Part shown: one piece after another, positions 1 to 64,000 of the stretch
How positions within the stretch are numbered: position 1 is the first letter of the stretch
How the letters are laid out: each line of letters starts with the position of its first letter
Source: Linyphia triangularis
Taxonomy: Eukaryota > Arthropoda > Arachnida > Araneae > Linyphiidae
DNA length: 64,000 bases
Direction of reading: 5' to 3'
Assembly: GCA_963978545.1 (NCBI GenBank)
Contig: OZ021727.1
Location: 57,672,487-57,736,486, forward strand
Position numbers and translations under genes: made by a program
The notes under the pieces: generated by a model
What the model was told of the DNA's origin: nothing
What the model saw: the letters and a program-made list of their open reading frames with translations, nothing else
Database searches by the model: none

Positions 1-2205
1 ACTATCAAATAGATGCTTTTTACATGATTTTATACTTTGGTTATCATTTTGCAATGGGTTGCCTTGGAAACTGAACTTAAAGTAGAAGCAAAGGTTCCAG
101 TCCAAAACATTTGGTTAGAAGCCATAGCTTTAAATTAACTTATTTCTTAAGTTCAAGATATTCTTCCGAAGTATTAATTTCCTTAAAAACTATAGTTTTA
201 AAAGTGACAGGTACCAGAAGACTATGATTTACTTAGAAGGCAATTAAGTTTTTTAATGAATCAAAGGTTATAAAACATGACCTTTAAAATGATATTATAT
301 AAAGTAAAGTGGGATTTTTAGAGCTATTTTTAAACATATGTTTTTTAAAAAATCTTTCTTAAGTTGCACTGATTTTGCTAAGTTAAAAGAGACTGTTTTA
401 TGGAATTGCCAAGTTTTCATGTGAGTAACTTTTTATCAAAACCTATCCAATACTTAGCTGAAATTTTTAATCATACTTATGACTTACTTTTACACAAACA
501 GAAAAATGCTTTAGAAGAAGTATAAATTAAAATATTTTTTTTTAGTTCAGACACATAAAAATTTGATAATATTCATTAATTCTTTTAAAAGTTATAAAAT
601 TTTTAATTTAATTTTTAGTCAAAGTATGTAAAAACGTTTGAATATTGTGGATACAAAATATTAAATAAGTGTCATAAGTATATTCTGGCAAAGAGGTACA
701 TAAAAATACTTTTAGTTGAATTTCAATGGATCTATCCTGTTAGTTACTTTTTTAAAACAAGCATAAACAATATAAAAAATTTCGGCCCAACAAACCAATG
801 TTACAAATGTATTACTTTCTGAATTACTTATAATCTAGCAAATTATTTAACATAGACACAAAAAGATTTGTATTTTCTGTATTTTGTTTCTCTTAAACCA
901 AAATCGTCGGCATTGACATTGGTCATACCTGTTGATATCTTTCTGATTTTTGTTAATTCTACCTGCTAATTACTGAATCACAGTTAAGACATGCTAAGAT
1001 TTCATTTGATAGCCAACAAATGTAAAATGTTCATAATAAAAAAGAATTACTCTAAAGTATTTATATCCTCAGTAAAATTTGTCTGTTTTAAATTTTATTC
1101 AAATTGTCCAATCAGTTCAAGTAATTTTCAACATGACATGCATGAAAATGTTTTTTTCCCCCCCTCCCCCCTTCTTTTTTTCTTTTCGTGGTGGGTCTTC
1201 CAGATGACGTGAAGCACTTAAAATAAAATCGAAGCAATAAGTTGAACAGCGTGATTCCCATAGTCCAGAAGCTTATAAAAGACAAACGTCATTGGCTAGA
1301 GATCCATGAATGTCACCAATTACGTCAAGGACACTGCTTCCATAAAGCCGGAGGGTTTGAGACATTCCACAAATCAACTCGATCTCAGACCAAACCTATG
1401 GTGAGAAAATAAGAGACTTTTTTTTTATCGCTCATGAGATTGTCTAATCTCTCTGGTGGGCAATAACATTGATCTATGCTTTAAAGTAATTCAGTTGATG
1501 CCTTTCAACACATTTTCATGGCACTTTTATCTAAATGGATCGCTAAATTATAAAACTGAAATTTAAAATCTGTATTTTTAGAACTATGAAAATGTGTGAT
1601 GTTTTGTTGGATTTTGGGAGACAAAACTTATTTCGGTTATTTTAAAACATGGCATTTTTAGAACAGAATTAGAGTAAAAAAATCCTTAAAAAGATTTTTT
1701 GAAATAATTAAATATTTACCGTATACACAATTCAAATTAAAAGATGGACGCTACTACTACAACTCCAACCCATTCTTCACCCGCCATTTTGATAAATTAC
1801 CAAGTTCAAGCCAAGTTCATATATCAACCGCCTGCGCAAGAGCATTAGCATCACATGACGTCAAACTAATTTCAGAGGTAAATACAAACTTCCTATTCAT
1901 TATTTTCATTTTATCACTTAATCATTTACGCCGATTGAGGAATAAGATGCAAATGGCCCTTAGTATAGAATTTCAAAAGAGAGACTGCCTAGCTATTAGC
2001 GAGTCAAGTTTAGAATAAGAATACTTTTCCTTTTGTGAAGTAAAGGAAAGCGAAGAATATATTTGGGCGGGATATGAGGATGGGATAGCGTGTGAAAAGG
2101 CTGAACAAAAGCTGATCAAATATCACGAGTGGGTTGGTTAGACATCAACTATCTTTCCTAAAACGAGCCGCATCGGATAATTTGCTGTTTTTGTTACTTT
2201 AAGTA
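1..2205. other. AT-rich intergenic or upstream DNA
   Basis: No coding region is supported here. Open frames are short and of low complexity. The only suggestive signals are a TATA-like box near 1,274 with a GT donor-like site after 1,401, and a second GTAAAT donor-like site near 1,880. These could mark untranslated first exons of a plus-strand gene, but nothing downstream confirms it. Confidence 0.5.
1274..1403 (+). promoter_or_regulatory. Possible TATA promoter and noncoding first exon
   Basis: TATAAAAG at 1,274 is followed about 125 nt later by CTATG|GTGAGA, a good splice donor. No initiator motif was seen at the expected 30-nt spacing, so this is weak. It could be the 5' end of the gene whose first coding exon may be at 2,206. 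Confidence 0.2.
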
Positions 2206-2271
2206 ATGGCTAGTAAGCAAAAGCTTGATGAATCTATTAAGGATATAAATGACTTTCTGGCTTGCACAAGG
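2206..2271 (+). CDS. Possible first coding exon of an unidentified gene
   Basis: An ATG in fair context (TAATGG) opens 22 codons of charged, non-repetitive sequence (begins MASKQKLDES, rich in D, K and E). They end exactly at a GTAAAT donor at 2,272, so the exon would end in phase 0. The frame beyond the donor turns low-complexity. I found no matching downstream exon and do not recognise the protein. It may also be chance. A cDNA read crossing 2,271 would settle it. Confidence 0.3.
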
Positions 2272-2440
2272 GTAAATTTCGAATTTCCCTTCAAATATGC
2301 TGTAGTAATTAAAACATTTTCATGTCCAGTCTTATCTTTGGAGAAAATTGAATTGAAAGCTCTTTTACACTATGCACCATTCGACCGATTTTGTTTTCAA
2401 AACAAATGACAGTTTCTTTCCTTATCACTGTATAGTAGTG

Positions 2441-2625
2441 TTTGGTTGGTCGGTTTGTACGCTCAATGACCTATTTTTATGAACAATGATAGTTAATCAG
2501 GCCGGGACTTACAGATTATCGTGGATTCCGAACTACAGTGAACATCGATGCATAACCCGGGATTGGCATACGATGCCAAAGCTCTAACCTCACAGCCAGC
2601 AGATGGGGCGTTCCACAATTTTATT
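2441..2625 (-). repeat. tRNA-derived SINE, family A, copy 1
   Basis: The copy matches those at about 8,262, 9,985 and 30,322. Read on the minus strand it has a tRNA-like head, then the conserved GTGGTTCGGAATCCACG-type block, then a tail reading GAGCGTACAAACC. This copy is diverged. The family ends in CCAACC repeats. Confidence 0.6.
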
Positions 2626-3072
2626 TTTGCTGTTTCTATCCCGTTTTTATCAAAACCACTCATGCCAGAATGGATCAAATGTGGTTTATCGATTGGACAA
2701 CGTAGTTAGCTATTAGAAAAATCACATTCTTTTGCTTATTGTACCAGGTGTGCCTATGCAGGGGCGTCTCAAAAAGCAGTCTCTGTGATCGGGATAGTGA
2801 AACTCTCCATACCCCCTCCCAGTGTTGGTAATGGCGATGTTTCAATGGCTGATGTGTTTTATAAAAATATAGAAGAATTTTATACAAATATAATAAAGAG
2901 TAATTTATTTAAATATAGTAGAGTGAAGACTATAGAGTCCTTACTCCAGGGATGTATTAGGACATAAAATCGGCCCAGGGATTTTAGAATCATGGCGACC
3001 CAAAATTACGATATCATAATTAATGAAATTTCAAATATGTATATTTAATAATTACTTTCAATAATTAAAAGG

Positions 3073-3206
<134 letters not shown>

Positions 3207-3582
3207 AATAATTGAATTGTTTTAATAATTACTTTAATTAAATTAAATGTTCTCTGTCTCCAGTATTTATGGATATTACTAAAAAAACACCACATGAACG
3301 ATGGCTATATTTTGTATTCTAATTGATTAAATAACAAAAGTCAAGTACCGTTGTAAATTGTGGAAGGTCTTTATTAATTGCATATAATTTTTTTTATCAT
3401 GAGGGGTTATCTACATATTAAAACTAAACCAAACTTTTAAAAGTTCAATGTCAACCTCATAATATTATACCATATTTAGATTTAGAATCCAAAAAAAACT
3501 GTCTAAATACCAAATTTCATAATCTTCCGATGAGTGGTTAGTAATTTAAATAATGTAAAAAAAACCCCCGGTAAATTAGTGT

Positions 3583-3584
<2 letters not shown>

Positions 3585-3653
<69 letters not shown>
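3585..3653. repeat. (TA)n microsatellite
   Basis: About 34 uninterrupted AT dinucleotides. They create a spurious Tyr-Ile open frame on both strands. Confidence 0.95.
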
Positions 3654-3656
<3 letters not shown>

Positions 3657-4432
3657 TATATTGCCATAAATTCTTATATAGTTAACATATTTTAGCAAAT
3701 TAATTTCAAACGATAGTTTGTTTAAGGCCAAACATAAATAACATACAACTTTTGTATTAAACAGTTTTTTAATAATCAATTATTAATTAATAAAACAAAT
3801 TTTAATTTTTTTTTAAATAGAAACATGTATTTTTTTGCTTCTATTAGAATTATCATGGTTGAAAACCCCTACAGATTTTTTTTCCCATTCCATTTTGACT
3901 TTGGGTCTCTATATTTTAGCAAAAATGCAAAAAAGCTCACTTTAAGAAACCGCGTAATAGATTACGTCTTGAAGTACGTACTTACGTAAACGAAGTATTC
4001 TAAATCGAATGAAAACATAAAAAATAGGGGTTCGTATTGAAATTTTTAAAGATAGAGTTAAATTTACTAAATATACAGCCCTCTAAGAAAGAAAAATTCG
4101 CATCAGACATATAGAAAATTGTAAGCAAAACATTTTGGTTGGATTAGAACTGAAAGCATCGTTCAATTTTTTTTTTTTTTTTTTTTTGCATGCTATACCT
4201 CTTTTAAGTGAACTTGGTTTTCATAAACCATTGACAGTTTGTTGCAAATATCAAAATAAAATACGAATCTATATTGCCAAATAAAAAATGTCCAGATATA
4301 TAATTACTATATTTATTAGATAATTATATTCAAAATTATAATAAATATTTAACGTTAAAAGTTAGAAATATAAGTAAACAGTCATAATAGGATATTACAG
4401 AGTGCTTGTGGTTGTGATTTGAATGCATTGGG

Positions 4433-4468
<36 letters not shown>

Positions 4469-4656
4469 TAATGGGGAAGGCAACTATTCATATTCGAAAA
4501 ATAATAATAGTAACTAAAAAGAATCTTACTATCCGACTCATTTTTTACAGACACTGACCGGCCCGGTGATTGCATCCGGTGAATGAGACCTATAGCCAGT
4601 ACGCCCTTGCCTCACTCTACTATATTTATAAAAAACTTGTATTATATAAAACTTTG

Positions 4657-4960
4657 AGTTAGTGCACTGATCTCTAACTGTAACTTTTGAACAGTGGATG
4701 CTTGGTTATTCAGTAAAAGCCGAAAAGACTTTACAATCACTCTAGAGATTCAAATAAGGAACTCTCTCCCACACTAGTTAGCGTCTGTTGGTAACCATGG
4801 ATATCTTGTTAAAAACATTCGATTGGGGTTAGTGCACTAATCACTAACTGTAATTTCTGAACAGTGCATGCTTGGTTATTGAGTAAAAGCCGAAAACACT
4901 TAACAATCAGTATAGAGATCCAAATAAGGAACTTCCCCACAAAGTAGTTCGAATGTTAAC
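4657..4960. repeat. Diverged direct repeat, about 172-bp period
   Basis: Two copies share TTAGTGCACT, GAACAGTG.ATGCTTGGTTATT and CAAATAAGGAAC in the same order and spacing. They start near 4,657 and 4,828. A weaker relative with similar ends may lie near 19,805-19,945. Function unknown. Confidence 0.7.
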
Positions 4961-5490
4961 CATAGGCAACTTATTACTTAGAGATGGGGATAAGTATTCA
5001 TTTGCCTTTATCTACTTGCATAGCAAAAACTCCAAAAATTGAATAAATGATATAACCACAACTTCTCTTAAAAACTATTCTCGAATAAGACTTATTGGAA
5101 GTTGATGTTTAAATTCTGGAAACAAAGACAGTTTATTATAATCACCCAAAACAAGATTCAAGCTTGAATACACGAATATTATATAGGTGTATTTGATTAC
5201 TAATGCCCATTTAAGTTAAGTAACAGTGAAGTGAAATAGCATTGACTTTAAGTTCTTAAGGGAATGTTTATATTTCTGTGACAGATTTATGGCACTTTGA
5301 ATTATTCAGGTTACGTTTTATTGTAGAAAAGGTCACCAGTCAAACGCGAGAAGGTCAACAAAGGAAGTACAACAATCACTATTCGTTTTTAGTTACATTG
5401 ATAAAATTCTAGTTCATGCTAGAAGTAAAAAAAATCTAAAAGTTACCACAAGTTTAGTTATTCTTTATATCCCAAAAAGAGTATCAAAAA

Positions 5491-5725
5491 CAATTTTTAA
5501 TTATGAATATTAATTAAATTTAAAGTTAATTATGATAGTCACTCTCAAAATATGAATTATGAAAAAAAAACAATTTTTAATTATGAATATTAATTAAATT
5601 TAAAGTTAATTATGATAGTCACTCTCAAAATATGAATTATAAAAAAAAACAATTTTTAATTATGAATATTAATTAAATTTAAAGTTAATTATGATAGTCA
5701 CTCTCAAAATATGAATTATGAAAAT
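5491..5725. repeat. Tandem repeat, three copies of a 79-80 bp unit
   Basis: Units begin CAATTTTTAATTATGAATAT at 5,491, 5,571 and 5,650 and are nearly identical, differing mainly in the length of the A run that separates them. The high identity implies recent amplification. Confidence 0.9.
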
Positions 5726-8114
5726 AAAAATAAAAATTGATCATTAATATCAGTTCGATTAAAATAGTTATTATAGTGAATTACAAAATATGTGTGAATT
5801 TTACATACGCCGATAACACTTCTAGCTCATCCGAACAGATCTTGGATGCAGAAATATGCTAAGAACAGAGATTATAAACACTTTTAGATCAATGAGGAGG
5901 GATACGAGATAAAGAGAACCCATTTCAAGATGTTCTTTTAAAGTTGTTTTTATGGAAACATACTTTCAGGAAATTAGCGAACCAATTCGATTTTTAATTT
6001 TTATACTTAAAACGGAAATATCAAGTCATATGAACAAAAATTGTGTAATTTTAGTAATTTATTTAATAAAAAGTATTTCTTCGTTATAAAACTTCCAAAA
6101 CCAAATAGACACACAGATTTGATGAACCAAAAAACAGAAACCATAATACAAAGAACATTAAAAACATCATTTACATATCAAGATCATTAGCTCTTCAAGT
6201 AGGCAACGCCCAGTACACACACACACCTTCCCCTCCCCCCACCTCCCTTTCCAACCAATCTACACCACTAATGCACTAATGCAGTTAAATATAAAAAGCA
6301 ATCACGCTAGCTGATGCACGTGTAGAAAATGCAATTTCTTCACAAAAAGAATAACTAAACGCATCACGTATAAACCTGGAGCATAATGGACTTATCAAAT
6401 TTGTCTAATACATTTAAAGCTGAAAGATAACATGGACTGTCATATCGCACGTTTTAAGTAAATCGTTCACGTCTGTAAAAAGGCATATGTACAGCTTCAA
6501 ATTGAGTCAGAAATTGCACTTATTATTAAAAGATTATATAGTTTTCAGTTGATTTCTACTAAGTGGTCCTGACTGTTTCGTTTCAGAAGGAGATCTTTTA
6601 GAACGAGAATAACTCTGAATTGTAACCGCTTTTAGGAAATGTCATTTTTTTTTTTTTTTACTTAATACTGTAATATTTAGTTAATAAGCCACGAGTATTA
6701 CCATTCACTTTTTCCAGTTTTTCTCCACATTATTAACGCTGAAATGTGAAAGGGCAGAGCAAAAATGCAAGCTATTTTGAAAAGAAATTAATGGACATTT
6801 TAAATTTTGGTAATTTTGATATAAATTATAAATAGGAAACCGAAGAATTTTGCTAAATTGTGTACCACTTGCCATATTTATTTTCTTTCACAATGGATTT
6901 CCGTCAGAAAAAAAAAATGTAAAAAAGAAAAAACTTTCCAGGACAATCCTCGCATGCCGAAACGAAATGTCAAAATCCAAAGTCACTATTTTTGTAAAAT
7001 TTGAAAAAATAAATAATAAGATGCTTATAATTCATCCAGTTAGATCAGCATTTCGATTTTCTTAAGCACATTTATTCATTTTTTTTTTTTTATAGATTTG
7101 AATATATGGATGTGTGTGCAGTTTGCAAAGCTACTGATTGGAATCAAAAAAAGAAAACACAGCAAAACGCGAATTTTAAACTATGTTTCGGTGCTGCTTA
7201 GTTTTAAAGTCATTTCCACCTCCTAACAACAGTACTATACTCATTATTTATAACTTTTACTAAACCCTTAAGCACATTTTCACTATCTAAATATTAAAAA
7301 AAGAAAAACTTTCACACTGCCTAAAATTGTCCACGAGCTAGTAATGCGATTATAACAACCAATTTGATTAAAAAATGCTTCTCTAAAGTTGAAAAAAATA
7401 AGAAAATAATACATTTTTCGCATTAGAAATAATTGTTAATATAAAAGATAAATTTGAAGTTCAACACAATTGTCGTATCAGCTGGTTAAACAAACCCCAA
7501 ACCTCTTGTATGTAAGCTAACACTGTATCTCTGAACCGCGTGTTTAATTCGACGACAATAAAAAAAAAGAAGAGGGGGGGGGGGGAGAGGGTATTACCCT
7601 TTTGTACCAAGTACATAGCTTTTCTTTTTTGTAAGTTGGAGTCCCCAACGCCAAGGATACCTTTTTAAAGGATCCGTCTATAGACAGGCCCGGCCTGGGT
7701 CACCAAAGGGGGCGGTGGACCAACTTTCTGGAGAGCACCAAGCCCCTCTGACACTTATCAAACTATCTCGTATTGGGATAAACCACACTGTGGTACCTAC
7801 ATGCAGTAGGTTACACTTCTCTTAGACGAATACAAATGAACATAGTTTATTGAAACCCATTGTATATAATCCACATTTCAGACTTGCTTTCATATGTCCT
7901 ATTAATGATATCACTATCGATTGAGTTTAAAAACATTTCTCAGTGGTCATTACAAAACTTCTAAATGTTCATTAATTAATCGGGTTCAAAGACAATGTTT
8001 AATTATGTTCAGCTTCGAAAACAATATCTCGCAAGAGAATTTAGTGTAAATAGGTGATTTTAAATTTTAAATATTTCCGAATATTTGAGAGAGCTTATTT
8101 TATTCTATCAATAT

Positions 8115-8152
<38 letters not shown>

Positions 8153-8261
8153 CAACTATAAGAATTACACTCCTTCCCATCAGTACATTTAACAAATTCA
8201 TCCCATTCTCTTCTTCGTCATCAATAATCTAACTCAATTTTTTTTTTCATATAGCATTATC

Positions 8262-8455
8262 TAGAGTAGTCTTGGCACATTTGATTACTGTGGAGTTAGC
8301 GCTCTGGTCTCGCACGCCAAAGGAGCCGCCGCGTTGGAGGCATGGATGATCGTTGTGGTTCAGAATCCCCGTTAAGCTGTAGATCACGGCCAGATTTGCT
8401 ATCATTGTGCATAAAAATAAGTCGTTGAGCGTACAAATCAACCAACCTAGAGTAG
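8262..8455 (+). repeat. tRNA-derived SINE, family A, copy 2
   Basis: A plus-strand tRNA-like head (GGAGTTAGCGCTCTGGTCTC) is followed by the body block CGTTGTGGTTCAGAATCC and the tail GAGCGTACAAATCAACCAACC. The open frame on the opposite strand here is a by-product of the repeat. Confidence 0.7.
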
Positions 8456-9984
8456 TCTTGAACATTGTATCAATTGCTAATCTTTGACCCTTAATCTGTA
8501 AATGTGAGCAGTAGGCCGGGCCGAAAAAGTCGAAGTATCTTCGATCTTTTAGCGATAGTGCGGAAAAGTTGTAGACTCTCATTATTAAAAAGTGTGTAAA
8601 ATCTTATAACTCTGAATTGATATTTTTTGTCGCCTCAATGTGTCGAAAGTTGTGAAAATTGGACTAGAAATGCCTAAAATTCAAAAATTAATAAATAATC
8701 ACATATTTCGTTGATCATTTTGCGGTAAAGCTTAAAAGTAATTGTTTTTTGATCAAGAACACCTGTAAAATTTTTTAGAATTATACGTTAATCAGACGAA
8801 ACGGTCGTTTCGCCGCCAACCTTAAAAAGGCAGAAACCGACAGTAAGTATCTATTCTCTGCACAACTTCCAGCGAAAAAGCCGAAATTGACTATTTTCTA
8901 GCGTGCTTACGGAACTTCACATAATTATACAAAAATACCAAACATTTGTCTCGGTGATATCTTTTAAAGAAAAAAAAAATTGAGTACCTAGGATAAAAGT
9001 CAACGAAGGAAAAAAATATTGAAATTTCCAAAATGAAATAAAAAAACGAGTTCTAGCCCGATTTTGATCTAAAAATTTAGACAAACGTCCAGCCCTAACT
9101 AAGCTATAGATCTTCAAACGGATTGAATTATAGGATGCGGAATGTTTCAACTTAAAATCCTACGCTAGTTTGAACTTCATTAAATAATTCTTTCTATTTT
9201 TAATTAATTTAAAACCACTTTTTTTCATTTTATAATTTGGCGACAGATAAAGGCGATCAGCTTGTAATTGAGGTTCAGATATATATGCCAAAAGTTGCCA
9301 AACAGGTTTGCTATAATTTCGAAGTTAGTTTTTCCGACATGTTAGGTTTAAGTGAGAATGAACGTAGTAACGGGAGGGGGGGGGGGTAAAGTATAGGCAG
9401 AACGAATTGGACTATAATTATATGGCTTATAACATCTTTAAAATTGAAATAATTTAATTTTTGAAGAGACAGAATTAAAGAGAAATATTTGTTCTTCAAA
9501 TTGTGTGTGTTATTTGAACTATATGATAATTTAGAGTGAACTAACTTTCAAAAACATTTTAATTTCGGGAAATCTTCGTTGAAAAATGAAAATAATCATA
9601 TTTTGTTGCAAGATACTATGGGCTGAATACAAAGTATAAATGTGTAGGTTATGCGAGCTGACGTCACAGTCAATTCATTACAGCGGAACTAAATGAAACA
9701 CGCATTGCGATTAATTTGCAAAAATGTCATTCGTTTTTAAATATTTATTGATTTTGCTTACTTTCCGTTGAAAAATTAAATCGTAGAATCATCTATCATC
9801 AAAATTATAATTTCATAGTGAATTTTAAAATTATTGTTAAGAAAATATTTTAAATTTTGTCAAATATCAATGGGTTATTATGTGAACCAAAATAATGCTT
9901 GGTATAGTAAAAATAATTTATATTGCAATAATTAGACTGGAAAAAACTTGTAATATTTATTTGTAACAATTTATTAGAATAAAT
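8456..9984. other. Intergenic DNA, nothing recognised
   Basis: AT-rich, with several short open frames of low complexity. No gene, repeat family or RNA recognised. Confidence 0.5.
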
Positions 9985-10165
9985 TTTCAATGGGGTGAAC
10001 GCTCTGGCCTTGTATGTTAAAGGTGCCGGATTTTATTCCTGGGTTAGGTGTGGATGTTCGTTGTGATTCGGAATCCACGTTAAGATGTGGGTCCCGGACT
10101 GATTAGTCATTATTATGCACTAAAATAGGTCGTTGTGCGTACAAACTAACCAATCGAGCTGAAAT
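9985..10165 (+). repeat. tRNA-derived SINE, family A, copy 3
   Basis: Same order as copy 2: GAACGCTCTGGCC head, GTTGTGATTCGGAATCCACG body and GTGCGTACAAACTAACCAA end. More diverged than copies 2 and 4. Confidence 0.65.
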
Positions 10166-10658
10166 TTGGCAGACAGGCTCTTTGTCGATGGCAACGTATT
10201 TCATTAAGTTTTGGGGGTTGAGTTGCCCTACACAAGTTTCTATTACTCGTTCGTGGTCGATTTTGATGGTTGCTGCAGCCCGCATTCAACCAATTTGTCA
10301 ATTTTCAAGAAGATTTTGACACGTAAGATATCATTGAACTCAACTTGAAGAATTATGAATATTCATGCTACCAGGTGTACCATAGGTAGTACCACTTTCG
10401 GTTTCTCAATTTCCAAGATAAATATGTCATGTTGGGCTTTTGAATGTTTAAAGTACGAATTATGCTATTGGTACCCCTTCCAGTTTATAAATTTTATAGA
10501 TAATTATTTCATGTAAGGTATCGTCGAACCCAGTTTAAAGAATTATAAATATTCCTGGTACCAGGTATACCATAGATGATAAAGAGAAAAACGATGAAAT
10601 GGACAAATTCAAAAAATAGAAGTCGCCAGTGTTTAGAAAAAAAGCTCTGATATTCCCC

Positions 10659-11458
10659 CAAAAAACACTTTTGAAAAGTAGAAAAACCACCAACCTCAAA
10701 AACACATAAAACTTTCTTGCAATAAAAAATCAGAAACATGATGAAAATCTTCAGCCACAAATGCAGTGATATAAAAAGTGGCCAACCCCTGATTACAACT
10801 CTCGGTTGTGATTCGCTTAAGAATGTATGCTTACTTAGTTTATTTTTAAAATTTAAGTTAAGCTCCCATAAAAATTTACGCTGCTTGAGATTGGCGCCCG
10901 TCTTAATCACTAACTTTTAACCCCCTCCTCTCCCCAATCAATAAAAACTTTCCAAAATGCATGTATCAACCAAACAAAAGCGTACCACAAACACTTCAGT
11001 TTCCTACTTAAAAAATTCTTAATAAAGATTCAAACGCGAGCGTTTGAGCACAGTTTCTGTATACTATTTTGAAAATTACATTAACATGAACATGAAGATT
11101 TACACTACTTAGTATTTCCTACCCATCCAAATGAAATCATAACTCCTCCAATATTCGTGCAAACAGTCATAAATTAGTTTAAACGCAAGCATTGTTAATA
11201 TTCCTATGACGGGAGCCAATCTCAAGCAGCGTAAATTTTTATGGGAGCGTAACTTAAATTTTAAAAATAAACTAAGCAAGCATACATTCTTAAGCGAGTT
11301 ACAACCGAGAGTTGTAATCAGAGGTTGGCCACTTTTTATATCACTGTGTTTGTGGCTGAAAATTTTCATCATGTTTCTGATTTTTTATTGCAAGAAAGTT
11401 TTATGTGTTTTTGAGGTTGGTGGTTTTTCTACTTTTCAAAAGTATTTTTTTGGGGGGT
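10659..11458. repeat. Inverted repeat pair (about 245-bp arms, 300-bp spacer)
   Basis: The segment 10,659-10,902 reappears as its reverse complement at 11,209-11,458 with only a few substitutions. This yields near-identical open frames pointing away from one another. The arms hold no recognisable domain, so I read this as a foldback element or an inverted duplication rather than two genes. Confidence 0.8.
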
Positions 11459-11459
11459 A

Positions 11460-11580
11460 TCTTCTACCGCCTCGAGGGCACCGAATTTTGGAAATAAAAG
11501 GCATTTCTTTAAATAAAATCACTGGTGTTGTATAGCCCTTGTGTAGCTCTTGCGCAATAAAGCCCCAACCAACCAACCTA
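11460..11580 (+). repeat. SINE-like tail fragment
   Basis: The stretch ends in CCCCAACCAACCAACC, the same tail style as the two SINE families here. The preceding sequence matches neither family clearly, so it may be a third family or a 5'-truncated copy. Confidence 0.35.
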
Positions 11581-13958
11581 AATAAAATCACAATAATTAA
11601 CTCATTATAATGCGAAAATAAACTTTATTCCATCTTTCAGACATACAAATTATAAAAGCGTTATTAATAGTAATCTCCTTTGGACTGTTTTTCCGGCTTT
11701 TTTTTTACTAAAAAATTCTAGCTCGTGGTTTCTGGATTCTAGGGTTGCTCCATCCCTATTCTGCTGTCTAACTGCTTTTCCAGAGGCTTCAGTGTTTAGC
11801 TTTACAATTTACTCGACACTACTTGTGTGTGTTAAGGATATTTAATAAAATCCAAGCCGTCCATTGGCACACTGTCCTGTATCATCTTTAAAAGTTCATA
11901 AAAGTGATATCTCTGAGAAATAGAGTTAATGTTACATAACAAGTTTGCAAGTTCATGAGATCTGTGTAGTTTGTAGCTCCACGGTTAACAGCAGGAATAG
12001 CGAATCTGCGAACACAATTTTTATCTAGAACATTTCCCCTTGCTTTTGCTTTAATAATCAGTACAGCCAGTGGTAGAAGTGGTATAAAAAAAAAGTGGGG
12101 GAAGGCCCAAAGGTTGGTGACAAGTGACCCCCCCCCCCTCCCTAAAATTGTTTTAATTTCTTATCTTACTATAAAAATATTAACTAGTAAGGAAATAATT
12201 TATACGAACATTGAACAAGAGTAAGAAATGTATTACTATTTTAATGAATATTCTACGACTTAGTTTTTTTTCCTTAGAAGTTATAAGTGATATAGTGCTT
12301 CTAAATGTGCACAATTTCATAAAATTATATTGAGAACTCTAACTTTTTTTTCTCTCTTTTTTTTTAATGGCTTTATCTTTATATGAAACAAGTATAGAAA
12401 TTTAACTTAAAAGAAAATTCCTCTAAAGGTTAAAAGTTGATTAAGTGTAACAGTATTTGTTGATAAAAATACTTATATCTTTATAGAAAGTAGAATTAAC
12501 TCTCAATATTAAAAAAAGTATACTTTTTATAATAGTTTGATATATATACCATAAATGTTTTTGTTTTTTTCCCTTCACATTTGAAATAAATTTAAATCAT
12601 TTTTTCACAGTGTCACTACATTTAAAGGTTAAAGTTATTTTTCTCTTATTGTTTTTAGAGGATTGAGTGTTTTTAACAGTGGGGGAATGGATTTGAGTGG
12701 TTTTTGAAGTGAGGGGACACGTAGGTGTATTCTTGATAAGTGGGGGGGGGGGACGCGTCACCTCGCGTCTATCCACACTTCTAGCACTGAGTATAGGTAA
12801 AGTCAAATAAAAGCCGTGGATAAAGTAATTGTCCATTGTTTGAATTATCTTGTCTAAAATATGTAATAGAACACTGAAATGCGAGAGGTATCTTCAGAAG
12901 TTGAACCAACATTTTCATGTCTTATTTCCTCTCCTGGCATTTTTTAAAAAGTTTGTACTCTTTTCTACTTGAGTCAGTTTCAATTGTTATCTTCCAAGAT
13001 ATTTGTAGCATTCAAAGTGTATAGAGCGAAAATATTTTAACTTTAATGAAAACTATTCTAGTAACTTCCAAGCTTGAGCATTGTCAAGGTTCTTTGTCTA
13101 TAAGTATTCTGAAAATTTGATCAGAGTTCAAAATCACTTCAATAATTACAACTGCATATAAATTTGGCAATGAATATAAAAGTGTTAAAGTAAAACCTTT
13201 ATTTATCAGGGTAATTTTTTTATTTTTAGAATACGGTTTCAGTTTAAATCTTGTACTATTTAGTTGAGTTATTATAACATATAATAGTGTCATCCCAAAA
13301 GAAAAAACGGGAAATACATTTTCCTCATCTGCGATAAAGAAAATGAGAATATTAAAAAACGAAATTGAACGGATATTCATCTCGAGACCGTACCTAGATT
13401 GTCATTTCCTACGGGTGGTAAAAAACTATTTTACCTATCTGCCGAAAAAATGTGAAAAACCAACCAGTCAATTCCCATTGCTTTTATTAAAAAATTTTGA
13501 AATGTATGTACGAGTAATTTAATGTTTAGTTGTTTAATGTATATAATGGGGAAGGCGGTGTTCGAACCCAAAAAATCTTCACTCTGGATATGGCCCCGAT
13601 TCATCAGAAGCACGTTTCATAACGCAACGGATGAGAATTTAGCAATATATAGGATGTTTGCTAATATCCAGAGACGCTCTTATTTTTTATATATTTTCAC
13701 CACATCACCACTTTTTTACTCCAACTGTATCGTGGGAAACATATAACTCTTCGTTTAAGTAAAAATTCTTAACTTGAAATCATTAATTTCCCATTTGGCC
13801 TGTTTTTTGTTTTTGTTTGACACCTGAGGGCGCAGAGTGAAGTTTCTAGGGAGGGCGCACCGGGATATATCCCGTCCGAGCCTATCCACAGATCTTTGCT
13901 ATATCAAACCCTGAGGTGAATGTGAAGGAATAAATAAAACATAGTTCTTTAAAAACGT
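11581..13958. other. Intergenic DNA downstream of the BTB gene
   Basis: No gene supported. Short G and C homopolymers occur near 12,128 and 12,742. The sequence is AT-rich, with chance open frames only. Confidence 0.5.
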
Positions 13959-13964
13959 TTTATT
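13959..13964 (-). terminator. Poly(A) signal of the BTB-BACK gene
   Basis: AATAAA on the minus strand, about 110 nt past the stop codon of the BTB-BACK gene. It is the first canonical signal downstream. Confidence 0.6.
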
Positions 13965-14073
13965 GAAAAAATTCAAATTGTACACATTACACAAAAATTT
14001 ATACACAAAAAGTTCTACTAAGAAACACTATGACTGTTGGTGACATACTATGGTTTGGCGACAATTTATTCTT

Positions 14074-14343
14074 CTACCAATTGGGCAGTTCTGGTCTGCT
14101 ATCCGCAGGTGCGAATGAGTACTGGAACAAGATCCTGACTTCTTCGTCCGTGAGTAGACTGGGGTACTTGCTAATGACCAGCCCAAGTTCTGGAGTAGTA
14201 AGGTTCTCAAATGCAAGCCACTTCATCAGAGACTTGGATGAGGCATTGGGTTCCAAGAAGTGTTCTCTCACTCTAGTGTAGTTCCTACCATGTTGCCTTT
14301 CGGCCCAGCGAACAACGCTGTGCAGCAACTCAATAGTGGGAAT
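14074..14343 (-). CDS. BTB-BACK gene, terminal coding exon
   Basis: The acceptor CTTTACAG starts an 89-codon exon that ends in TAG. It completes the BACK domain (IELLHSVVRWAERQ, then LLTDEEVRILFQ). The protein ends soon after, without Kelch repeats. Confidence 0.88.
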   Translation of the reverse strand: MPTIELLHSVVRWAERQHGRNYTRVREHFLEPNASSKSLMKWLAFENLTTPELGLVISKYPSLLTDEEVRILFQYSFAPADSRPELPNW

Positions 14344-17300
14344 CTGTAAAGTTAAAATACATAATTAACTGTTTCCGCTTCTATGTCACTTATATAGCGT
14401 CCCCACTGAAATCATAGATTGGAAATCAATGACTTTTTAAGGAACCAAATAAATTTTTTTAAGGACCTTCGAATTTTTTTTCTTCATGCATCAAGTCTTT
14501 AATGTGTGACTTTACAGCTACTTTGCCCAGAGCGTTAATATCAAAATCTTTCATGCTTTGGAGTAGCAATCAAATTATAATTAAAAAAATTCTTTCTAAA
14601 AAAATATCAAATGCATTTTTTTTTTTTTTTTTTTTTTTTTAGAAAATACCTTTTCACTTTACTAAACGGACTAAAAAAAAAGTCCATAATCAAATAATAT
14701 ATTTTAGTTTAAGTTATGAAACTGGCATTATTAATTCTTCACCAAATACCTTAAATATCACCCCTTTTTTGTGCTAAACCTAATACCAAATATCTCATTT
14801 TTCTGATCAAACTAAAATCGAATATCAGTATGCTCGCCAAACGGAATCCCCTTTATAAGAAAACTTACTTCATATGACGGATTGCAAAAGCATATTATTT
14901 CCGTTCACAACTATCCTTCTCCCAATTATACGCCCAATGTTGGAAATAAAACCAGGATTAAGTTTCCTATAAAAATCCACATGATTGCAAGTGTTTTGCA
15001 TTTAGTAGTTGGCATTTCATTTACATTGCGATAGTCTCCTTTCAAACGAATGAGTTATTGAGTTTTTATACATTAAGAAGTTGATATATGAATTTCCAAA
15101 CGATAATCTCACATAAGAAGACAATATACTGAATTTGTTCTTTAATACGTATTGTAATTATGAACAAGTGACAAATTTAAGAACTAACTTAGCACCTCAC
15201 TCTGTCCGCTTTTAAAACCGACGAATGAAAAACTTTTTCAACTACTCCGAACGAACCAGGACCATTTTAGAAAAACATTTGAAAATATTTTCTCACACAC
15301 ATTTAACCTGGCCACATTTGTCTGAAAATACTATTGTATCGTAGCCACCGCAATCCCATTTACAGATAAACAATACCAAGGGTTTTGCAACAAAATATTA
15401 CATATTTCCAATTTTTTTTTTTAATGGATCAGACCTATTTCAGGATTCCCACTCAAATCACAGACTGAAAATCAATGACTTTTAAGGCGCTAATTAATGT
15501 TTTTAAGGACCTTTAAAAATTTGTTTTCAGGCATCATGTCTATTAGGGTGGTTAAAATTTTTTTTTTCAGCTGCAGACCAAGACACCCCTAATTTTTTTT
15601 ACATTTACTCATAGTATTATTCTCCTAAAATTTTAGCTTCCTACTCCTATAAGAAAATGGCGCTCAATGACCATTCATTTTTGTAATTTCGCATAATTTT
15701 CCGAGTTTTATGCTGACAAGAACGCATGTCTAAATTAAAAAAAAAAAAAAGTTTGTATGGTGTTTTAATACATGCAATATAGTTTGGCAACAGTTATCTA
15801 CTCTATCTAGCAACATCTATATTATCAAAAACACCGTTTGATCGTGATCGTGAAGCACTTCGTTTGAATGTTCCAGTAGTCGCAGCTTTGGGGCATGTTC
15901 CTCGAACGTTACCTTTTTAAAGAGGGGTCAAAAATCAAGACAAAAAGCTAGAAAAGAATACGCTGACTCAAGCAAAGGGTAAATTCCAATCTGACTGTCC
16001 TACTTCACTGGAACGGCAAACGTCTGCCGAAATCTTGTGGATTAAGAAAAATTGATCATTTGCCTTTATATGTTTTGGGAGATGGTATCGAAAAACTTCT
16101 TAGTGTCTCAAAGTTGAGTGGTGGAAGAACAGCGAAATATATTTCAAAAAACTGTTTTTTTGCTAAATAAGGGCAAGTTGAGAGTAAAATTTGGACAAAG
16201 TTTTGATACTACAAGTATAACTAATGGTTGTGTATAAGAGGCATGCACTAATTTGGAGAAAAAATCGGATGTGAACTATTGTGGCTATCCTGCCGCCACC
16301 ATGTTACAGAACTACTATTGGCAAAGTTATTTAAGTTGTGCTATAGGCCATCATGTTCCCCAGAAGTTTCCCTTTTTAAAAGATTTAAAACTGTGTGAAA
16401 AAGAATTACACACATAAATTTCCAGGATTTAGAACAGCAAGAAGACGCTAAAGAGTTTATAAAGTTTCAAATGTAGCCTTCCTTTCAACTGTGGATAAAT
16501 CTATGATGATTAGAAATGATTATAAAAAAGTAATCTATCTGACTGTTTTGGGCAATCCACTTGAGAAAATCGTTTGGAAAGCAGCAGGTGCTATTCATCA
16601 CCCACCGTGGATGGCTAAACTTCTATACATTTTTAAATCCTTCTATTCAGAGATCAGCAAGAGGTTTTTCATATAACTAATAGAGAGAAGAAATGCAGCT
16701 CCAGTGATTTGTACAGTTTAATGCTTTTTTGTACAGTAAAGACATGGATAGAAGCCCCACTTGCTTCTGAAGCTTCTGGTGGTGACCTGAACTTGTGGGA
16801 AAAAAGCTAAAAAGTATAATATAATTGATTCTAAAATAGGGATTGCAGCTGGAAAAGTTTTGAAAAAGCTTACATGGTATCTTTCAAATGAATTGGTTGG
16901 TTAGGCCATATTTTCGCACAGAATTACAGCAAAAGAAAAATTAAAAAGTATTGCAGATATGAATAACTCAAAAGATTCCAAAAAAGTAAAAGGGTACAAG
17001 CTATTAAAAATGTTGAAAGATAATGCCAGTCTTGGAGAATTCGTGACAAAACGAACTCTTGATGTTTACTTTTTACTTACAAAAAGAACTCTTGATGTGG
17101 TAATTTTTCAATATTGTGTTATCGAACATGTCTCTACTATGACAGTGGGTTTCGATAATCTGAATGGCAATATCTACAGGATGTATGTTGTTTACAATTT
17201 CCATATCAAACCCATATTTTTAGATGCTATTAACTGTTTATTCGATTGATTTCAATTGAATGTTGCTCTTGGTAAGAGATTGAGTGTCGTTTGAAAATTT

Positions 17301-20300
17301 TCATTAAGTACAGCTGTACATTTAGAAACTTTGAATTGAGCTGAAAATTAGACACTATTTATACTCGCAAGTCCAAGTTTTATTGAGTGATAATATTATG
17401 ATTTGAAATGATATTATGGTATTTAGATAATTTCCGATCGACCATTTTCGGCTTAAAAAAAATGCAGCAAAGTGGTTCTGTAATGCTTGGTTAAATGATG
17501 AAATAAACTACATTACACTAATAAGTCATTTCGTATTTAGTTGTAATAATAGCTATTTTGAATGCTTTTCAGGATTTTATACCGCCTAATTTATAGGGGC
17601 AATTTTTTTAAAAGTTTAATGGAGTAACACGGGGGATTAACGAACGTTTGTGAGCAAGGGCGGAGCCCTCTAGTGTTTAATTATTTCATAAACTTTTACT
17701 AACTTATTTAACATTTTTTAATTATGGCATGAATAAAAACCTTCTTTAAGAAAATTGCTTTCCATTATACTTAATTCCAAATCCACTAGAAATACCCCAA
17801 AACGCATTAAATGCAAAATTTTACTGTTCATTGAGCTCCATCTTTTAATTGGAGTAGGATTCTGAAATTTTGCTAGAATATTTGTATGGGTAGATGTAAA
17901 AAAATGAGGGGGTGTCCTGGTCTATTGGTAAAAAAAAATAAATCCCCATATATTTTTGAACCACCCTAATGTCTATACATAAATTTTTAACTAAGCATAT
18001 TCTGCCAAAAAAGTTACAAGTTGGTGTATGCGTAATACAAATAAGTCGGAAAATTCTGATACAGGGTATATAAGAGGCGGGAACACGGGGATAGCAAGTC
18101 CTAGTTGTATTTTTATAAATTTTGCAGTTAGCCACACAGCTGCAAAAATTAAGAACTTTTAAGGATCTCTAAGCATTTTCAAGGAGTTTTAAGCACCTCA
18201 AAGCCTTTCAAGGCCTTGGAAACAAGTTCAAAAATATTAAGCACTTTTAATGACTTTCAATGACCGTGGGAATCCTGTTTTCTAACACATTCGCTCCCTA
18301 TCACGTATCCGCGCGGAATGTAGGGTTGTTCCCCGGGCTGAGGAGTAACAACACATTCCGCGCTGATACGCAATCGGAAACGAATGTGTTTAACACAAAC
18401 ATTTGATAGCCAGTGCAATGAAATTCAATTCTTACTCCACTCAAACAGCCCCTCTCGAACATGAGCGCGATGATATCCGATGTCGCCGTCAGGATCCCAT
18501 CGGAATCGAGCACGTCCTTTGCATGAATCCTCAGGTACTCCCAGCATCGGTTTTTCACGATCTGGACATCAGACATCTGCAGCATGGGGATGACGGTGAC
18601 GCTGGTCATCTCCCACTCTGCGATCAGTTTCTCGCACGTCTCGCGCAACTGCTGCTGTTCGTACAAGTTAGCTGCTTGATACACCTCCAAAACCAGTTCT
18701 TGCGAGTTCATCTTTGGAATGATGTCTGTGTACAGGAAACTGGAATTAAAATAAGTTCAATTAGCTAATTTTGCTTTTTCAAAGGTGAAAGCAATAGACT
18801 GAGTGACCCAAAACGTACCTACCAGAAACGTTATTGACCACGCACTATAGAGGAAATAAGTTAAAATAAAGACATTAAAATGTACATGACTTAATGAAAC
18901 CACATTTTCGATGTGTTTTTCATTCATCACAATAATTCTTCGCAAAGGTATATCAATTGGTCACTACTTTCATGATGTTGGGAAGGCCAATACTTCACGC
19001 TCAATACTCATTTTCATGCCAGACTAAGTCTACAATTTGCTTATGGACCATGTACTTCAAGTAACAACATCTGAGTCATCCAACATCTGGGATATAAGGG
19101 AATCTGAGGAATCCAGGTCAAGGAAATAAGGGAGCTAGTCTAAGCCATAACTATAGTGCTTAGATAATTAAATGACACATTCTTCCAAAAATGTTCTAAC
19201 AAAAATAAAAGAGACACATTCCAGAAAAGCCGCAATGTCATGTACATATCACATACAAAATCACCCCATTACAAAATTATATTTGATATTGGTAGATATG
19301 TTTTGGAATACCTTGTAAAATGCACCGAGAAGAATGCATTTCCTGATGTGCAACAGATTACATGTCAGACGTACTTTTGCATATGATAGTAAAAGTAAAG
19401 GAATCACTATATAAAATGCCAAGAAATGTAGTATACCCCTGAAAAAACTGAGCTGTTAACAGTTATTCGATTTCTTGCTCTCGTGGAATTTGCTTTCAAT
19501 GTATTATTTTCAATTTAAGAAGTTTGTGAATTTCTTGAGATTTAAATTTTTCTACAAATTTTCTGGTAATTTTAGAATTGCTAGTTCCCTGGAAAAATCC
19601 CTGTTTTCAATATTTTCCCTGTTTCTGTGCACACTATAACAGAACCGGTTGCAAGGCATATAATATAAGGTAGGCATAACCCCCCCCCCCCCGAAAAAAC
19701 TAATATTCTGTAGATTTTATTAAAAGAATTAAGCACCTCACATAGATGGTTCTGTATTGTAGAAATAAAAACAAGAAATGAAAAGTTAATGTTACAGGTA
19801 TATGGGACTTCTAGATAGTGAATCCATGCTGGATAGTCTGGATTGTTTATTGACTTGAATCCATATGAGGGTTATCAATCACCAATCGATATGTCAGCAA
19901 CTCAACACCCTCCCTCCATCCAAACTAGTTAACGCTTGTTAGTAAACAAGGACCAATTTTTATGCATAATTAGATAGAGTATTGTATGCAAAAATTCAAT
20001 TGTGACTTCATCTGCTAGCATAACAGAAACCACTTATCCAGAAGTTACTTTTAGAGTTTGTTCAGTATTGACACACACAATTGCAGAGCTCATCAAAAAG
20101 TCACTGAACACAAAGGACATGGAAGAAGTATTCCAATTGAGTGACGTGAAGCCTAGAAGGACATTATGAGAAGAGTGAAGGAAATACTCGCTTTACCATT
20201 TGGCGTTTTTAATAGTTAGCTTTGTGTGTGGTTGTTTTTCTGTCTACTACCACCGTTGATGTATGGTTTCTGTTTAAGTACCGCCCTGCCTCATTAGGGT

Positions 20301-21719
20301 AGAGTTTCGTAGGCTTAACATTGAAATTTTCCCCAGGCCTTCTCCAGAAAGCGAACGATAGAAAGCTAAATCCAAAACAGTTATCGAAGTCCCTTATATT
20401 CGAGTCAGCTCCATCTGTGCGTGGCATTCTAAAGTTATATATATATCGAATCTAATTTATTCTCACTAATTACATTAGCACTTTTCTCTATTAATCGCAC
20501 TCTTAGCACTTTGATTCCCGACCCTATTAGGATACAGGTTACTTTATCAGTGATTATTTTGCAAACCATAAACTAATATCTCAAAAGTTGAGATGACAAA
20601 AAGAATGTTGGAAAAATAAGTCTCCTAAAAGGGTCAAACACCACTTTGTTATTTTGCATTAACTTCTGAAATGTAACATGGCGTTCAACCAATTATGAGT
20701 ATTCTGTTTTTTAAAGCCGACCAGACGGTACAGTGGTTAGCGTACTAGCCTCTAGACCACGAGGTTGCGGGTTCGAGTCCCGTGGTTAGGCATGGGTGTT
20801 TGTAAATATATGTTGGCTTGTCTAATGACGAATGTTTTGGCGCATTATAGCCGTCGTGTTGCTGACGGCGCCAGATAATCTGAAAACAACCAACTGTTTT
20901 TTAAATAGAAGTTTTAATAACCGAATGTATACCTACTTGAGCAGAATCTCGAAAGCTTCTTCCGACACATCATGTATTTCTATGTTGGTCATGACGGGCA
21001 ATGCCGCTCCCTCCTTCATGAGCATCCTGGCGAAGTATTGGCTCCTGGCAGCAAGTATGAGTCGGTGAGCCTTAAAGGTTCGCGTGCCGACAGTGAACTT
21101 GACATCGGCGAAGTCCTTGTTTTTGCAGATGTACGCTATACCGGCCTTGAAGCTGCGAATTCCTGACTGCCATCTCTTCCCATCTAAAAATAATAGAAAC
21201 TGTCATGAATATATTTGCAGAAAAACGACTATAACACATTTATGATGTGTTTCTTAGACTTCCTCATCTTGCGGACCCCTTCGTTTACCCACTAGTGGTC
21301 GGAAGACTTAGTCAAAAGAATGAAAATCAGCAATACAACGATTAAGATTTCTTTCGTTTCAAGATCAATGTTATTTGTACATTTTACAGATTGATTACAA
21401 CTGATCTGAAAAACATGAAGACTTTTGAATCCATATGTTCCTTTTTAGAAGAGTTTACCTTCTTTTGCCAAGGTTTGATTTTGTGGGTTCGAATCATGAG
21501 TGAGGCATGATTGTCCCAATGATGAGATTGGCAAAAAGTAAAGAGACTGAAATCATATGCGAGCTAAAAATTTGTACCAAAATTTATACACGAAAGATAT
21601 TTTAAAGAAAAGGACGAGATTGGTCAGAGAGCAAAAAGGAGGTAATCCAAAAATTCGTCGAAAAAGCATGCAGAAGGGGCGATATCCAAAAAAAAAAAAA
21701 AACCCGCAAAAAGGACAGT

Positions 21720-21766
<47 letters not shown>

Positions 21767-24700
21767 ATACGTGGAAGGGATGATTTTTAAAGATACAATG
21801 AAATTTCTCACACTATATAATAATTACATTTCAAATATTTGGGAAAATTACAGGGTGGTCATAAAATTCAGGGAATGAAGTTCCCTGGTAGATGTAAAAA
21901 AAAAAAAATACTCTGATTTTATAACAAACTTTTTTTCAAATGTCCCCAACTTTTCCATAAGGGTAGACACCCTGATCAAATGGAACATGTAGGCTAAAGA
22001 GATAATATACCAATTTTTTTTTTAATAGTTTTGGCGGTAAAGAAAAGATTAAACTATTCCGTAACATTAAACTTCTAACAATTAACTTCACGATCCTCCA
22101 GTTAAATTGGCACCAAAATACGGATGAACAGAGAAACGTACCTTCAGAACTAATAAAATTTCCCTGATTTTCGTGAAAATTAAAAAAATTCCCTGACATT
22201 TCCATGATTTTCCAGGTTCTGTAGCCACTCTGAATTAATCTGTGCCAAATAAATCTAAAAACATAGTACACTAGTATTCTCCAAATTTCAGTTATAAAAA
22301 AAGATAAGGAAAATGCTATCCACACAAACTACACATAAAATTGTCTAACTTAAAAGGTCAGCCTCGTCTAAAAGAGGCCTAATAGACCAGTTCGAGATTC
22401 AATATCATTAAGCCTCTTTCAGACGAGTTCGGTCATTCGATTCAACTAAGTTGGATGATTGACACTCAACTAGTTGACAGTAGTGTGAACTCTCTTTTTT
22501 AACACTTTCACACCAGGCAACTTGCGTAATCAACTACGATGCGCAATCAATAAATGAATGATCAGTAGGGTATTAGAACCCGAGAATTATATAGGATAAA
22601 ATAGGCAGGGGTGTAGTGGAGCGGGAACGCGTGGGAACGACGATCCTTTACCTTTTTAAAAAGGGGAACGGCGTTCCCTCACCTAATTTTTTTTTTTTTT
22701 AATTTTAATTTTACATTTTTTTTTTTTTTTTTTTTTTTTACGTGACATTAAACGCGAAATCGAGTAAGAAAACGAAAAAGTTCTTTCCTGAGAATTATGC
22801 TTTCGTTTTTGATCCACAATTTCAGAGCTGAGCAGGAAAGTTCAAGTATTTGCAAAACACATACTAGTTGCTAATTTCATTTTATTAATGGAGCAAATTT
22901 TGAAAAGGAAAGGAAGGGTCTATCAAGCAAGAAGAACTTCTCTACATTTTCATCTCGAGAAACAGAAAAACCATAAAACTCAATCGACATCTGCAACGAT
23001 CGCAATATTTTAAAATTCCTTTTGAAAACAGATTTCGAGAGCGTCTGAATCGAAACTAGATCTCTTATAGAAATTTTTCTGAATGGAAATTGTTAAAAAA
23101 AATTTTTTTTTGTCAATAATCTGTTGCAGATAATCTGTTTAAAAATTGTCTTAAAAAATTTGTGACAATAATATGTTTGAACATGTCTTATAATCCATTT
23201 ATAAAGTGTCAAACGATCTGTTAAAATGGGTTGTGTAAGGCAAAATGTTTTAAAATCCATATAACTTAATAGTTTAAAAATAGTTTAAATAATATTATTT
23301 ATACTATTATTTATTCTAAGTAGTCATTTTCACCTTCCCCCTCCTCCCAAAGAAAAAAAGTATACTTTAGCATAACGACACGACTTAGCGTCCCACATCT
23401 ATTTATTTTACACTACACCACTGAAAATAGGATTAGAGAAGTTAGGGCTCTTTCAGACGAGGCAACTAGTTGACTCAACTAGTTAATTAGGCGGGTGATA
23501 AGGAATGTAGCCATATAAGGAATGGTGGGGAATCGCCTGAACCCTTTCACACGCGTGAGCCTGTCCGCCCAAGAGATTTGTTTGCAGGTACAAGAGCCGC
23601 TAACGTTCTCATCCTAACTAGTTGACTCTAGCAGTGGCGACCCGTGGTCAAAAGTGTTAGTGCAGCCGGAACAGTGACCCACCCACCCCTACAGTCATTC
23701 ATGAATGGAAATTATTTACTCTTGATTGCTCAAACGTTAAGTTTCCTTTTAATATTTACAAAGAAATAAGAAAAAGGGGAAAAAAAACTTACTTATAACT
23801 GGGCTCCATGTTACAAAATGGTTTAATTATAAGTTTTAGTATTAACTTAAGAAGTAACAAGAAGCCACATGCATAAACTTATCATGGAAACTTTTTCCAT
23901 TTGTTGGAGAAAATTCTAAGAAATGCTCGTTTCTCTCCCACCCATGAGTCGTGATGACTCACTCACACACGAGCCAATCAGTTCATCGAATTCTCAAGGG
24001 CAGCCAAAGTTGGAAAACTGTGAACTAGCTGTCTCGCTACACATTACGTGGAGGGAAAGACTGTTGTGTCCCATCGGTTACCATGGCAACATCGTTGCTG
24101 AAAAGCCTTTCAGGAACACTCGGCTACTGTTACCAGTTAGGGTTGATTGGAAGCGGTTTTTTTCCCCCTCGTGAATTGAGTATAGAGGCAACAAGTTTGC
24201 TATTTATCGGATTTTTTTTACACCTACCGTAGAAATTGAATCTTTCATTATTGAAAATTGAAAAATATATAATTTTAGATTTGAATTAATAAATTTAGAT
24301 TCAGCCCGGCTGTACTGCATGAGTCGCCACTGGACTCAATACAAAAAGCTTTACTCGATATTCGACCTTTCACACCAGTCGCTTGAGTCGCTTAGTTGAT
24401 TAAGGTGACCTGGGACTCAACATTTTTAAAATTCTCAAAAAAAAAAAAAAAATCAATTTATTATTGTAAAAAATAATGCAAATATTTTAAAACAAAATAG
24501 CATAAAATATTTTGGTTTCTATCTTTAGTAGAACTTGAAATATTTAAGTTTTTGTTACATGACAACTGTATCTCAGCATCTTGAAACTGTTTATCTCTGT
24601 GATGGCTTTTAAGTCGCTTCTTTGAGTTTAAATAAATCTATGAAACTTTCCACAATTATTTTTCATATATATTTCTCTAATTTGTCATCATGAATTATGT

Positions 24701-27056
24701 TTTTTTATTTAACTTTAAAAAAAAAAATAGCTTTTGGAGCTTAGCATACTATGAATTTTATACAGTTTTTGCATAAAATATTTTTTTTTAATTACTATAT
24801 TGAAAAATCATGAAGAAATTTTTTGAAATGAATTATAAGGAGTAGTTTTATGCAAAAATAGAGTTATTTAAAAAAAAAGTTTTTTAGATATATTAAATTT
24901 AGGAAATATCAAAATTTTGAAGTTTTTTAATTAAAAAAAAAATATTTTTAAAATTTGAAAATTTAAAATAGTTTTCAAAGTTTTAAAGCATCATACATTA
25001 CTGTATAAAAAATTTCAGAAAAATAATTCGAAAAATAAGGATTTTCGAATTTTGATTCCCAGACCTCCTTAAACTCAGTTCACTATTATATGGAAAATGT
25101 TGCAATTGCAAGTTTCAATGTGGAACAGTTTATGGAAGAAATTTTTATTAGTCCAGCGATATATTACTATTCAACGATGTGCATTAAGTAAACATCGATA
25201 TGAATAAATTCAGATGACTGCTTTAGTAAAGTATTCGGAACCATTCAAATTTAAAAGTTCTCATGCATACCTCACTTATTACCCCATCAAAACGCATTAC
25301 ATTGATTAGTACAGGTTTTGACTGTTACATTCAACTAAGCGACTGGTGTGAAAGGACGAATATCCTGTAATGTCTTTTGTGTTGAATAAACTAGTTAGGA
25401 TGAGAACGTCAAGGTACTTGTGCCTGTAAACGGCTTTTAGGGCGGACGAGTTGACTATGTGTGAAAGGTTTCAGGAAGTTCCCCACCATTTGCTATATGA
25501 CTTATAACCCGCCTAATAAAATTGAATAACCTTGTCGTCTCGTCTGAAAAAGGTCTTAGTGTTCTCTTCTTGTGGTACGTTGTTTTCACTTGAATTTAAT
25601 TTACCTGTGAGGATCCCCTACCCATTAATTTCCACACATTCAATTTCTGAAAGCTACGCATAGCTAAGTTTAAAAACAATCACGTAAGTAGAAGAGTAAG
25701 GTTTGTTTCCAGAACAATTATATTGATTTTATATGAAAAGATTTTTGATTGAAATAAAATACACGTGTTTTGTATTCAAGGTTGCCCGCAAGGTACAGTT
25801 TTTTAAAAAAAATTAATTAACCCATTAAAACATAGTAATAAAAAGAAGCAGTAAAACCTCTTCCTAGTGACCATGTGTTGGAGGTTCTAGTGCTAAACTA
25901 GTTCATGGACGTTTTCGAGCCTACACATTCTGTGATCAGTATTGGCCATTGGTGAGTTAGCTCAAAGAGTATTTTTGTGCACAGTAACAAGTATATTTGT
26001 TTTAGAATGAAGTGTAGTGGAGATTTCACAATGTGCAACCTTTTTCCCTCAACTTTTTCATAGATGGTCAAAATTTAGTGACTACCGGCTTGGTTTTTCG
26101 GATGAATTTTGATATTTGTAAATATGTTACACTACTATTTTGATACTACACCACATCACTGGTTACAGAACACTCGAAGTGAGTATTCGCACTTAACTGG
26201 CGTGTTTTTTTTTTTTTTTTGATATTGTTTTTTTTTTTTCTTTCTTTCATACTTTCACATATTAATAAATGAAGTGGTCTATTCCTAGTTGACGTTAAAA
26301 TATCGCCAAGCCGATTTGGCGCTGTTTAGTAGGCGATACAGTTCTAAATTTGGCAACCAAATTTTTTTTATTGACGTGCTTTGGCTTCAACCTTTCTATA
26401 CCACAAATCATGGAGCTGGTTCGTTTCTCAATTTTTCATATTGGAATTCCGAATTGGCGACATTCTGGCTTTGTCGCCAACTTTTCAAATGTGCGCCAAC
26501 CCATAAACGTGAACTAGGAATTTACCAATGAAGTTTCAGTAGTAATTTTTAGAGATGCTGTAATCTCACAATATTCTAATTCTAAATAAATCATTAAAAA
26601 TGTATTAAAAAAATAAAAATTTCGTTTAAAGTTTGCCTAACCAACATAAATGAATAATAACTTTTCACGATAATACATTGCGATAGCTTAAGAAAAGGGA
26701 TTGAAAATACACCTCCTGAAATTTTCTCTCCTTCCTCAATATATACAAAATTGGTTATCAATTTGGTTACATTGAACGTGGAAAAAAAAGAAGAAAAAAA
26801 CATGATAACCACATGAAAACAGTTCTGAAGAGTAATTCGGTTAATTAAATTGTTCCATCCTATTTATATAATTACAGGAACAAAAATAATTTCATTACCA
26901 ACACAAGCTAGAAACAACAGTATCTACTTCCGTTATTCTACAACACATCTATTTATACTTCGCATCCTCAACAAGAACTGAACAGAGTTTAAAAAAAATT
27001 GTAAACAAATATTGTTTATGTTTCATTAATTACTTACCTGCGACTTCGTTAACCAT
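14074..27056 (-). CDS. BTB-BACK domain protein, four coding exons
   Basis: This is a host gene read on the minus strand with coding exons 27,056-27,038, 21,183-20,937, 18,739-18,436 and 14,343-14,074. Together they give 840 nt, i.e. 279 residues plus TAG. Every junction has GT..AG borders and matching phase (1, 2, 0). Residues of about 28-125 form a BTB/POZ fold: DFADVKFTVG, then the FKAHRLILAARS core and NFLYTD across the exon 2/3 junction. About 140-250 look like a BACK domain, with RCWEYL and ELLHSVVRWAE. There are no Kelch or MATH repeats, so it may act as a short BTB adaptor, for example toward Cullin-3. That role is inferred from the family. Introns of 5.9, 2.2 and 4.1 kb are filled with transposons. 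Confidence 0.85.
15441..18277. mobile_element. MITE-like element interrupted by a larger transposon
   Basis: CAGGATTCCCAC at 15,441 and GTGGGAATCCTG ending at 18,277 are inverted ends, and the inner flanks share TCA-ATGACTTT-type sequence. The insertion at 15,544-17,968 splits it. A similar end fragment is near 14,410. No clear target duplication was seen. Confidence 0.55.
15544..17968. mobile_element. Decayed DNA transposon with 8-bp target duplication
   Basis: Imperfect terminal inverted repeats of roughly 120 bp start TAGGGTGGTT and end AACCACCCTA. They are flanked on both sides by the same 8 bp, ATGTCTAT (15,536-15,543 and 17,969-17,976). An 8-bp duplication fits hAT or a related superfamily. 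The interior has broken coding remnants: at about 16,585 an IHHPPWMAKLLY-like stretch resembles a transposon-encoded family common in arthropods, and 16,959-17,249 is an open fragment. A Helitron-like hairpin end (AGGGCGGAGCCCTCTAGT, near 17,659) may be nested inside. It lies in intron 3 of the BTB-BACK gene. Confidence 0.75.
18436..18739 (-). CDS. BTB-BACK gene, coding exon 3
   Basis: The acceptor TAATTCCAG opens the exon and the donor AGTGGA|GTAAGA closes it in phase 0. It encodes the end of the BTB domain (FLYTDIIPKM), the linking helices and the start of BACK (NRCWEYLRIHA). Frame continuation past the donor becomes non-homologous. Confidence 0.88.
20717..20893 (+). repeat. tRNA-derived SINE, family B, copy 1
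   Basis: A tRNA-like head has an A-box-like TACAGTGGTTAGCG and a B box GGTTCGAGTCC. A body of about 100 nt ends GACGGCGCCAGATAATCTG followed by CAACCAAC. It is near-identical in layout to 28,871-29,053. It sits in intron 2 of the BTB gene. Confidence 0.85.
20937..21183 (-). CDS. BTB-BACK gene, coding exon 2 (BTB core)
   Basis: The exon is preceded by the acceptor TATTTTTAG and ends at the donor CTCAA|GTAGGT. It encodes the N-terminal two thirds of the BTB domain, including the DFADVKF and FKAHRLILAARS motifs. It is far less AT-rich than the flanking introns. Confidence 0.88.
21850..22232. repeat. MITE with CAGGGTGG-type ends
   Basis: Left end ACAGGGTGGTCATAAAATTC and right end CCTGGAAAA.. 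reading CAGAGTGGCTACAGAACC on the minus strand, about 380 bp apart. The CCTG-ATTTTCC wording is common in arthropod MITEs. No coding capacity. Confidence 0.5.
22340..22560. repeat. Fragments of a CTTTCAGACGAG-type repeat
   Basis: Two end fragments (near 22,365 and 22,415) share the TCAGACGAG end of the foldback element at 23,446-25,560. They face away from each other, like ends of two separate copies. Confidence 0.5.
23446..25560. mobile_element. Foldback element with about 250-bp terminal inverted repeats
   Basis: The left arm starts GGCTCTTTCAGACGAG and the right arm ends CTCGTCTGAAAAAGGTC. Inside the arms, TAGGCGGGT.ATAAG, CATCCTAACTAGTT and CCTTTCACACCAGTCGCTT occur in mirrored order. 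Flanking TTAG on both sides may be the target duplication. The left arm is split by the hAT-like insertion at 23,632-24,332. The interior is AT-rich and noncoding. Confidence 0.75.
23632..24332. mobile_element. Non-autonomous hAT-like element (701 bp)
   Basis: The ends CAGTGGCGAC and GTCGCCACTG are inverted. The flanks GACTCTAG and GACTCAAT match at 6 of 8 positions, as expected for an older 8-bp hAT target duplication. Subterminal CAGCCGG repeats are mirrored. Relatives lie at about 36,420-36,995 and, as a fragment, near 33,490-33,560. No transposase is encoded. Confidence 0.75.
26281..26521. repeat. Short MITE (241 bp)
   Basis: ATTCCTAGTTGACGTT and its near-perfect inverse AACGTGAACTAGGAAT bound a segment rich in TTGGCG / CGCCAA words. 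Similar wording occurs near 39,650-39,730. Confidence 0.6.
27038..27056 (-). CDS. BTB-BACK gene, coding exon 1
   Basis: ATG plus 16 nt, encoding MVNEVA and one base of the next codon, then the donor G|GTAAGT. The phase (1) is completed exactly by the AT at the start of exon 2. A CACGTGAC box lies about 110 nt upstream and could belong to the promoter. Confidence 0.7.
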
Positions 27057-28811
27057 TTCTAATTAGAATAGAACAGAAACAGATAATTGTTTGTGGTTTG
27101 TAAACAACAGTAGTACCGCTATACACCAACCAACACCCCAAAGATGTCGCCTCCACGTCACGTGCTTCTCAAATCTCTAGGCAGGGTTGTTGCTTTTTCC
27201 AAGGACAACATGTGTTCAAGAGTGGCCATTTGGCATCAGACGCCAACTACAAAAAATAGAGATGGATAGAAGAGATCATGATTATTTGTACTATTGTATT
27301 CATCTGTCAGCGTTTTCCTAACTATTGATGGGTCGAGAATTAATTTTTGATACGTCGGAAATAGTTGGTAAACGTGTGAGATTTTCATGTGAAAATTGGA
27401 AAACATCAGGAATAACAAAATGTTAAAAATTAGAAAAGGTTACTAATCAGCTGCTTAGGAGATCATTTTGTGAGACATATCACTTTCATTACTTAGTTTC
27501 TTCACAGTTCTTGAAATTTTTTAATTAAAAAGCAATTTAAAAACTGACATTGGATTTTTAACTCTCTCTCAAACCGTATAATAAAATAAATTACTTTTAG
27601 TAATTTTTACTGATTTATTTTTTGTAATTTAAATGAATTTAGCAATTTTTTTTAATTACAATTCAAATTAATTTTTTATTGTTAATCAAAAGTAACTTTG
27701 AAAACAATTAAAACACTTATTTAATGATGGCGATGTAATAGGGGAAAAAAAGGATTATGGCTGATCAACTTTTCTAATAAGATGTACTTTAAAAGTTAGG
27801 GAACTTTGACCGATTGTATTGTATTTTTCTTTCACCAGAGCTACAGAGGATGCTAAGGAAAACTCAGTAACGGTGTGGGGGAGGGGGGGGGGTGATGTCT
27901 TGATCCCTCTTCAACGCAGGCCACCATTTGTGTGGTGGCCTATTATCTATACCATACCTCTACCAAGTCGACACATTTGCAAAATATGAATTTGTCCATT
28001 TAGATCTTTATCTTTTCATATTCTTTACATTATTTTGATTTTTGATTATCAAAACAACTTACAATTCTCTCTTTGTATTGATTTACTAAGGCATGATTTT
28101 ATTTTTTCATGTATACTCGCTCTTGGTAAATATATATATAAAAAACAACAACAAAAAAACATGCCTTCCTCTCAAATTCAAAATATGAAAAAAGGTTTAT
28201 TACACAAAACCGTTTAAAAATTAACAATGAAACTCTAAAAATTTGCGAAAAACAAAAAACAAAACGTGTAAAATTTCTTCTTATATTTGAATAATTAATC
28301 TAATTTTTTTTTATTAATTTGAATAGCATAAAATATAAACGAAATATTGGTTCTTTGATATTTACTAAATTTTTACTCATTTAACGTAAGCATATAAAAA
28401 GGCAGAAGTATTCTCATACGAAAATAAGTTCTTGTTTTTAATTTAAGTAAAAACTTCAAAAAATAAATTCTTAATTTCATAAACTTCAAAATTTAAATTA
28501 TAAACTTTTCAGTATTTATTTATCAAATATTAAACGTATTTTTATTTAATGTGTCTATATCAACAGCTAAATAGGACGGGTAGCCGCCTATTTATTCCAC
28601 CGTCCTTGATTTATAACGTTTACAATAACAAGATTTTCTAATATCCACACTATCATCAAGTCATAAAGTGAAAAAGTTTCTTACCAGTAAAAAAAAGTTA
28701 GTTTATTTGGCTCAACTCGCACTTAGCATGAGTTTCTAAGGATCCAAAAGAATGATTAAATGACATTGAATCGCCATTACTTATGTCACGTAGTATAAAA
28801 TTGTAGACCAG

Positions 28812-28843
<32 letters not shown>

Positions 28844-28870
28844 ATTTATTCGTTTCCTATAAATTTACTG
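27057..28870. other. Upstream region of the BTB gene
   Basis: The first 150 nt may contain the BTB-BACK promoter and 5' UTR (CACGTGAC motif near 27,157). Beyond that the sequence is AT-rich with a G-run near 27,878, and I see no gene. Confidence 0.45.
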
Positions 28871-29053
28871 CCGACCAAACGGTATAGTGGTTAGCGTGCT
28901 GGCTTCTAGACCGCGAGGTTGCGGGTTCGAGTCCCGTGTAGGCATGGGTGTTTGTAAATGTATGTTGGTTTGTTAAATGACGAAATGTTTCGGTGCATTA
29001 TAGCTCTCGTGTTGCTGACGGCGCCAGATAATCTGAATACAACCAACCAACTA
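28871..29053 (+). repeat. tRNA-derived SINE, family B, copy 2
   Basis: The head has TATAGTGGTTAGCGTGC (A box) and GGTTCGAGTCCCG (B box), followed by the same body and CAACCAACCAAC tail as 20,717-20,893. An ATT microsatellite lies just upstream. Confidence 0.88.
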
Positions 29054-29548
29054 TAAATTTAGTAATTTCAGAAAGATTGCTTCTTAATAGCCAAAATTGG
29101 CTATCCACTTTTCTATATGGTAACCCTGGAAAGAGAGTTAACAACTGGATGGAGGGGAAAAAGACTTTGCTCTCTACATGTGCTGTTTTTATCGCAACCT
29201 TGAGTCGACCGCGTTGTGGAAGTAGAAGTGAAAGCATGATTATGAGTCATATCAGTGGTCATATCTACAGCAACTGTCAATGGCTCTCTTTGTTTTGATT
29301 TTGTACTGGATGTGGATAACAAAATGAATTTGAGGCAGAGGGCAGTCGTGGCTCATTTGGGTAGTCGTAAATCTAAAATTGGTCAGTAGTAAAAAGTACA
29401 AAACTACTAGGGGTGTGGAACATCGCACAACTTTCAATTACTCTATAATGCTGACGTGAATTTGTATCATGTACAGTATTTATATTTTCATCATTCATTT
29501 AGTAAAAATGGCCAGTTTAGCGAAATTTTTTGTGATAATTCTTGTATG

Positions 29549-29589
<41 letters not shown>

Positions 29590-29749
29590 CCAAAGTGGCG
29601 ATTTTGGCGATATACTTTTCTGTAATTCTTATATTATCCATTATTATAAGCGAAACTGAAGGAAGAAGAAAAAACGATTGTTGATGAGGTATGGCTCAAG
29701 GCAAGAGAACTCTGTGTTAGAGGCATTCGTTTTTCAACTTTTTACTAAA

Positions 29750-30072
29750 TTAAAGCATTTTTACGTGAATTTCGGAGGCGGAGATGTTTAGAACACCTTA
29801 AGAGGCATTAACACAACGATTTTGAACAAAATCGTTACAGCCATTTTTTAACAATTACAGAAAAACATGATTTTTTTCAATGGCAACTACCCTACGTGCA
29901 TGCGTGATTTTGACGAAAACCTTTATGGTAGGTCCTTGTTCCATCACCAACCTGCTCACCAAATTTAAACATTGTAAGTCAATTTGTTTGGGAGTTAAGC
30001 TGACCACGTACACACAGACAGACATTTTCCCACTTTTTTGAAATCAGGCTGTTCCAAAATGTGGAGAAATGC

Positions 30073-30103
<31 letters not shown>

Positions 30104-30120
30104 AATTTTTGTTTTGACAA
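29750..30120 (+). repeat. Dispersed noncoding repeat, copy 1
   Basis: A block with GATTTTGACGAAAACC, GTAAGTCAAT and AGCTGACCAC in order recurs at about 31,985-32,240 and, inverted, at about 34,480-34,800. It ends in a poly-A tract near 30,073. Superfamily not recognised. Confidence 0.55.
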
Positions 30121-30321
30121 AACACCATACTTTTATTATCCTATGTATACATATGGGTAATTGAAAGTAAAAAATAATAAAAAAGTATAAACTTTAAAGT
30201 AGTAATCATTCAAAAATATTTTTAATACGTATTCCTTCCCCTCCATCCACTTAGCCTTTTTATTTTCTACCTGATAAAATGTTTTAAATATGATGATTTA
30301 TGATATCTTTTAACTAGCGAT

Positions 30322-30530
30322 TTGTCAGATAGGTTGGTTGGTTGGTTGGTTTGTACGCTCAATGACCAATTTTTATGCACAGTAACGGCTAATAAGGCCG
30401 GGACCTACAGCTTAACGTGGATTCCGAACCACAACGAGGATCCATGCCTAATCCGTTGTTCGAACCCGGCACCTTTGGTATGCGAAACCAGACCGATAAC
30501 CCCACAGCCATCAGGTCGGCATTTTGTCAG
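30322..30530 (-). repeat. tRNA-derived SINE, family A, copy 4
   Basis: The best-preserved copy. The minus-strand head GTGGGGTTATCGGTCTGG is followed by the B-box-like GGGTTCGAAC, the body CGTTGTGGTTCGGAATCCAC and the tail GAGCGTACAAACCAACCAACC. Confidence 0.8.
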
Positions 30531-31077
30531 ATAGGAAGAAATCTTTGACACTTTAGATGGATCACGCGAGAGACTTTACTTGACAAGAAGCGGTTTTCCT
30601 TTTGGTGAATGCTGGAATGGTTCACTTTGTTAAACACCACATACACATTATTACTAAACTCTAAACTTCCAAAATACCATCATCCCAAACATGTCCTGCT
30701 TCTGCAACTGTTCGATTTCATTATACCCTAGTTTTTATTCAGAAGGGGGGGGGGGGGGGAGAGGAAATTTAGAAAGTTGTAAATTCTACCTAGAATAAGC
30801 CTTGATTTAAGAAGATGCCAAACTGCATCACCAAAAATGGGGGGGAAGGTTGATAGAAAAGGGAAAATTTTAGGATTTATCATAAAGGAATAAGATAAAT
30901 AAATCAAAACAATTAATATTTTCAGAGGAGGAGGGAGGTCTATCTTATAGTATATAACAGTATCTTTAAAATCAGGGGGATGGGGGCGGGGATACTGTTT
31001 ATTGTGTATTAGTATCATTGGAAACTGGGTGGGAGGCTTCCATTGGATAATACTTTCTTTAAGAGGTGGGGGGGGGG

Positions 31078-33418
31078 CAGTGCCGGAACTAGGGGGGGGC
31101 AGGCGGGGCTGCTGCCCCGGGCGCTAACCAGAGGGGGCGCCGAAAAGCCAACAAAGCACTATTTGTTGTATAAATTTTAATATTTGGACGAAAGGATAAT
31201 TTTTCATAAATAAATTTTCATTTTTTCTTAAAATTCTGGATGATCTTTAAGATATTCAACAGAAGAAAAAATCCACTAGAAAAAAAAATAATACATTTCT
31301 GTACAAAGAAAGTAATGATCTATCCTTTTACAAAAGAATGACAACGAATTCTCCCTACCCGCTGATGAAGAATAGGTTTGTGCTACATGGCAGGCTGCCA
31401 GAAATGCTAATTTAAAATCGCATTGGTAATATAGTCGCAATGTAGTTAGATAAAATTTAGAATTACAACAATTTAATTCTGTTGAAATTTTCGTAAATTG
31501 AAATATGTCGAAGAAATTATCTGGGGCGCAGAATCGCAGAAAAGCAAAAGAAACTGCAAGAATATCCCAACCTTTTATCATCTTGGCTAGTTCACGAGAC
31601 TGAAACCAATGAAGGTAAGAATTTTTTTAAATTTGTAACATAATAAACTTCGGAAGATGTGTATTAAGGACAAGGGTTACGTTTGGGATATATCTCTTGC
31701 CAAATATATTTATTGTTCTCTAGGAGTCCGCAGGAATTTTTACAGGGGGCTGCAAGATGTTGAATTGTTTAGAAATCGTTTACTTTTGTTTTTGAGGTTG
31801 TTTATCATTAACTTTAAAGGTTCATTGCGATTCCTAATGAAAATTAATTAGCAAAAAGTTAATTAAAAATTGAAATAATTAACGATTGAAACGTTTTCTT
31901 TAAGAGAATAATTTAGTATTTCTTCAGCTAAAAACAGATTTTTTTTTCATTTTTACACGTTTTGAATCGTGCTGAGTTTAAAAAAACTGGGGGTGTTGAA
32001 CTTTGAACAACTTTCAATTCCCACTGTTTCCTTCATTTAATTTAGCAATTATTTTGGCTGTAAAAATGACAGCGCAAGCACGATTTTGACAAAAACCGTA
32101 ACGCCAGGTGTAATGGCCAAAGTAGGTCAATCCGTTTGAAAGTAATGCTGACCACAGACAACACACGGAACACACAAACTTTTTTTCTAGAACACTTTTT
32201 TGATTCAGAATGTTCTGAAACGTGAAGAAATGCAAAAAAATTATGCGATAAAAAGTTGACACAAGAATTCCTATTGAGCACAAGAATTCCTATTTATCGC
32301 AAAACATATCGATTTTTTAAAAATAAAAACGAAAACAGTAAATTACATCCTATCCAAATCTCAATTTAAATGCACTGACTAAATATGTGACTGTATATTT
32401 TTAACAATATATTTTACTATATATTTTTAAATCCCTTATATTAACTTCACTTTTGTTTGAGTGTGTGTTTGAGCCTGGCGTACAAATCTGCGGATGCTGG
32501 TATATTCCTAAATAATGAAAAAATAATAAAACATCAAGGCATGAATTCTAAAAATAGATCTCAAGGCCTTATTTTTCATAAAAAATAACGAAAAAGAAAG
32601 TATTTCCAGGAAGTGATAAATAAAATAAAAAGAATCCAGTATCCATGCTACGAGAAAAAGGCGCCAATTTTCAGCGTGAGTTATATTGTCATTTTGACGG
32701 CATTATTTTTCACCAAACAGATGTCATGTTCGTCAAATTTTGTCCATTGCATTGGTGAGAATTTTAAATTCTCCAAGAAAATGGAGAACTCACACATAGC
32801 ACAGTAAGTAATATATTATTCATTCTATTATTAAAATGAGTTTCAATAAGTTTAAATTAATTGTTCTAAAATAAACATTTATGTGTTTACCAACTATTCA
32901 ATGATTTTTGTAGACAAGTCATTAAATTAATTTGCTTTTGTGTTCAATGAGTTCTGGTAATATTCGGAAGCTTTTTAAATTTTTGTATTAGTATTTTACA
33001 GAAGAAAATATTTTTTGAAATGTAAAACAGCTTAATTGTTTATGATCTAAGACGTTTTGAAACCAGGTTAACCAGATTTTGTGTTAAAAAGTGTTACATA
33101 TCATTCAACTATGTTCTTTTATTTCATTGTAACTGACATTATTTGTATTGATTCATTAGTTGTTTTTTTTGTCTTTATGCAAATCTTTATGCAAGCAGAA
33201 TGAACCCTGGTCATTAATAAGGGCTTGTCAAATATATTTATTTAAAATTTCAATTAATTAATTCTTTTATTGTTTGTTTCAAAACAGAATTTTACAAAGG
33301 AAAAACCTTTGTTAATTTTCAATGTATATATAGTTAGCTTCAAATCTAAAAAATTATGGTGTGGGGGCGCCAAAATGAATTCTTGCCCCGGGTAAAAAGT
33401 GTCCTAGTTCCGTCCCTG
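31078..33418 (+). mobile_element. Decayed hAT element with ZMYM1-like remnant
   Basis: The left end CAGTGCCGGAACTAGG and the right end, CCTAGTTCCGTCCCTG, are inverted repeats of the CAGnG hAT type. Subterminal GCCCCGGG and GGCGCC words are also mirrored. Both flanks are G runs, so an 8-bp duplication of G cannot be told from the runs themselves. Inside, a short plus-strand exon at 31,505 begins MSKKLSGAQNRRKAK, wording typical of hAT/ZMYM1-like proteins. It soon meets a stop in frame. A copy of the dispersed repeat lies at about 31,985-32,240. Confidence 0.7.
31505..31614 (+). pseudogene. Remnant first exon of a ZMYM1/hAT-like protein
   Basis: ATG starts a lysine/arginine-rich N-terminus (MSKKLSGAQNRRKAKE). 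The frame breaks at TGA after SSRD, and the segment ends at a strong GAAG|GTAAGA donor. Only the family-typical start is recognisable, and no transposase core follows. This is a relic. Confidence 0.55.
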
Positions 33419-33665
33419 GGGGGGGGGGGGGTGCTATTAGTATGCAATAGTATACTTTATTTTACTAATTTTCTTAACTGTAGATTGGAATTGCAAATGA
33501 AGATGTAATTTCTACGGTAAGTAAAAAAATCTCCGATAAATAGCAAACCTATTGTGCAATGCACAATTAAGGGGGAAAAAAATCCCGCTCAAATCAATCT
33601 AACTCTGCAGATGATTGAGCGAGTGCAGCCAGAGAGTGAAAGTTCTAACAGCGGCTGCACTGTTG

Positions 33666-36283
<2,618 letters not shown>

Positions 36284-36419
36284 CACTGTTGACATGAAAA
36301 CAACTGCTAGTATGGAATCTCCTTTCACTCTAAATGTATAATATATTGGTGCCAAATGCAGCCCTTACGAATTTCGCGACTACGTGTACGACCTGTAAAT
36401 TCGATGTACTGATAAGCTC

Positions 36420-36995
36420 GCGTATGAGTGAGTCGGGATGTATGGTTGGGAGAGAAACGAGCATTTCTTAGAATTTCCTCCACCAAACGGAAATAGTTTC
36501 CGTGATAAATTCAAACATGTATTTTCTTATTACTTCTTAAGTTAATACTAAAACATATAGTTGAACCATTTTGAAATATGAAGTCCCATTATAAGTAAAT
36601 TTAAATAAATCTGCCTCGCTACATATTACGTGGAGAGAAGGTTCTACTGGATTCCATTGGTTACCATAGCAACGTCGTAGGCGAAACGCGTTTCAGGAAC
36701 CCATGGCTCCCATTCTGAGGAAGATCACTTTGATTGGAAACGTTTCCCCCCCCCCCACCCCGTTTTTTTTTTTTTTTTTTTAGAATTGAGGCCAGAAGTT
36801 TGCTGTTTATCGGATTTTTTTTTTTACACTTACCGTAGAAATTGGATCTTCATTTTAGAAAATTGCAAAATATATAATTTTAGTGTTAGAGTGATAAATT
36901 TAGATGCAGATCGGCTGCACTGGCTGTAGTGCACGAGCCGCCACTAGTCTCTGTTCATGCTGCATTAACATTTTTGACCATGGGCCTCCACTGCT
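36420..36995. repeat. Rearranged copy of the 23,632 hAT-like element
   Basis: The right half (CTCGCTACATATTACGTGGAG through TACCGTAGAAATTGGATC) is collinear with 23,632-24,332. The preceding segment, 36,420-36,580, matches that element only as its reverse complement. The last 40 nt (TTTTTGACCATGGGCCTCCACTG) match the inverted left terminus of the first copy. Confidence 0.65.
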
Positions 36996-37837
36996 ATGTT
37001 GTTTCCACTTTCTAGTATATTATAGTATCTTTATGGTCAGGGTGGTCTAGCTTTTAAAATATAACAATATCTTTAATGTCTGGATGTTTCTTCGGTTTAT
37101 TATATAACAGTAACTTTGAAAAATGAAGGGGGAGAGGGAGAAAAAATACCGTTTATTATATTCTACCTTTTATTATGTAACAATATCTTTGGTACCAGGC
37201 ATCTTCTTCATTCCCAGAGCTGGTAATCGCGCACAAGACCTCTCTCCCCATCCACAAACCCCCAACATGAGAGAGAGGTAATTCTCGTTTGCACTTGTTA
37301 ATCCTTGAATGGTAATTTTCATTTCCTTAACTGAAATCAATCGTTTTGTGGTGTAACTGATGGTCTACCAGATAGTCGGGATACGAAAGAAGAGTGGAAG
37401 TCAATAAAGTGCTAAATTTAATTACGTAATAAAAACTAACGTATCAAATTTATTTTTTAAAGGAATATTAAAAAATACTTTTAAAAGTACGATTTTATTC
37501 AATTTAAATTTTTAAACCTATTTAAATAACTCTATTTTTAAGATGCTGGTTTAGTATTTAGTACCAGTTCAAAAACGAGAAATTATAAGAATCGCATTTC
37601 AGTGTCATTCTGTTTGAACGTCCGAAACACTTGCATTACACAAAAACTAATTTGACGATTGAAATGAAATTTGGCACTTAGCTTGTAAATATATACCCGT
37701 GCATAGACGCATTAGAAAAAAAATTAAAATTTTATTAAAAAAAATGTCTCTATGAAATATTGTTTTCTTTAATATGCTCTTTCTTTAGAAAGTAATACTT
37801 TAAAAGATATTAAAGATGTGCTGCTTGATATTAAATA
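36996..37837. other. Intergenic DNA, nothing recognised
   Basis: AT-rich, with several repeats of the TAACAATATCTTT type (37,020-37,200) suggesting degenerate tandem structure. No gene. Confidence 0.4.
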
Positions 37838-39136
37838 TCTATATATATATGAAACTGAGTTGTCTGTACTTCTGAACCTTATACAAATTCACAGTTTTGC
37901 ACTTAAAAGTATGAAATTTGGTGCATAGAAGCTTTAGTAGATGGATATTGTAGAGAACAACTTTTAAGTTCGATTAAAAGTTGATTTTATTAGAATTTAG
38001 TGACATGAAAAAATTCTTGGAATGGCAACCATACTTTTTTTATTTCATCAGAATAAAACCAAAAGTTATTTTAATATGTTCCTCTTATTTTTCTGATTAT
38101 TTTTATGTATTACAATAGTCTGTCTGATTAGCGGTTCGAATATTATATTAATTTTTCATATATTTAATATAAATCGAAGCTCTGCGCATGCGCAGTTTTA
38201 GCGTAATGCTACCTAATATTCTGAATTTAAACATAACGACTAAGATTATTGAAATTCACCGAAAACTTTCAAATCATTTCGACATTTGTTAATATTACTT
38301 TCTATTTCCAGGTAAATATTTATTCATTTCCTTTACCCAGAATATCAAAATTCCTTCTTTTGACTGTTTTTATTTTTAGTCTACTGTTTTAGTATTGGGT
38401 ATCTAAGTTCCATATTATTTAATCAAGATTTGAATACATTTTTTGCATTATATATGTTTTTTTATTTACACCAGACTATCTTACAATTTACACTAAAAGC
38501 GTAGTATTTCATTTGCGATTTTATATCTTTGTTGTTTTATTTTGGTCGTGATTATGAAGTCGGTAAGGGACAGGGCATGGGATTACTTTTTTCTCTGTGT
38601 ACAAATTTTTTTTTGAAGGAAACAAAACTTTTTTGATTCTTTGGCGCGATATTATTTGGAGCTTTTTTACAGATTAATGCGGTTTCTAGCAACGGTTTTT
38701 ATTTTCAGTTATATTTTAATTTTATTATTATTCATGTTTTATCTTAAGTTGGTACTAATACATTAGCCGGATACCAGAAAAATCGCCAAATAGAAGACCT
38801 AAATAATCCAAACTAATAACTTTCAAATAATTTATAATTTCTATGTTTAGAATTGGCGATACATTTACGCGCCATTTACATAGGTAAACATTTAGTCTTG
38901 ATTTCAACTGGTAACCGCCTAACGGAAGAGTATTCTTAATATTTATAACTTAATTTCATTATTACTTAGATTTTCTTTTTCTTTTATTGACCGTGTTTTT
39001 GATGTTTGCGATTTTTCTTATCGTTAAATTAAAAAAATCGCCAATACCCTATACCACATTTTTCCCACTTTTTCTTAAATGTAAACTTCTAAGTCTTTCA
39101 AAGGATCCCCAGCAGAGCGGGGCTACATAGCTAGTT
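37838..39136 (+). mobile_element. Helentron/Helitron-like non-autonomous element
   Basis: It starts TCTATATATATATGAAACTG and ends with a short GC hairpin, CCCCAGC..GCGGGG, followed by CTACATAGCTAGT. This pairing of a TATATATA-GAAACTGAG start and a hairpin plus CTAGT end is typical of arthropod Helentron-type elements. No Rep/helicase coding remains. The exact start is uncertain by a few bases. Confidence 0.55.
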
Positions 39137-39599
39137 ATCAATAAAGCATTAAAAAAAATACCCCCTTCCATTCATTCCACAGAAAAAATATGGGGGAAAA
39201 AATGGGTAGATGACTGTGAAAAGTACACAGAAAAATTATTTTGTAAAACTAAAATACGAGTATCTTGGATTCAAAGAAATAAATTCACTCTTAATATTTT
39301 AACTACTCGTAAAAGCAGACGGTTTCAACTCTTATTTATATTATTCTTAACTATAAAGCACACAATGCAAGCCTGTCTGCTTATGTGTTTGTTGATTTGT
39401 ATGAGCGTCTTGCTATATATCCCCGTACCCGTATTTCAAACTTCAGTATTATTACGAATTTCTGTATATTTGTAAATATTTCGTAGTATTAGTAATGTAA
39501 AGGAAAATTTATGTACATTTCGCATAAGGCAGTGCAAGAGTTTTCTTTCCTGCAATGTGTTTACTGATGCTTGAAAAAGAGTTTTACAGAGATAACGCT

Positions 39600-40120
39600 G
39601 GGAAGCAAGTTTTACAAAGAGCGGGCCATTTAACATTATGGTAATGGCAATATCGCCAAATTGGCGCGTTAGAGCCAAGTTGGCGACGTTTTTGGCGACT
39701 AATTTTTGTCGCCAAATTTGGTGACATTTTCGGTCCCCATGTACATATATATGGCTTTTCGACTACGATCTGGAAAGTTTTCCAAATTTCTATCTCTAGA
39801 AGATTCACGAAGTATTGACTCCTATATAAAGCCGGCCGTGAGTGGAGTTAGTTAGTTAGTTGACTGGAGTTACTGAGTTAGCTGTCTCTCAGCGAGCATC
39901 AAAGAGTTCCGAAAGTGAACTGTATTGCATTGTCTTTTGCGGTGATTTTTAGCAGTTGTGTTGTCAAGTTTTTAATTGCTGTTTTGTGCTCTATTGTTGT
40001 GTAAAGAGATGTATTGAATCTACTAGAACGAGAAGTTCTGGAGTTATATCGGAATAAATTTCTGCAAGTTTTGATCTGCTTTGGCTTCAAGTCTTTCGAA
40101 CACATCAACGCAACAGTATC
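39600..40120 (+). mobile_element. Possible solo LTR
   Basis: TATATAAA at 39,823 is followed by a GTGAGTGGAGTTAGTTAG start-like region and, about 230 nt later, by AATAAA at 40,053. This is the U3-R-U5 layout of an LTR. I could not fix termini or a target duplication. No internal retrotransposon genes follow, since the palindromic element begins at 40,416. Confidence 0.35.
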
Positions 40121-40409
40121 ATGAATTTTGCACTGAATATTCTGTGTGGAATTCTAAAATAAGTTTCAAAACTGTACGCTCTATAGTTCAATAGTTATAA
40201 TTTAACTAAACACTCAATTAATTCAATACCTAAAAGAATTTCATAATCCGATCATTGTTGAAACTGATATGTTTTCTTTCTAAAGAAAAAATTGTAATAT
40301 GAGTTAACTATATATTTTGAAAAATATATGGTACGTATATTCATCGTGGGATGTAGTGCGGTCATTCGACCTGTGAGAGAGTGATGTCAAAAATATTAAA
40401 AATCCTTCG

Positions 40410-40415
40410 CACAGT
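40410..40415. repeat. Left target-site duplication (CACAGT)
   Basis: CACAGT directly precedes the element terminus AGTAGGTATAAAG. It is repeated exactly after the right terminus at 56,825. Six bases is the Polinton integrase signature. Confidence 0.85.
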
Positions 40416-40432
40416 AGTAGGTATAAAGTGGG

Positions 40433-40560
40433 GGTTCTGAGCCACCGGAGCCCCGGAGCCATCCCGGAGCGAGGAGTTCTGAGCCACCGGAGTCATATTG
40501 GAGGGTGGTTTCTGAGCCAGGGGGTTATCCCGGAGGTGTACGAGGGTTCTACACCATAGT
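40433..40560. repeat. GC-rich subterminal repeats, left arm
   Basis: Units starting GTTCTGAGCCACCGGAG lie at about 40,433 and 40,476, with decayed units at about 40,509 and 40,546. They are interspersed with CCCGGAG words, in contrast with the AT-rich remainder. They sit 17 bp from the terminus, a place where protein-binding or packaging signals are usual in related elements. That role is inferred. Confidence 0.7.
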
Positions 40561-40904
40561 GTTGTAGAGTTGAGTTGTTTCTCCTGTTGTAAAAGTTTGT
40601 TTTTAAGAAATGGCAACACTTTTTAGTTTTGCTTTATGTAACACTACGACTACTATAGTAACTTATTTAAGTTAAAATTTTGTGACGTCACAATACTAAA
40701 TTAATAAAGTTTAGTTATACTGAGTGGCAACAACTCTTACTTTTTGGCTAAGTTTAATGTAATGGTTGCGCCATCTAGTGATATGGAATTAAAGCTATTT
40801 TTCTAAGTTTATATTTGAGAATTAGTTTAAGATGGTGGTGCCATCTAGGGATGGGAAACTAAAGTATATTGTTTTACAGAGTTATTTTTCTAGATTTCTT
40901 TTAC

Positions 40905-40993
40905 TAGGTCGGGGGATCGAACCTACAATCTCGTAGTAAAATGACTTCATAGCCCAGTAACTTGTCGTTTTAGTAACTGGGCTATGAAGTCAT
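40905..40993 (-). other. Hairpin with Pol III-like A and B boxes, left arm
   Basis: An 18-bp perfect stem (40,941-40,958 with 40,976-40,993) and a 17-nt loop end five bases before the first TATA box. Read on the minus strand, TAGCCCAGTTA resembles an A box and AGGTTCGATCC (40,914-40,924) a B box about 60 nt on, as in a tRNA with a long variable arm. I could not fold it into a tRNA. Confidence 0.45.
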
Positions 40994-40997
40994 GTCC

Positions 40998-41032
40998 TTT
41001 ATAAAGTAATGTATCTATACAGACGTCTCAGT
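40998..41032 (+). promoter_or_regulatory. Core promoter, unit 1 (left arm)
   Basis: TATAAAG starts at 41,000 and the arthropod initiator TCAGT has its A at 41,030, 30 nt on. The first ATG is at 41,040, ten nt later. Confidence 0.65.
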
Positions 41033-41039
41033 TGCAAAG

Positions 41040-41195
41040 ATGGAAGTGTCGAGTGAAGTTACCGTTGGTTCTTGTATATATATTGGTGTGCTTATAATTT
41101 TTTCAATTATTTATTTTGTAACAGATAACAGTAATTTGCCTATTGACTTTACTCTTCAACTCAATGAAATCGGAAATATATCAATTTTATTGTAA
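41040..41195 (+). CDS. Small membrane protein (51 aa), first ORF of the left arm
   Basis: ATG in strong context (AAGATGG) ten nt after the predicted start site opens 51 codons to TAA. Residues of about 11-27 form one hydrophobic segment (SCIYIGVLIIFSIIYFV), with a short polar N-terminus and a 24-residue polar C-terminus. This suggests a single-pass membrane peptide. No family recognised. The integrase ATG lies 51 nt past the stop, so the two may share a transcript. An alternative is that this is a leader ORF or part of a short intron (a TAACAG acceptor lies inside). Confidence 0.5.
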   Translation: MEVSSEVTVGSCIYIGVLIIFSIIYFVTDNSNLPIDFTLQLNEIGNISILL

Positions 41196-41246
41196 AGATG
41201 TTAGGACTTAAGATACAGATAAGAATTAATAAAATTTCTTGTTGTA

Positions 41247-42290
41247 ATGAACACAACGTATCAAGACCCCGCAAGCGTAGCAAGCTTCGGCGGTATCGAC
41301 GCCTTATACCGTGCTGCGGACAGGAAGGTTCCCAAGAAAACGATACAGAAATGGCTGAAGGGGGTGGATGCGTATACTCTACACAAGCCCATTCGTCATA
41401 AATTTCCTACGAATCGTGTAATAGTTCATAATATCGATCAACAATGGCAAGCGGATTTAGTGGATATGACAAGTTTACAAAAGTTTAATGATGGTTATCG
41501 CTATCTTTTAACAATTATTGATGTACTATCGAAGCATGGGTGGATAGTACCTTTGAAACAAAAGAGGGGTGTAGACATTGTTAAGGCTTTTCAAATAATA
41601 TTGAGTCAACGAAATCCAAAATCACTTCAGACTGATCAAGGAACAGAATTTAAAAATAAGCTGTTTCAAGCCTTTTTAAAAAAGAAGGGGATTAGATTTT
41701 TCACAACTTACAATGTGTCAAAAGCATCCATCATTGAACGCTGGAATCGAAGTATTAAAACTAAAATGTGGAAGTACTTTACTGCTAAAAATACACATAA
41801 ATACATTGACGTATTACAAGATTTAGTGAAAAGTTACAATCACACTTATCATAGAAGTATCAAGCGAGCTCCCGTGGAAGTGAATGCCGAAAATGAACAG
41901 GATGTTTGGTTCACCCTCTATGGAGATATGGAGAATTTGCCTAAATCCAAATGTGTATTTAATGCAGATGACGTAGTTCGCATTTCAAAGAAAAAATTAA
42001 CCTTTGAAAAGGGGTATGAAACGAATTGGACGGAAGAATTGTTTCTTATAACAGAATGTGTCAAGAGGCAGCCTGCAGTGTATAGAGTGAATGATTTATT
42101 AGGAGAGTCTATAAAAGGGACGTTTTATGCGCAAGAGTTGCAAAAGGTTACAATGAAAGATGAATTTCCGATCGAAAAAGTTTTAAGAAAACGCATGCGT
42201 AAGAAGAAAATGGAATATTTTGTGAAATACCGAGGTTATCTCGACAAGTTTAATCAATGGATTCCCGCTTCTAACTTACTAGCCCTATAA
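41247..42290 (+). CDS. Polinton-type integrase with chromodomain (left arm)
   Basis: 347 residues. Residues 1-50 carry the SFGGIDALYRA and DAYTLHKPIRHKFP motifs that precede the catalytic core in Maverick integrases (the F54H12.3-like family). The retroviral-type rve core has D70 (WQADLVDM), D130 (LQTDQGTEF) and E164 (SIIERWNRSIK). Residues of about 305-347 form a chromodomain (IEKVL.. EYFVKYRGY ..QWIPASNLL). The upstream in-frame stop at 41,220 and family alignment support this ATG. The enzyme would insert the linear element with 6-bp staggered joining, matching the CACAGT duplication seen. The stop codon overlaps the TATA box of the next unit. Confidence 0.93.
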   Translation: MNTTYQDPASVASFGGIDALYRAADRKVPKKTIQKWLKGVDAYTLHKPIRHKFPTNRVIVHNIDQQWQADLVDMTSLQKFNDGYRYLLTIIDVLSKHGWIVPLKQKRGVDIVKAFQIILSQRNPKSLQTDQGTEFKNKLFQAFLKKKGIRFFTTYNVSKASIIERWNRSIKTKMWKYFTAKNTHKYIDVLQDLVKSYNHTYHRSIKRAPVEVNAENEQDVWFTLYGDMENLPKSKCVFNADDVVRISKKKLTFEKGYETNWTEELFLITECVKRQPAVYRVNDLLGESIKGTFYAQELQKVTMKDEFPIEKVLRKRMRKKKMEYFVKYRGYLDKFNQWIPASNLLAL

Positions 42291-42320
42291 ATATTGCTTA
42301 CACATGTTTCAAGACTCATT
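42286..42320 (+). promoter_or_regulatory. Core promoter, unit 2 (left arm)
   Basis: TATAAAT begins at 42,286, inside the integrase stop region. The initiator TCATT has its A at 42,318 (32 nt on), and ATG follows at 42,328 (ten nt on). This selects the second ATG as the penton start. Confidence 0.7.
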
Positions 42321-42327
42321 TGTCATC

Positions 42328-43071
42328 ATGAGTTTCTACATAACACTCATTTCGGACAGTTCCATGTCATATTTTCCCGAGAATAAAATTTCTCATTTTA
42401 TCACTCGTCTATCCGTTCCAATTGAATTGAAAGGAGAATGGGAAGTTGGAATGGTAGAGTTTTTATACCCCCATACTTGGTATAATGTGAATCATCAAAA
42501 TAATTTAATTGGATTCGAGACGAGTGGAAAGTTAGAGGTAGGAAGAAGATTACCTCCGGGTTGTTATGAGACGGTTCCTGATATTTTAAAGGCTATTTAT
42601 GTGAAAGAACACGATGATAAAATTGTTACAAGTTATAATCCTGTCACGAAGCGTGTTCAGATAACTGTAAAAAATAATGCGAAACTCATATTATATCAAG
42701 GACTTGCTGAAATGCTTGGATTCGAACCTATGGAAATAACTTCGTTTGACGCAAGTATAGAAACAACTGTTGTTGGTCCATTCGTAGCTGACCCCTCTGC
42801 ACATTATCGCGTATTGATGATTTATACGGATATAGTAGAACCGCAAATTGTAGGAGATGTTTTAGCACCTCTCCTTCGAGTTGTTAGAGTAAGAGGTCAA
42901 GACGGTGAGATGATTAGCGAACAATATGATAGACCACACTACTTACCTGTTAACCGGAAATTTATTGAGACTTTGGAAATCGTTATAAGGACGCACTCGG
43001 GGTGTTTAACGCCATTTGAACGTGGACGCTCGTACGTGAAGTTACACTTTCGACAGAAATCTCTCTCATAA
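42328..43071 (+). CDS. Penton-like minor capsid protein (left arm)
   Basis: 247 residues from the ATG at 42,328. An in-frame ATG at 42,304 lies upstream of the predicted transcription start and is less likely. The N-terminus (FYITLISDSSMSYFPENKIS) and the GEWEVGMVEFLYPHTWYNV block are hallmarks of the minor capsid protein shared by Polintons and adintoviruses, usually modelled as a single jelly-roll that fills capsid vertices. Its TAA overlaps the ATG of the core protein (TAATG). It is the first cistron of the capsid unit. Confidence 0.85.
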   Translation: MSFYITLISDSSMSYFPENKISHFITRLSVPIELKGEWEVGMVEFLYPHTWYNVNHQNNLIGFETSGKLEVGRRLPPGCYETVPDILKAIYVKEHDDKIVTSYNPVTKRVQITVKNNAKLILYQGLAEMLGFEPMEITSFDASIETTVVGPFVADPSAHYRVLMIYTDIVEPQIVGDVLAPLLRVVRVRGQDGEMISEQYDRPHYLPVNRKFIETLEIVIRTHSGCLTPFERGRSYVKLHFRQKSLS

Positions 43072-43493
43072 TGTATGTTCCTTACCAGTGCTGTCAAAAA
43101 TCTTTTGAAGATTATTATGTACAGCAAACAGGAGGAGGTTTGAATTATTATCAGGGAAGTTCTTATCAGAGAGGATATGGGCTAGGAGGTTTATTTAGAT
43201 CATTTTTTCGTGCTGCAGCACCGCTTCTAAAATCGGGTGCTAAAGCTATTGGGAAACAAATGTTTCACAGCGGTGTAAACCTAATGAATGATCTTTCTCA
43301 AGGTCAAGATTTTAAAATAGCCGCCAAACGAAGGCTCAAAGAAGCCGGAAATGTGTTAACAGATAAAGCCGCCACTCGAGTTAAAACTATGATTGGTAGC
43401 GGGAAAAAGCATAAAAAGCGTAAACAGAAGAAGAAGTATATCATTCCAAGTTTAACCAAGAAGAAGTGTACAGCACGAGATATTTTCTCCTAA
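43071..43493 (+). CDS. Virion core / membrane-active protein, pVI/pX-like (left arm)
   Basis: 140 residues. It has a Tyr/Gly-rich N-terminus (about 19-40), an amphipathic helix region (LFRSFFRAAAPLLKSGAKAI, residues 41-60) and a very basic C-terminus (GKKHKKRKQKKK, 111-122). This resembles the adenovirus pVI/pX-type proteins of adintoviruses, which disrupt membranes or bind packaged DNA. The match is by composition and gene order, not by a conserved domain. TAATG overlaps join it to genes on both sides. Confidence 0.65.
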   Translation: MYVPYQCCQKSFEDYYVQQTGGGLNYYQGSSYQRGYGLGGLFRSFFRAAAPLLKSGAKAIGKQMFHSGVNLMNDLSQGQDFKIAAKRRLKEAGNVLTDKAATRVKTMIGSGKKHKKRKQKKKYIIPSLTKKKCTARDIFS

Positions 43494-44800
43494 TGGCTTC
43501 CTTTATATACAAAGACTCTCCCCCTTGCGTAAAGTCGGAATTGGATTTATTTTCAATTCCCCCTACACAAACCGTTATCGAAAAAGGGCAATTTGTAGAA
43601 TTTCATCCCCTTTCAAGTGTTCGTGATGGTGGACCGATCGAGTTCACGATATCAGGGAGTGGTGAAGAATATGTAGACTTAGCTGCATCCTATCTACATG
43701 TTAAAGTGAAAGTGACAAAATCAGACGGTTCTAAACTGCCAGAAAATGAACCTGTTGCCCCCATAAACCTTTTCCTACACTCGCTATTTAGTCAAGTGGA
43801 CGTTAGTTTAAATGAAAGAAATATCTCATCTGCAAGCAACACCTATCCTTTTAGAGCCTATATAGAGACATTGTTAAATTATGGAGAAGACGCCAAGAAA
43901 AGTCTACTTACCTGTGAAGGATTCTACAAAGATACCCAACCTGATATTATAGACCCCTTAAATGCAAGTGCTGATGCCGGAATGAAGACGCGCTACAATC
44001 TTATCAAAGACAGTCGAACCGTAGACATGATTGGTCAACTTCACTGCGACATTTTCCAGCAGAATCGTCTCATGATCAACTTGGTAGATATCAAAATTAA
44101 AATGATACGCAGCAAATCGTCATTTTGCTTAATTTCAACCAAACAGGATGGTGATTATAAGATAGTTCTAGAACATGCTTCTATGTTTATAAGAAAAGTG
44201 AAGGTGAGCCCTGCTGTTGCCATCGCACATGTCAAAGCTTTAGAGAAGACGTCCTGCAAATATCCAATCGATCGTGTGATTTGCAAAACTTTTAGTATTG
44301 CCAAGGGCAGTTGGTCCTTTTTACAAGATAATGTGTTTCTTGGACTCATGCCAAAGCGCGTGATACTAACCTGTTTAGGAAATGCAGCAATGAATGGACA
44401 ATATTCAAAGAACCCGTTCCTATTTTCTCACTTTAACGCAAACTTTGTATCCATCTACGTAGACGGACAACCTGTTCCTTCTAAACCGTTAGAACTCAAT
44501 TTCGATTCTAACAACTACGTTCGCGCCTATCACAGTTTATTCTCGGGATTTAATCAAGATAAGGGAATTTACTTATCTCAAGAAGAATACACCAGAGGAC
44601 ATGTACTTTACGCATTTGATCTAAGTCCTGATCTTTGCGACGGAGAACATTTTAATCTACAACACCAGGGAAATTTACGTGTGGAAATTAAATTTTCCGA
44701 AGCTATTTCGGAGACATTATCCGTTCTCATTTACGCAGAGTTTCAAAACGTGATTGAAATATCAAAACCACGTCACGTTGTCTGTGACTTTCCGAATTAA
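43493..44800 (+). CDS. Major capsid (hexon)-like protein, F54H12.2-like family (left arm)
   Basis: 435 residues from ATG (MASFIYKDSP). The N-terminal region FVEFHPLSSVRDGGPIEFTI followed by YVDLAASYLHVKVKV is the conserved signature of the F54H12.2-like proteins encoded next to Maverick integrases. Its length, mid-operon position and beta-rich sequence fit a double jelly-roll major capsid protein. That structural assignment is family inference. The frame could be extended nine codons upstream only with a GTG start, so the ATG that overlaps the core-gene stop is preferred. TAA overlaps the protease ATG. Confidence 0.8.
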   Translation: MASFIYKDSPPCVKSELDLFSIPPTQTVIEKGQFVEFHPLSSVRDGGPIEFTISGSGEEYVDLAASYLHVKVKVTKSDGSKLPENEPVAPINLFLHSLFSQVDVSLNERNISSASNTYPFRAYIETLLNYGEDAKKSLLTCEGFYKDTQPDIIDPLNASADAGMKTRYNLIKDSRTVDMIGQLHCDIFQQNRLMINLVDIKIKMIRSKSSFCLISTKQDGDYKIVLEHASMFIRKVKVSPAVAIAHVKALEKTSCKYPIDRVICKTFSIAKGSWSFLQDNVFLGLMPKRVILTCLGNAAMNGQYSKNPFLFSHFNANFVSIYVDGQPVPSKPLELNFDSNNYVRAYHSLFSGFNQDKGIYLSQEEYTRGHVLYAFDLSPDLCDGEHFNLQHQGNLRVEIKFSEAISETLSVLIYAEFQNVIEISKPRHVVCDFPN

Positions 44801-45276
44801 TGGATACCTTTCAAATAACCAGAATTCTTTCTGGAAATGCAAAAACGAAGAATATATTCTTGGGCGTTTTCTCAAGTGATCGATTACCCTCGTCTATTCG
44901 AAACTTTCCAGCCTGTCTTATTGCCAACACTGACAAGTCTGATCAAGAAGGTAGTCATTGGGTAGCTTTCTATATAGATTCGCCTACAAAAATTTGCTTC
45001 TTTGACTCGTTCGGAAACCCGCCCTCATATTTTACTGGAAAAATTTCAAGTTATGTTAAAAATTATCAACATGTAGAGTTTAATCCCATGATACTTCAAT
45101 CGAATGCGAGTTCCGTATGTGGACAATATTGTATTTTTTATCTATATTCTAAATGTAATGGTCGTTCTCTGAACGATATCCTCTTATCTTTTGTACCCAA
45201 TCAGCTATGTAATGATATCAAAGTGCATTATTTTGTAACCAAGCACTTTAAAATTGTAGCACCATTTTATCAATAA
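44800..45276 (+). CDS. Adenain-type cysteine protease (left arm)
   Basis: 158 residues. H53 (GSHWVAFYID), D69 (FFDSFG), Q100 and C107 (QSNASSVCGQYCIFYL) give the His-Asp/Glu-Gln-Cys layout of adenovirus-type maturation proteases (the Ulp1-like C5 family). It would cleave capsid and core precursors. Last cistron of the capsid unit: the ATG overlaps the MCP stop, and AATAAA at 45,272-45,277 overlaps its own stop. Confidence 0.92.
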   Translation: MDTFQITRILSGNAKTKNIFLGVFSSDRLPSSIRNFPACLIANTDKSDQEGSHWVAFYIDSPTKICFFDSFGNPPSYFTGKISSYVKNYQHVEFNPMILQSNASSVCGQYCIFYLYSKCNGRSLNDILLSFVPNQLCNDIKVHYFVTKHFKIVAPFYQ

Positions 45277-45315
45277 AGAGTATTTAAACAGTAACACTTT
45301 GTATCGTCTCTCATT
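45272..45315 (+). promoter_or_regulatory. Unit 2 poly(A) signal abutting unit 3 promoter (left arm)
   Basis: AATAAA (45,272-45,277) ends three bases before TATTTAA (45,281). The initiator TCATT (A at 45,313, 32 nt from the TATA) precedes the ATPase ATG by seven nt. Confidence 0.6.
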
Positions 45316-45319
45316 CAAT

Positions 45320-45937
45320 ATGGAATTTCCAAAGTTGCAACACCCTTTTACTATGGTAATTGCCGGTCCAACTGGTTGTGGTAAAAGCTATTTTGTGCGG
45401 GATTTGATAAGTGAAAAGCATGGCATGTTTTCAATCGTTCTCGATAAGGTTGTTTGGTTTTACGGAATACATCAGCCTTTATATGACGAAATTGACAATG
45501 TAACATTTGTAGAAGGTCTGCCAACTACATTTAAAGAATTTTTGGGGGAGAATACACTCTTCGTAATTGATGATTTAATGTCAAATGCTAACAGTCATTT
45601 AACTGATCTTTTTACAAAAGGGAGTCATCATTTAAACCTGAGTGTTATATTCATAACACAGAATTTCTTCTATAAAGGAAAGGAAATGCGTGACATTACA
45701 TTGAACGCGCATTACTTGGTACTTTGTAAAAATAGGCGAGATTTGAGTCAAATCTCGCATCTCGGAAGGCAACTATTTCCTAGACATGTAAAATTGTTTC
45801 AAGAAGTCTTTGAAGACGCCACGAAAAACCCCTATTCATATCTTTTTATAGATTTACGGGCTGAAACTCCAGAAGAGTTGCGCCTTCGATCAAAAATTTT
45901 ACCTTATCAGACACAGCTAGTGTATCAATTTAAATAA
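45320..45937 (+). CDS. FtsK-HerA/A32-like packaging ATPase (left arm)
   Basis: 205 residues from the ATG at 45,320 (MEFPKLQHPF). The Walker A motif GPTGCGKS (residues 16-23 from this start) and Walker B motif TLFVIDDLM are followed by the SVIFITQNFF sensor-type segment. Short length and sequence fit the genome-packaging ATPase of Polintons and adintoviruses, which pumps DNA into preformed capsids. It sits directly after the protease, and has its own TATA/initiator. Confidence 0.9.
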   Translation: MEFPKLQHPFTMVIAGPTGCGKSYFVRDLISEKHGMFSIVLDKVVWFYGIHQPLYDEIDNVTFVEGLPTTFKEFLGENTLFVIDDLMSNANSHLTDLFTKGSHHLNLSVIFITQNFFYKGKEMRDITLNAHYLVLCKNRRDLSQISHLGRQLFPRHVKLFQEVFEDATKNPYSYLFIDLRAETPEELRLRSKILPYQTQLVYQFK

Positions 45938-45972
45938 TATAAAAGTGAATAACTTTGAATAAAAGTGTCATT
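45938..45972 (+). promoter_or_regulatory. Core promoter, unit 4, with unit 3 poly(A) signal inside (left arm)
   Basis: TATAAAAG starts at 45,938, the initiator TCATT has its A at 45,970 (32 nt), and the ATG is at 45,980 (ten nt). AATAAA for the upstream ATPase message (45,958-45,963) falls between TATA and initiator. Confidence 0.65.
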
Positions 45973-45979
45973 TAGCAAG

Positions 45980-46309
45980 ATGTCACTTAAGAAGGAACAA
46001 CTCAATCAATTGCGACTATTACAAATATGTCCGTTAAAGTTACGAAAAACGTTACTGAGTAAACTCAATAAGAAATGTATAAAAACCATATGCGAATGCT
46101 GCATGAACACATTGAATGGAAATGTTCCATTGACTCCACAGCAGAAGAAAGCACTCTCTAAGCATAAAAAAACTTTGCGACATTTAAGTAATCGTAAAGT
46201 GTCTTTATCGAAAAAACGTCAAGTTATTTTACAGAAAAGAGGTTTTCTTAACATACTTATTCCCGCCGCTTTGAGTGTTCTAACAACATTATTTCATGGC
46301 TCAAATTAA
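45980..46309 (+). CDS. Small conserved basic protein of unknown function (left arm)
   Basis: 109 residues from ATG (MSLKKEQLNQ). It is rich in Lys/Arg/Leu, with a Cys cluster (CIKTICECCMN, about 33-43), a NVPLTPQQKKALSKHKKTLR block and a hydrophobic C-terminus (GFLNILIPAALSVLTTLF). I recognise this pattern as a recurrent companion of Polinton capsid genes but know no function. DNA-binding or membrane-active roles are both plausible. The last 14 nt overlap the next gene. Confidence 0.7.
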   Translation: MSLKKEQLNQLRLLQICPLKLRKTLLSKLNKKCIKTICECCMNTLNGNVPLTPQQKKALSKHKKTLRHLSNRKVSLSKKRQVILQKRGFLNILIPAALSVLTTLFHGSN

Positions 46310-46964
46310 GAAATTTGCTCTTATACCAGAGGAATTGGTCACAAAACATACAGTGTCTCATAAGAGACTTAGTGAATTAGATAAAGCTATGATACAAATT
46401 TTAAATAGTGACTTACCTGATCATGAGAAATTAGTTCGTTATCAAGAGCTGCTTATGAAAAGTTTAAATTTGCAAGAATTTAACAACTCGCGTTCAACAG
46501 AGGAAAAGAAAAATGGAGAAGTAGAAGACATTGAGAAATCTGAAAGTAACAAGAATGTGGAAGAATCTGTGAAAGTGGAAGATAGTAAGAAGCATGTTCA
46601 AAAAGAAAACATTTATCAAGAACTTATATTGTCTTCAGTACCTAAGAATTTACGAAGGAAGGCGGAAAGCGTCTACTCTCTTATCAAGAACCAGTCTGAT
46701 ATCTTATCGTGGAATTCCAAAGGACAAATTTCACTACATGGAGAAAAAATACCAAACTCTAATATTGTAGACTTTTTCAATTATATGTACAATAGCAAAA
46801 GTAATGCCAGAAGTATATATGATACAGCATTACAAGATTTAAATGTTCCAAAGCAGTTTATTGGAAATAAAAATTTGTTAAAGTCACCGGTAAAAAATGT
46901 TCGAGGGAAGGTGAAACGAAATGTAAAACATGCTTTAAAGTGGGAACCTTATTCAATAAACTAG
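46296..46964 (+). CDS. Conserved Polinton-associated protein, function unknown (left arm)
   Basis: 222 residues. The N-terminus (about 1-60) is helical. Residues of about 65-105 are highly charged and low-complexity (EEKKNGEVEDIEKSE). The C-terminal half has the LSSVPKNLRRKAE..LI and GEKIPNSNIVDFFNYM blocks found in hypothetical proteins of animal Polinton-like elements, then a basic end. The start overlaps the preceding gene by 14 nt in another frame and no separate TATA is seen, so it is probably translated from the same message. AATAAA at 46,955 overlaps its end. Confidence 0.7.
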   Translation: MAQIKKFALIPEELVTKHTVSHKRLSELDKAMIQILNSDLPDHEKLVRYQELLMKSLNLQEFNNSRSTEEKKNGEVEDIEKSESNKNVEESVKVEDSKKHVQKENIYQELILSSVPKNLRRKAESVYSLIKNQSDILSWNSKGQISLHGEKIPNSNIVDFFNYMYNSKSNARSIYDTALQDLNVPKQFIGNKNLLKSPVKNVRGKVKRNVKHALKWEPYSIN

Positions 46965-47032
46965 TGTTGCTTAAAACTGTTCTATTATTGAAATCACACA
47001 GACACAAATTATTGAATGAAATACATTTTATT
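46955..47032. terminator. Convergent poly(A) signals (left arm)
   Basis: Plus-strand AATAAA (46,955-46,960) ends unit 4. Minus-strand AATAAA (47,032-47,027) ends the AlkB unit. They lie 67 bp apart, so the two messages may overlap at their 3' ends. Confidence 0.65.
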
Positions 47033-47098
47033 TATAATCTCATAAGTTTTAAAATATCTGAATAACATAGAGTTTCAATGACAATTATTTACAGCAAT

Positions 47099-48484
47099 TT
47101 AAAATTTTAAATGATCTTTCAAAGCATTCCAAGAAATAACTTTGAAGAAATCTTCATCAAATAAGTGAATAACATTTTTAGATATCAAAGTTTCAATGAT
47201 AGTATTTACATTCAATATGAGAATTGCACTGTCACCCACATACCAAAATTGATCTTCTACTGAGGCAGTTATACAGGTGTGTGATTGTTGTCCCATTGCG
47301 TTGTCAACGCAACCTTCACAACGAAATAACTTAAAAACATTAGTTTCAACTTCAAGTCGCAAAGCAGAGACATATTCATTAAATAAATCTACATTAGGAG
47401 GTACATTAACATTTGCTGCACATTTAGCAAGAATTTTAGAATTTAATAGAGTTAAAAGAGATTCTTTAATTGTTTCACACATTTCGGGTATAAGGTCTTT
47501 AATTTTAATGAGATTATTATCATCCACTTTTAAAAAACTGTCTTTAAGTTGAAAATTAAAAATTTGTTTGAAAAGTAGCTCACCTTTCTGTGATAAGATT
47601 AGGAGTTGGTTATTACACACTACGCTTGAAGTTGAATATTTCGTATTCACGAGAAAGATTTTGTTCATAAAGTCCACAAATGTGCTCATGTTCATTACAA
47701 TTTTCTGAGTACCTCCTTGGCTACTATGTTGACACATATGAATAAAAACGCGAGAGTCAAATTGATGTAGGGACACTACAAAACCAAACCCGAGGTTCCA
47801 CTCTTTAAGGCACACACTATTTTTCTTTGCTGGGGCGTATAGTCGGGTCAACCAGTCATCTTCGGGGATAGCTTCCTCAAACGATCGTTTTTGTGAAGAA
47901 GACTTGTGGAGGCCAATATCTTGAGGTTTCTTAACGAGTTTCCGGAAGGTAATGCTGATTCTAGGCTCCGTTACAGCAGGCTCAGCAGGAATTTCATGGC
48001 TCCAAAAGTTGTTAGTTGGCGGCTTCATGAGAAGAAGGGATCCACTTTTCAGCAAAACTTTATGGGACTGGAATTGAAATCGGGTAAAGTTCATGGTGCG
48101 GCTGGCCCCAAGACTGAGCGTGGGGATGATAGAGGTTGGGTCGAGACTTGTTTCATCATCCTTGTGGGCTCCAATCTTGGCAGATCCATCCGGGTAGAAA
48201 TTGAGAAGGGCATAGTTGTACTCTTGTCCAGTTTTACTTTCCACATCCTTCTTAATGGCTAGTAGCGTGGGAGTCCATGGCTCGGCAGAGACACTCGTTC
48301 CGGAAAAGGCATAGCTAAGACCGTAATCACCAAATGCAAGGACCTTCCTCTTAGGAGTGTAGCTTCGTCCATTGAAACAGAGTTTCAAATCATGATACTT
48401 GAACTCCAACAATTCAAGAAGCAATTGTTGAGAATAATCAGAATCGAAAAAATTTTCAATGTTTTCAATACTTAAGTTAGCCAT
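47099..48484 (-). CDS. AlkB-domain Fe(II)/2-oxoglutarate dioxygenase with novel C-terminus (left arm)
   Basis: 461 residues. Residues of about 35-185 are an AlkB (ALKBH2/3-like) domain: NFYPDGSAKIGAHKDDE gives the iron ligands H107 and D109, H163 (WSHEIP) is the distal ligand, and R175/R181 (EPRISITFRKL) bind 2-oxoglutarate. The LSLGASRTM strand is also typical. Residues of about 195-461 are unrecognised, helix-rich and Cys-containing, with no polymerase motifs visible. Such enzymes remove alkyl or methyl groups from nucleic acids; here it may protect or demethylate element DNA (inference). Transcribed away from the palindrome centre, towards the other genes. It stands where polymerase B would be expected. 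Confidence 0.88.
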   Translation of the reverse strand: MANLSIENIENFFDSDYSQQLLLELLEFKYHDLKLCFNGRSYTPKRKVLAFGDYGLSYAFSGTSVSAEPWTPTLLAIKKDVESKTGQEYNYALLNFYPDGSAKIGAHKDDETSLDPTSIIPTLSLGASRTMNFTRFQFQSHKVLLKSGSLLLMKPPTNNFWSHEIPAEPAVTEPRISITFRKLVKKPQDIGLHKSSSQKRSFEEAIPEDDWLTRLYAPAKKNSVCLKEWNLGFGFVVSLHQFDSRVFIHMCQHSSQGGTQKIVMNMSTFVDFMNKIFLVNTKYSTSSVVCNNQLLILSQKGELLFKQIFNFQLKDSFLKVDDNNLIKIKDLIPEMCETIKESLLTLLNSKILAKCAANVNVPPNVDLFNEYVSALRLEVETNVFKLFRCEGCVDNAMGQQSHTCITASVEDQFWYVGDSAILILNVNTIIETLISKNVIHLFDEDFFKVISWNALKDHLKF

Positions 48485-48755
48485 TTTAACTAACGAGCAG
48501 CAGCAACTTCTTTTAGCAAGCTCGAGTAAGGAATGAAGTTCGATCAGTGACGATAGTTTTATAAAGAGAGCTAGCTATGATAACGATATCATGAGTAAAC
48601 ATCATGTGATGTTCGAAGCTTGGCCATCGCGTGATATATATCGACCGCTGATATCGTTATCATAGCTAGCTCTCTTTATAAAACTATCGTCACTGATCGA
48701 ACTTCATTCCTTACTCGAGCTTGCTAAAAGAAGTTGCTGCTGCTCGTTAGTTAAA
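48485..48755. promoter_or_regulatory. Bidirectional promoter region at the palindrome centre
   Basis: Two mirror-image core promoters drive the diverging AlkB genes. On the right, TATAAAA starts at 48,677 and TCATT has its A at 48,706 (29 nt), then ATG at 48,756. The mirror TATA lies at 48,557-48,563 on the minus strand. Both leaders are about 50 nt, longer than in the other units. Confidence 0.65.
48592..48648. other. 57-bp asymmetric centre of the palindrome
   Basis: This is the only non-mirrored sequence in the element. It has its own short dyads: CATCA.TG.TGATG, TTCGAA, AAGCTT, TGGCCA and GATATATATC. The arms meet it as GATAACGATATCA and TGATATCGTTATC. This is what the loop of a foldback-primed hairpin would look like after second-strand synthesis (inference). 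Confidence 0.85.
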
Positions 48756-50141
48756 ATGGCTAACTTAAGTATTGAAAACATTGAAAATTTTTTCGATTCT
48801 GATTATTCTCAACAATTGCTTCTTGAATTGTTGGAGTTCAAGTATCATGATTTGAAACTCTGTTTCAATGGACGAAGCTACACTCCTAAGAGGAAGGTCC
48901 TTGCATTTGGTGATTACGGTCTTAGCTATGCCTTTTCCGGAACGAGTGTCTCTGCCGAGCCATGGACTCCCACGCTACTAGCCATTAAGAAGGATGTGGA
49001 AAGTAAAACTGGACAAGAGTACAACTATGCCCTTCTCAATTTCTACCCGGATGGATCTGCCAAGATTGGAGCCCACAAGGATGATGAAACAAGTCTCGAC
49101 CCAACCTCTATCATCCCCACGCTCAGTCTTGGGGCCAGCCGCACCATGAACTTTACCCGATTTCAATTCCAGTCCCATAAAGTTTTGCTGAAAAGTGGAT
49201 CCCTTCTTCTCATGAAGCCGCCAACTAACAACTTTTGGAGCCATGAAATTCCTGCTGAGCCTGCTGTAACGGAGCCTAGAATCAGCATTACCTTCCGGAA
49301 ACTCGTTAAGAAACCTCAAGATATTGGCCTCCACAAGTCTTCTTCACAAAAACGATCGTTTGAGGAAGCTATCCCCGAAGATGACTGGTTGACCCGACTA
49401 TACGCCCCAGCAAAGAAAAATAGTGTGTGCCTTAAAGAGTGGAACCTCGGGTTTGGTTTTGTAGTGTCCCTACATCAATTTGACTCTCGCGTTTTTATTC
49501 ATATGTGTCAACATAGTAGCCAAGGAGGTACTCAGAAAATTGTAATGAACATGAGCACATTTGTGGACTTTATGAACAAAATCTTTCTCGTGAATACGAA
49601 ATATTCAACTTCAAGCGTAGTGTGTAATAACCAACTCCTAATCTTATCACAGAAAGGTGAGCTACTTTTCAAACAAATTTTTAATTTTCAACTTAAAGAC
49701 AGTTTTTTAAAAGTGGATGATAATAATCTCATTAAAATTAAAGACCTTATACCCGAAATGTGTGAAACAATTAAAGAATCTCTTTTAACTCTATTAAATT
49801 CTAAAATTCTTGCTAAATGTGCAGCAAATGTTAATGTACCTCCTAATGTAGATTTATTTAATGAATATGTCTCTGCTTTGCGACTTGAAGTTGAAACTAA
49901 TGTTTTTAAGTTATTTCGTTGTGAAGGTTGCGTTGACAACGCAATGGGACAACAATCACACACCTGTATAACTGCCTCAGTAGAAGATCAATTTTGGTAT
50001 GTGGGTGACAGTGCAATTCTCATATTGAATGTAAATACTATCATTGAAACTTTGATATCTAAAAATGTTATTCACTTATTTGATGAAGATTTCTTCAAAG
50101 TTATTTCTTGGAATGCTTTGAAAGATCATTTAAAATTTTAA
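48756..50141 (+). CDS. AlkB-domain dioxygenase (right arm)
   Basis: Identical in all 461 residues to the left-arm copy, diverging from it across the centre. H107, D109, H163, R175 and R181 are intact. Its initiator and TATA lie 50 and 79 nt upstream. Confidence 0.88.
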   Translation: MANLSIENIENFFDSDYSQQLLLELLEFKYHDLKLCFNGRSYTPKRKVLAFGDYGLSYAFSGTSVSAEPWTPTLLAIKKDVESKTGQEYNYALLNFYPDGSAKIGAHKDDETSLDPTSIIPTLSLGASRTMNFTRFQFQSHKVLLKSGSLLLMKPPTNNFWSHEIPAEPAVTEPRISITFRKLVKKPQDIGLHKSSSQKRSFEEAIPEDDWLTRLYAPAKKNSVCLKEWNLGFGFVVSLHQFDSRVFIHMCQHSSQGGTQKIVMNMSTFVDFMNKIFLVNTKYSTSSVVCNNQLLILSQKGELLFKQIFNFQLKDSFLKVDDNNLIKIKDLIPEMCETIKESLLTLLNSKILAKCAANVNVPPNVDLFNEYVSALRLEVETNVFKLFRCEGCVDNAMGQQSHTCITASVEDQFWYVGDSAILILNVNTIIETLISKNVIHLFDEDFFKVISWNALKDHLKF

Positions 50142-50207
50142 ATTGCTGTAAATAATTGTCATTGAAACTCTATGTTATTCAGATATTTTAAAACTTATGA
50201 GATTATA

Positions 50208-50285
50208 AATAAAATGTATTTCATTCAATAATTTGTGTCTGTGTGATTTCAATAATAGAACAGTTTTAAGCAACACTAGTTTATT
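50208..50285. terminator. Convergent poly(A) signals (right arm)
   Basis: Mirror of 46,955-47,032. AATAAA on plus at 50,208-50,213 serves the AlkB gene; AATAAA on minus at 50,285-50,280 serves the opposing unit. Confidence 0.65.
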
Positions 50286-50944
50286 GAATAAGGTTCCCAC
50301 TTTAAAGCATGTTTTACATTTCGTTTCACCTTCCCTCGAACATTTTTTACCGGTGACTTTAACAAATTTTTATTTCCAATAAACTGCTTTGGAACATTTA
50401 AATCTTGTAATGCTGTATCATATATACTTCTGGCATTACTTTTGCTATTGTACATATAATTGAAAAAGTCTACAATATTAGAGTTTGGTATTTTTTCTCC
50501 ATGTAGTGAAATTTGTCCTTTGGAATTCCACGATAAGATATCAGACTGGTTCTTGATAAGAGAGTAGACGCTTTCCGCCTTCCTTCGTAAATTCTTAGGT
50601 ACTGAAGACAATATAAGTTCTTGATAAATGTTTTCTTTTTGAACATGCTTCTTACTATCTTCCACTTTCACAGATTCTTCCACATTCTTGTTACTTTCAG
50701 ATTTCTCAATGTCTTCTACTTCTCCATTTTTCTTTTCCTCTGTTGAACGCGAGTTGTTAAATTCTTGCAAATTTAAACTTTTCATAAGCAGCTCTTGATA
50801 ACGAACTAATTTCTCATGATCAGGTAAGTCACTATTTAAAATTTGTATCATAGCTTTATCTAATTCACTAAGTCTCTTATGAGACACTGTATGTTTTGTG
50901 ACCAATTCCTCTGGTATAAGAGCAAATTTCTTAATTTGAGCCAT
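50276..50944 (-). CDS. Conserved Polinton-associated protein, function unknown (right arm)
   Basis: Same 222 residues as the left-arm copy, including the charged middle and the LSSVPKNLRRKAE block. It overlaps the upstream small gene by 14 nt. Confidence 0.7.
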   Translation of the reverse strand: MAQIKKFALIPEELVTKHTVSHKRLSELDKAMIQILNSDLPDHEKLVRYQELLMKSLNLQEFNNSRSTEEKKNGEVEDIEKSESNKNVEESVKVEDSKKHVQKENIYQELILSSVPKNLRRKAESVYSLIKNQSDILSWNSKGQISLHGEKIPNSNIVDFFNYMYNSKSNARSIYDTALQDLNVPKQFIGNKNLLKSPVKNVRGKVKRNVKHALKWEPYSIN

Positions 50945-51260
50945 GAAATAATGTTGTTAGAACACTCAAAGCGGCGGGAATAAGTATGTTAAGAAAACCT
51001 CTTTTCTGTAAAATAACTTGACGTTTTTTCGATAAAGACACTTTACGATTACTTAAATGTCGCAAAGTTTTTTTATGCTTAGAGAGTGCTTTCTTCTGCT
51101 GTGGAGTCAATGGAACATTTCCATTCAATGTGTTCATGCAGCATTCGCATATGGTTTTTATACATTTCTTATTGAGTTTACTCAGTAACGTTTTTCGTAA
51201 CTTTAACGGACATATTTGTAATAGTCGCAATTGATTGAGTTGTTCCTTCTTAAGTGACAT
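50931..51260 (-). CDS. Small conserved basic protein (right arm)
   Basis: Identical to the 109-residue left-arm protein with the CECC cluster and hydrophobic tail. TATA at 51,302 and initiator A at 51,270 on the minus strand keep the same spacing. Confidence 0.7.
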   Translation of the reverse strand: MSLKKEQLNQLRLLQICPLKLRKTLLSKLNKKCIKTICECCMNTLNGNVPLTPQQKKALSKHKKTLRHLSNRKVSLSKKRQVILQKRGFLNILIPAALSVLTTLFHGSN

Positions 51261-51302
51261 CTTGCTAAATGACACTTTTATTCAAAGTTATTCACTTTTA
51301 TA

Positions 51303-51920
51303 TTATTTAAATTGATACACTAGCTGTGTCTGATAAGGTAAAATTTTTGATCGAAGGCGCAACTCTTCTGGAGTTTCAGCCCGTAAATCTATAAAAAGAT
51401 ATGAATAGGGGTTTTTCGTGGCGTCTTCAAAGACTTCTTGAAACAATTTTACATGTCTAGGAAATAGTTGCCTTCCGAGATGCGAGATTTGACTCAAATC
51501 TCGCCTATTTTTACAAAGTACCAAGTAATGCGCGTTCAATGTAATGTCACGCATTTCCTTTCCTTTATAGAAGAAATTCTGTGTTATGAATATAACACTC
51601 AGGTTTAAATGATGACTCCCTTTTGTAAAAAGATCAGTTAAATGACTGTTAGCATTTGACATTAAATCATCAATTACGAAGAGTGTATTCTCCCCCAAAA
51701 ATTCTTTAAATGTAGTTGGCAGACCTTCTACAAATGTTACATTGTCAATTTCGTCATATAAAGGCTGATGTATTCCGTAAAACCAAACAACCTTATCGAG
51801 AACGATTGAAAACATGCCATGCTTTTCACTTATCAAATCCCGCACAAAATAGCTTTTACCACAACCAGTTGGACCGGCAATTACCATAGTAAAAGGGTGT
51901 TGCAACTTTGGAAATTCCAT
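51303..51920 (-). CDS. Packaging ATPase (right arm)
   Basis: Identical 205-residue copy with Walker A GPTGCGKS and Walker B FVIDDLM intact. Confidence 0.9.
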   Translation of the reverse strand: MEFPKLQHPFTMVIAGPTGCGKSYFVRDLISEKHGMFSIVLDKVVWFYGIHQPLYDEIDNVTFVEGLPTTFKEFLGENTLFVIDDLMSNANSHLTDLFTKGSHHLNLSVIFITQNFFYKGKEMRDITLNAHYLVLCKNRRDLSQISHLGRQLFPRHVKLFQEVFEDATKNPYSYLFIDLRAETPEELRLRSKILPYQTQLVYQFK

Positions 51921-51963
51921 ATTGAATGAGAGACGATACAAAGTGTTACTGTTTAAATACTCT

Positions 51964-52440
51964 TTATTGATAAAATGGTGCTACAATTTTAAAGTGCTTG
52001 GTTACAAAATAATGCACTTTGATATCATTACATAGCTGATTGGGTACAAAAGATAAGAGGATATCGTTCAGAGAACGACCATTACATTTAGAATATAGAT
52101 AAAAAATACAATATTGTCCACATACGGAACTCGCATTCGATTGAAGTATCATGGGATTAAACTCTACATGTTGATAATTTTTAACATAACTTGAAATTTT
52201 TCCAGTAAAATATGAGGGCGGGTTTCCGAACGAGTCAAAGAAGCAAATTTTTGTAGGCGAATCTATATAGAAAGCTACCCAATGACTACCTTCTTGATCA
52301 GACTTGTCAGTGTTGGCAATAAGACAGGCTGGAAAGTTTCGAATAGACGAGGGTAATCGATCACTTGAGAAAACGCCCAAGAATATATTCTTCGTTTTTG
52401 CATTTCCAGAAAGAATTCTGGTTATTTGAAAGGTATCCAT
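51964..52440 (-). CDS. Adenain-type cysteine protease (right arm)
   Basis: Identical 158-residue copy. Catalytic H53, D69, Q100 and C107 are retained. The start overlaps the MCP stop (TAATG on the minus strand). Confidence 0.92.
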   Translation of the reverse strand: MDTFQITRILSGNAKTKNIFLGVFSSDRLPSSIRNFPACLIANTDKSDQEGSHWVAFYIDSPTKICFFDSFGNPPSYFTGKISSYVKNYQHVEFNPMILQSNASSVCGQYCIFYLYSKCNGRSLNDILLSFVPNQLCNDIKVHYFVTKHFKIVAPFYQ

Positions 52441-53747
52441 TAATTCGGAAAGTCACAGACAACGTGACGTGGTTTTGATATTTCAATCACGTTTTGAAAC
52501 TCTGCGTAAATGAGAACGGATAATGTCTCCGAAATAGCTTCGGAAAATTTAATTTCCACACGTAAATTTCCCTGGTGTTGTAGATTAAAATGTTCTCCGT
52601 CGCAAAGATCAGGACTTAGATCAAATGCGTAAAGTACATGTCCTCTGGTGTATTCTTCTTGAGATAAGTAAATTCCCTTATCTTGATTAAATCCCGAGAA
52701 TAAACTGTGATAGGCGCGAACGTAGTTGTTAGAATCGAAATTGAGTTCTAACGGTTTAGAAGGAACAGGTTGTCCGTCTACGTAGATGGATACAAAGTTT
52801 GCGTTAAAGTGAGAAAATAGGAACGGGTTCTTTGAATATTGTCCATTCATTGCTGCATTTCCTAAACAGGTTAGTATCACGCGCTTTGGCATGAGTCCAA
52901 GAAACACATTATCTTGTAAAAAGGACCAACTGCCCTTGGCAATACTAAAAGTTTTGCAAATCACACGATCGATTGGATATTTGCAGGACGTCTTCTCTAA
53001 AGCTTTGACATGTGCGATGGCAACAGCAGGGCTCACCTTCACTTTTCTTATAAACATAGAAGCATGTTCTAGAACTATCTTATAATCACCATCCTGTTTG
53101 GTTGAAATTAAGCAAAATGACGATTTGCTGCGTATCATTTTAATTTTGATATCTACCAAGTTGATCATGAGACGATTCTGCTGGAAAATGTCGCAGTGAA
53201 GTTGACCAATCATGTCTACGGTTCGACTGTCTTTGATAAGATTGTAGCGCGTCTTCATTCCGGCATCAGCACTTGCATTTAAGGGGTCTATAATATCAGG
53301 TTGGGTATCTTTGTAGAATCCTTCACAGGTAAGTAGACTTTTCTTGGCGTCTTCTCCATAATTTAACAATGTCTCTATATAGGCTCTAAAAGGATAGGTG
53401 TTGCTTGCAGATGAGATATTTCTTTCATTTAAACTAACGTCCACTTGACTAAATAGCGAGTGTAGGAAAAGGTTTATGGGGGCAACAGGTTCATTTTCTG
53501 GCAGTTTAGAACCGTCTGATTTTGTCACTTTCACTTTAACATGTAGATAGGATGCAGCTAAGTCTACATATTCTTCACCACTCCCTGATATCGTGAACTC
53601 GATCGGTCCACCATCACGAACACTTGAAAGGGGATGAAATTCTACAAATTGCCCTTTTTCGATAACGGTTTGTGTAGGGGGAATTGAAAATAAATCCAAT
53701 TCCGACTTTACGCAAGGGGGAGAGTCTTTGTATATAAAGGAAGCCAT
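52440..53747 (-). CDS. Major capsid (hexon)-like protein (right arm)
   Basis: Identical 435-residue copy, linked by TAATG overlaps to the core and protease genes. Confidence 0.8.
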   Translation of the reverse strand: MASFIYKDSPPCVKSELDLFSIPPTQTVIEKGQFVEFHPLSSVRDGGPIEFTISGSGEEYVDLAASYLHVKVKVTKSDGSKLPENEPVAPINLFLHSLFSQVDVSLNERNISSASNTYPFRAYIETLLNYGEDAKKSLLTCEGFYKDTQPDIIDPLNASADAGMKTRYNLIKDSRTVDMIGQLHCDIFQQNRLMINLVDIKIKMIRSKSSFCLISTKQDGDYKIVLEHASMFIRKVKVSPAVAIAHVKALEKTSCKYPIDRVICKTFSIAKGSWSFLQDNVFLGLMPKRVILTCLGNAAMNGQYSKNPFLFSHFNANFVSIYVDGQPVPSKPLELNFDSNNYVRAYHSLFSGFNQDKGIYLSQEEYTRGHVLYAFDLSPDLCDGEHFNLQHQGNLRVEIKFSEAISETLSVLIYAEFQNVIEISKPRHVVCDFPN

Positions 53748-54169
53748 TAGGAGAAAATATCTCGTGCTGTACACTTCTTCTTGGTTAAACTTGGAATGAT
53801 ATACTTCTTCTTCTGTTTACGCTTTTTATGCTTTTTCCCGCTACCAATCATAGTTTTAACTCGAGTGGCGGCTTTATCTGTTAACACATTTCCGGCTTCT
53901 TTGAGCCTTCGTTTGGCGGCTATTTTAAAATCTTGACCTTGAGAAAGATCATTCATTAGGTTTACACCGCTGTGAAACATTTGTTTCCCAATAGCTTTAG
54001 CACCCGATTTTAGAAGCGGTGCTGCAGCACGAAAAAATGATCTAAATAAACCTCCTAGCCCATATCCTCTCTGATAAGAACTTCCCTGATAATAATTCAA
54101 ACCTCCTCCTGTTTGCTGTACATAATAATCTTCAAAAGATTTTTGACAGCACTGGTAAGGAACATACAT
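53747..54169 (-). CDS. Virion core / membrane-active protein (right arm)
   Basis: Identical 140-residue copy with the amphipathic helix and Lys-rich end. Confidence 0.65.
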   Translation of the reverse strand: MYVPYQCCQKSFEDYYVQQTGGGLNYYQGSSYQRGYGLGGLFRSFFRAAAPLLKSGAKAIGKQMFHSGVNLMNDLSQGQDFKIAAKRRLKEAGNVLTDKAATRVKTMIGSGKKHKKRKQKKKYIIPSLTKKKCTARDIFS

Positions 54170-54912
54170 TATGAGAGAGATTTCTGTCGAAAGTGTAACT
54201 TCACGTACGAGCGTCCACGTTCAAATGGCGTTAAACACCCCGAGTGCGTCCTTATAACGATTTCCAAAGTCTCAATAAATTTCCGGTTAACAGGTAAGTA
54301 GTGTGGTCTATCATATTGTTCGCTAATCATCTCACCGTCTTGACCTCTTACTCTAACAACTCGAAGGAGAGGTGCTAAAACATCTCCTACAATTTGCGGT
54401 TCTACTATATCCGTATAAATCATCAATACGCGATAATGTGCAGAGGGGTCAGCTACGAATGGACCAACAACAGTTGTTTCTATACTTGCGTCAAACGAAG
54501 TTATTTCCATAGGTTCGAATCCAAGCATTTCAGCAAGTCCTTGATATAATATGAGTTTCGCATTATTTTTTACAGTTATCTGAACACGCTTCGTGACAGG
54601 ATTATAACTTGTAACAATTTTATCATCGTGTTCTTTCACATAAATAGCCTTTAAAATATCAGGAACCGTCTCATAACAACCCGGAGGTAATCTTCTTCCT
54701 ACCTCTAACTTTCCACTCGTCTCGAATCCAATTAAATTATTTTGATGATTCACATTATACCAAGTATGGGGGTATAAAAACTCTACCATTCCAACTTCCC
54801 ATTCTCCTTTCAATTCAATTGGAACGGATAGACGAGTGATAAAATGAGAAATTTTATTCTCGGGAAAATATGACATGGAACTGTCCGAAATGAGTGTTAT
54901 GTAGAAACTCAT
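54169..54912 (-). CDS. Penton-like minor capsid protein (right arm)
   Basis: Identical 247-residue copy. The start was chosen as in the left arm, ten nt after the initiator (A at 54,922). Confidence 0.85.
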   Translation of the reverse strand: MSFYITLISDSSMSYFPENKISHFITRLSVPIELKGEWEVGMVEFLYPHTWYNVNHQNNLIGFETSGKLEVGRRLPPGCYETVPDILKAIYVKEHDDKIVTSYNPVTKRVQITVKNNAKLILYQGLAEMLGFEPMEITSFDASIETTVVGPFVADPSAHYRVLMIYTDIVEPQIVGDVLAPLLRVVRVRGQDGEMISEQYDRPHYLPVNRKFIETLEIVIRTHSGCLTPFERGRSYVKLHFRQKSLS

Positions 54913-54949
54913 GATGACAAATGAGTCTTGAAACATGTGTAAGCAATAT

Positions 54950-55993
54950 TTATAGGGCTAGTAAGTTAGAAGCGGGAATCCATTGATTAAACTTGTCGAG
55001 ATAACCTCGGTATTTCACAAAATATTCCATTTTCTTCTTACGCATGCGTTTTCTTAAAACTTTTTCGATCGGAAATTCATCTTTCATTGTAACCTTTTGC
55101 AACTCTTGCGCATAAAACGTCCCTTTTATAGACTCTCCTAATAAATCATTCACTCTATACACTGCAGGCTGCCTCTTGACACATTCTGTTATAAGAAACA
55201 ATTCTTCCGTCCAATTCGTTTCATACCCCTTTTCAAAGGTTAATTTTTTCTTTGAAATGCGAACTACGTCATCTGCATTAAATACACATTTGGATTTAGG
55301 CAAATTCTCCATATCTCCATAGAGGGTGAACCAAACATCCTGTTCATTTTCGGCATTCACTTCCACGGGAGCTCGCTTGATACTTCTATGATAAGTGTGA
55401 TTGTAACTTTTCACTAAATCTTGTAATACGTCAATGTATTTATGTGTATTTTTAGCAGTAAAGTACTTCCACATTTTAGTTTTAATACTTCGATTCCAGC
55501 GTTCAATGATGGATGCTTTTGACACATTGTAAGTTGTGAAAAATCTAATCCCCTTCTTTTTTAAAAAGGCTTGAAACAGCTTATTTTTAAATTCTGTTCC
55601 TTGATCAGTCTGAAGTGATTTTGGATTTCGTTGACTCAATATTATTTGAAAAGCCTTAACAATGTCTACACCCCTCTTTTGTTTCAAAGGTACTATCCAC
55701 CCATGCTTCGATAGTACATCAATAATTGTTAAAAGATAGCGATAACCATCATTAAACTTTTGTAAACTTGTCATATCCACTAAATCCGCTTGCCATTGTT
55801 GATCGATATTATGAACTATTACACGATTCGTAGGAAATTTATGACGAATGGGCTTGTGTAGAGTATACGCATCCACCCCCTTCAGCCATTTCTGTATCGT
55901 TTTCTTGGGAACCTTCCTGTCCGCAGCACGGTATAAGGCGTCGATACCGCCGAAGCTTGCTACGCTTGCGGGGTCTTGATACGTTGTGTTCAT
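54950..55993 (-). CDS. Polinton-type integrase with chromodomain (right arm)
   Basis: Identical 347-residue copy with D70, D130, E164 and the chromodomain intact. The element therefore carries two complete integrase genes. Confidence 0.93.
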   Translation of the reverse strand: MNTTYQDPASVASFGGIDALYRAADRKVPKKTIQKWLKGVDAYTLHKPIRHKFPTNRVIVHNIDQQWQADLVDMTSLQKFNDGYRYLLTIIDVLSKHGWIVPLKQKRGVDIVKAFQIILSQRNPKSLQTDQGTEFKNKLFQAFLKKKGIRFFTTYNVSKASIIERWNRSIKTKMWKYFTAKNTHKYIDVLQDLVKSYNHTYHRSIKRAPVEVNAENEQDVWFTLYGDMENLPKSKCVFNADDVVRISKKKLTFEKGYETNWTEELFLITECVKRQPAVYRVNDLLGESIKGTFYAQELQKVTMKDEFPIEKVLRKRMRKKKMEYFVKYRGYLDKFNQWIPASNLLAL

Positions 55994-56044
55994 TACAACA
56001 AGAAATTTTATTAATTCTTATCTGTATCTTAAGTCCTAACATCT

Positions 56045-56200
56045 TTACAATAAAATTGATATATTTCCGATTTCATTGAGTTGAAGAGTAAAGTCAATAG
56101 GCAAATTACTGTTATCTGTTACAAAATAAATAATTGAAAAAATTATAAGCACACCAATATATATACAAGAACCAACGGTAACTTCACTCGACACTTCCAT
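56045..56200 (-). CDS. Small membrane protein, 51 aa (right arm)
   Basis: Mirror of 41,040-41,195, with the same hydrophobic segment and the same ten-nt leader after TCAGT (A at 56,210). TATAAAG is at 56,240-56,234. Confidence 0.5.
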   Translation of the reverse strand: MEVSSEVTVGSCIYIGVLIIFSIIYFVTDNSNLPIDFTLQLNEIGNISILL

Positions 56201-56246
56201 CTTTGCAACTGAGACGTCTGTATAGATACATTACTTTATAAAGGAC

Positions 56247-56335
56247 ATGACTTCATAGCCCAGTTACTAAAACGACAAGTTACTGGGCTATGAAGTCATT
56301 TTACTACGAGATTGTAGGTTCGATCCCCCGACCTA
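56247..56335 (+). other. Hairpin with Pol III-like A and B boxes (right arm)
   Basis: Mirror of 40,905-40,993. TAGCCCAGTTA at 56,256 and AGGTTCGATCC at 56,316 on the plus strand, pointing to the right terminus. No T-run terminator follows closely. Confidence 0.45.
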
Positions 56336-56679
56336 GTAAAAGAAATCTAGAAAAATAACTCTGTAAAACAATATACTTTAGTTTCCCATCCCTAGATGGC
56401 ACCACCATCTTAAACTAATTCTCAAATATAAACTTAGAAAAATAGCTTTAATTCCATATCACTAGATGGCGCAACCATTACATTAAACTTAGCCAAAAAG
56501 TAAGAGTTGTTGCCACTCAGTATAACTAAACTTTATTAATTTAGTATTGTGACGTCACAAAATTTTAACTTAAATAAGTTACTATAGTAGTCGTAGTGTT
56601 ACATAAAGCAAAACTAAAAAGTGTTGCCATTTCTTAAAAACAAACTTTTACAACAGGAGAAACAACTCAACTCTACAAC

Positions 56680-56807
56680 ACTATGGTGTAGAACCCTCGT
56701 ACACCTCCGGGATAACCCCCTGGCTCAGAAACCACCCTCCAATATGACTCCGGTGGCTCAGAACTCCTCGCTCCGGGATGGCTCCGGGGCTCCGGTGGCT
56801 CAGAACC
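56680..56807. repeat. GC-rich subterminal repeats, right arm
   Basis: Mirror of 40,433-40,560, with CTCCGGTGGCTCAGAAC units close to the right terminus. Confidence 0.7.
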
Positions 56808-56824
56808 CCCACTTTATACCTACT

Positions 56825-56830
56825 CACAGT
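56825..56830. repeat. Right target-site duplication (CACAGT)
   Basis: Exact repeat of 40,410-40,415, immediately after ATACCTACT. The flanks outside the two copies are unrelated, so the palindrome ends exactly at the insertion boundaries. Confidence 0.85.
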
Positions 56831-57129
56831 ACTGTTAAGAATAACGTTAAAGTAACTTTAAATTCAAAGAATGATTTGAAATAAATTTTGAGACGTGGTT
56901 TGCTGCTTGGGTTTGCTGCTAAGAATGTTTTTAACAGTCAATATTATTTGCTAAAAAAAAAAATTGTAATTTTGCAGAATTCTAAAATTAAATAGTAGTG
57001 GGTTCCTTTAAACTCAATTTTAATTATATTTTGAATAAATAACAAGCATTATTTTCCAGATCAATAACAGCCAAGATAAAGATGAAACTTTCAAAACCAG
57101 AAACTGTCATTCTCTGTTTGAATTTTTTA

Positions 57130-59045
57130 AAGTTTTCCTAAAGATAACTTTATTACGTATTCTATATTGTAATATTAGCAATTCTGTACTGCCTTAAGTA
57201 TTTTCTGTAGATGCCAGGAAAATGTTTCGAATTGAACATAACTCTGATGGCAAAGAAGTTCACAATTCTAAAAAAAAGAAAACGATGCTAATTTGAAAAA
57301 TTATTCATGCAGTTCATTAAAAAAATAAAAGTTCTTAGAATAGGCACACAAAATAGAACACTGCCACCATATTTAGTTAAAATATTAAGTGTAATACAAT
57401 CTGCCAAGACAATGATTTTTTTCATTGACAAACATTTTGTTATTAATTAATTATGAAAAAATAATGAAATTATTTTAAATTATCTTCCATCATATAAAAC
57501 ACTTTATTATAAATGCATTAAATTAATTGTTTTTAGAAAATTTGTTTTGTTATTACTTTATTTAACATTTGTAACAGCATGAATGGATCTAGTGACAAGC
57601 CAGGATAATGACTTTTGGACGTTTGATATATTCTTAAATACATTTATTTATATATAAAAAAATCAACGTGGTATTTATTTAAAGATTAGTCTGGAACATG
57701 TAAACGTTATTAAAACGCTATTAATTGTTTTCATTCTTGTTTTTAAAGTGGTATAATGTTGTGATATATATTTTTCATGCTTCGTAAAAATGACCCTTTT
57801 ATCCCACATAACTTAATAACATTAAATTTAATGATATAATTAGTATTAAAGTTAATAATAATTAATTTTTTTTTATACTTAAATATGATAAATTAAAAGA
57901 GTTTAAATGCAGCACAGAATTGGGCTTTTTGGAACATTTTGATAATAACGTAACTCTTATTTATAAAAAAAACTGGGTATAGTGCCAAGGAACAAATAAT
58001 GAAAATGGCTGTTATGTGACAATTATTCTTATCTTTTGGCACTAATGGCATGTTTATTAGAATCTAAAGTTTTGATATGTGTAACGTTAAAAAATAGCTA
58101 AATTCGGGAAAAATCGGTTTTTAAGTTGAATTTCTGGAAACTCCTTAGAGTTGTCAAAATTGTTTTCGTGCAGTAATAACCTAGATATAATGCTAAAATA
58201 TAATTAAAAAAAAAAAAAAATTCACATAATATCTGGCACCTGTTTAAGTTTTGCGGAATTTCAGCTTTAAATTTGACATTTTTGGTTACGAAACCCTTAT
58301 TTTGGGGCCTTGCAAACTTTAGTAAGATGACCAGACATTTTCATTTCTAAAACTTTGACCCACTTATATAATACCGTAAGTACTTTATCCGGAAACAGGA
58401 AAAATACATGTCACAACATTATACCACTTTATAAATAAGTACGAAAATAATGAGTTGTTTTTTAATAACTTTTCCATCTTCCAATCTAACCTTCTTATCA
58501 TTAACATATTGAATTTTTATTATACAAATGTTATTTAGATATATCAAACATCCAAAAGTCATTATCCCGGCTTGTCATTAGAGCCATCTATGCTGTTATA
58601 AATGTTAAATAAATTAATAATAAAACTAATTTTCCAACAACAATTAATTTAATGCATTTATAATAAAGTGTTTTATATAATGAAAAATAACTTTCGATAA
58701 TTTTATCATTTTTCACAATTAATAAGTTACAAAATGTTTGTTAATGAAAAAAATCATTATCCTGGCATACTGCATTACATTCAATATTCAATATTTTAAC
58801 TACATATGGTAGCAGTGTTCTATTTTTTATGCCAATTGCAAGAACTTTTATTTCTTTAGTAAACTGTATGAATAATTATTTTGAACTGGCACCATTTTCT
58901 TTTTGTGGAATTCTAAAGTTCGTTAACATCAGAATTATGTTCAATTAGAATCCTTTTCCTAGCATCTACAGAAAATACTTAGGTCAGTAGAAAATTGTTT
59001 ATATTACAATATAGAATGCATAATAAAGTTTAACTTTTAGAAAAT
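57130..59045. repeat. Imperfect 1.9-kb inverted repeat
   Basis: Mirrored blocks include TCTATATTGTAAT (57,161) with ATTACAATATAGA (59,003), AAAGTGGTATAATGTTGTGA (57,745) with its inverse ending at 58,430, and CAGCATGAATGGATCTAGTGACAAGCC-like text with its inverse near 58,570. All have coordinate sums near 116,176, so one centre lies at about 58,088. It is diverged and noncoding. It may be a foldback element or an old palindrome of another kind. Confidence 0.75.
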
Positions 59046-59423
59046 ATATAAATTTATTTTAAGATTTTATAGCAGAATGTGGCTAAACAGGAAACATGAC
59101 ACCACTCAAAATCATCGATGCGTTATCAATTACAAGATCTTTATTCAAGACATTAAAAATAGCGAGTGATCAGAAACCTGGGTAGCAAATGGCGAACAAT
59201 CTCCCCTTCTCGCCAAATTCGCCACACACCCCACCGGTGAACAGAATGTTCACCCAATTAAACATATAATGCAAATCAAAGCAATGAAATAAACAATCAA
59301 ATGAAAATAAACAATTAAGATACATACTTAAAGATCTCGCAACAAATAAATTTTAAAATTAATTAATAATGTACTCTTCATTAACATAAATATGAAAAAT
59401 AAAAACAAATTAGTTTAAGAACA

Positions 59424-59606
59424 TCATGTAATTTCTAAAGGATAAAGCAATTGGATTGGTTTTCTGAAGAGACCTTTAGAAGTTTTAACTAAACAAGATC
59501 TAACATTATTGTCTCTTCCAATATATATCTCTTTGATTACCCCAAGTTCCCACAATAATTTTGACTTAACATTCCCTTCAACAATCACCACATCATTTAA
59601 TTGCAA
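59424..59606 (-). pseudogene. Bel-Pao integrase C-terminal (DUF5641-like) fragment
   Basis: About 60 residues with LNDVVIVEGN and LWELGVIKEIYIGRD, the usual domain after the Pao integrase core. Continuous with the neighbouring fragment except for a frameshift near 59,600. Confidence 0.75.
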
Positions 59607-60226
59607 GTTTTTACGAAGAGATGGGATTTAAAGTTATTAACAGTCTTTAACTGGAGTAAATACTGTTCCTTCCAGCGTCTCCAAATTTGTTTCAAAAGGA
59701 GTGTCTGGTAAGTCTTTCTCCTTTGGTATGATTGCTTGGCCGATGTAGAGTCAATCAGTTCGATGAAATGTACAGGGTATTTAGAATCACCATAACCTAA
59801 TTCGAGGAAGTGAGCCGGTGTGAGAGGTTCTGGCTCCCCTGGGTCATTCTCTACATAGGTTAGAGGTCGATTGTTGACGATGACTTCAACCTCTGAGAGA
59901 ATCGTTGAAAGTTCTTCAAATGTCACAAGTGCCTTGCCAAGTATTTTACGCAGTGGTTCCTTTACAGTCTTAACAAGGCGTTCGTAGAAGCCACCCCACC
60001 AAGGGGCACGTTCAACTATGAATTTCCAGCTGATACCTTTGTCTGCGACGAAATTTTGTAACTTGCTGTCTTTCAAGATGTTAGTGAAATACGTCAACTC
60101 TCTTTGAGCCGCTTTAAATGTACGAGCATTGTCGGAGTAAATCACTTGGCAATTACTTCTTCGTGCAAGGAACCTTCGAAAAGCAAGTAAAAAACACTTT
60201 GTGGACATGTCCGATACTAGTTCCAA
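59597..60226 (-). pseudogene. Bel-Pao integrase core fragment, C-terminal part
   Basis: It carries the second catalytic Asp (IYSDNARTFKAA) and the WWGGFYERLVKTVKEPLRK segment with the catalytic Glu, characteristic of Bel-Pao integrases. A frameshift near 60,226 separates it from the N-terminal part. Confidence 0.85.
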
Positions 60227-60686
60227 AATGAACGGCTCGTGTTACAGCACACGTAAACAAAGCGACGTAAGATTTTTGAGTATCTTTACTGTTCTTTACA
60301 AGGATTGCACCTGTAAAATCAACACCTACAATTTGAAAAGGAGGAGATCGGGAAATTCTATCTCGTGGCAACTGACCACTCAGTTGATCAGCTGATTTGG
60401 CATTATATTTTTTGCAAATGAGACAGTTGCGAATGACCGTTTTAACTAATTGACGGATTTTAGGTACCCAATAATGTTTTCGAAGTTGAGTCAAAGTTGC
60501 AGATACACCACAATGACCTATTTCTTCATGTACTCTAGTCACAAGTAACTCGGTAAATTTACAGTGTCGAGGAAGAATTACAGGATGCTTTTCACCAAAG
60601 CATAAATCTGCTTCGAGCAACCGTCCAGTAATTCGTAACAAAGAGTCTTGATCCAAATAAGGCACTAAACTCTTTATTTCTTGCAC
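60153..60686 (-). pseudogene. Bel-Pao integrase zinc finger and first core strand
   Basis: The HHCC-type finger (VHEEIGHCGV..CLICKKYNAK) precedes PPFQIVGVDFTGAI, with the first catalytic Asp. The frame leaves the expected path at its end. Its beginning is offset from the RNase H fragment by a frameshift near 60,665. Confidence 0.85.
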
Positions 60687-62034
60687 TAAACTCTTGCTTG
60701 TTACTTCTTAAAGCTGATATTTCAGCAGAATAGAATTCGGTTTGAACGAATTTGATCCAAAAATATTCAGCATTTTGTATCTCATCTGCAGTAAGATACA
60801 AGCTCAATGATTTATTTAAGTTTTTAACATTGTTCACGAATCGAAAAATCCATGCGGTTACTCTCAAAAGTTTTTTAAGACTGCTGAATCGTTCTATGTC
60901 GACAAGAGATTCCTTTGGTTGGGTAACTGCCACATGCACACTGGAACGAAGTTCCAATTCTTCAGAACAAAGTTCCGAATCTAAAATTGGACGATGAAGA
61001 TTTGGCCAATGGTCAGGTGGTAGTCTAAGCCAAGGTGGACCGTTCCACCACAGTTCGTTTTGCACTAAATTGAGAGCAGATGTACCACGCGAAATGAGAT
61101 CAGCAGGATTGTCCTTTCCTGGACAGTGTCCCCACCGGATCGGGTCAGAGAGCATTTGGATTTCTTCAACACGATTTTTGAAGTATGGTTTGAATGTTGA
61201 AGAATCGTCGCGAATCCAGTAGTACGAAATAAGAGAATCTGTCCAGTAGTAAATGTTGGTGTCGAATCTGAGGCAAGATGATACCTGTTTAGCCAACCTA
61301 GCTGACAATAAAGCTGCTGTCAATTCAAGTCGGGGCAATGTCATTGACTTCAAAGGTGCTACACGACCCTTCGAGCAAATAAAACTCGTCTCAATTTCAT
61401 TGTTACGAGTAACAAAACGCAAGTACAATACTGTACCGTAGGCTGTCTTACTCGCGTCGGAGAAACAGTGTATCTCAAACATTGATACATCTTGTTCTAG
61501 TTTACCTAAATAGTACCGAGGTATCTTTATCTCAGTCAAGTCCTCAGCTTCGCTACTCCACTGCTGCCACTGGTAGTGTAGCTTTGGAGGAAGTTCCGAG
61601 TCCCAGTCCACTCCCAGAGTCCAAAGATCTTGAAGTACACGTTTCAGTTTGATGACAAATGGGCCGATAATCCCTATAGGGTCGAAGATACGCCCAACTA
61701 CACTTAGAATAAATCTCTTTGATTCGATTTTACGAGACATAAACTTCAATAAGTCTTTCGGATCAAAATAAATCAAATCTCTTTCTGGATCCCAAGAAAG
61801 CCCTAAAACCTTAATCGGTAGACTAAGATCAACAGCAACAGTTTGAGAGAATTCTGTTTCAACCCTTTCTTGTTGCCATAACAAATAAAGTTGCTTCGAG
61901 TTAGTTCGCCACTTGCGGAGTAACATGCCAGTATCACTGAATATTTGCAAGCACTCCATGGAGGTACGTAGAGCGTCCTGAACATCATTTCGACCGGATA
62001 TGACATCATCAACATACACAGAGCTGCTTAGCAA
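60592..62034 (-). pseudogene. Bel-Pao RT C-terminal part and RNase H
   Basis: It begins just before the RT active-site motif SVYVDDVISG. It continues through the Pao-type RT thumb and RNase H region (LPRLELTAALLSARLA, YYWTDSLISYYWI, GKDNPADLISRG). Its last 15 residues or so depart from the family after a frameshift. Confidence 0.88.
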
Positions 62035-64000
62035 ATTAAATGTATGAGGTACTGTTCCTTGTATTTTTTGAAATGATGTTTTAAAGTTGCTGCAAGCAGG
62101 TATGGACTAGGTCTAAGTCCAAAAAGAACTCTCGTGAAATTTAGGAAGTAGGGATCATTATTTAGATTATCAGTCCAGAAGAAACGCGTGAAATCTCGAT
62201 CAGCAAGGTCCAATTCAATTTGAAGGAAAGCCGATTTCACATCAGCTCTAAAGGCCACAGAATTTTCTCGAAATCTCAGAAGCAGTTCTAAGATATTGGG
62301 ATGCAAATTTGGTCCCGTATATAGACTTTCATTTAAAGAAATGTTTTTATCTTCGTGAGCTGAACCATCGAAAACGGCTCGAAGCCGACTTGTGGTTTTG
62401 TCGCTACGTATCACTGCATGATGGGGTAGGTAAAATCCCTGACTATTCGACAAAGATTCACAAGAAGTACGCTCAACGATACCTTCCCTAACATAATCAT
62501 CGATTACATCCTTATACTCACAAAACAACTCGTGATCACATTTGAATCTACGAACCAACCCCTCAAAGCGTTTACGCGCAACAAACTCATTATTTTGTAA
62601 AGCCTCTCTCATACCTGGTCTCCATGGCAAACTTACGCGATATCGACCATCTACGAAACTAATTGAGTTATCAAACTCACTTAGTACCTCTTCATCTCCC
62701 TTACTCCAAGACACCGAATCCTTATCATGTATCCCTAAACATTCAATCTCCCAAAACCTTCTTAACTCAGCCGAAACAGATTCATCCTCACTGTGAATCA
62801 AATGCACCGAAGTACATTCGCTCTGCTCATCGCATCTACCCTGAAGAGACCATCCCAGACTGGTGTCGACAGCAACCAATGATGAATCAAGTCTTTTTAT
62901 TTGATTTGTTAAGGACCAATAAAAATCTGAACCAATTAACAACGAAATTTCACAACTCCCAGTTGATTCACTACAACTAAACGTCAATCTAACACCTCTC
63001 GATTCCATTTCCTTCCAAAATTCTGGGTTCGGAAGACTAAGTGTCGCCTTAGAAATTTCCTCAATTTCCAATGCCTCAATCACAGTCTCCTGTCCATTCA
63101 ATACATTCCTTAGTTTAACTTCTACCTTGCAACAAGTTTGATTTTTAGGAGTTTTTGATCCGAACGAGTAAATATTTAGCTTTTCCAAACCTATTTTTTT
63201 TAATCCCAATCTACGGGATACATCTTTCTTAACAAAAGTCTTTTCCGATCCATTGTCAAAAAGACAAAATATTTTATCCGATGAAGTGCTACCGATAATT
63301 TCTACCTTAACACATTGCAACAAAACGCCACTGCAATTATTCATAACAGAATTTGAAGTCGTCGATTTAACGTCAACAGAGTTTTCTTTCAAGTCTAAAT
63401 GCGAATTTTGTTTTTTAGAATTTTCTAACTTGAAGCAAATAGCGCGAGCATGGCGACCCTGACAATATGTACAAACAGCCCCTTTGCAACCCTTTACACG
63501 GCAATTAATGTTGCAACATAAAAAACATCTACGTTCCTTAATAAGCTTATCCCTCTTTTGTTGAACGCATAAATTCTCACACAAATCAGATGAATGAGTA
63601 TTATTTTCGGAACAAAATATACAACTAAAATGCGCAGCTGTCAGGAGTTCGGTTGCAGATGCGCTCACAGTTGATTTGTTATGATTTGAAGAAAATCGCG
63701 AATTACTCTTTTGTTGCCTCTGGGTTAAGAATCTAGGCGCCCTCTCGGAGAATTTATTCGAATGTGAGCCTTTGATTTGTGACTCATGTGATTTTACTAA
63801 AGCGTCCGTGCGCTCACGACTTTGAACTTCATCGCGTAGATATGATGTTAAATCAGTGATTTGGGACTGTTTATCTTGATAAATTCGATTGAATTCTAAC
63901 GCCAAATTAGGGGGAATAGCTTTCATAATTATCGGAAACAAAAGACAGCAATAAGAATTAGGAGATATTCCTAGCGTTTCGAGTCCCCTAATATTTAATT
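62028..64000 (-). pseudogene. Bel-Pao gag C-terminus, protease and RT N-terminal part (partial)
   Basis: The frame is open through the right edge of the window, so the true start is outside. Gag-like helical sequence (IMKAIPPNLALEFNRIY) leads to a Cys/His cluster ending CTYCQGRHARAICF, a retropepsin-like LFDNGSEKTFV (DNG in place of DTG/DSG), and the RT palm segments LRAVFDGSAH and VAFRADVKSAFLQIEL. A frameshift near 62,050 cuts the RT just before YVDD. Confidence 0.85.

Follow-up and report, generated by a model that had tools for sequence, protein, structure and literature searches.

The mirrored element in the window, by which we mean the whole stretch of 64,000 nucleotides analysed, is most probably (at roughly 0.84) a snap-back, or copy-back, deletion derivative of an ordinary Polinton/Maverick of about 16 kb. 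Its two arms of 8,176 nt are 100% complementary, with 0 differences in 8,176 positions, and enclose a 57-nt spacer (Table 1), as the preliminary description of this DNA had stated. At the palindrome register, 8,220 of 8,320 positions pair, compared with 26–30% at the ten neighbouring registers tried. The element has the termini AGTAGGTATAAAG...CTTTATACCTACT and is bounded on both sides by CACAGT, a matching 6-bp TSD, and its 3-kb left and right flanks share short weak matches only; the TSD and the difference between the flanks had both been described correctly. Taken alone, the 57 nt show no more folding than shuffled sequences (z 0.09), and a structured hairpin telomere at the centre was rejected. 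No tRNA or known RNA family was found within the window.

Table 1. Features of the mirrored element, in window positions; mirror copies of the genes are given in brackets.
Feature	Position	Strand	Basis
Left TSD CACAGT	40410..40415	.	sequence comparison
Right TSD CACAGT	56825..56830	.	sequence comparison
Left arm, 8,176 bp; copied arm under the fold-back model	40416..48591	+	parent comparison
Right arm, 8,176 bp; joined to loop as in parent	48649..56824	-	parent comparison
57-bp centre, the putative fold-back loop	48592..48648	-	same place and right-arm orientation after arm position 8176 in 9/9 single copies and C14
9-bp inverted-repeat half site ACGATATCA, adjoining loop	48583..48591	+	parent comparison
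9-bp inverted-repeat half site TGATATCGT, other side of loop	48649..48657	+	parent comparison
Left terminal repeat	40416..40793	+	378 bp, from the TIR match of full-length copies
Right terminal repeat, left-type at 6/6 diagnostic positions	56447..56824	-	left/right comparison
Integrase, rve and chromodomain	41247..42290 (mirror 54950-55993 -)	+	profile matches
247-aa ORF (ATG at 42328), placed as minor capsid by gene order only	42328..43071 (mirror 54169-54912 -)	+	
140-aa ORF, placed as PW by gene order only	43071..43493 (mirror 53747-54169 -)	+	
Double-jelly-roll major capsid protein, 435 aa; F54H12.2 family in public records	43493..44800 (mirror 52440-53747 -)	+	
Adenain-like cysteine protease	44800..45276 (mirror 51964-52440 -)	+	profile match
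A32/IVa2-like packaging ATPase, 205 aa	45320..45937 (mirror 51303-51920 -)	+	profile matches
109-aa ORF, no assigned family	45980..46309 (mirror 50931-51260 -)	+	
222-aa ORF, no assigned family	46296..46964 (mirror 50276-50944 -)	+	
AlkB (ALKBH2-like) dioxygenase	47099..48484 (mirror 48756-50141 +)	-	

The parental structure was read from relatives in the window's own assembly (1.35 Gb), in which 117 of 3,863 integrase candidates were scored. Integrase matches at 99–100% identity numbered 13, and nine near-identical single copies, each with an integrase identity of at least 99%, were compared. In all nine, the arm runs to position 8176; next comes the centre as its reverse complement, and then a different right half (one copy, C2, is without the first 208 bp of the arm). 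The match to the centre extends 9 bp further in these nine and in C14, a second mirrored insertion. In the parent, as measured in copy L021, the 57 nt sit between the halves of a 9-bp inverted repeat, and it is for this reason that we read the window element as a snap-back genome. Full-length copies are about 16.0 kb, an inverted terminal match of 378 bp is present in eight of the nine, and perfect TSDs flank all seven single copies with both ends found, as well as C14 and the window element. With an rve integrase carrying a chromodomain, a double-jelly-roll capsid, a protease, an ATPase, TIRs and a 6-bp TSD, the single-copy relatives are ordinary Polinton/Maverick elements of about 16 kb.

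The right half of the single copies contains a 1,028-aa ORF (L026:2049-5132, minus strand), matched in 9/9, which carries DANNLYG, KLLNNAVFGK and DTDS in that order. These resemble PolB motifs and are the basis of the polymerase-B-like label; searches of Pfam (E up to 10), NCBIfam, PHROGs and PDB returned no polymerase match for the ORF. A tblastn search of the window with this ORF found no match, and the window copy is therefore classed, on its sequence, as a defective Polinton/Maverick derivative apparently without a polymerase gene of its own. The earlier statement that each arm holds a full gene set thus fails for the polymerase-like ORF of the full-length relatives.

What the arms do hold is the first module of animal Polinton/Maverick elements in its published order (integrase, jelly-roll capsid, protease and ATPase), together with AGT-type termini and a 6-bp TSD. 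These genes, and the TIR and TSD of the relatives, support the Polinton-type assignment made from the sequence; the window copy departs from such elements in having the left half twice and the polymerase half absent. Profile matches were obtained for the integrase (PF00665, 2.9e-12; PF00385, 2.7e-09), the protease (PF00770, 2.6e-07, above cut-off) and the packaging ATPase (PF04665, 1.3e-05; PF02456, 3.5e-05, both above cut-offs). Family searches with the 247-aa ORF gave no match, and a C-terminal part of about 280 aa in the AlkB product is without a family match. From integrase to centre, 95% of the arm is coding. Scans of IMG/VR with the capsid (single and as two alignments), the integrase (single and as one alignment), the ATPase and a 255-aa ORF product found no relative, nor did GTDB contigs match the capsid alignment. 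Vertebrate elements measure 16,862 +/- 1,678 bp, with TIRs of 46–1,447 bp, according to PMC8097293, and in the portions of the literature covered by our search no mirrored left-half form was found.

Under the snap-back model, a strand being copied from the linear element DNA would have run beyond arm position 8176 and through the 57 nt that follow it, ending in TGATATCGT. This end would have snapped back onto ACGATATCA, immediately ahead of the loop, and the folded strand would then have copied its own sequence back out to the terminus. The resulting linear molecule would end in the same left terminus on both sides and comprise a central loop of 57 nt, the integrase/capsid half twice and no polymerase half; the integrase could have used its identical termini as on a normal genome, giving an insertion with a 6-bp TSD. 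The fold-back likely took place outside the chromosome, before integration; polymerase was presumably supplied by intact relatives, and the mirrored DNA may have been packaged. A head-to-head dimer had been suggested as the integration substrate: a head-to-head molecule is indeed probable, in the form of half a genome copied back at the 9-bp inverted repeat instead of a dimer of two complete genomes.

Of the features by which copy-back genomes are recognized, a part of the parental genome inverted around a unique loop is present, and a short inverted repeat at the turn is found at the window (9 bp) and not at the C14 junction. The nearest single copy differs from the window arm at 11 positions, compared with 0 of 8,176 between the arms, a pattern that copying of one arm from the other would produce. 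Against the model, inverted repeats of 9 bp are no rarity, since the arm contains 12 of them with loops of 20–100 nt; the breakpoint spares every gene, which a random turn would do about 1 time in 20; and the polymerase label derives from motifs, with no polymerase match in the databases searched.

The window element is one of several mirrored copies in this genome. C14 is 13,138 bp long, with its own TSD, identical arms and another breakpoint, at which arm positions 1–3552 are joined to reversed parent sequence from about position 9583. Its loop is about 6 kb and its junction, read by eye, is without inverted microhomology; mirrored copies therefore need not all share one origin. Three more mirrored loci belong to a related subfamily (C8 35.7 Mb, C1 and C6 26.9 Mb, the central 5 kb being the part read at C1 and C6 26.9 Mb), with arm identities of 97.7–99.6% at C8 35.7 Mb and 98.4% at C1. 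In these three converging pairs, the long inverted arms enclose 100, 129 and 288 nt. Mirrored lengths are 13.1 and 16.4 kb where measured, and at least 14.2 kb, more than 12.8 kb and more than 16.7 kb for the other three. Converging integrase pairs numbered five among the 117 scored matches, against 0.05 expected by random placement, and the same count included one diverging and five direct pairs; with 117 of 3,863 candidates scored, counts of mirrored copies are occurrences and give no true frequency.

The best-surviving alternative, which we nevertheless consider unlikely, is conversion in situ: an integrated normal copy would have suffered a break in the right half and folded at the 9-bp repeat; after copying its own left arm, it would have been rejoined to the old right end within the terminal repeat, keeping flanks and TSD. 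Human inverted duplications provide a chromosomal precedent for fold-back at short inverted sequences around a single-copy spacer (PMC3907307), and the TIR offers homology for the rejoining. However, the right ends of the window element and of C14 are left-type at all six diagnostic positions (derived from seven of the nine single copies), 347–358 from the tip, so rejoining would need to fall in the outer 346 bp both times, and each event requires two template switches.

Far less probable is a concerted integration in which the two ends came from separate molecules, whose inner ends were then joined to each other. A normal TSD is equally expected here, and the C14 junction without microhomology suits end-joining, but at the window both cuts would have to lie within 57 bp of the same point and be joined exactly at the 9-bp inverted repeat. 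Both the window element and C14 also have identical arms, whereas eight of the nine single copies, when compared, have at least 3 mutual differences per 3,550 sites; sister molecules could be identical. We hold an assembly or library foldback artefact to be just as improbable: the perfect identity of the window arms is what a foldback read would give, yet the flanks differ around a matching TSD, an argument that the preliminary description had already raised against such an error, and the arms at C8 35.7 Mb and C1 are diverged, unlike those of a foldback read. A lineage living as a mirrored, polymerase-less genome, proposed earlier and compatible with the intact ORFs and AlkB TATA box in both arms, was a live rival until the single copies in the element's own genome ended it, since all nine sampled are unmirrored and have polymerase-like sequence and the breakpoints differ among mirrored copies, which leaves it barely conceivable. 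The sizes of 38 contigs with public capsid matches did not discriminate as to a natural mirrored unit (P 0.18 for none above 8.2 kb; P 0.015 for none above 6.8 kb).

Some DNA molecules of adenovirus incomplete particles are inverted duplications, non-integrated unlike the window element. The snap-back genomes of AAV (5'-SBG/3'-SBG) are likewise self-complementary subgenomes of one genome moiety, which carry an ITR and replicate with helper functions (PMC8235507); those were found in AAV particles, whereas the window form belongs to an unrelated dsDNA element and is inserted in a chromosome. Chromosomal fold-back inverted duplications share the inverted copies, the single-copy spacer and the short inverted sequence at its edge, but the spacers reported in PMC3907307 span 766–70,466 bp, compared with a 57-nt loop in a mobile element with termini and TSD here.

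Because viral particles of Mavericks were unobserved as of PMC8097293, Polinton/Maverick replication is known mostly by inference. Integrated snap-back junctions are a sequence-level record of strand folding while a linear element was copied, and several mirror-image copies in one genome thus record element replication. They also suggest that the integrase needs just two proper ends and no proper genome. It is a tentative and rather doubtful further step that Polinton replication in this animal regularly yields snap-back genomes as by-products, that these are kept close to genome length, packaged and transmitted while intact relatives act as helpers, and that on entering the germ line they form a heritable defective-interfering load, with capsid and integrase genes doubled and double-stranded RNA as a potential product. 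Counts of such junctions in different genomes would allow the replication mode, the selection on genome size and the dynamics of defective genomes in these elements to be tested on existing assemblies.

The layout proposed in the preliminary description, with exact inverted arms, a centre, termini and a TSD, proved correct when the arms, their register and the flanking CACAGT, present at both sides of the insertion, were remeasured. With ~116 flanking bases per side included, arm pairing was 98.8% at the true register vs 30% after a one-base shift. The element ends in AGTAGG...CCTACT (Table).

An integrase search of the same assembly (1.349 Gb) gave 117 scored matches out of 3,863 candidates, 13 of which were 99-100% identical: the two window arms, a converging pair on C14 and nine non-mirrored single copies. 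Sequence stretches from the C14 pair and from every single copy were compared. In 9/9 single copies the arm extends to position 8176, either ungapped (C9 and C12), with small gaps (C4a, C4b, C15 and C10), carrying inserts (C8 and C13) or without its first 208 bp (C2). The 57-bp centre of the window element follows in all nine, reverse-complemented (with one mismatch in C13), and beyond it they enter a right half different from that of the window. In 8/9 the right end repeats the first 378 bp in inverted orientation (96.6-97.9% identity), with no such terminal copy within the stretch fetched for C10. Copies without an arm insert measured 16,039, 16,050, 16,044, 15,819 and 15,811 bp, and two with one measured 18,613 and 17,963 bp; all seven have perfect 6-bp TSDs. 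At C2, whose left end is damaged, the position checked showed no TSD. The full-length C8 copy at 65.32 Mb (L025/L026) has a ~2.8-kb insert at arm 8056-8061 with 6 bp of element sequence duplicated, perhaps a nested second mobile element, and the C13 copy at 34.50 Mb (L035) has a ~0.54-kb insert at arm 4135-4138 with a 4-bp duplication.

In this parental form, as measured in the fetched stretch L021, a perfect inverted repeat of 9 bp, ACGATATCA and TGATATCGT, flanks the 57 nt. Read from its right terminus, the window element matches the parent along the arm, across the loop and up to where the repeat ends, after which it repeats its own arm, reverse-complemented; the stretch matching across the turn is equally long in C14 and in each of the nine single copies. 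Judged from sequence, this turn reads as the footprint of a 3' end that folded on a short inverted repeat and copied itself to the terminus. Passages of PMC3907307 describe a single-copy spacer edged by short inverted sequence as the hallmark of inverted duplication by fold-back. Chance occurrence has to be reckoned with, as the arm holds 12 comparable short inverted repeats; that the turn falls in the 5% of non-coding sequence counts mildly against a random site.

The right half of the single copies holds a C2H2 zinc-finger ORF and a 1,028-aa ORF (reference read from the C8 65.3 Mb copy), the latter matched by tblastn in 9/9, in pieces in C10 and C15. The window gave no tblastn match to it, and the mirrored C14 copy keeps only residues 755-1028. 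The ORF contains DANNLYG, KLLNNAVFGK and DTDS, which we take to be polymerase-B motifs A, B and C, in that order; since it has no polymerase match in Pfam (E up to 10), NCBIfam, PHROGs or PDB, we call it polymerase-like. Residues 303-361 are endonuclease VII-like in PHROGs (3.5e-4) and below cut-off in Pfam.

Mirrored loci recur in this genome. Eleven neighbouring integrase pairs lie within 100 kb among the 117 matches (5 converging, 5 direct, 1 diverging), and all five converging pairs fall within 20 kb, where random placement expects ~0.05. All five were examined, those on C1 and C6 over the central 5 kb (Table). The breakpoint varies between loci; the C14 copy has short arms that match exactly, and no microhomology at the junction. 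Since the arms at C8 35.7 Mb and C1 have diverged, their sequences argue strongly against read artefacts there. Direct pairs 15.1-19.6 kb apart at C10 42.2 Mb, C14 28.6 Mb and C14 77.4 Mb are possible tandem elements, and the diverging pair, at C3 67.24 Mb, is 16.6 kb apart.

Mirrored loci of the genome, and other features of the window
Feature	Location	Arms	Centre (nt)	Remarks
Window element	40416-48591 / 48649-56824	8,176 nt each, 100% matched	57	
C14 mirrored copy	C14			13,138 bp; TSD TACAGC; arm 1-3552 joined to parental sequence reversed from ~9583
C8 mirrored locus	35.7 Mb	97.7-99.6% alike	100	spans at least 14,163 bp
C1 mirrored locus	82.95 Mb	98.4% alike	129	central 5 kb
C6 mirrored locus	26.88 Mb	100% alike	288	central 5 kb
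Foldback-like element	10649-11461	257 nt, 95% alike	299	
Inverted repeat and adjoining stretch	40898-40997	18 bp, perfect		arm 526-543/561-578
F54H12.2 family gene	43493-44800			
AlkB protein, C-terminal ~280 aa	47102-47941 (-)			
Nested inverted arms	57121-59055	several, imperfect		~1.9 kb
BEL/Pao-type retroelement	59600-63998 (-)			Peptidase_A17 1.9e-48

Between the two window arms there are 0 differences in 8,176 sites, vs 11 in 8,176 between an arm and the nearest single copy, and the arms thus probably derive from one template. At an assumed 3e-9 substitutions/site/year, the upper bound on their age is ~61,000 years, unless conversion keeps them alike. By comparison with seven single copies, six positions at 347-358 from the tip distinguish left from right ends, and the window element has the left type at both of its ends. 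In a conversion within the chromosome, the rejoining would have had to fall in the outer 346 bp, at C14 as well as in the window. The sequences favour a fold-back before integration rather than after it. In the TIRs of the seven full-length copies, six left/right differences are fixed at 347-358 from the tip and none in the outer 346 bp; copying from one tip to the other may keep them alike.

As regards the other window features, the F54H12.2 family has no name in public records, and no literature was found on F54H12.2/.3; its product is by fold a double-jelly-roll capsid protein, which in the viral library matches a Cotesia bracovirus protein best. The AlkB C-terminal part has a predicted fold of fair confidence and no family match, and the full-length protein yielded only 12 homologues. 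The 18-bp repeat adjoins a stretch that by eye resembles a tRNA T-arm, and ARAGORN called no tRNA there. The BEL/Pao-type element consists of several reading-frame pieces and is cut by the window end.

Among the literature matches listed (titles, opening abstracts and passages, with subscription journals thinly covered), none describes an integrated mirrored Polinton. The window element is most likely a by-product of linear-genome replication, and the integrase would have taken the mirrored molecule because two proper ends were present. As its own polymerase gene is missing, further copying would presumably need the help of intact relatives; the snap-back genomes of AAV, as presented in passages of PMC8235507, offer a working parallel.
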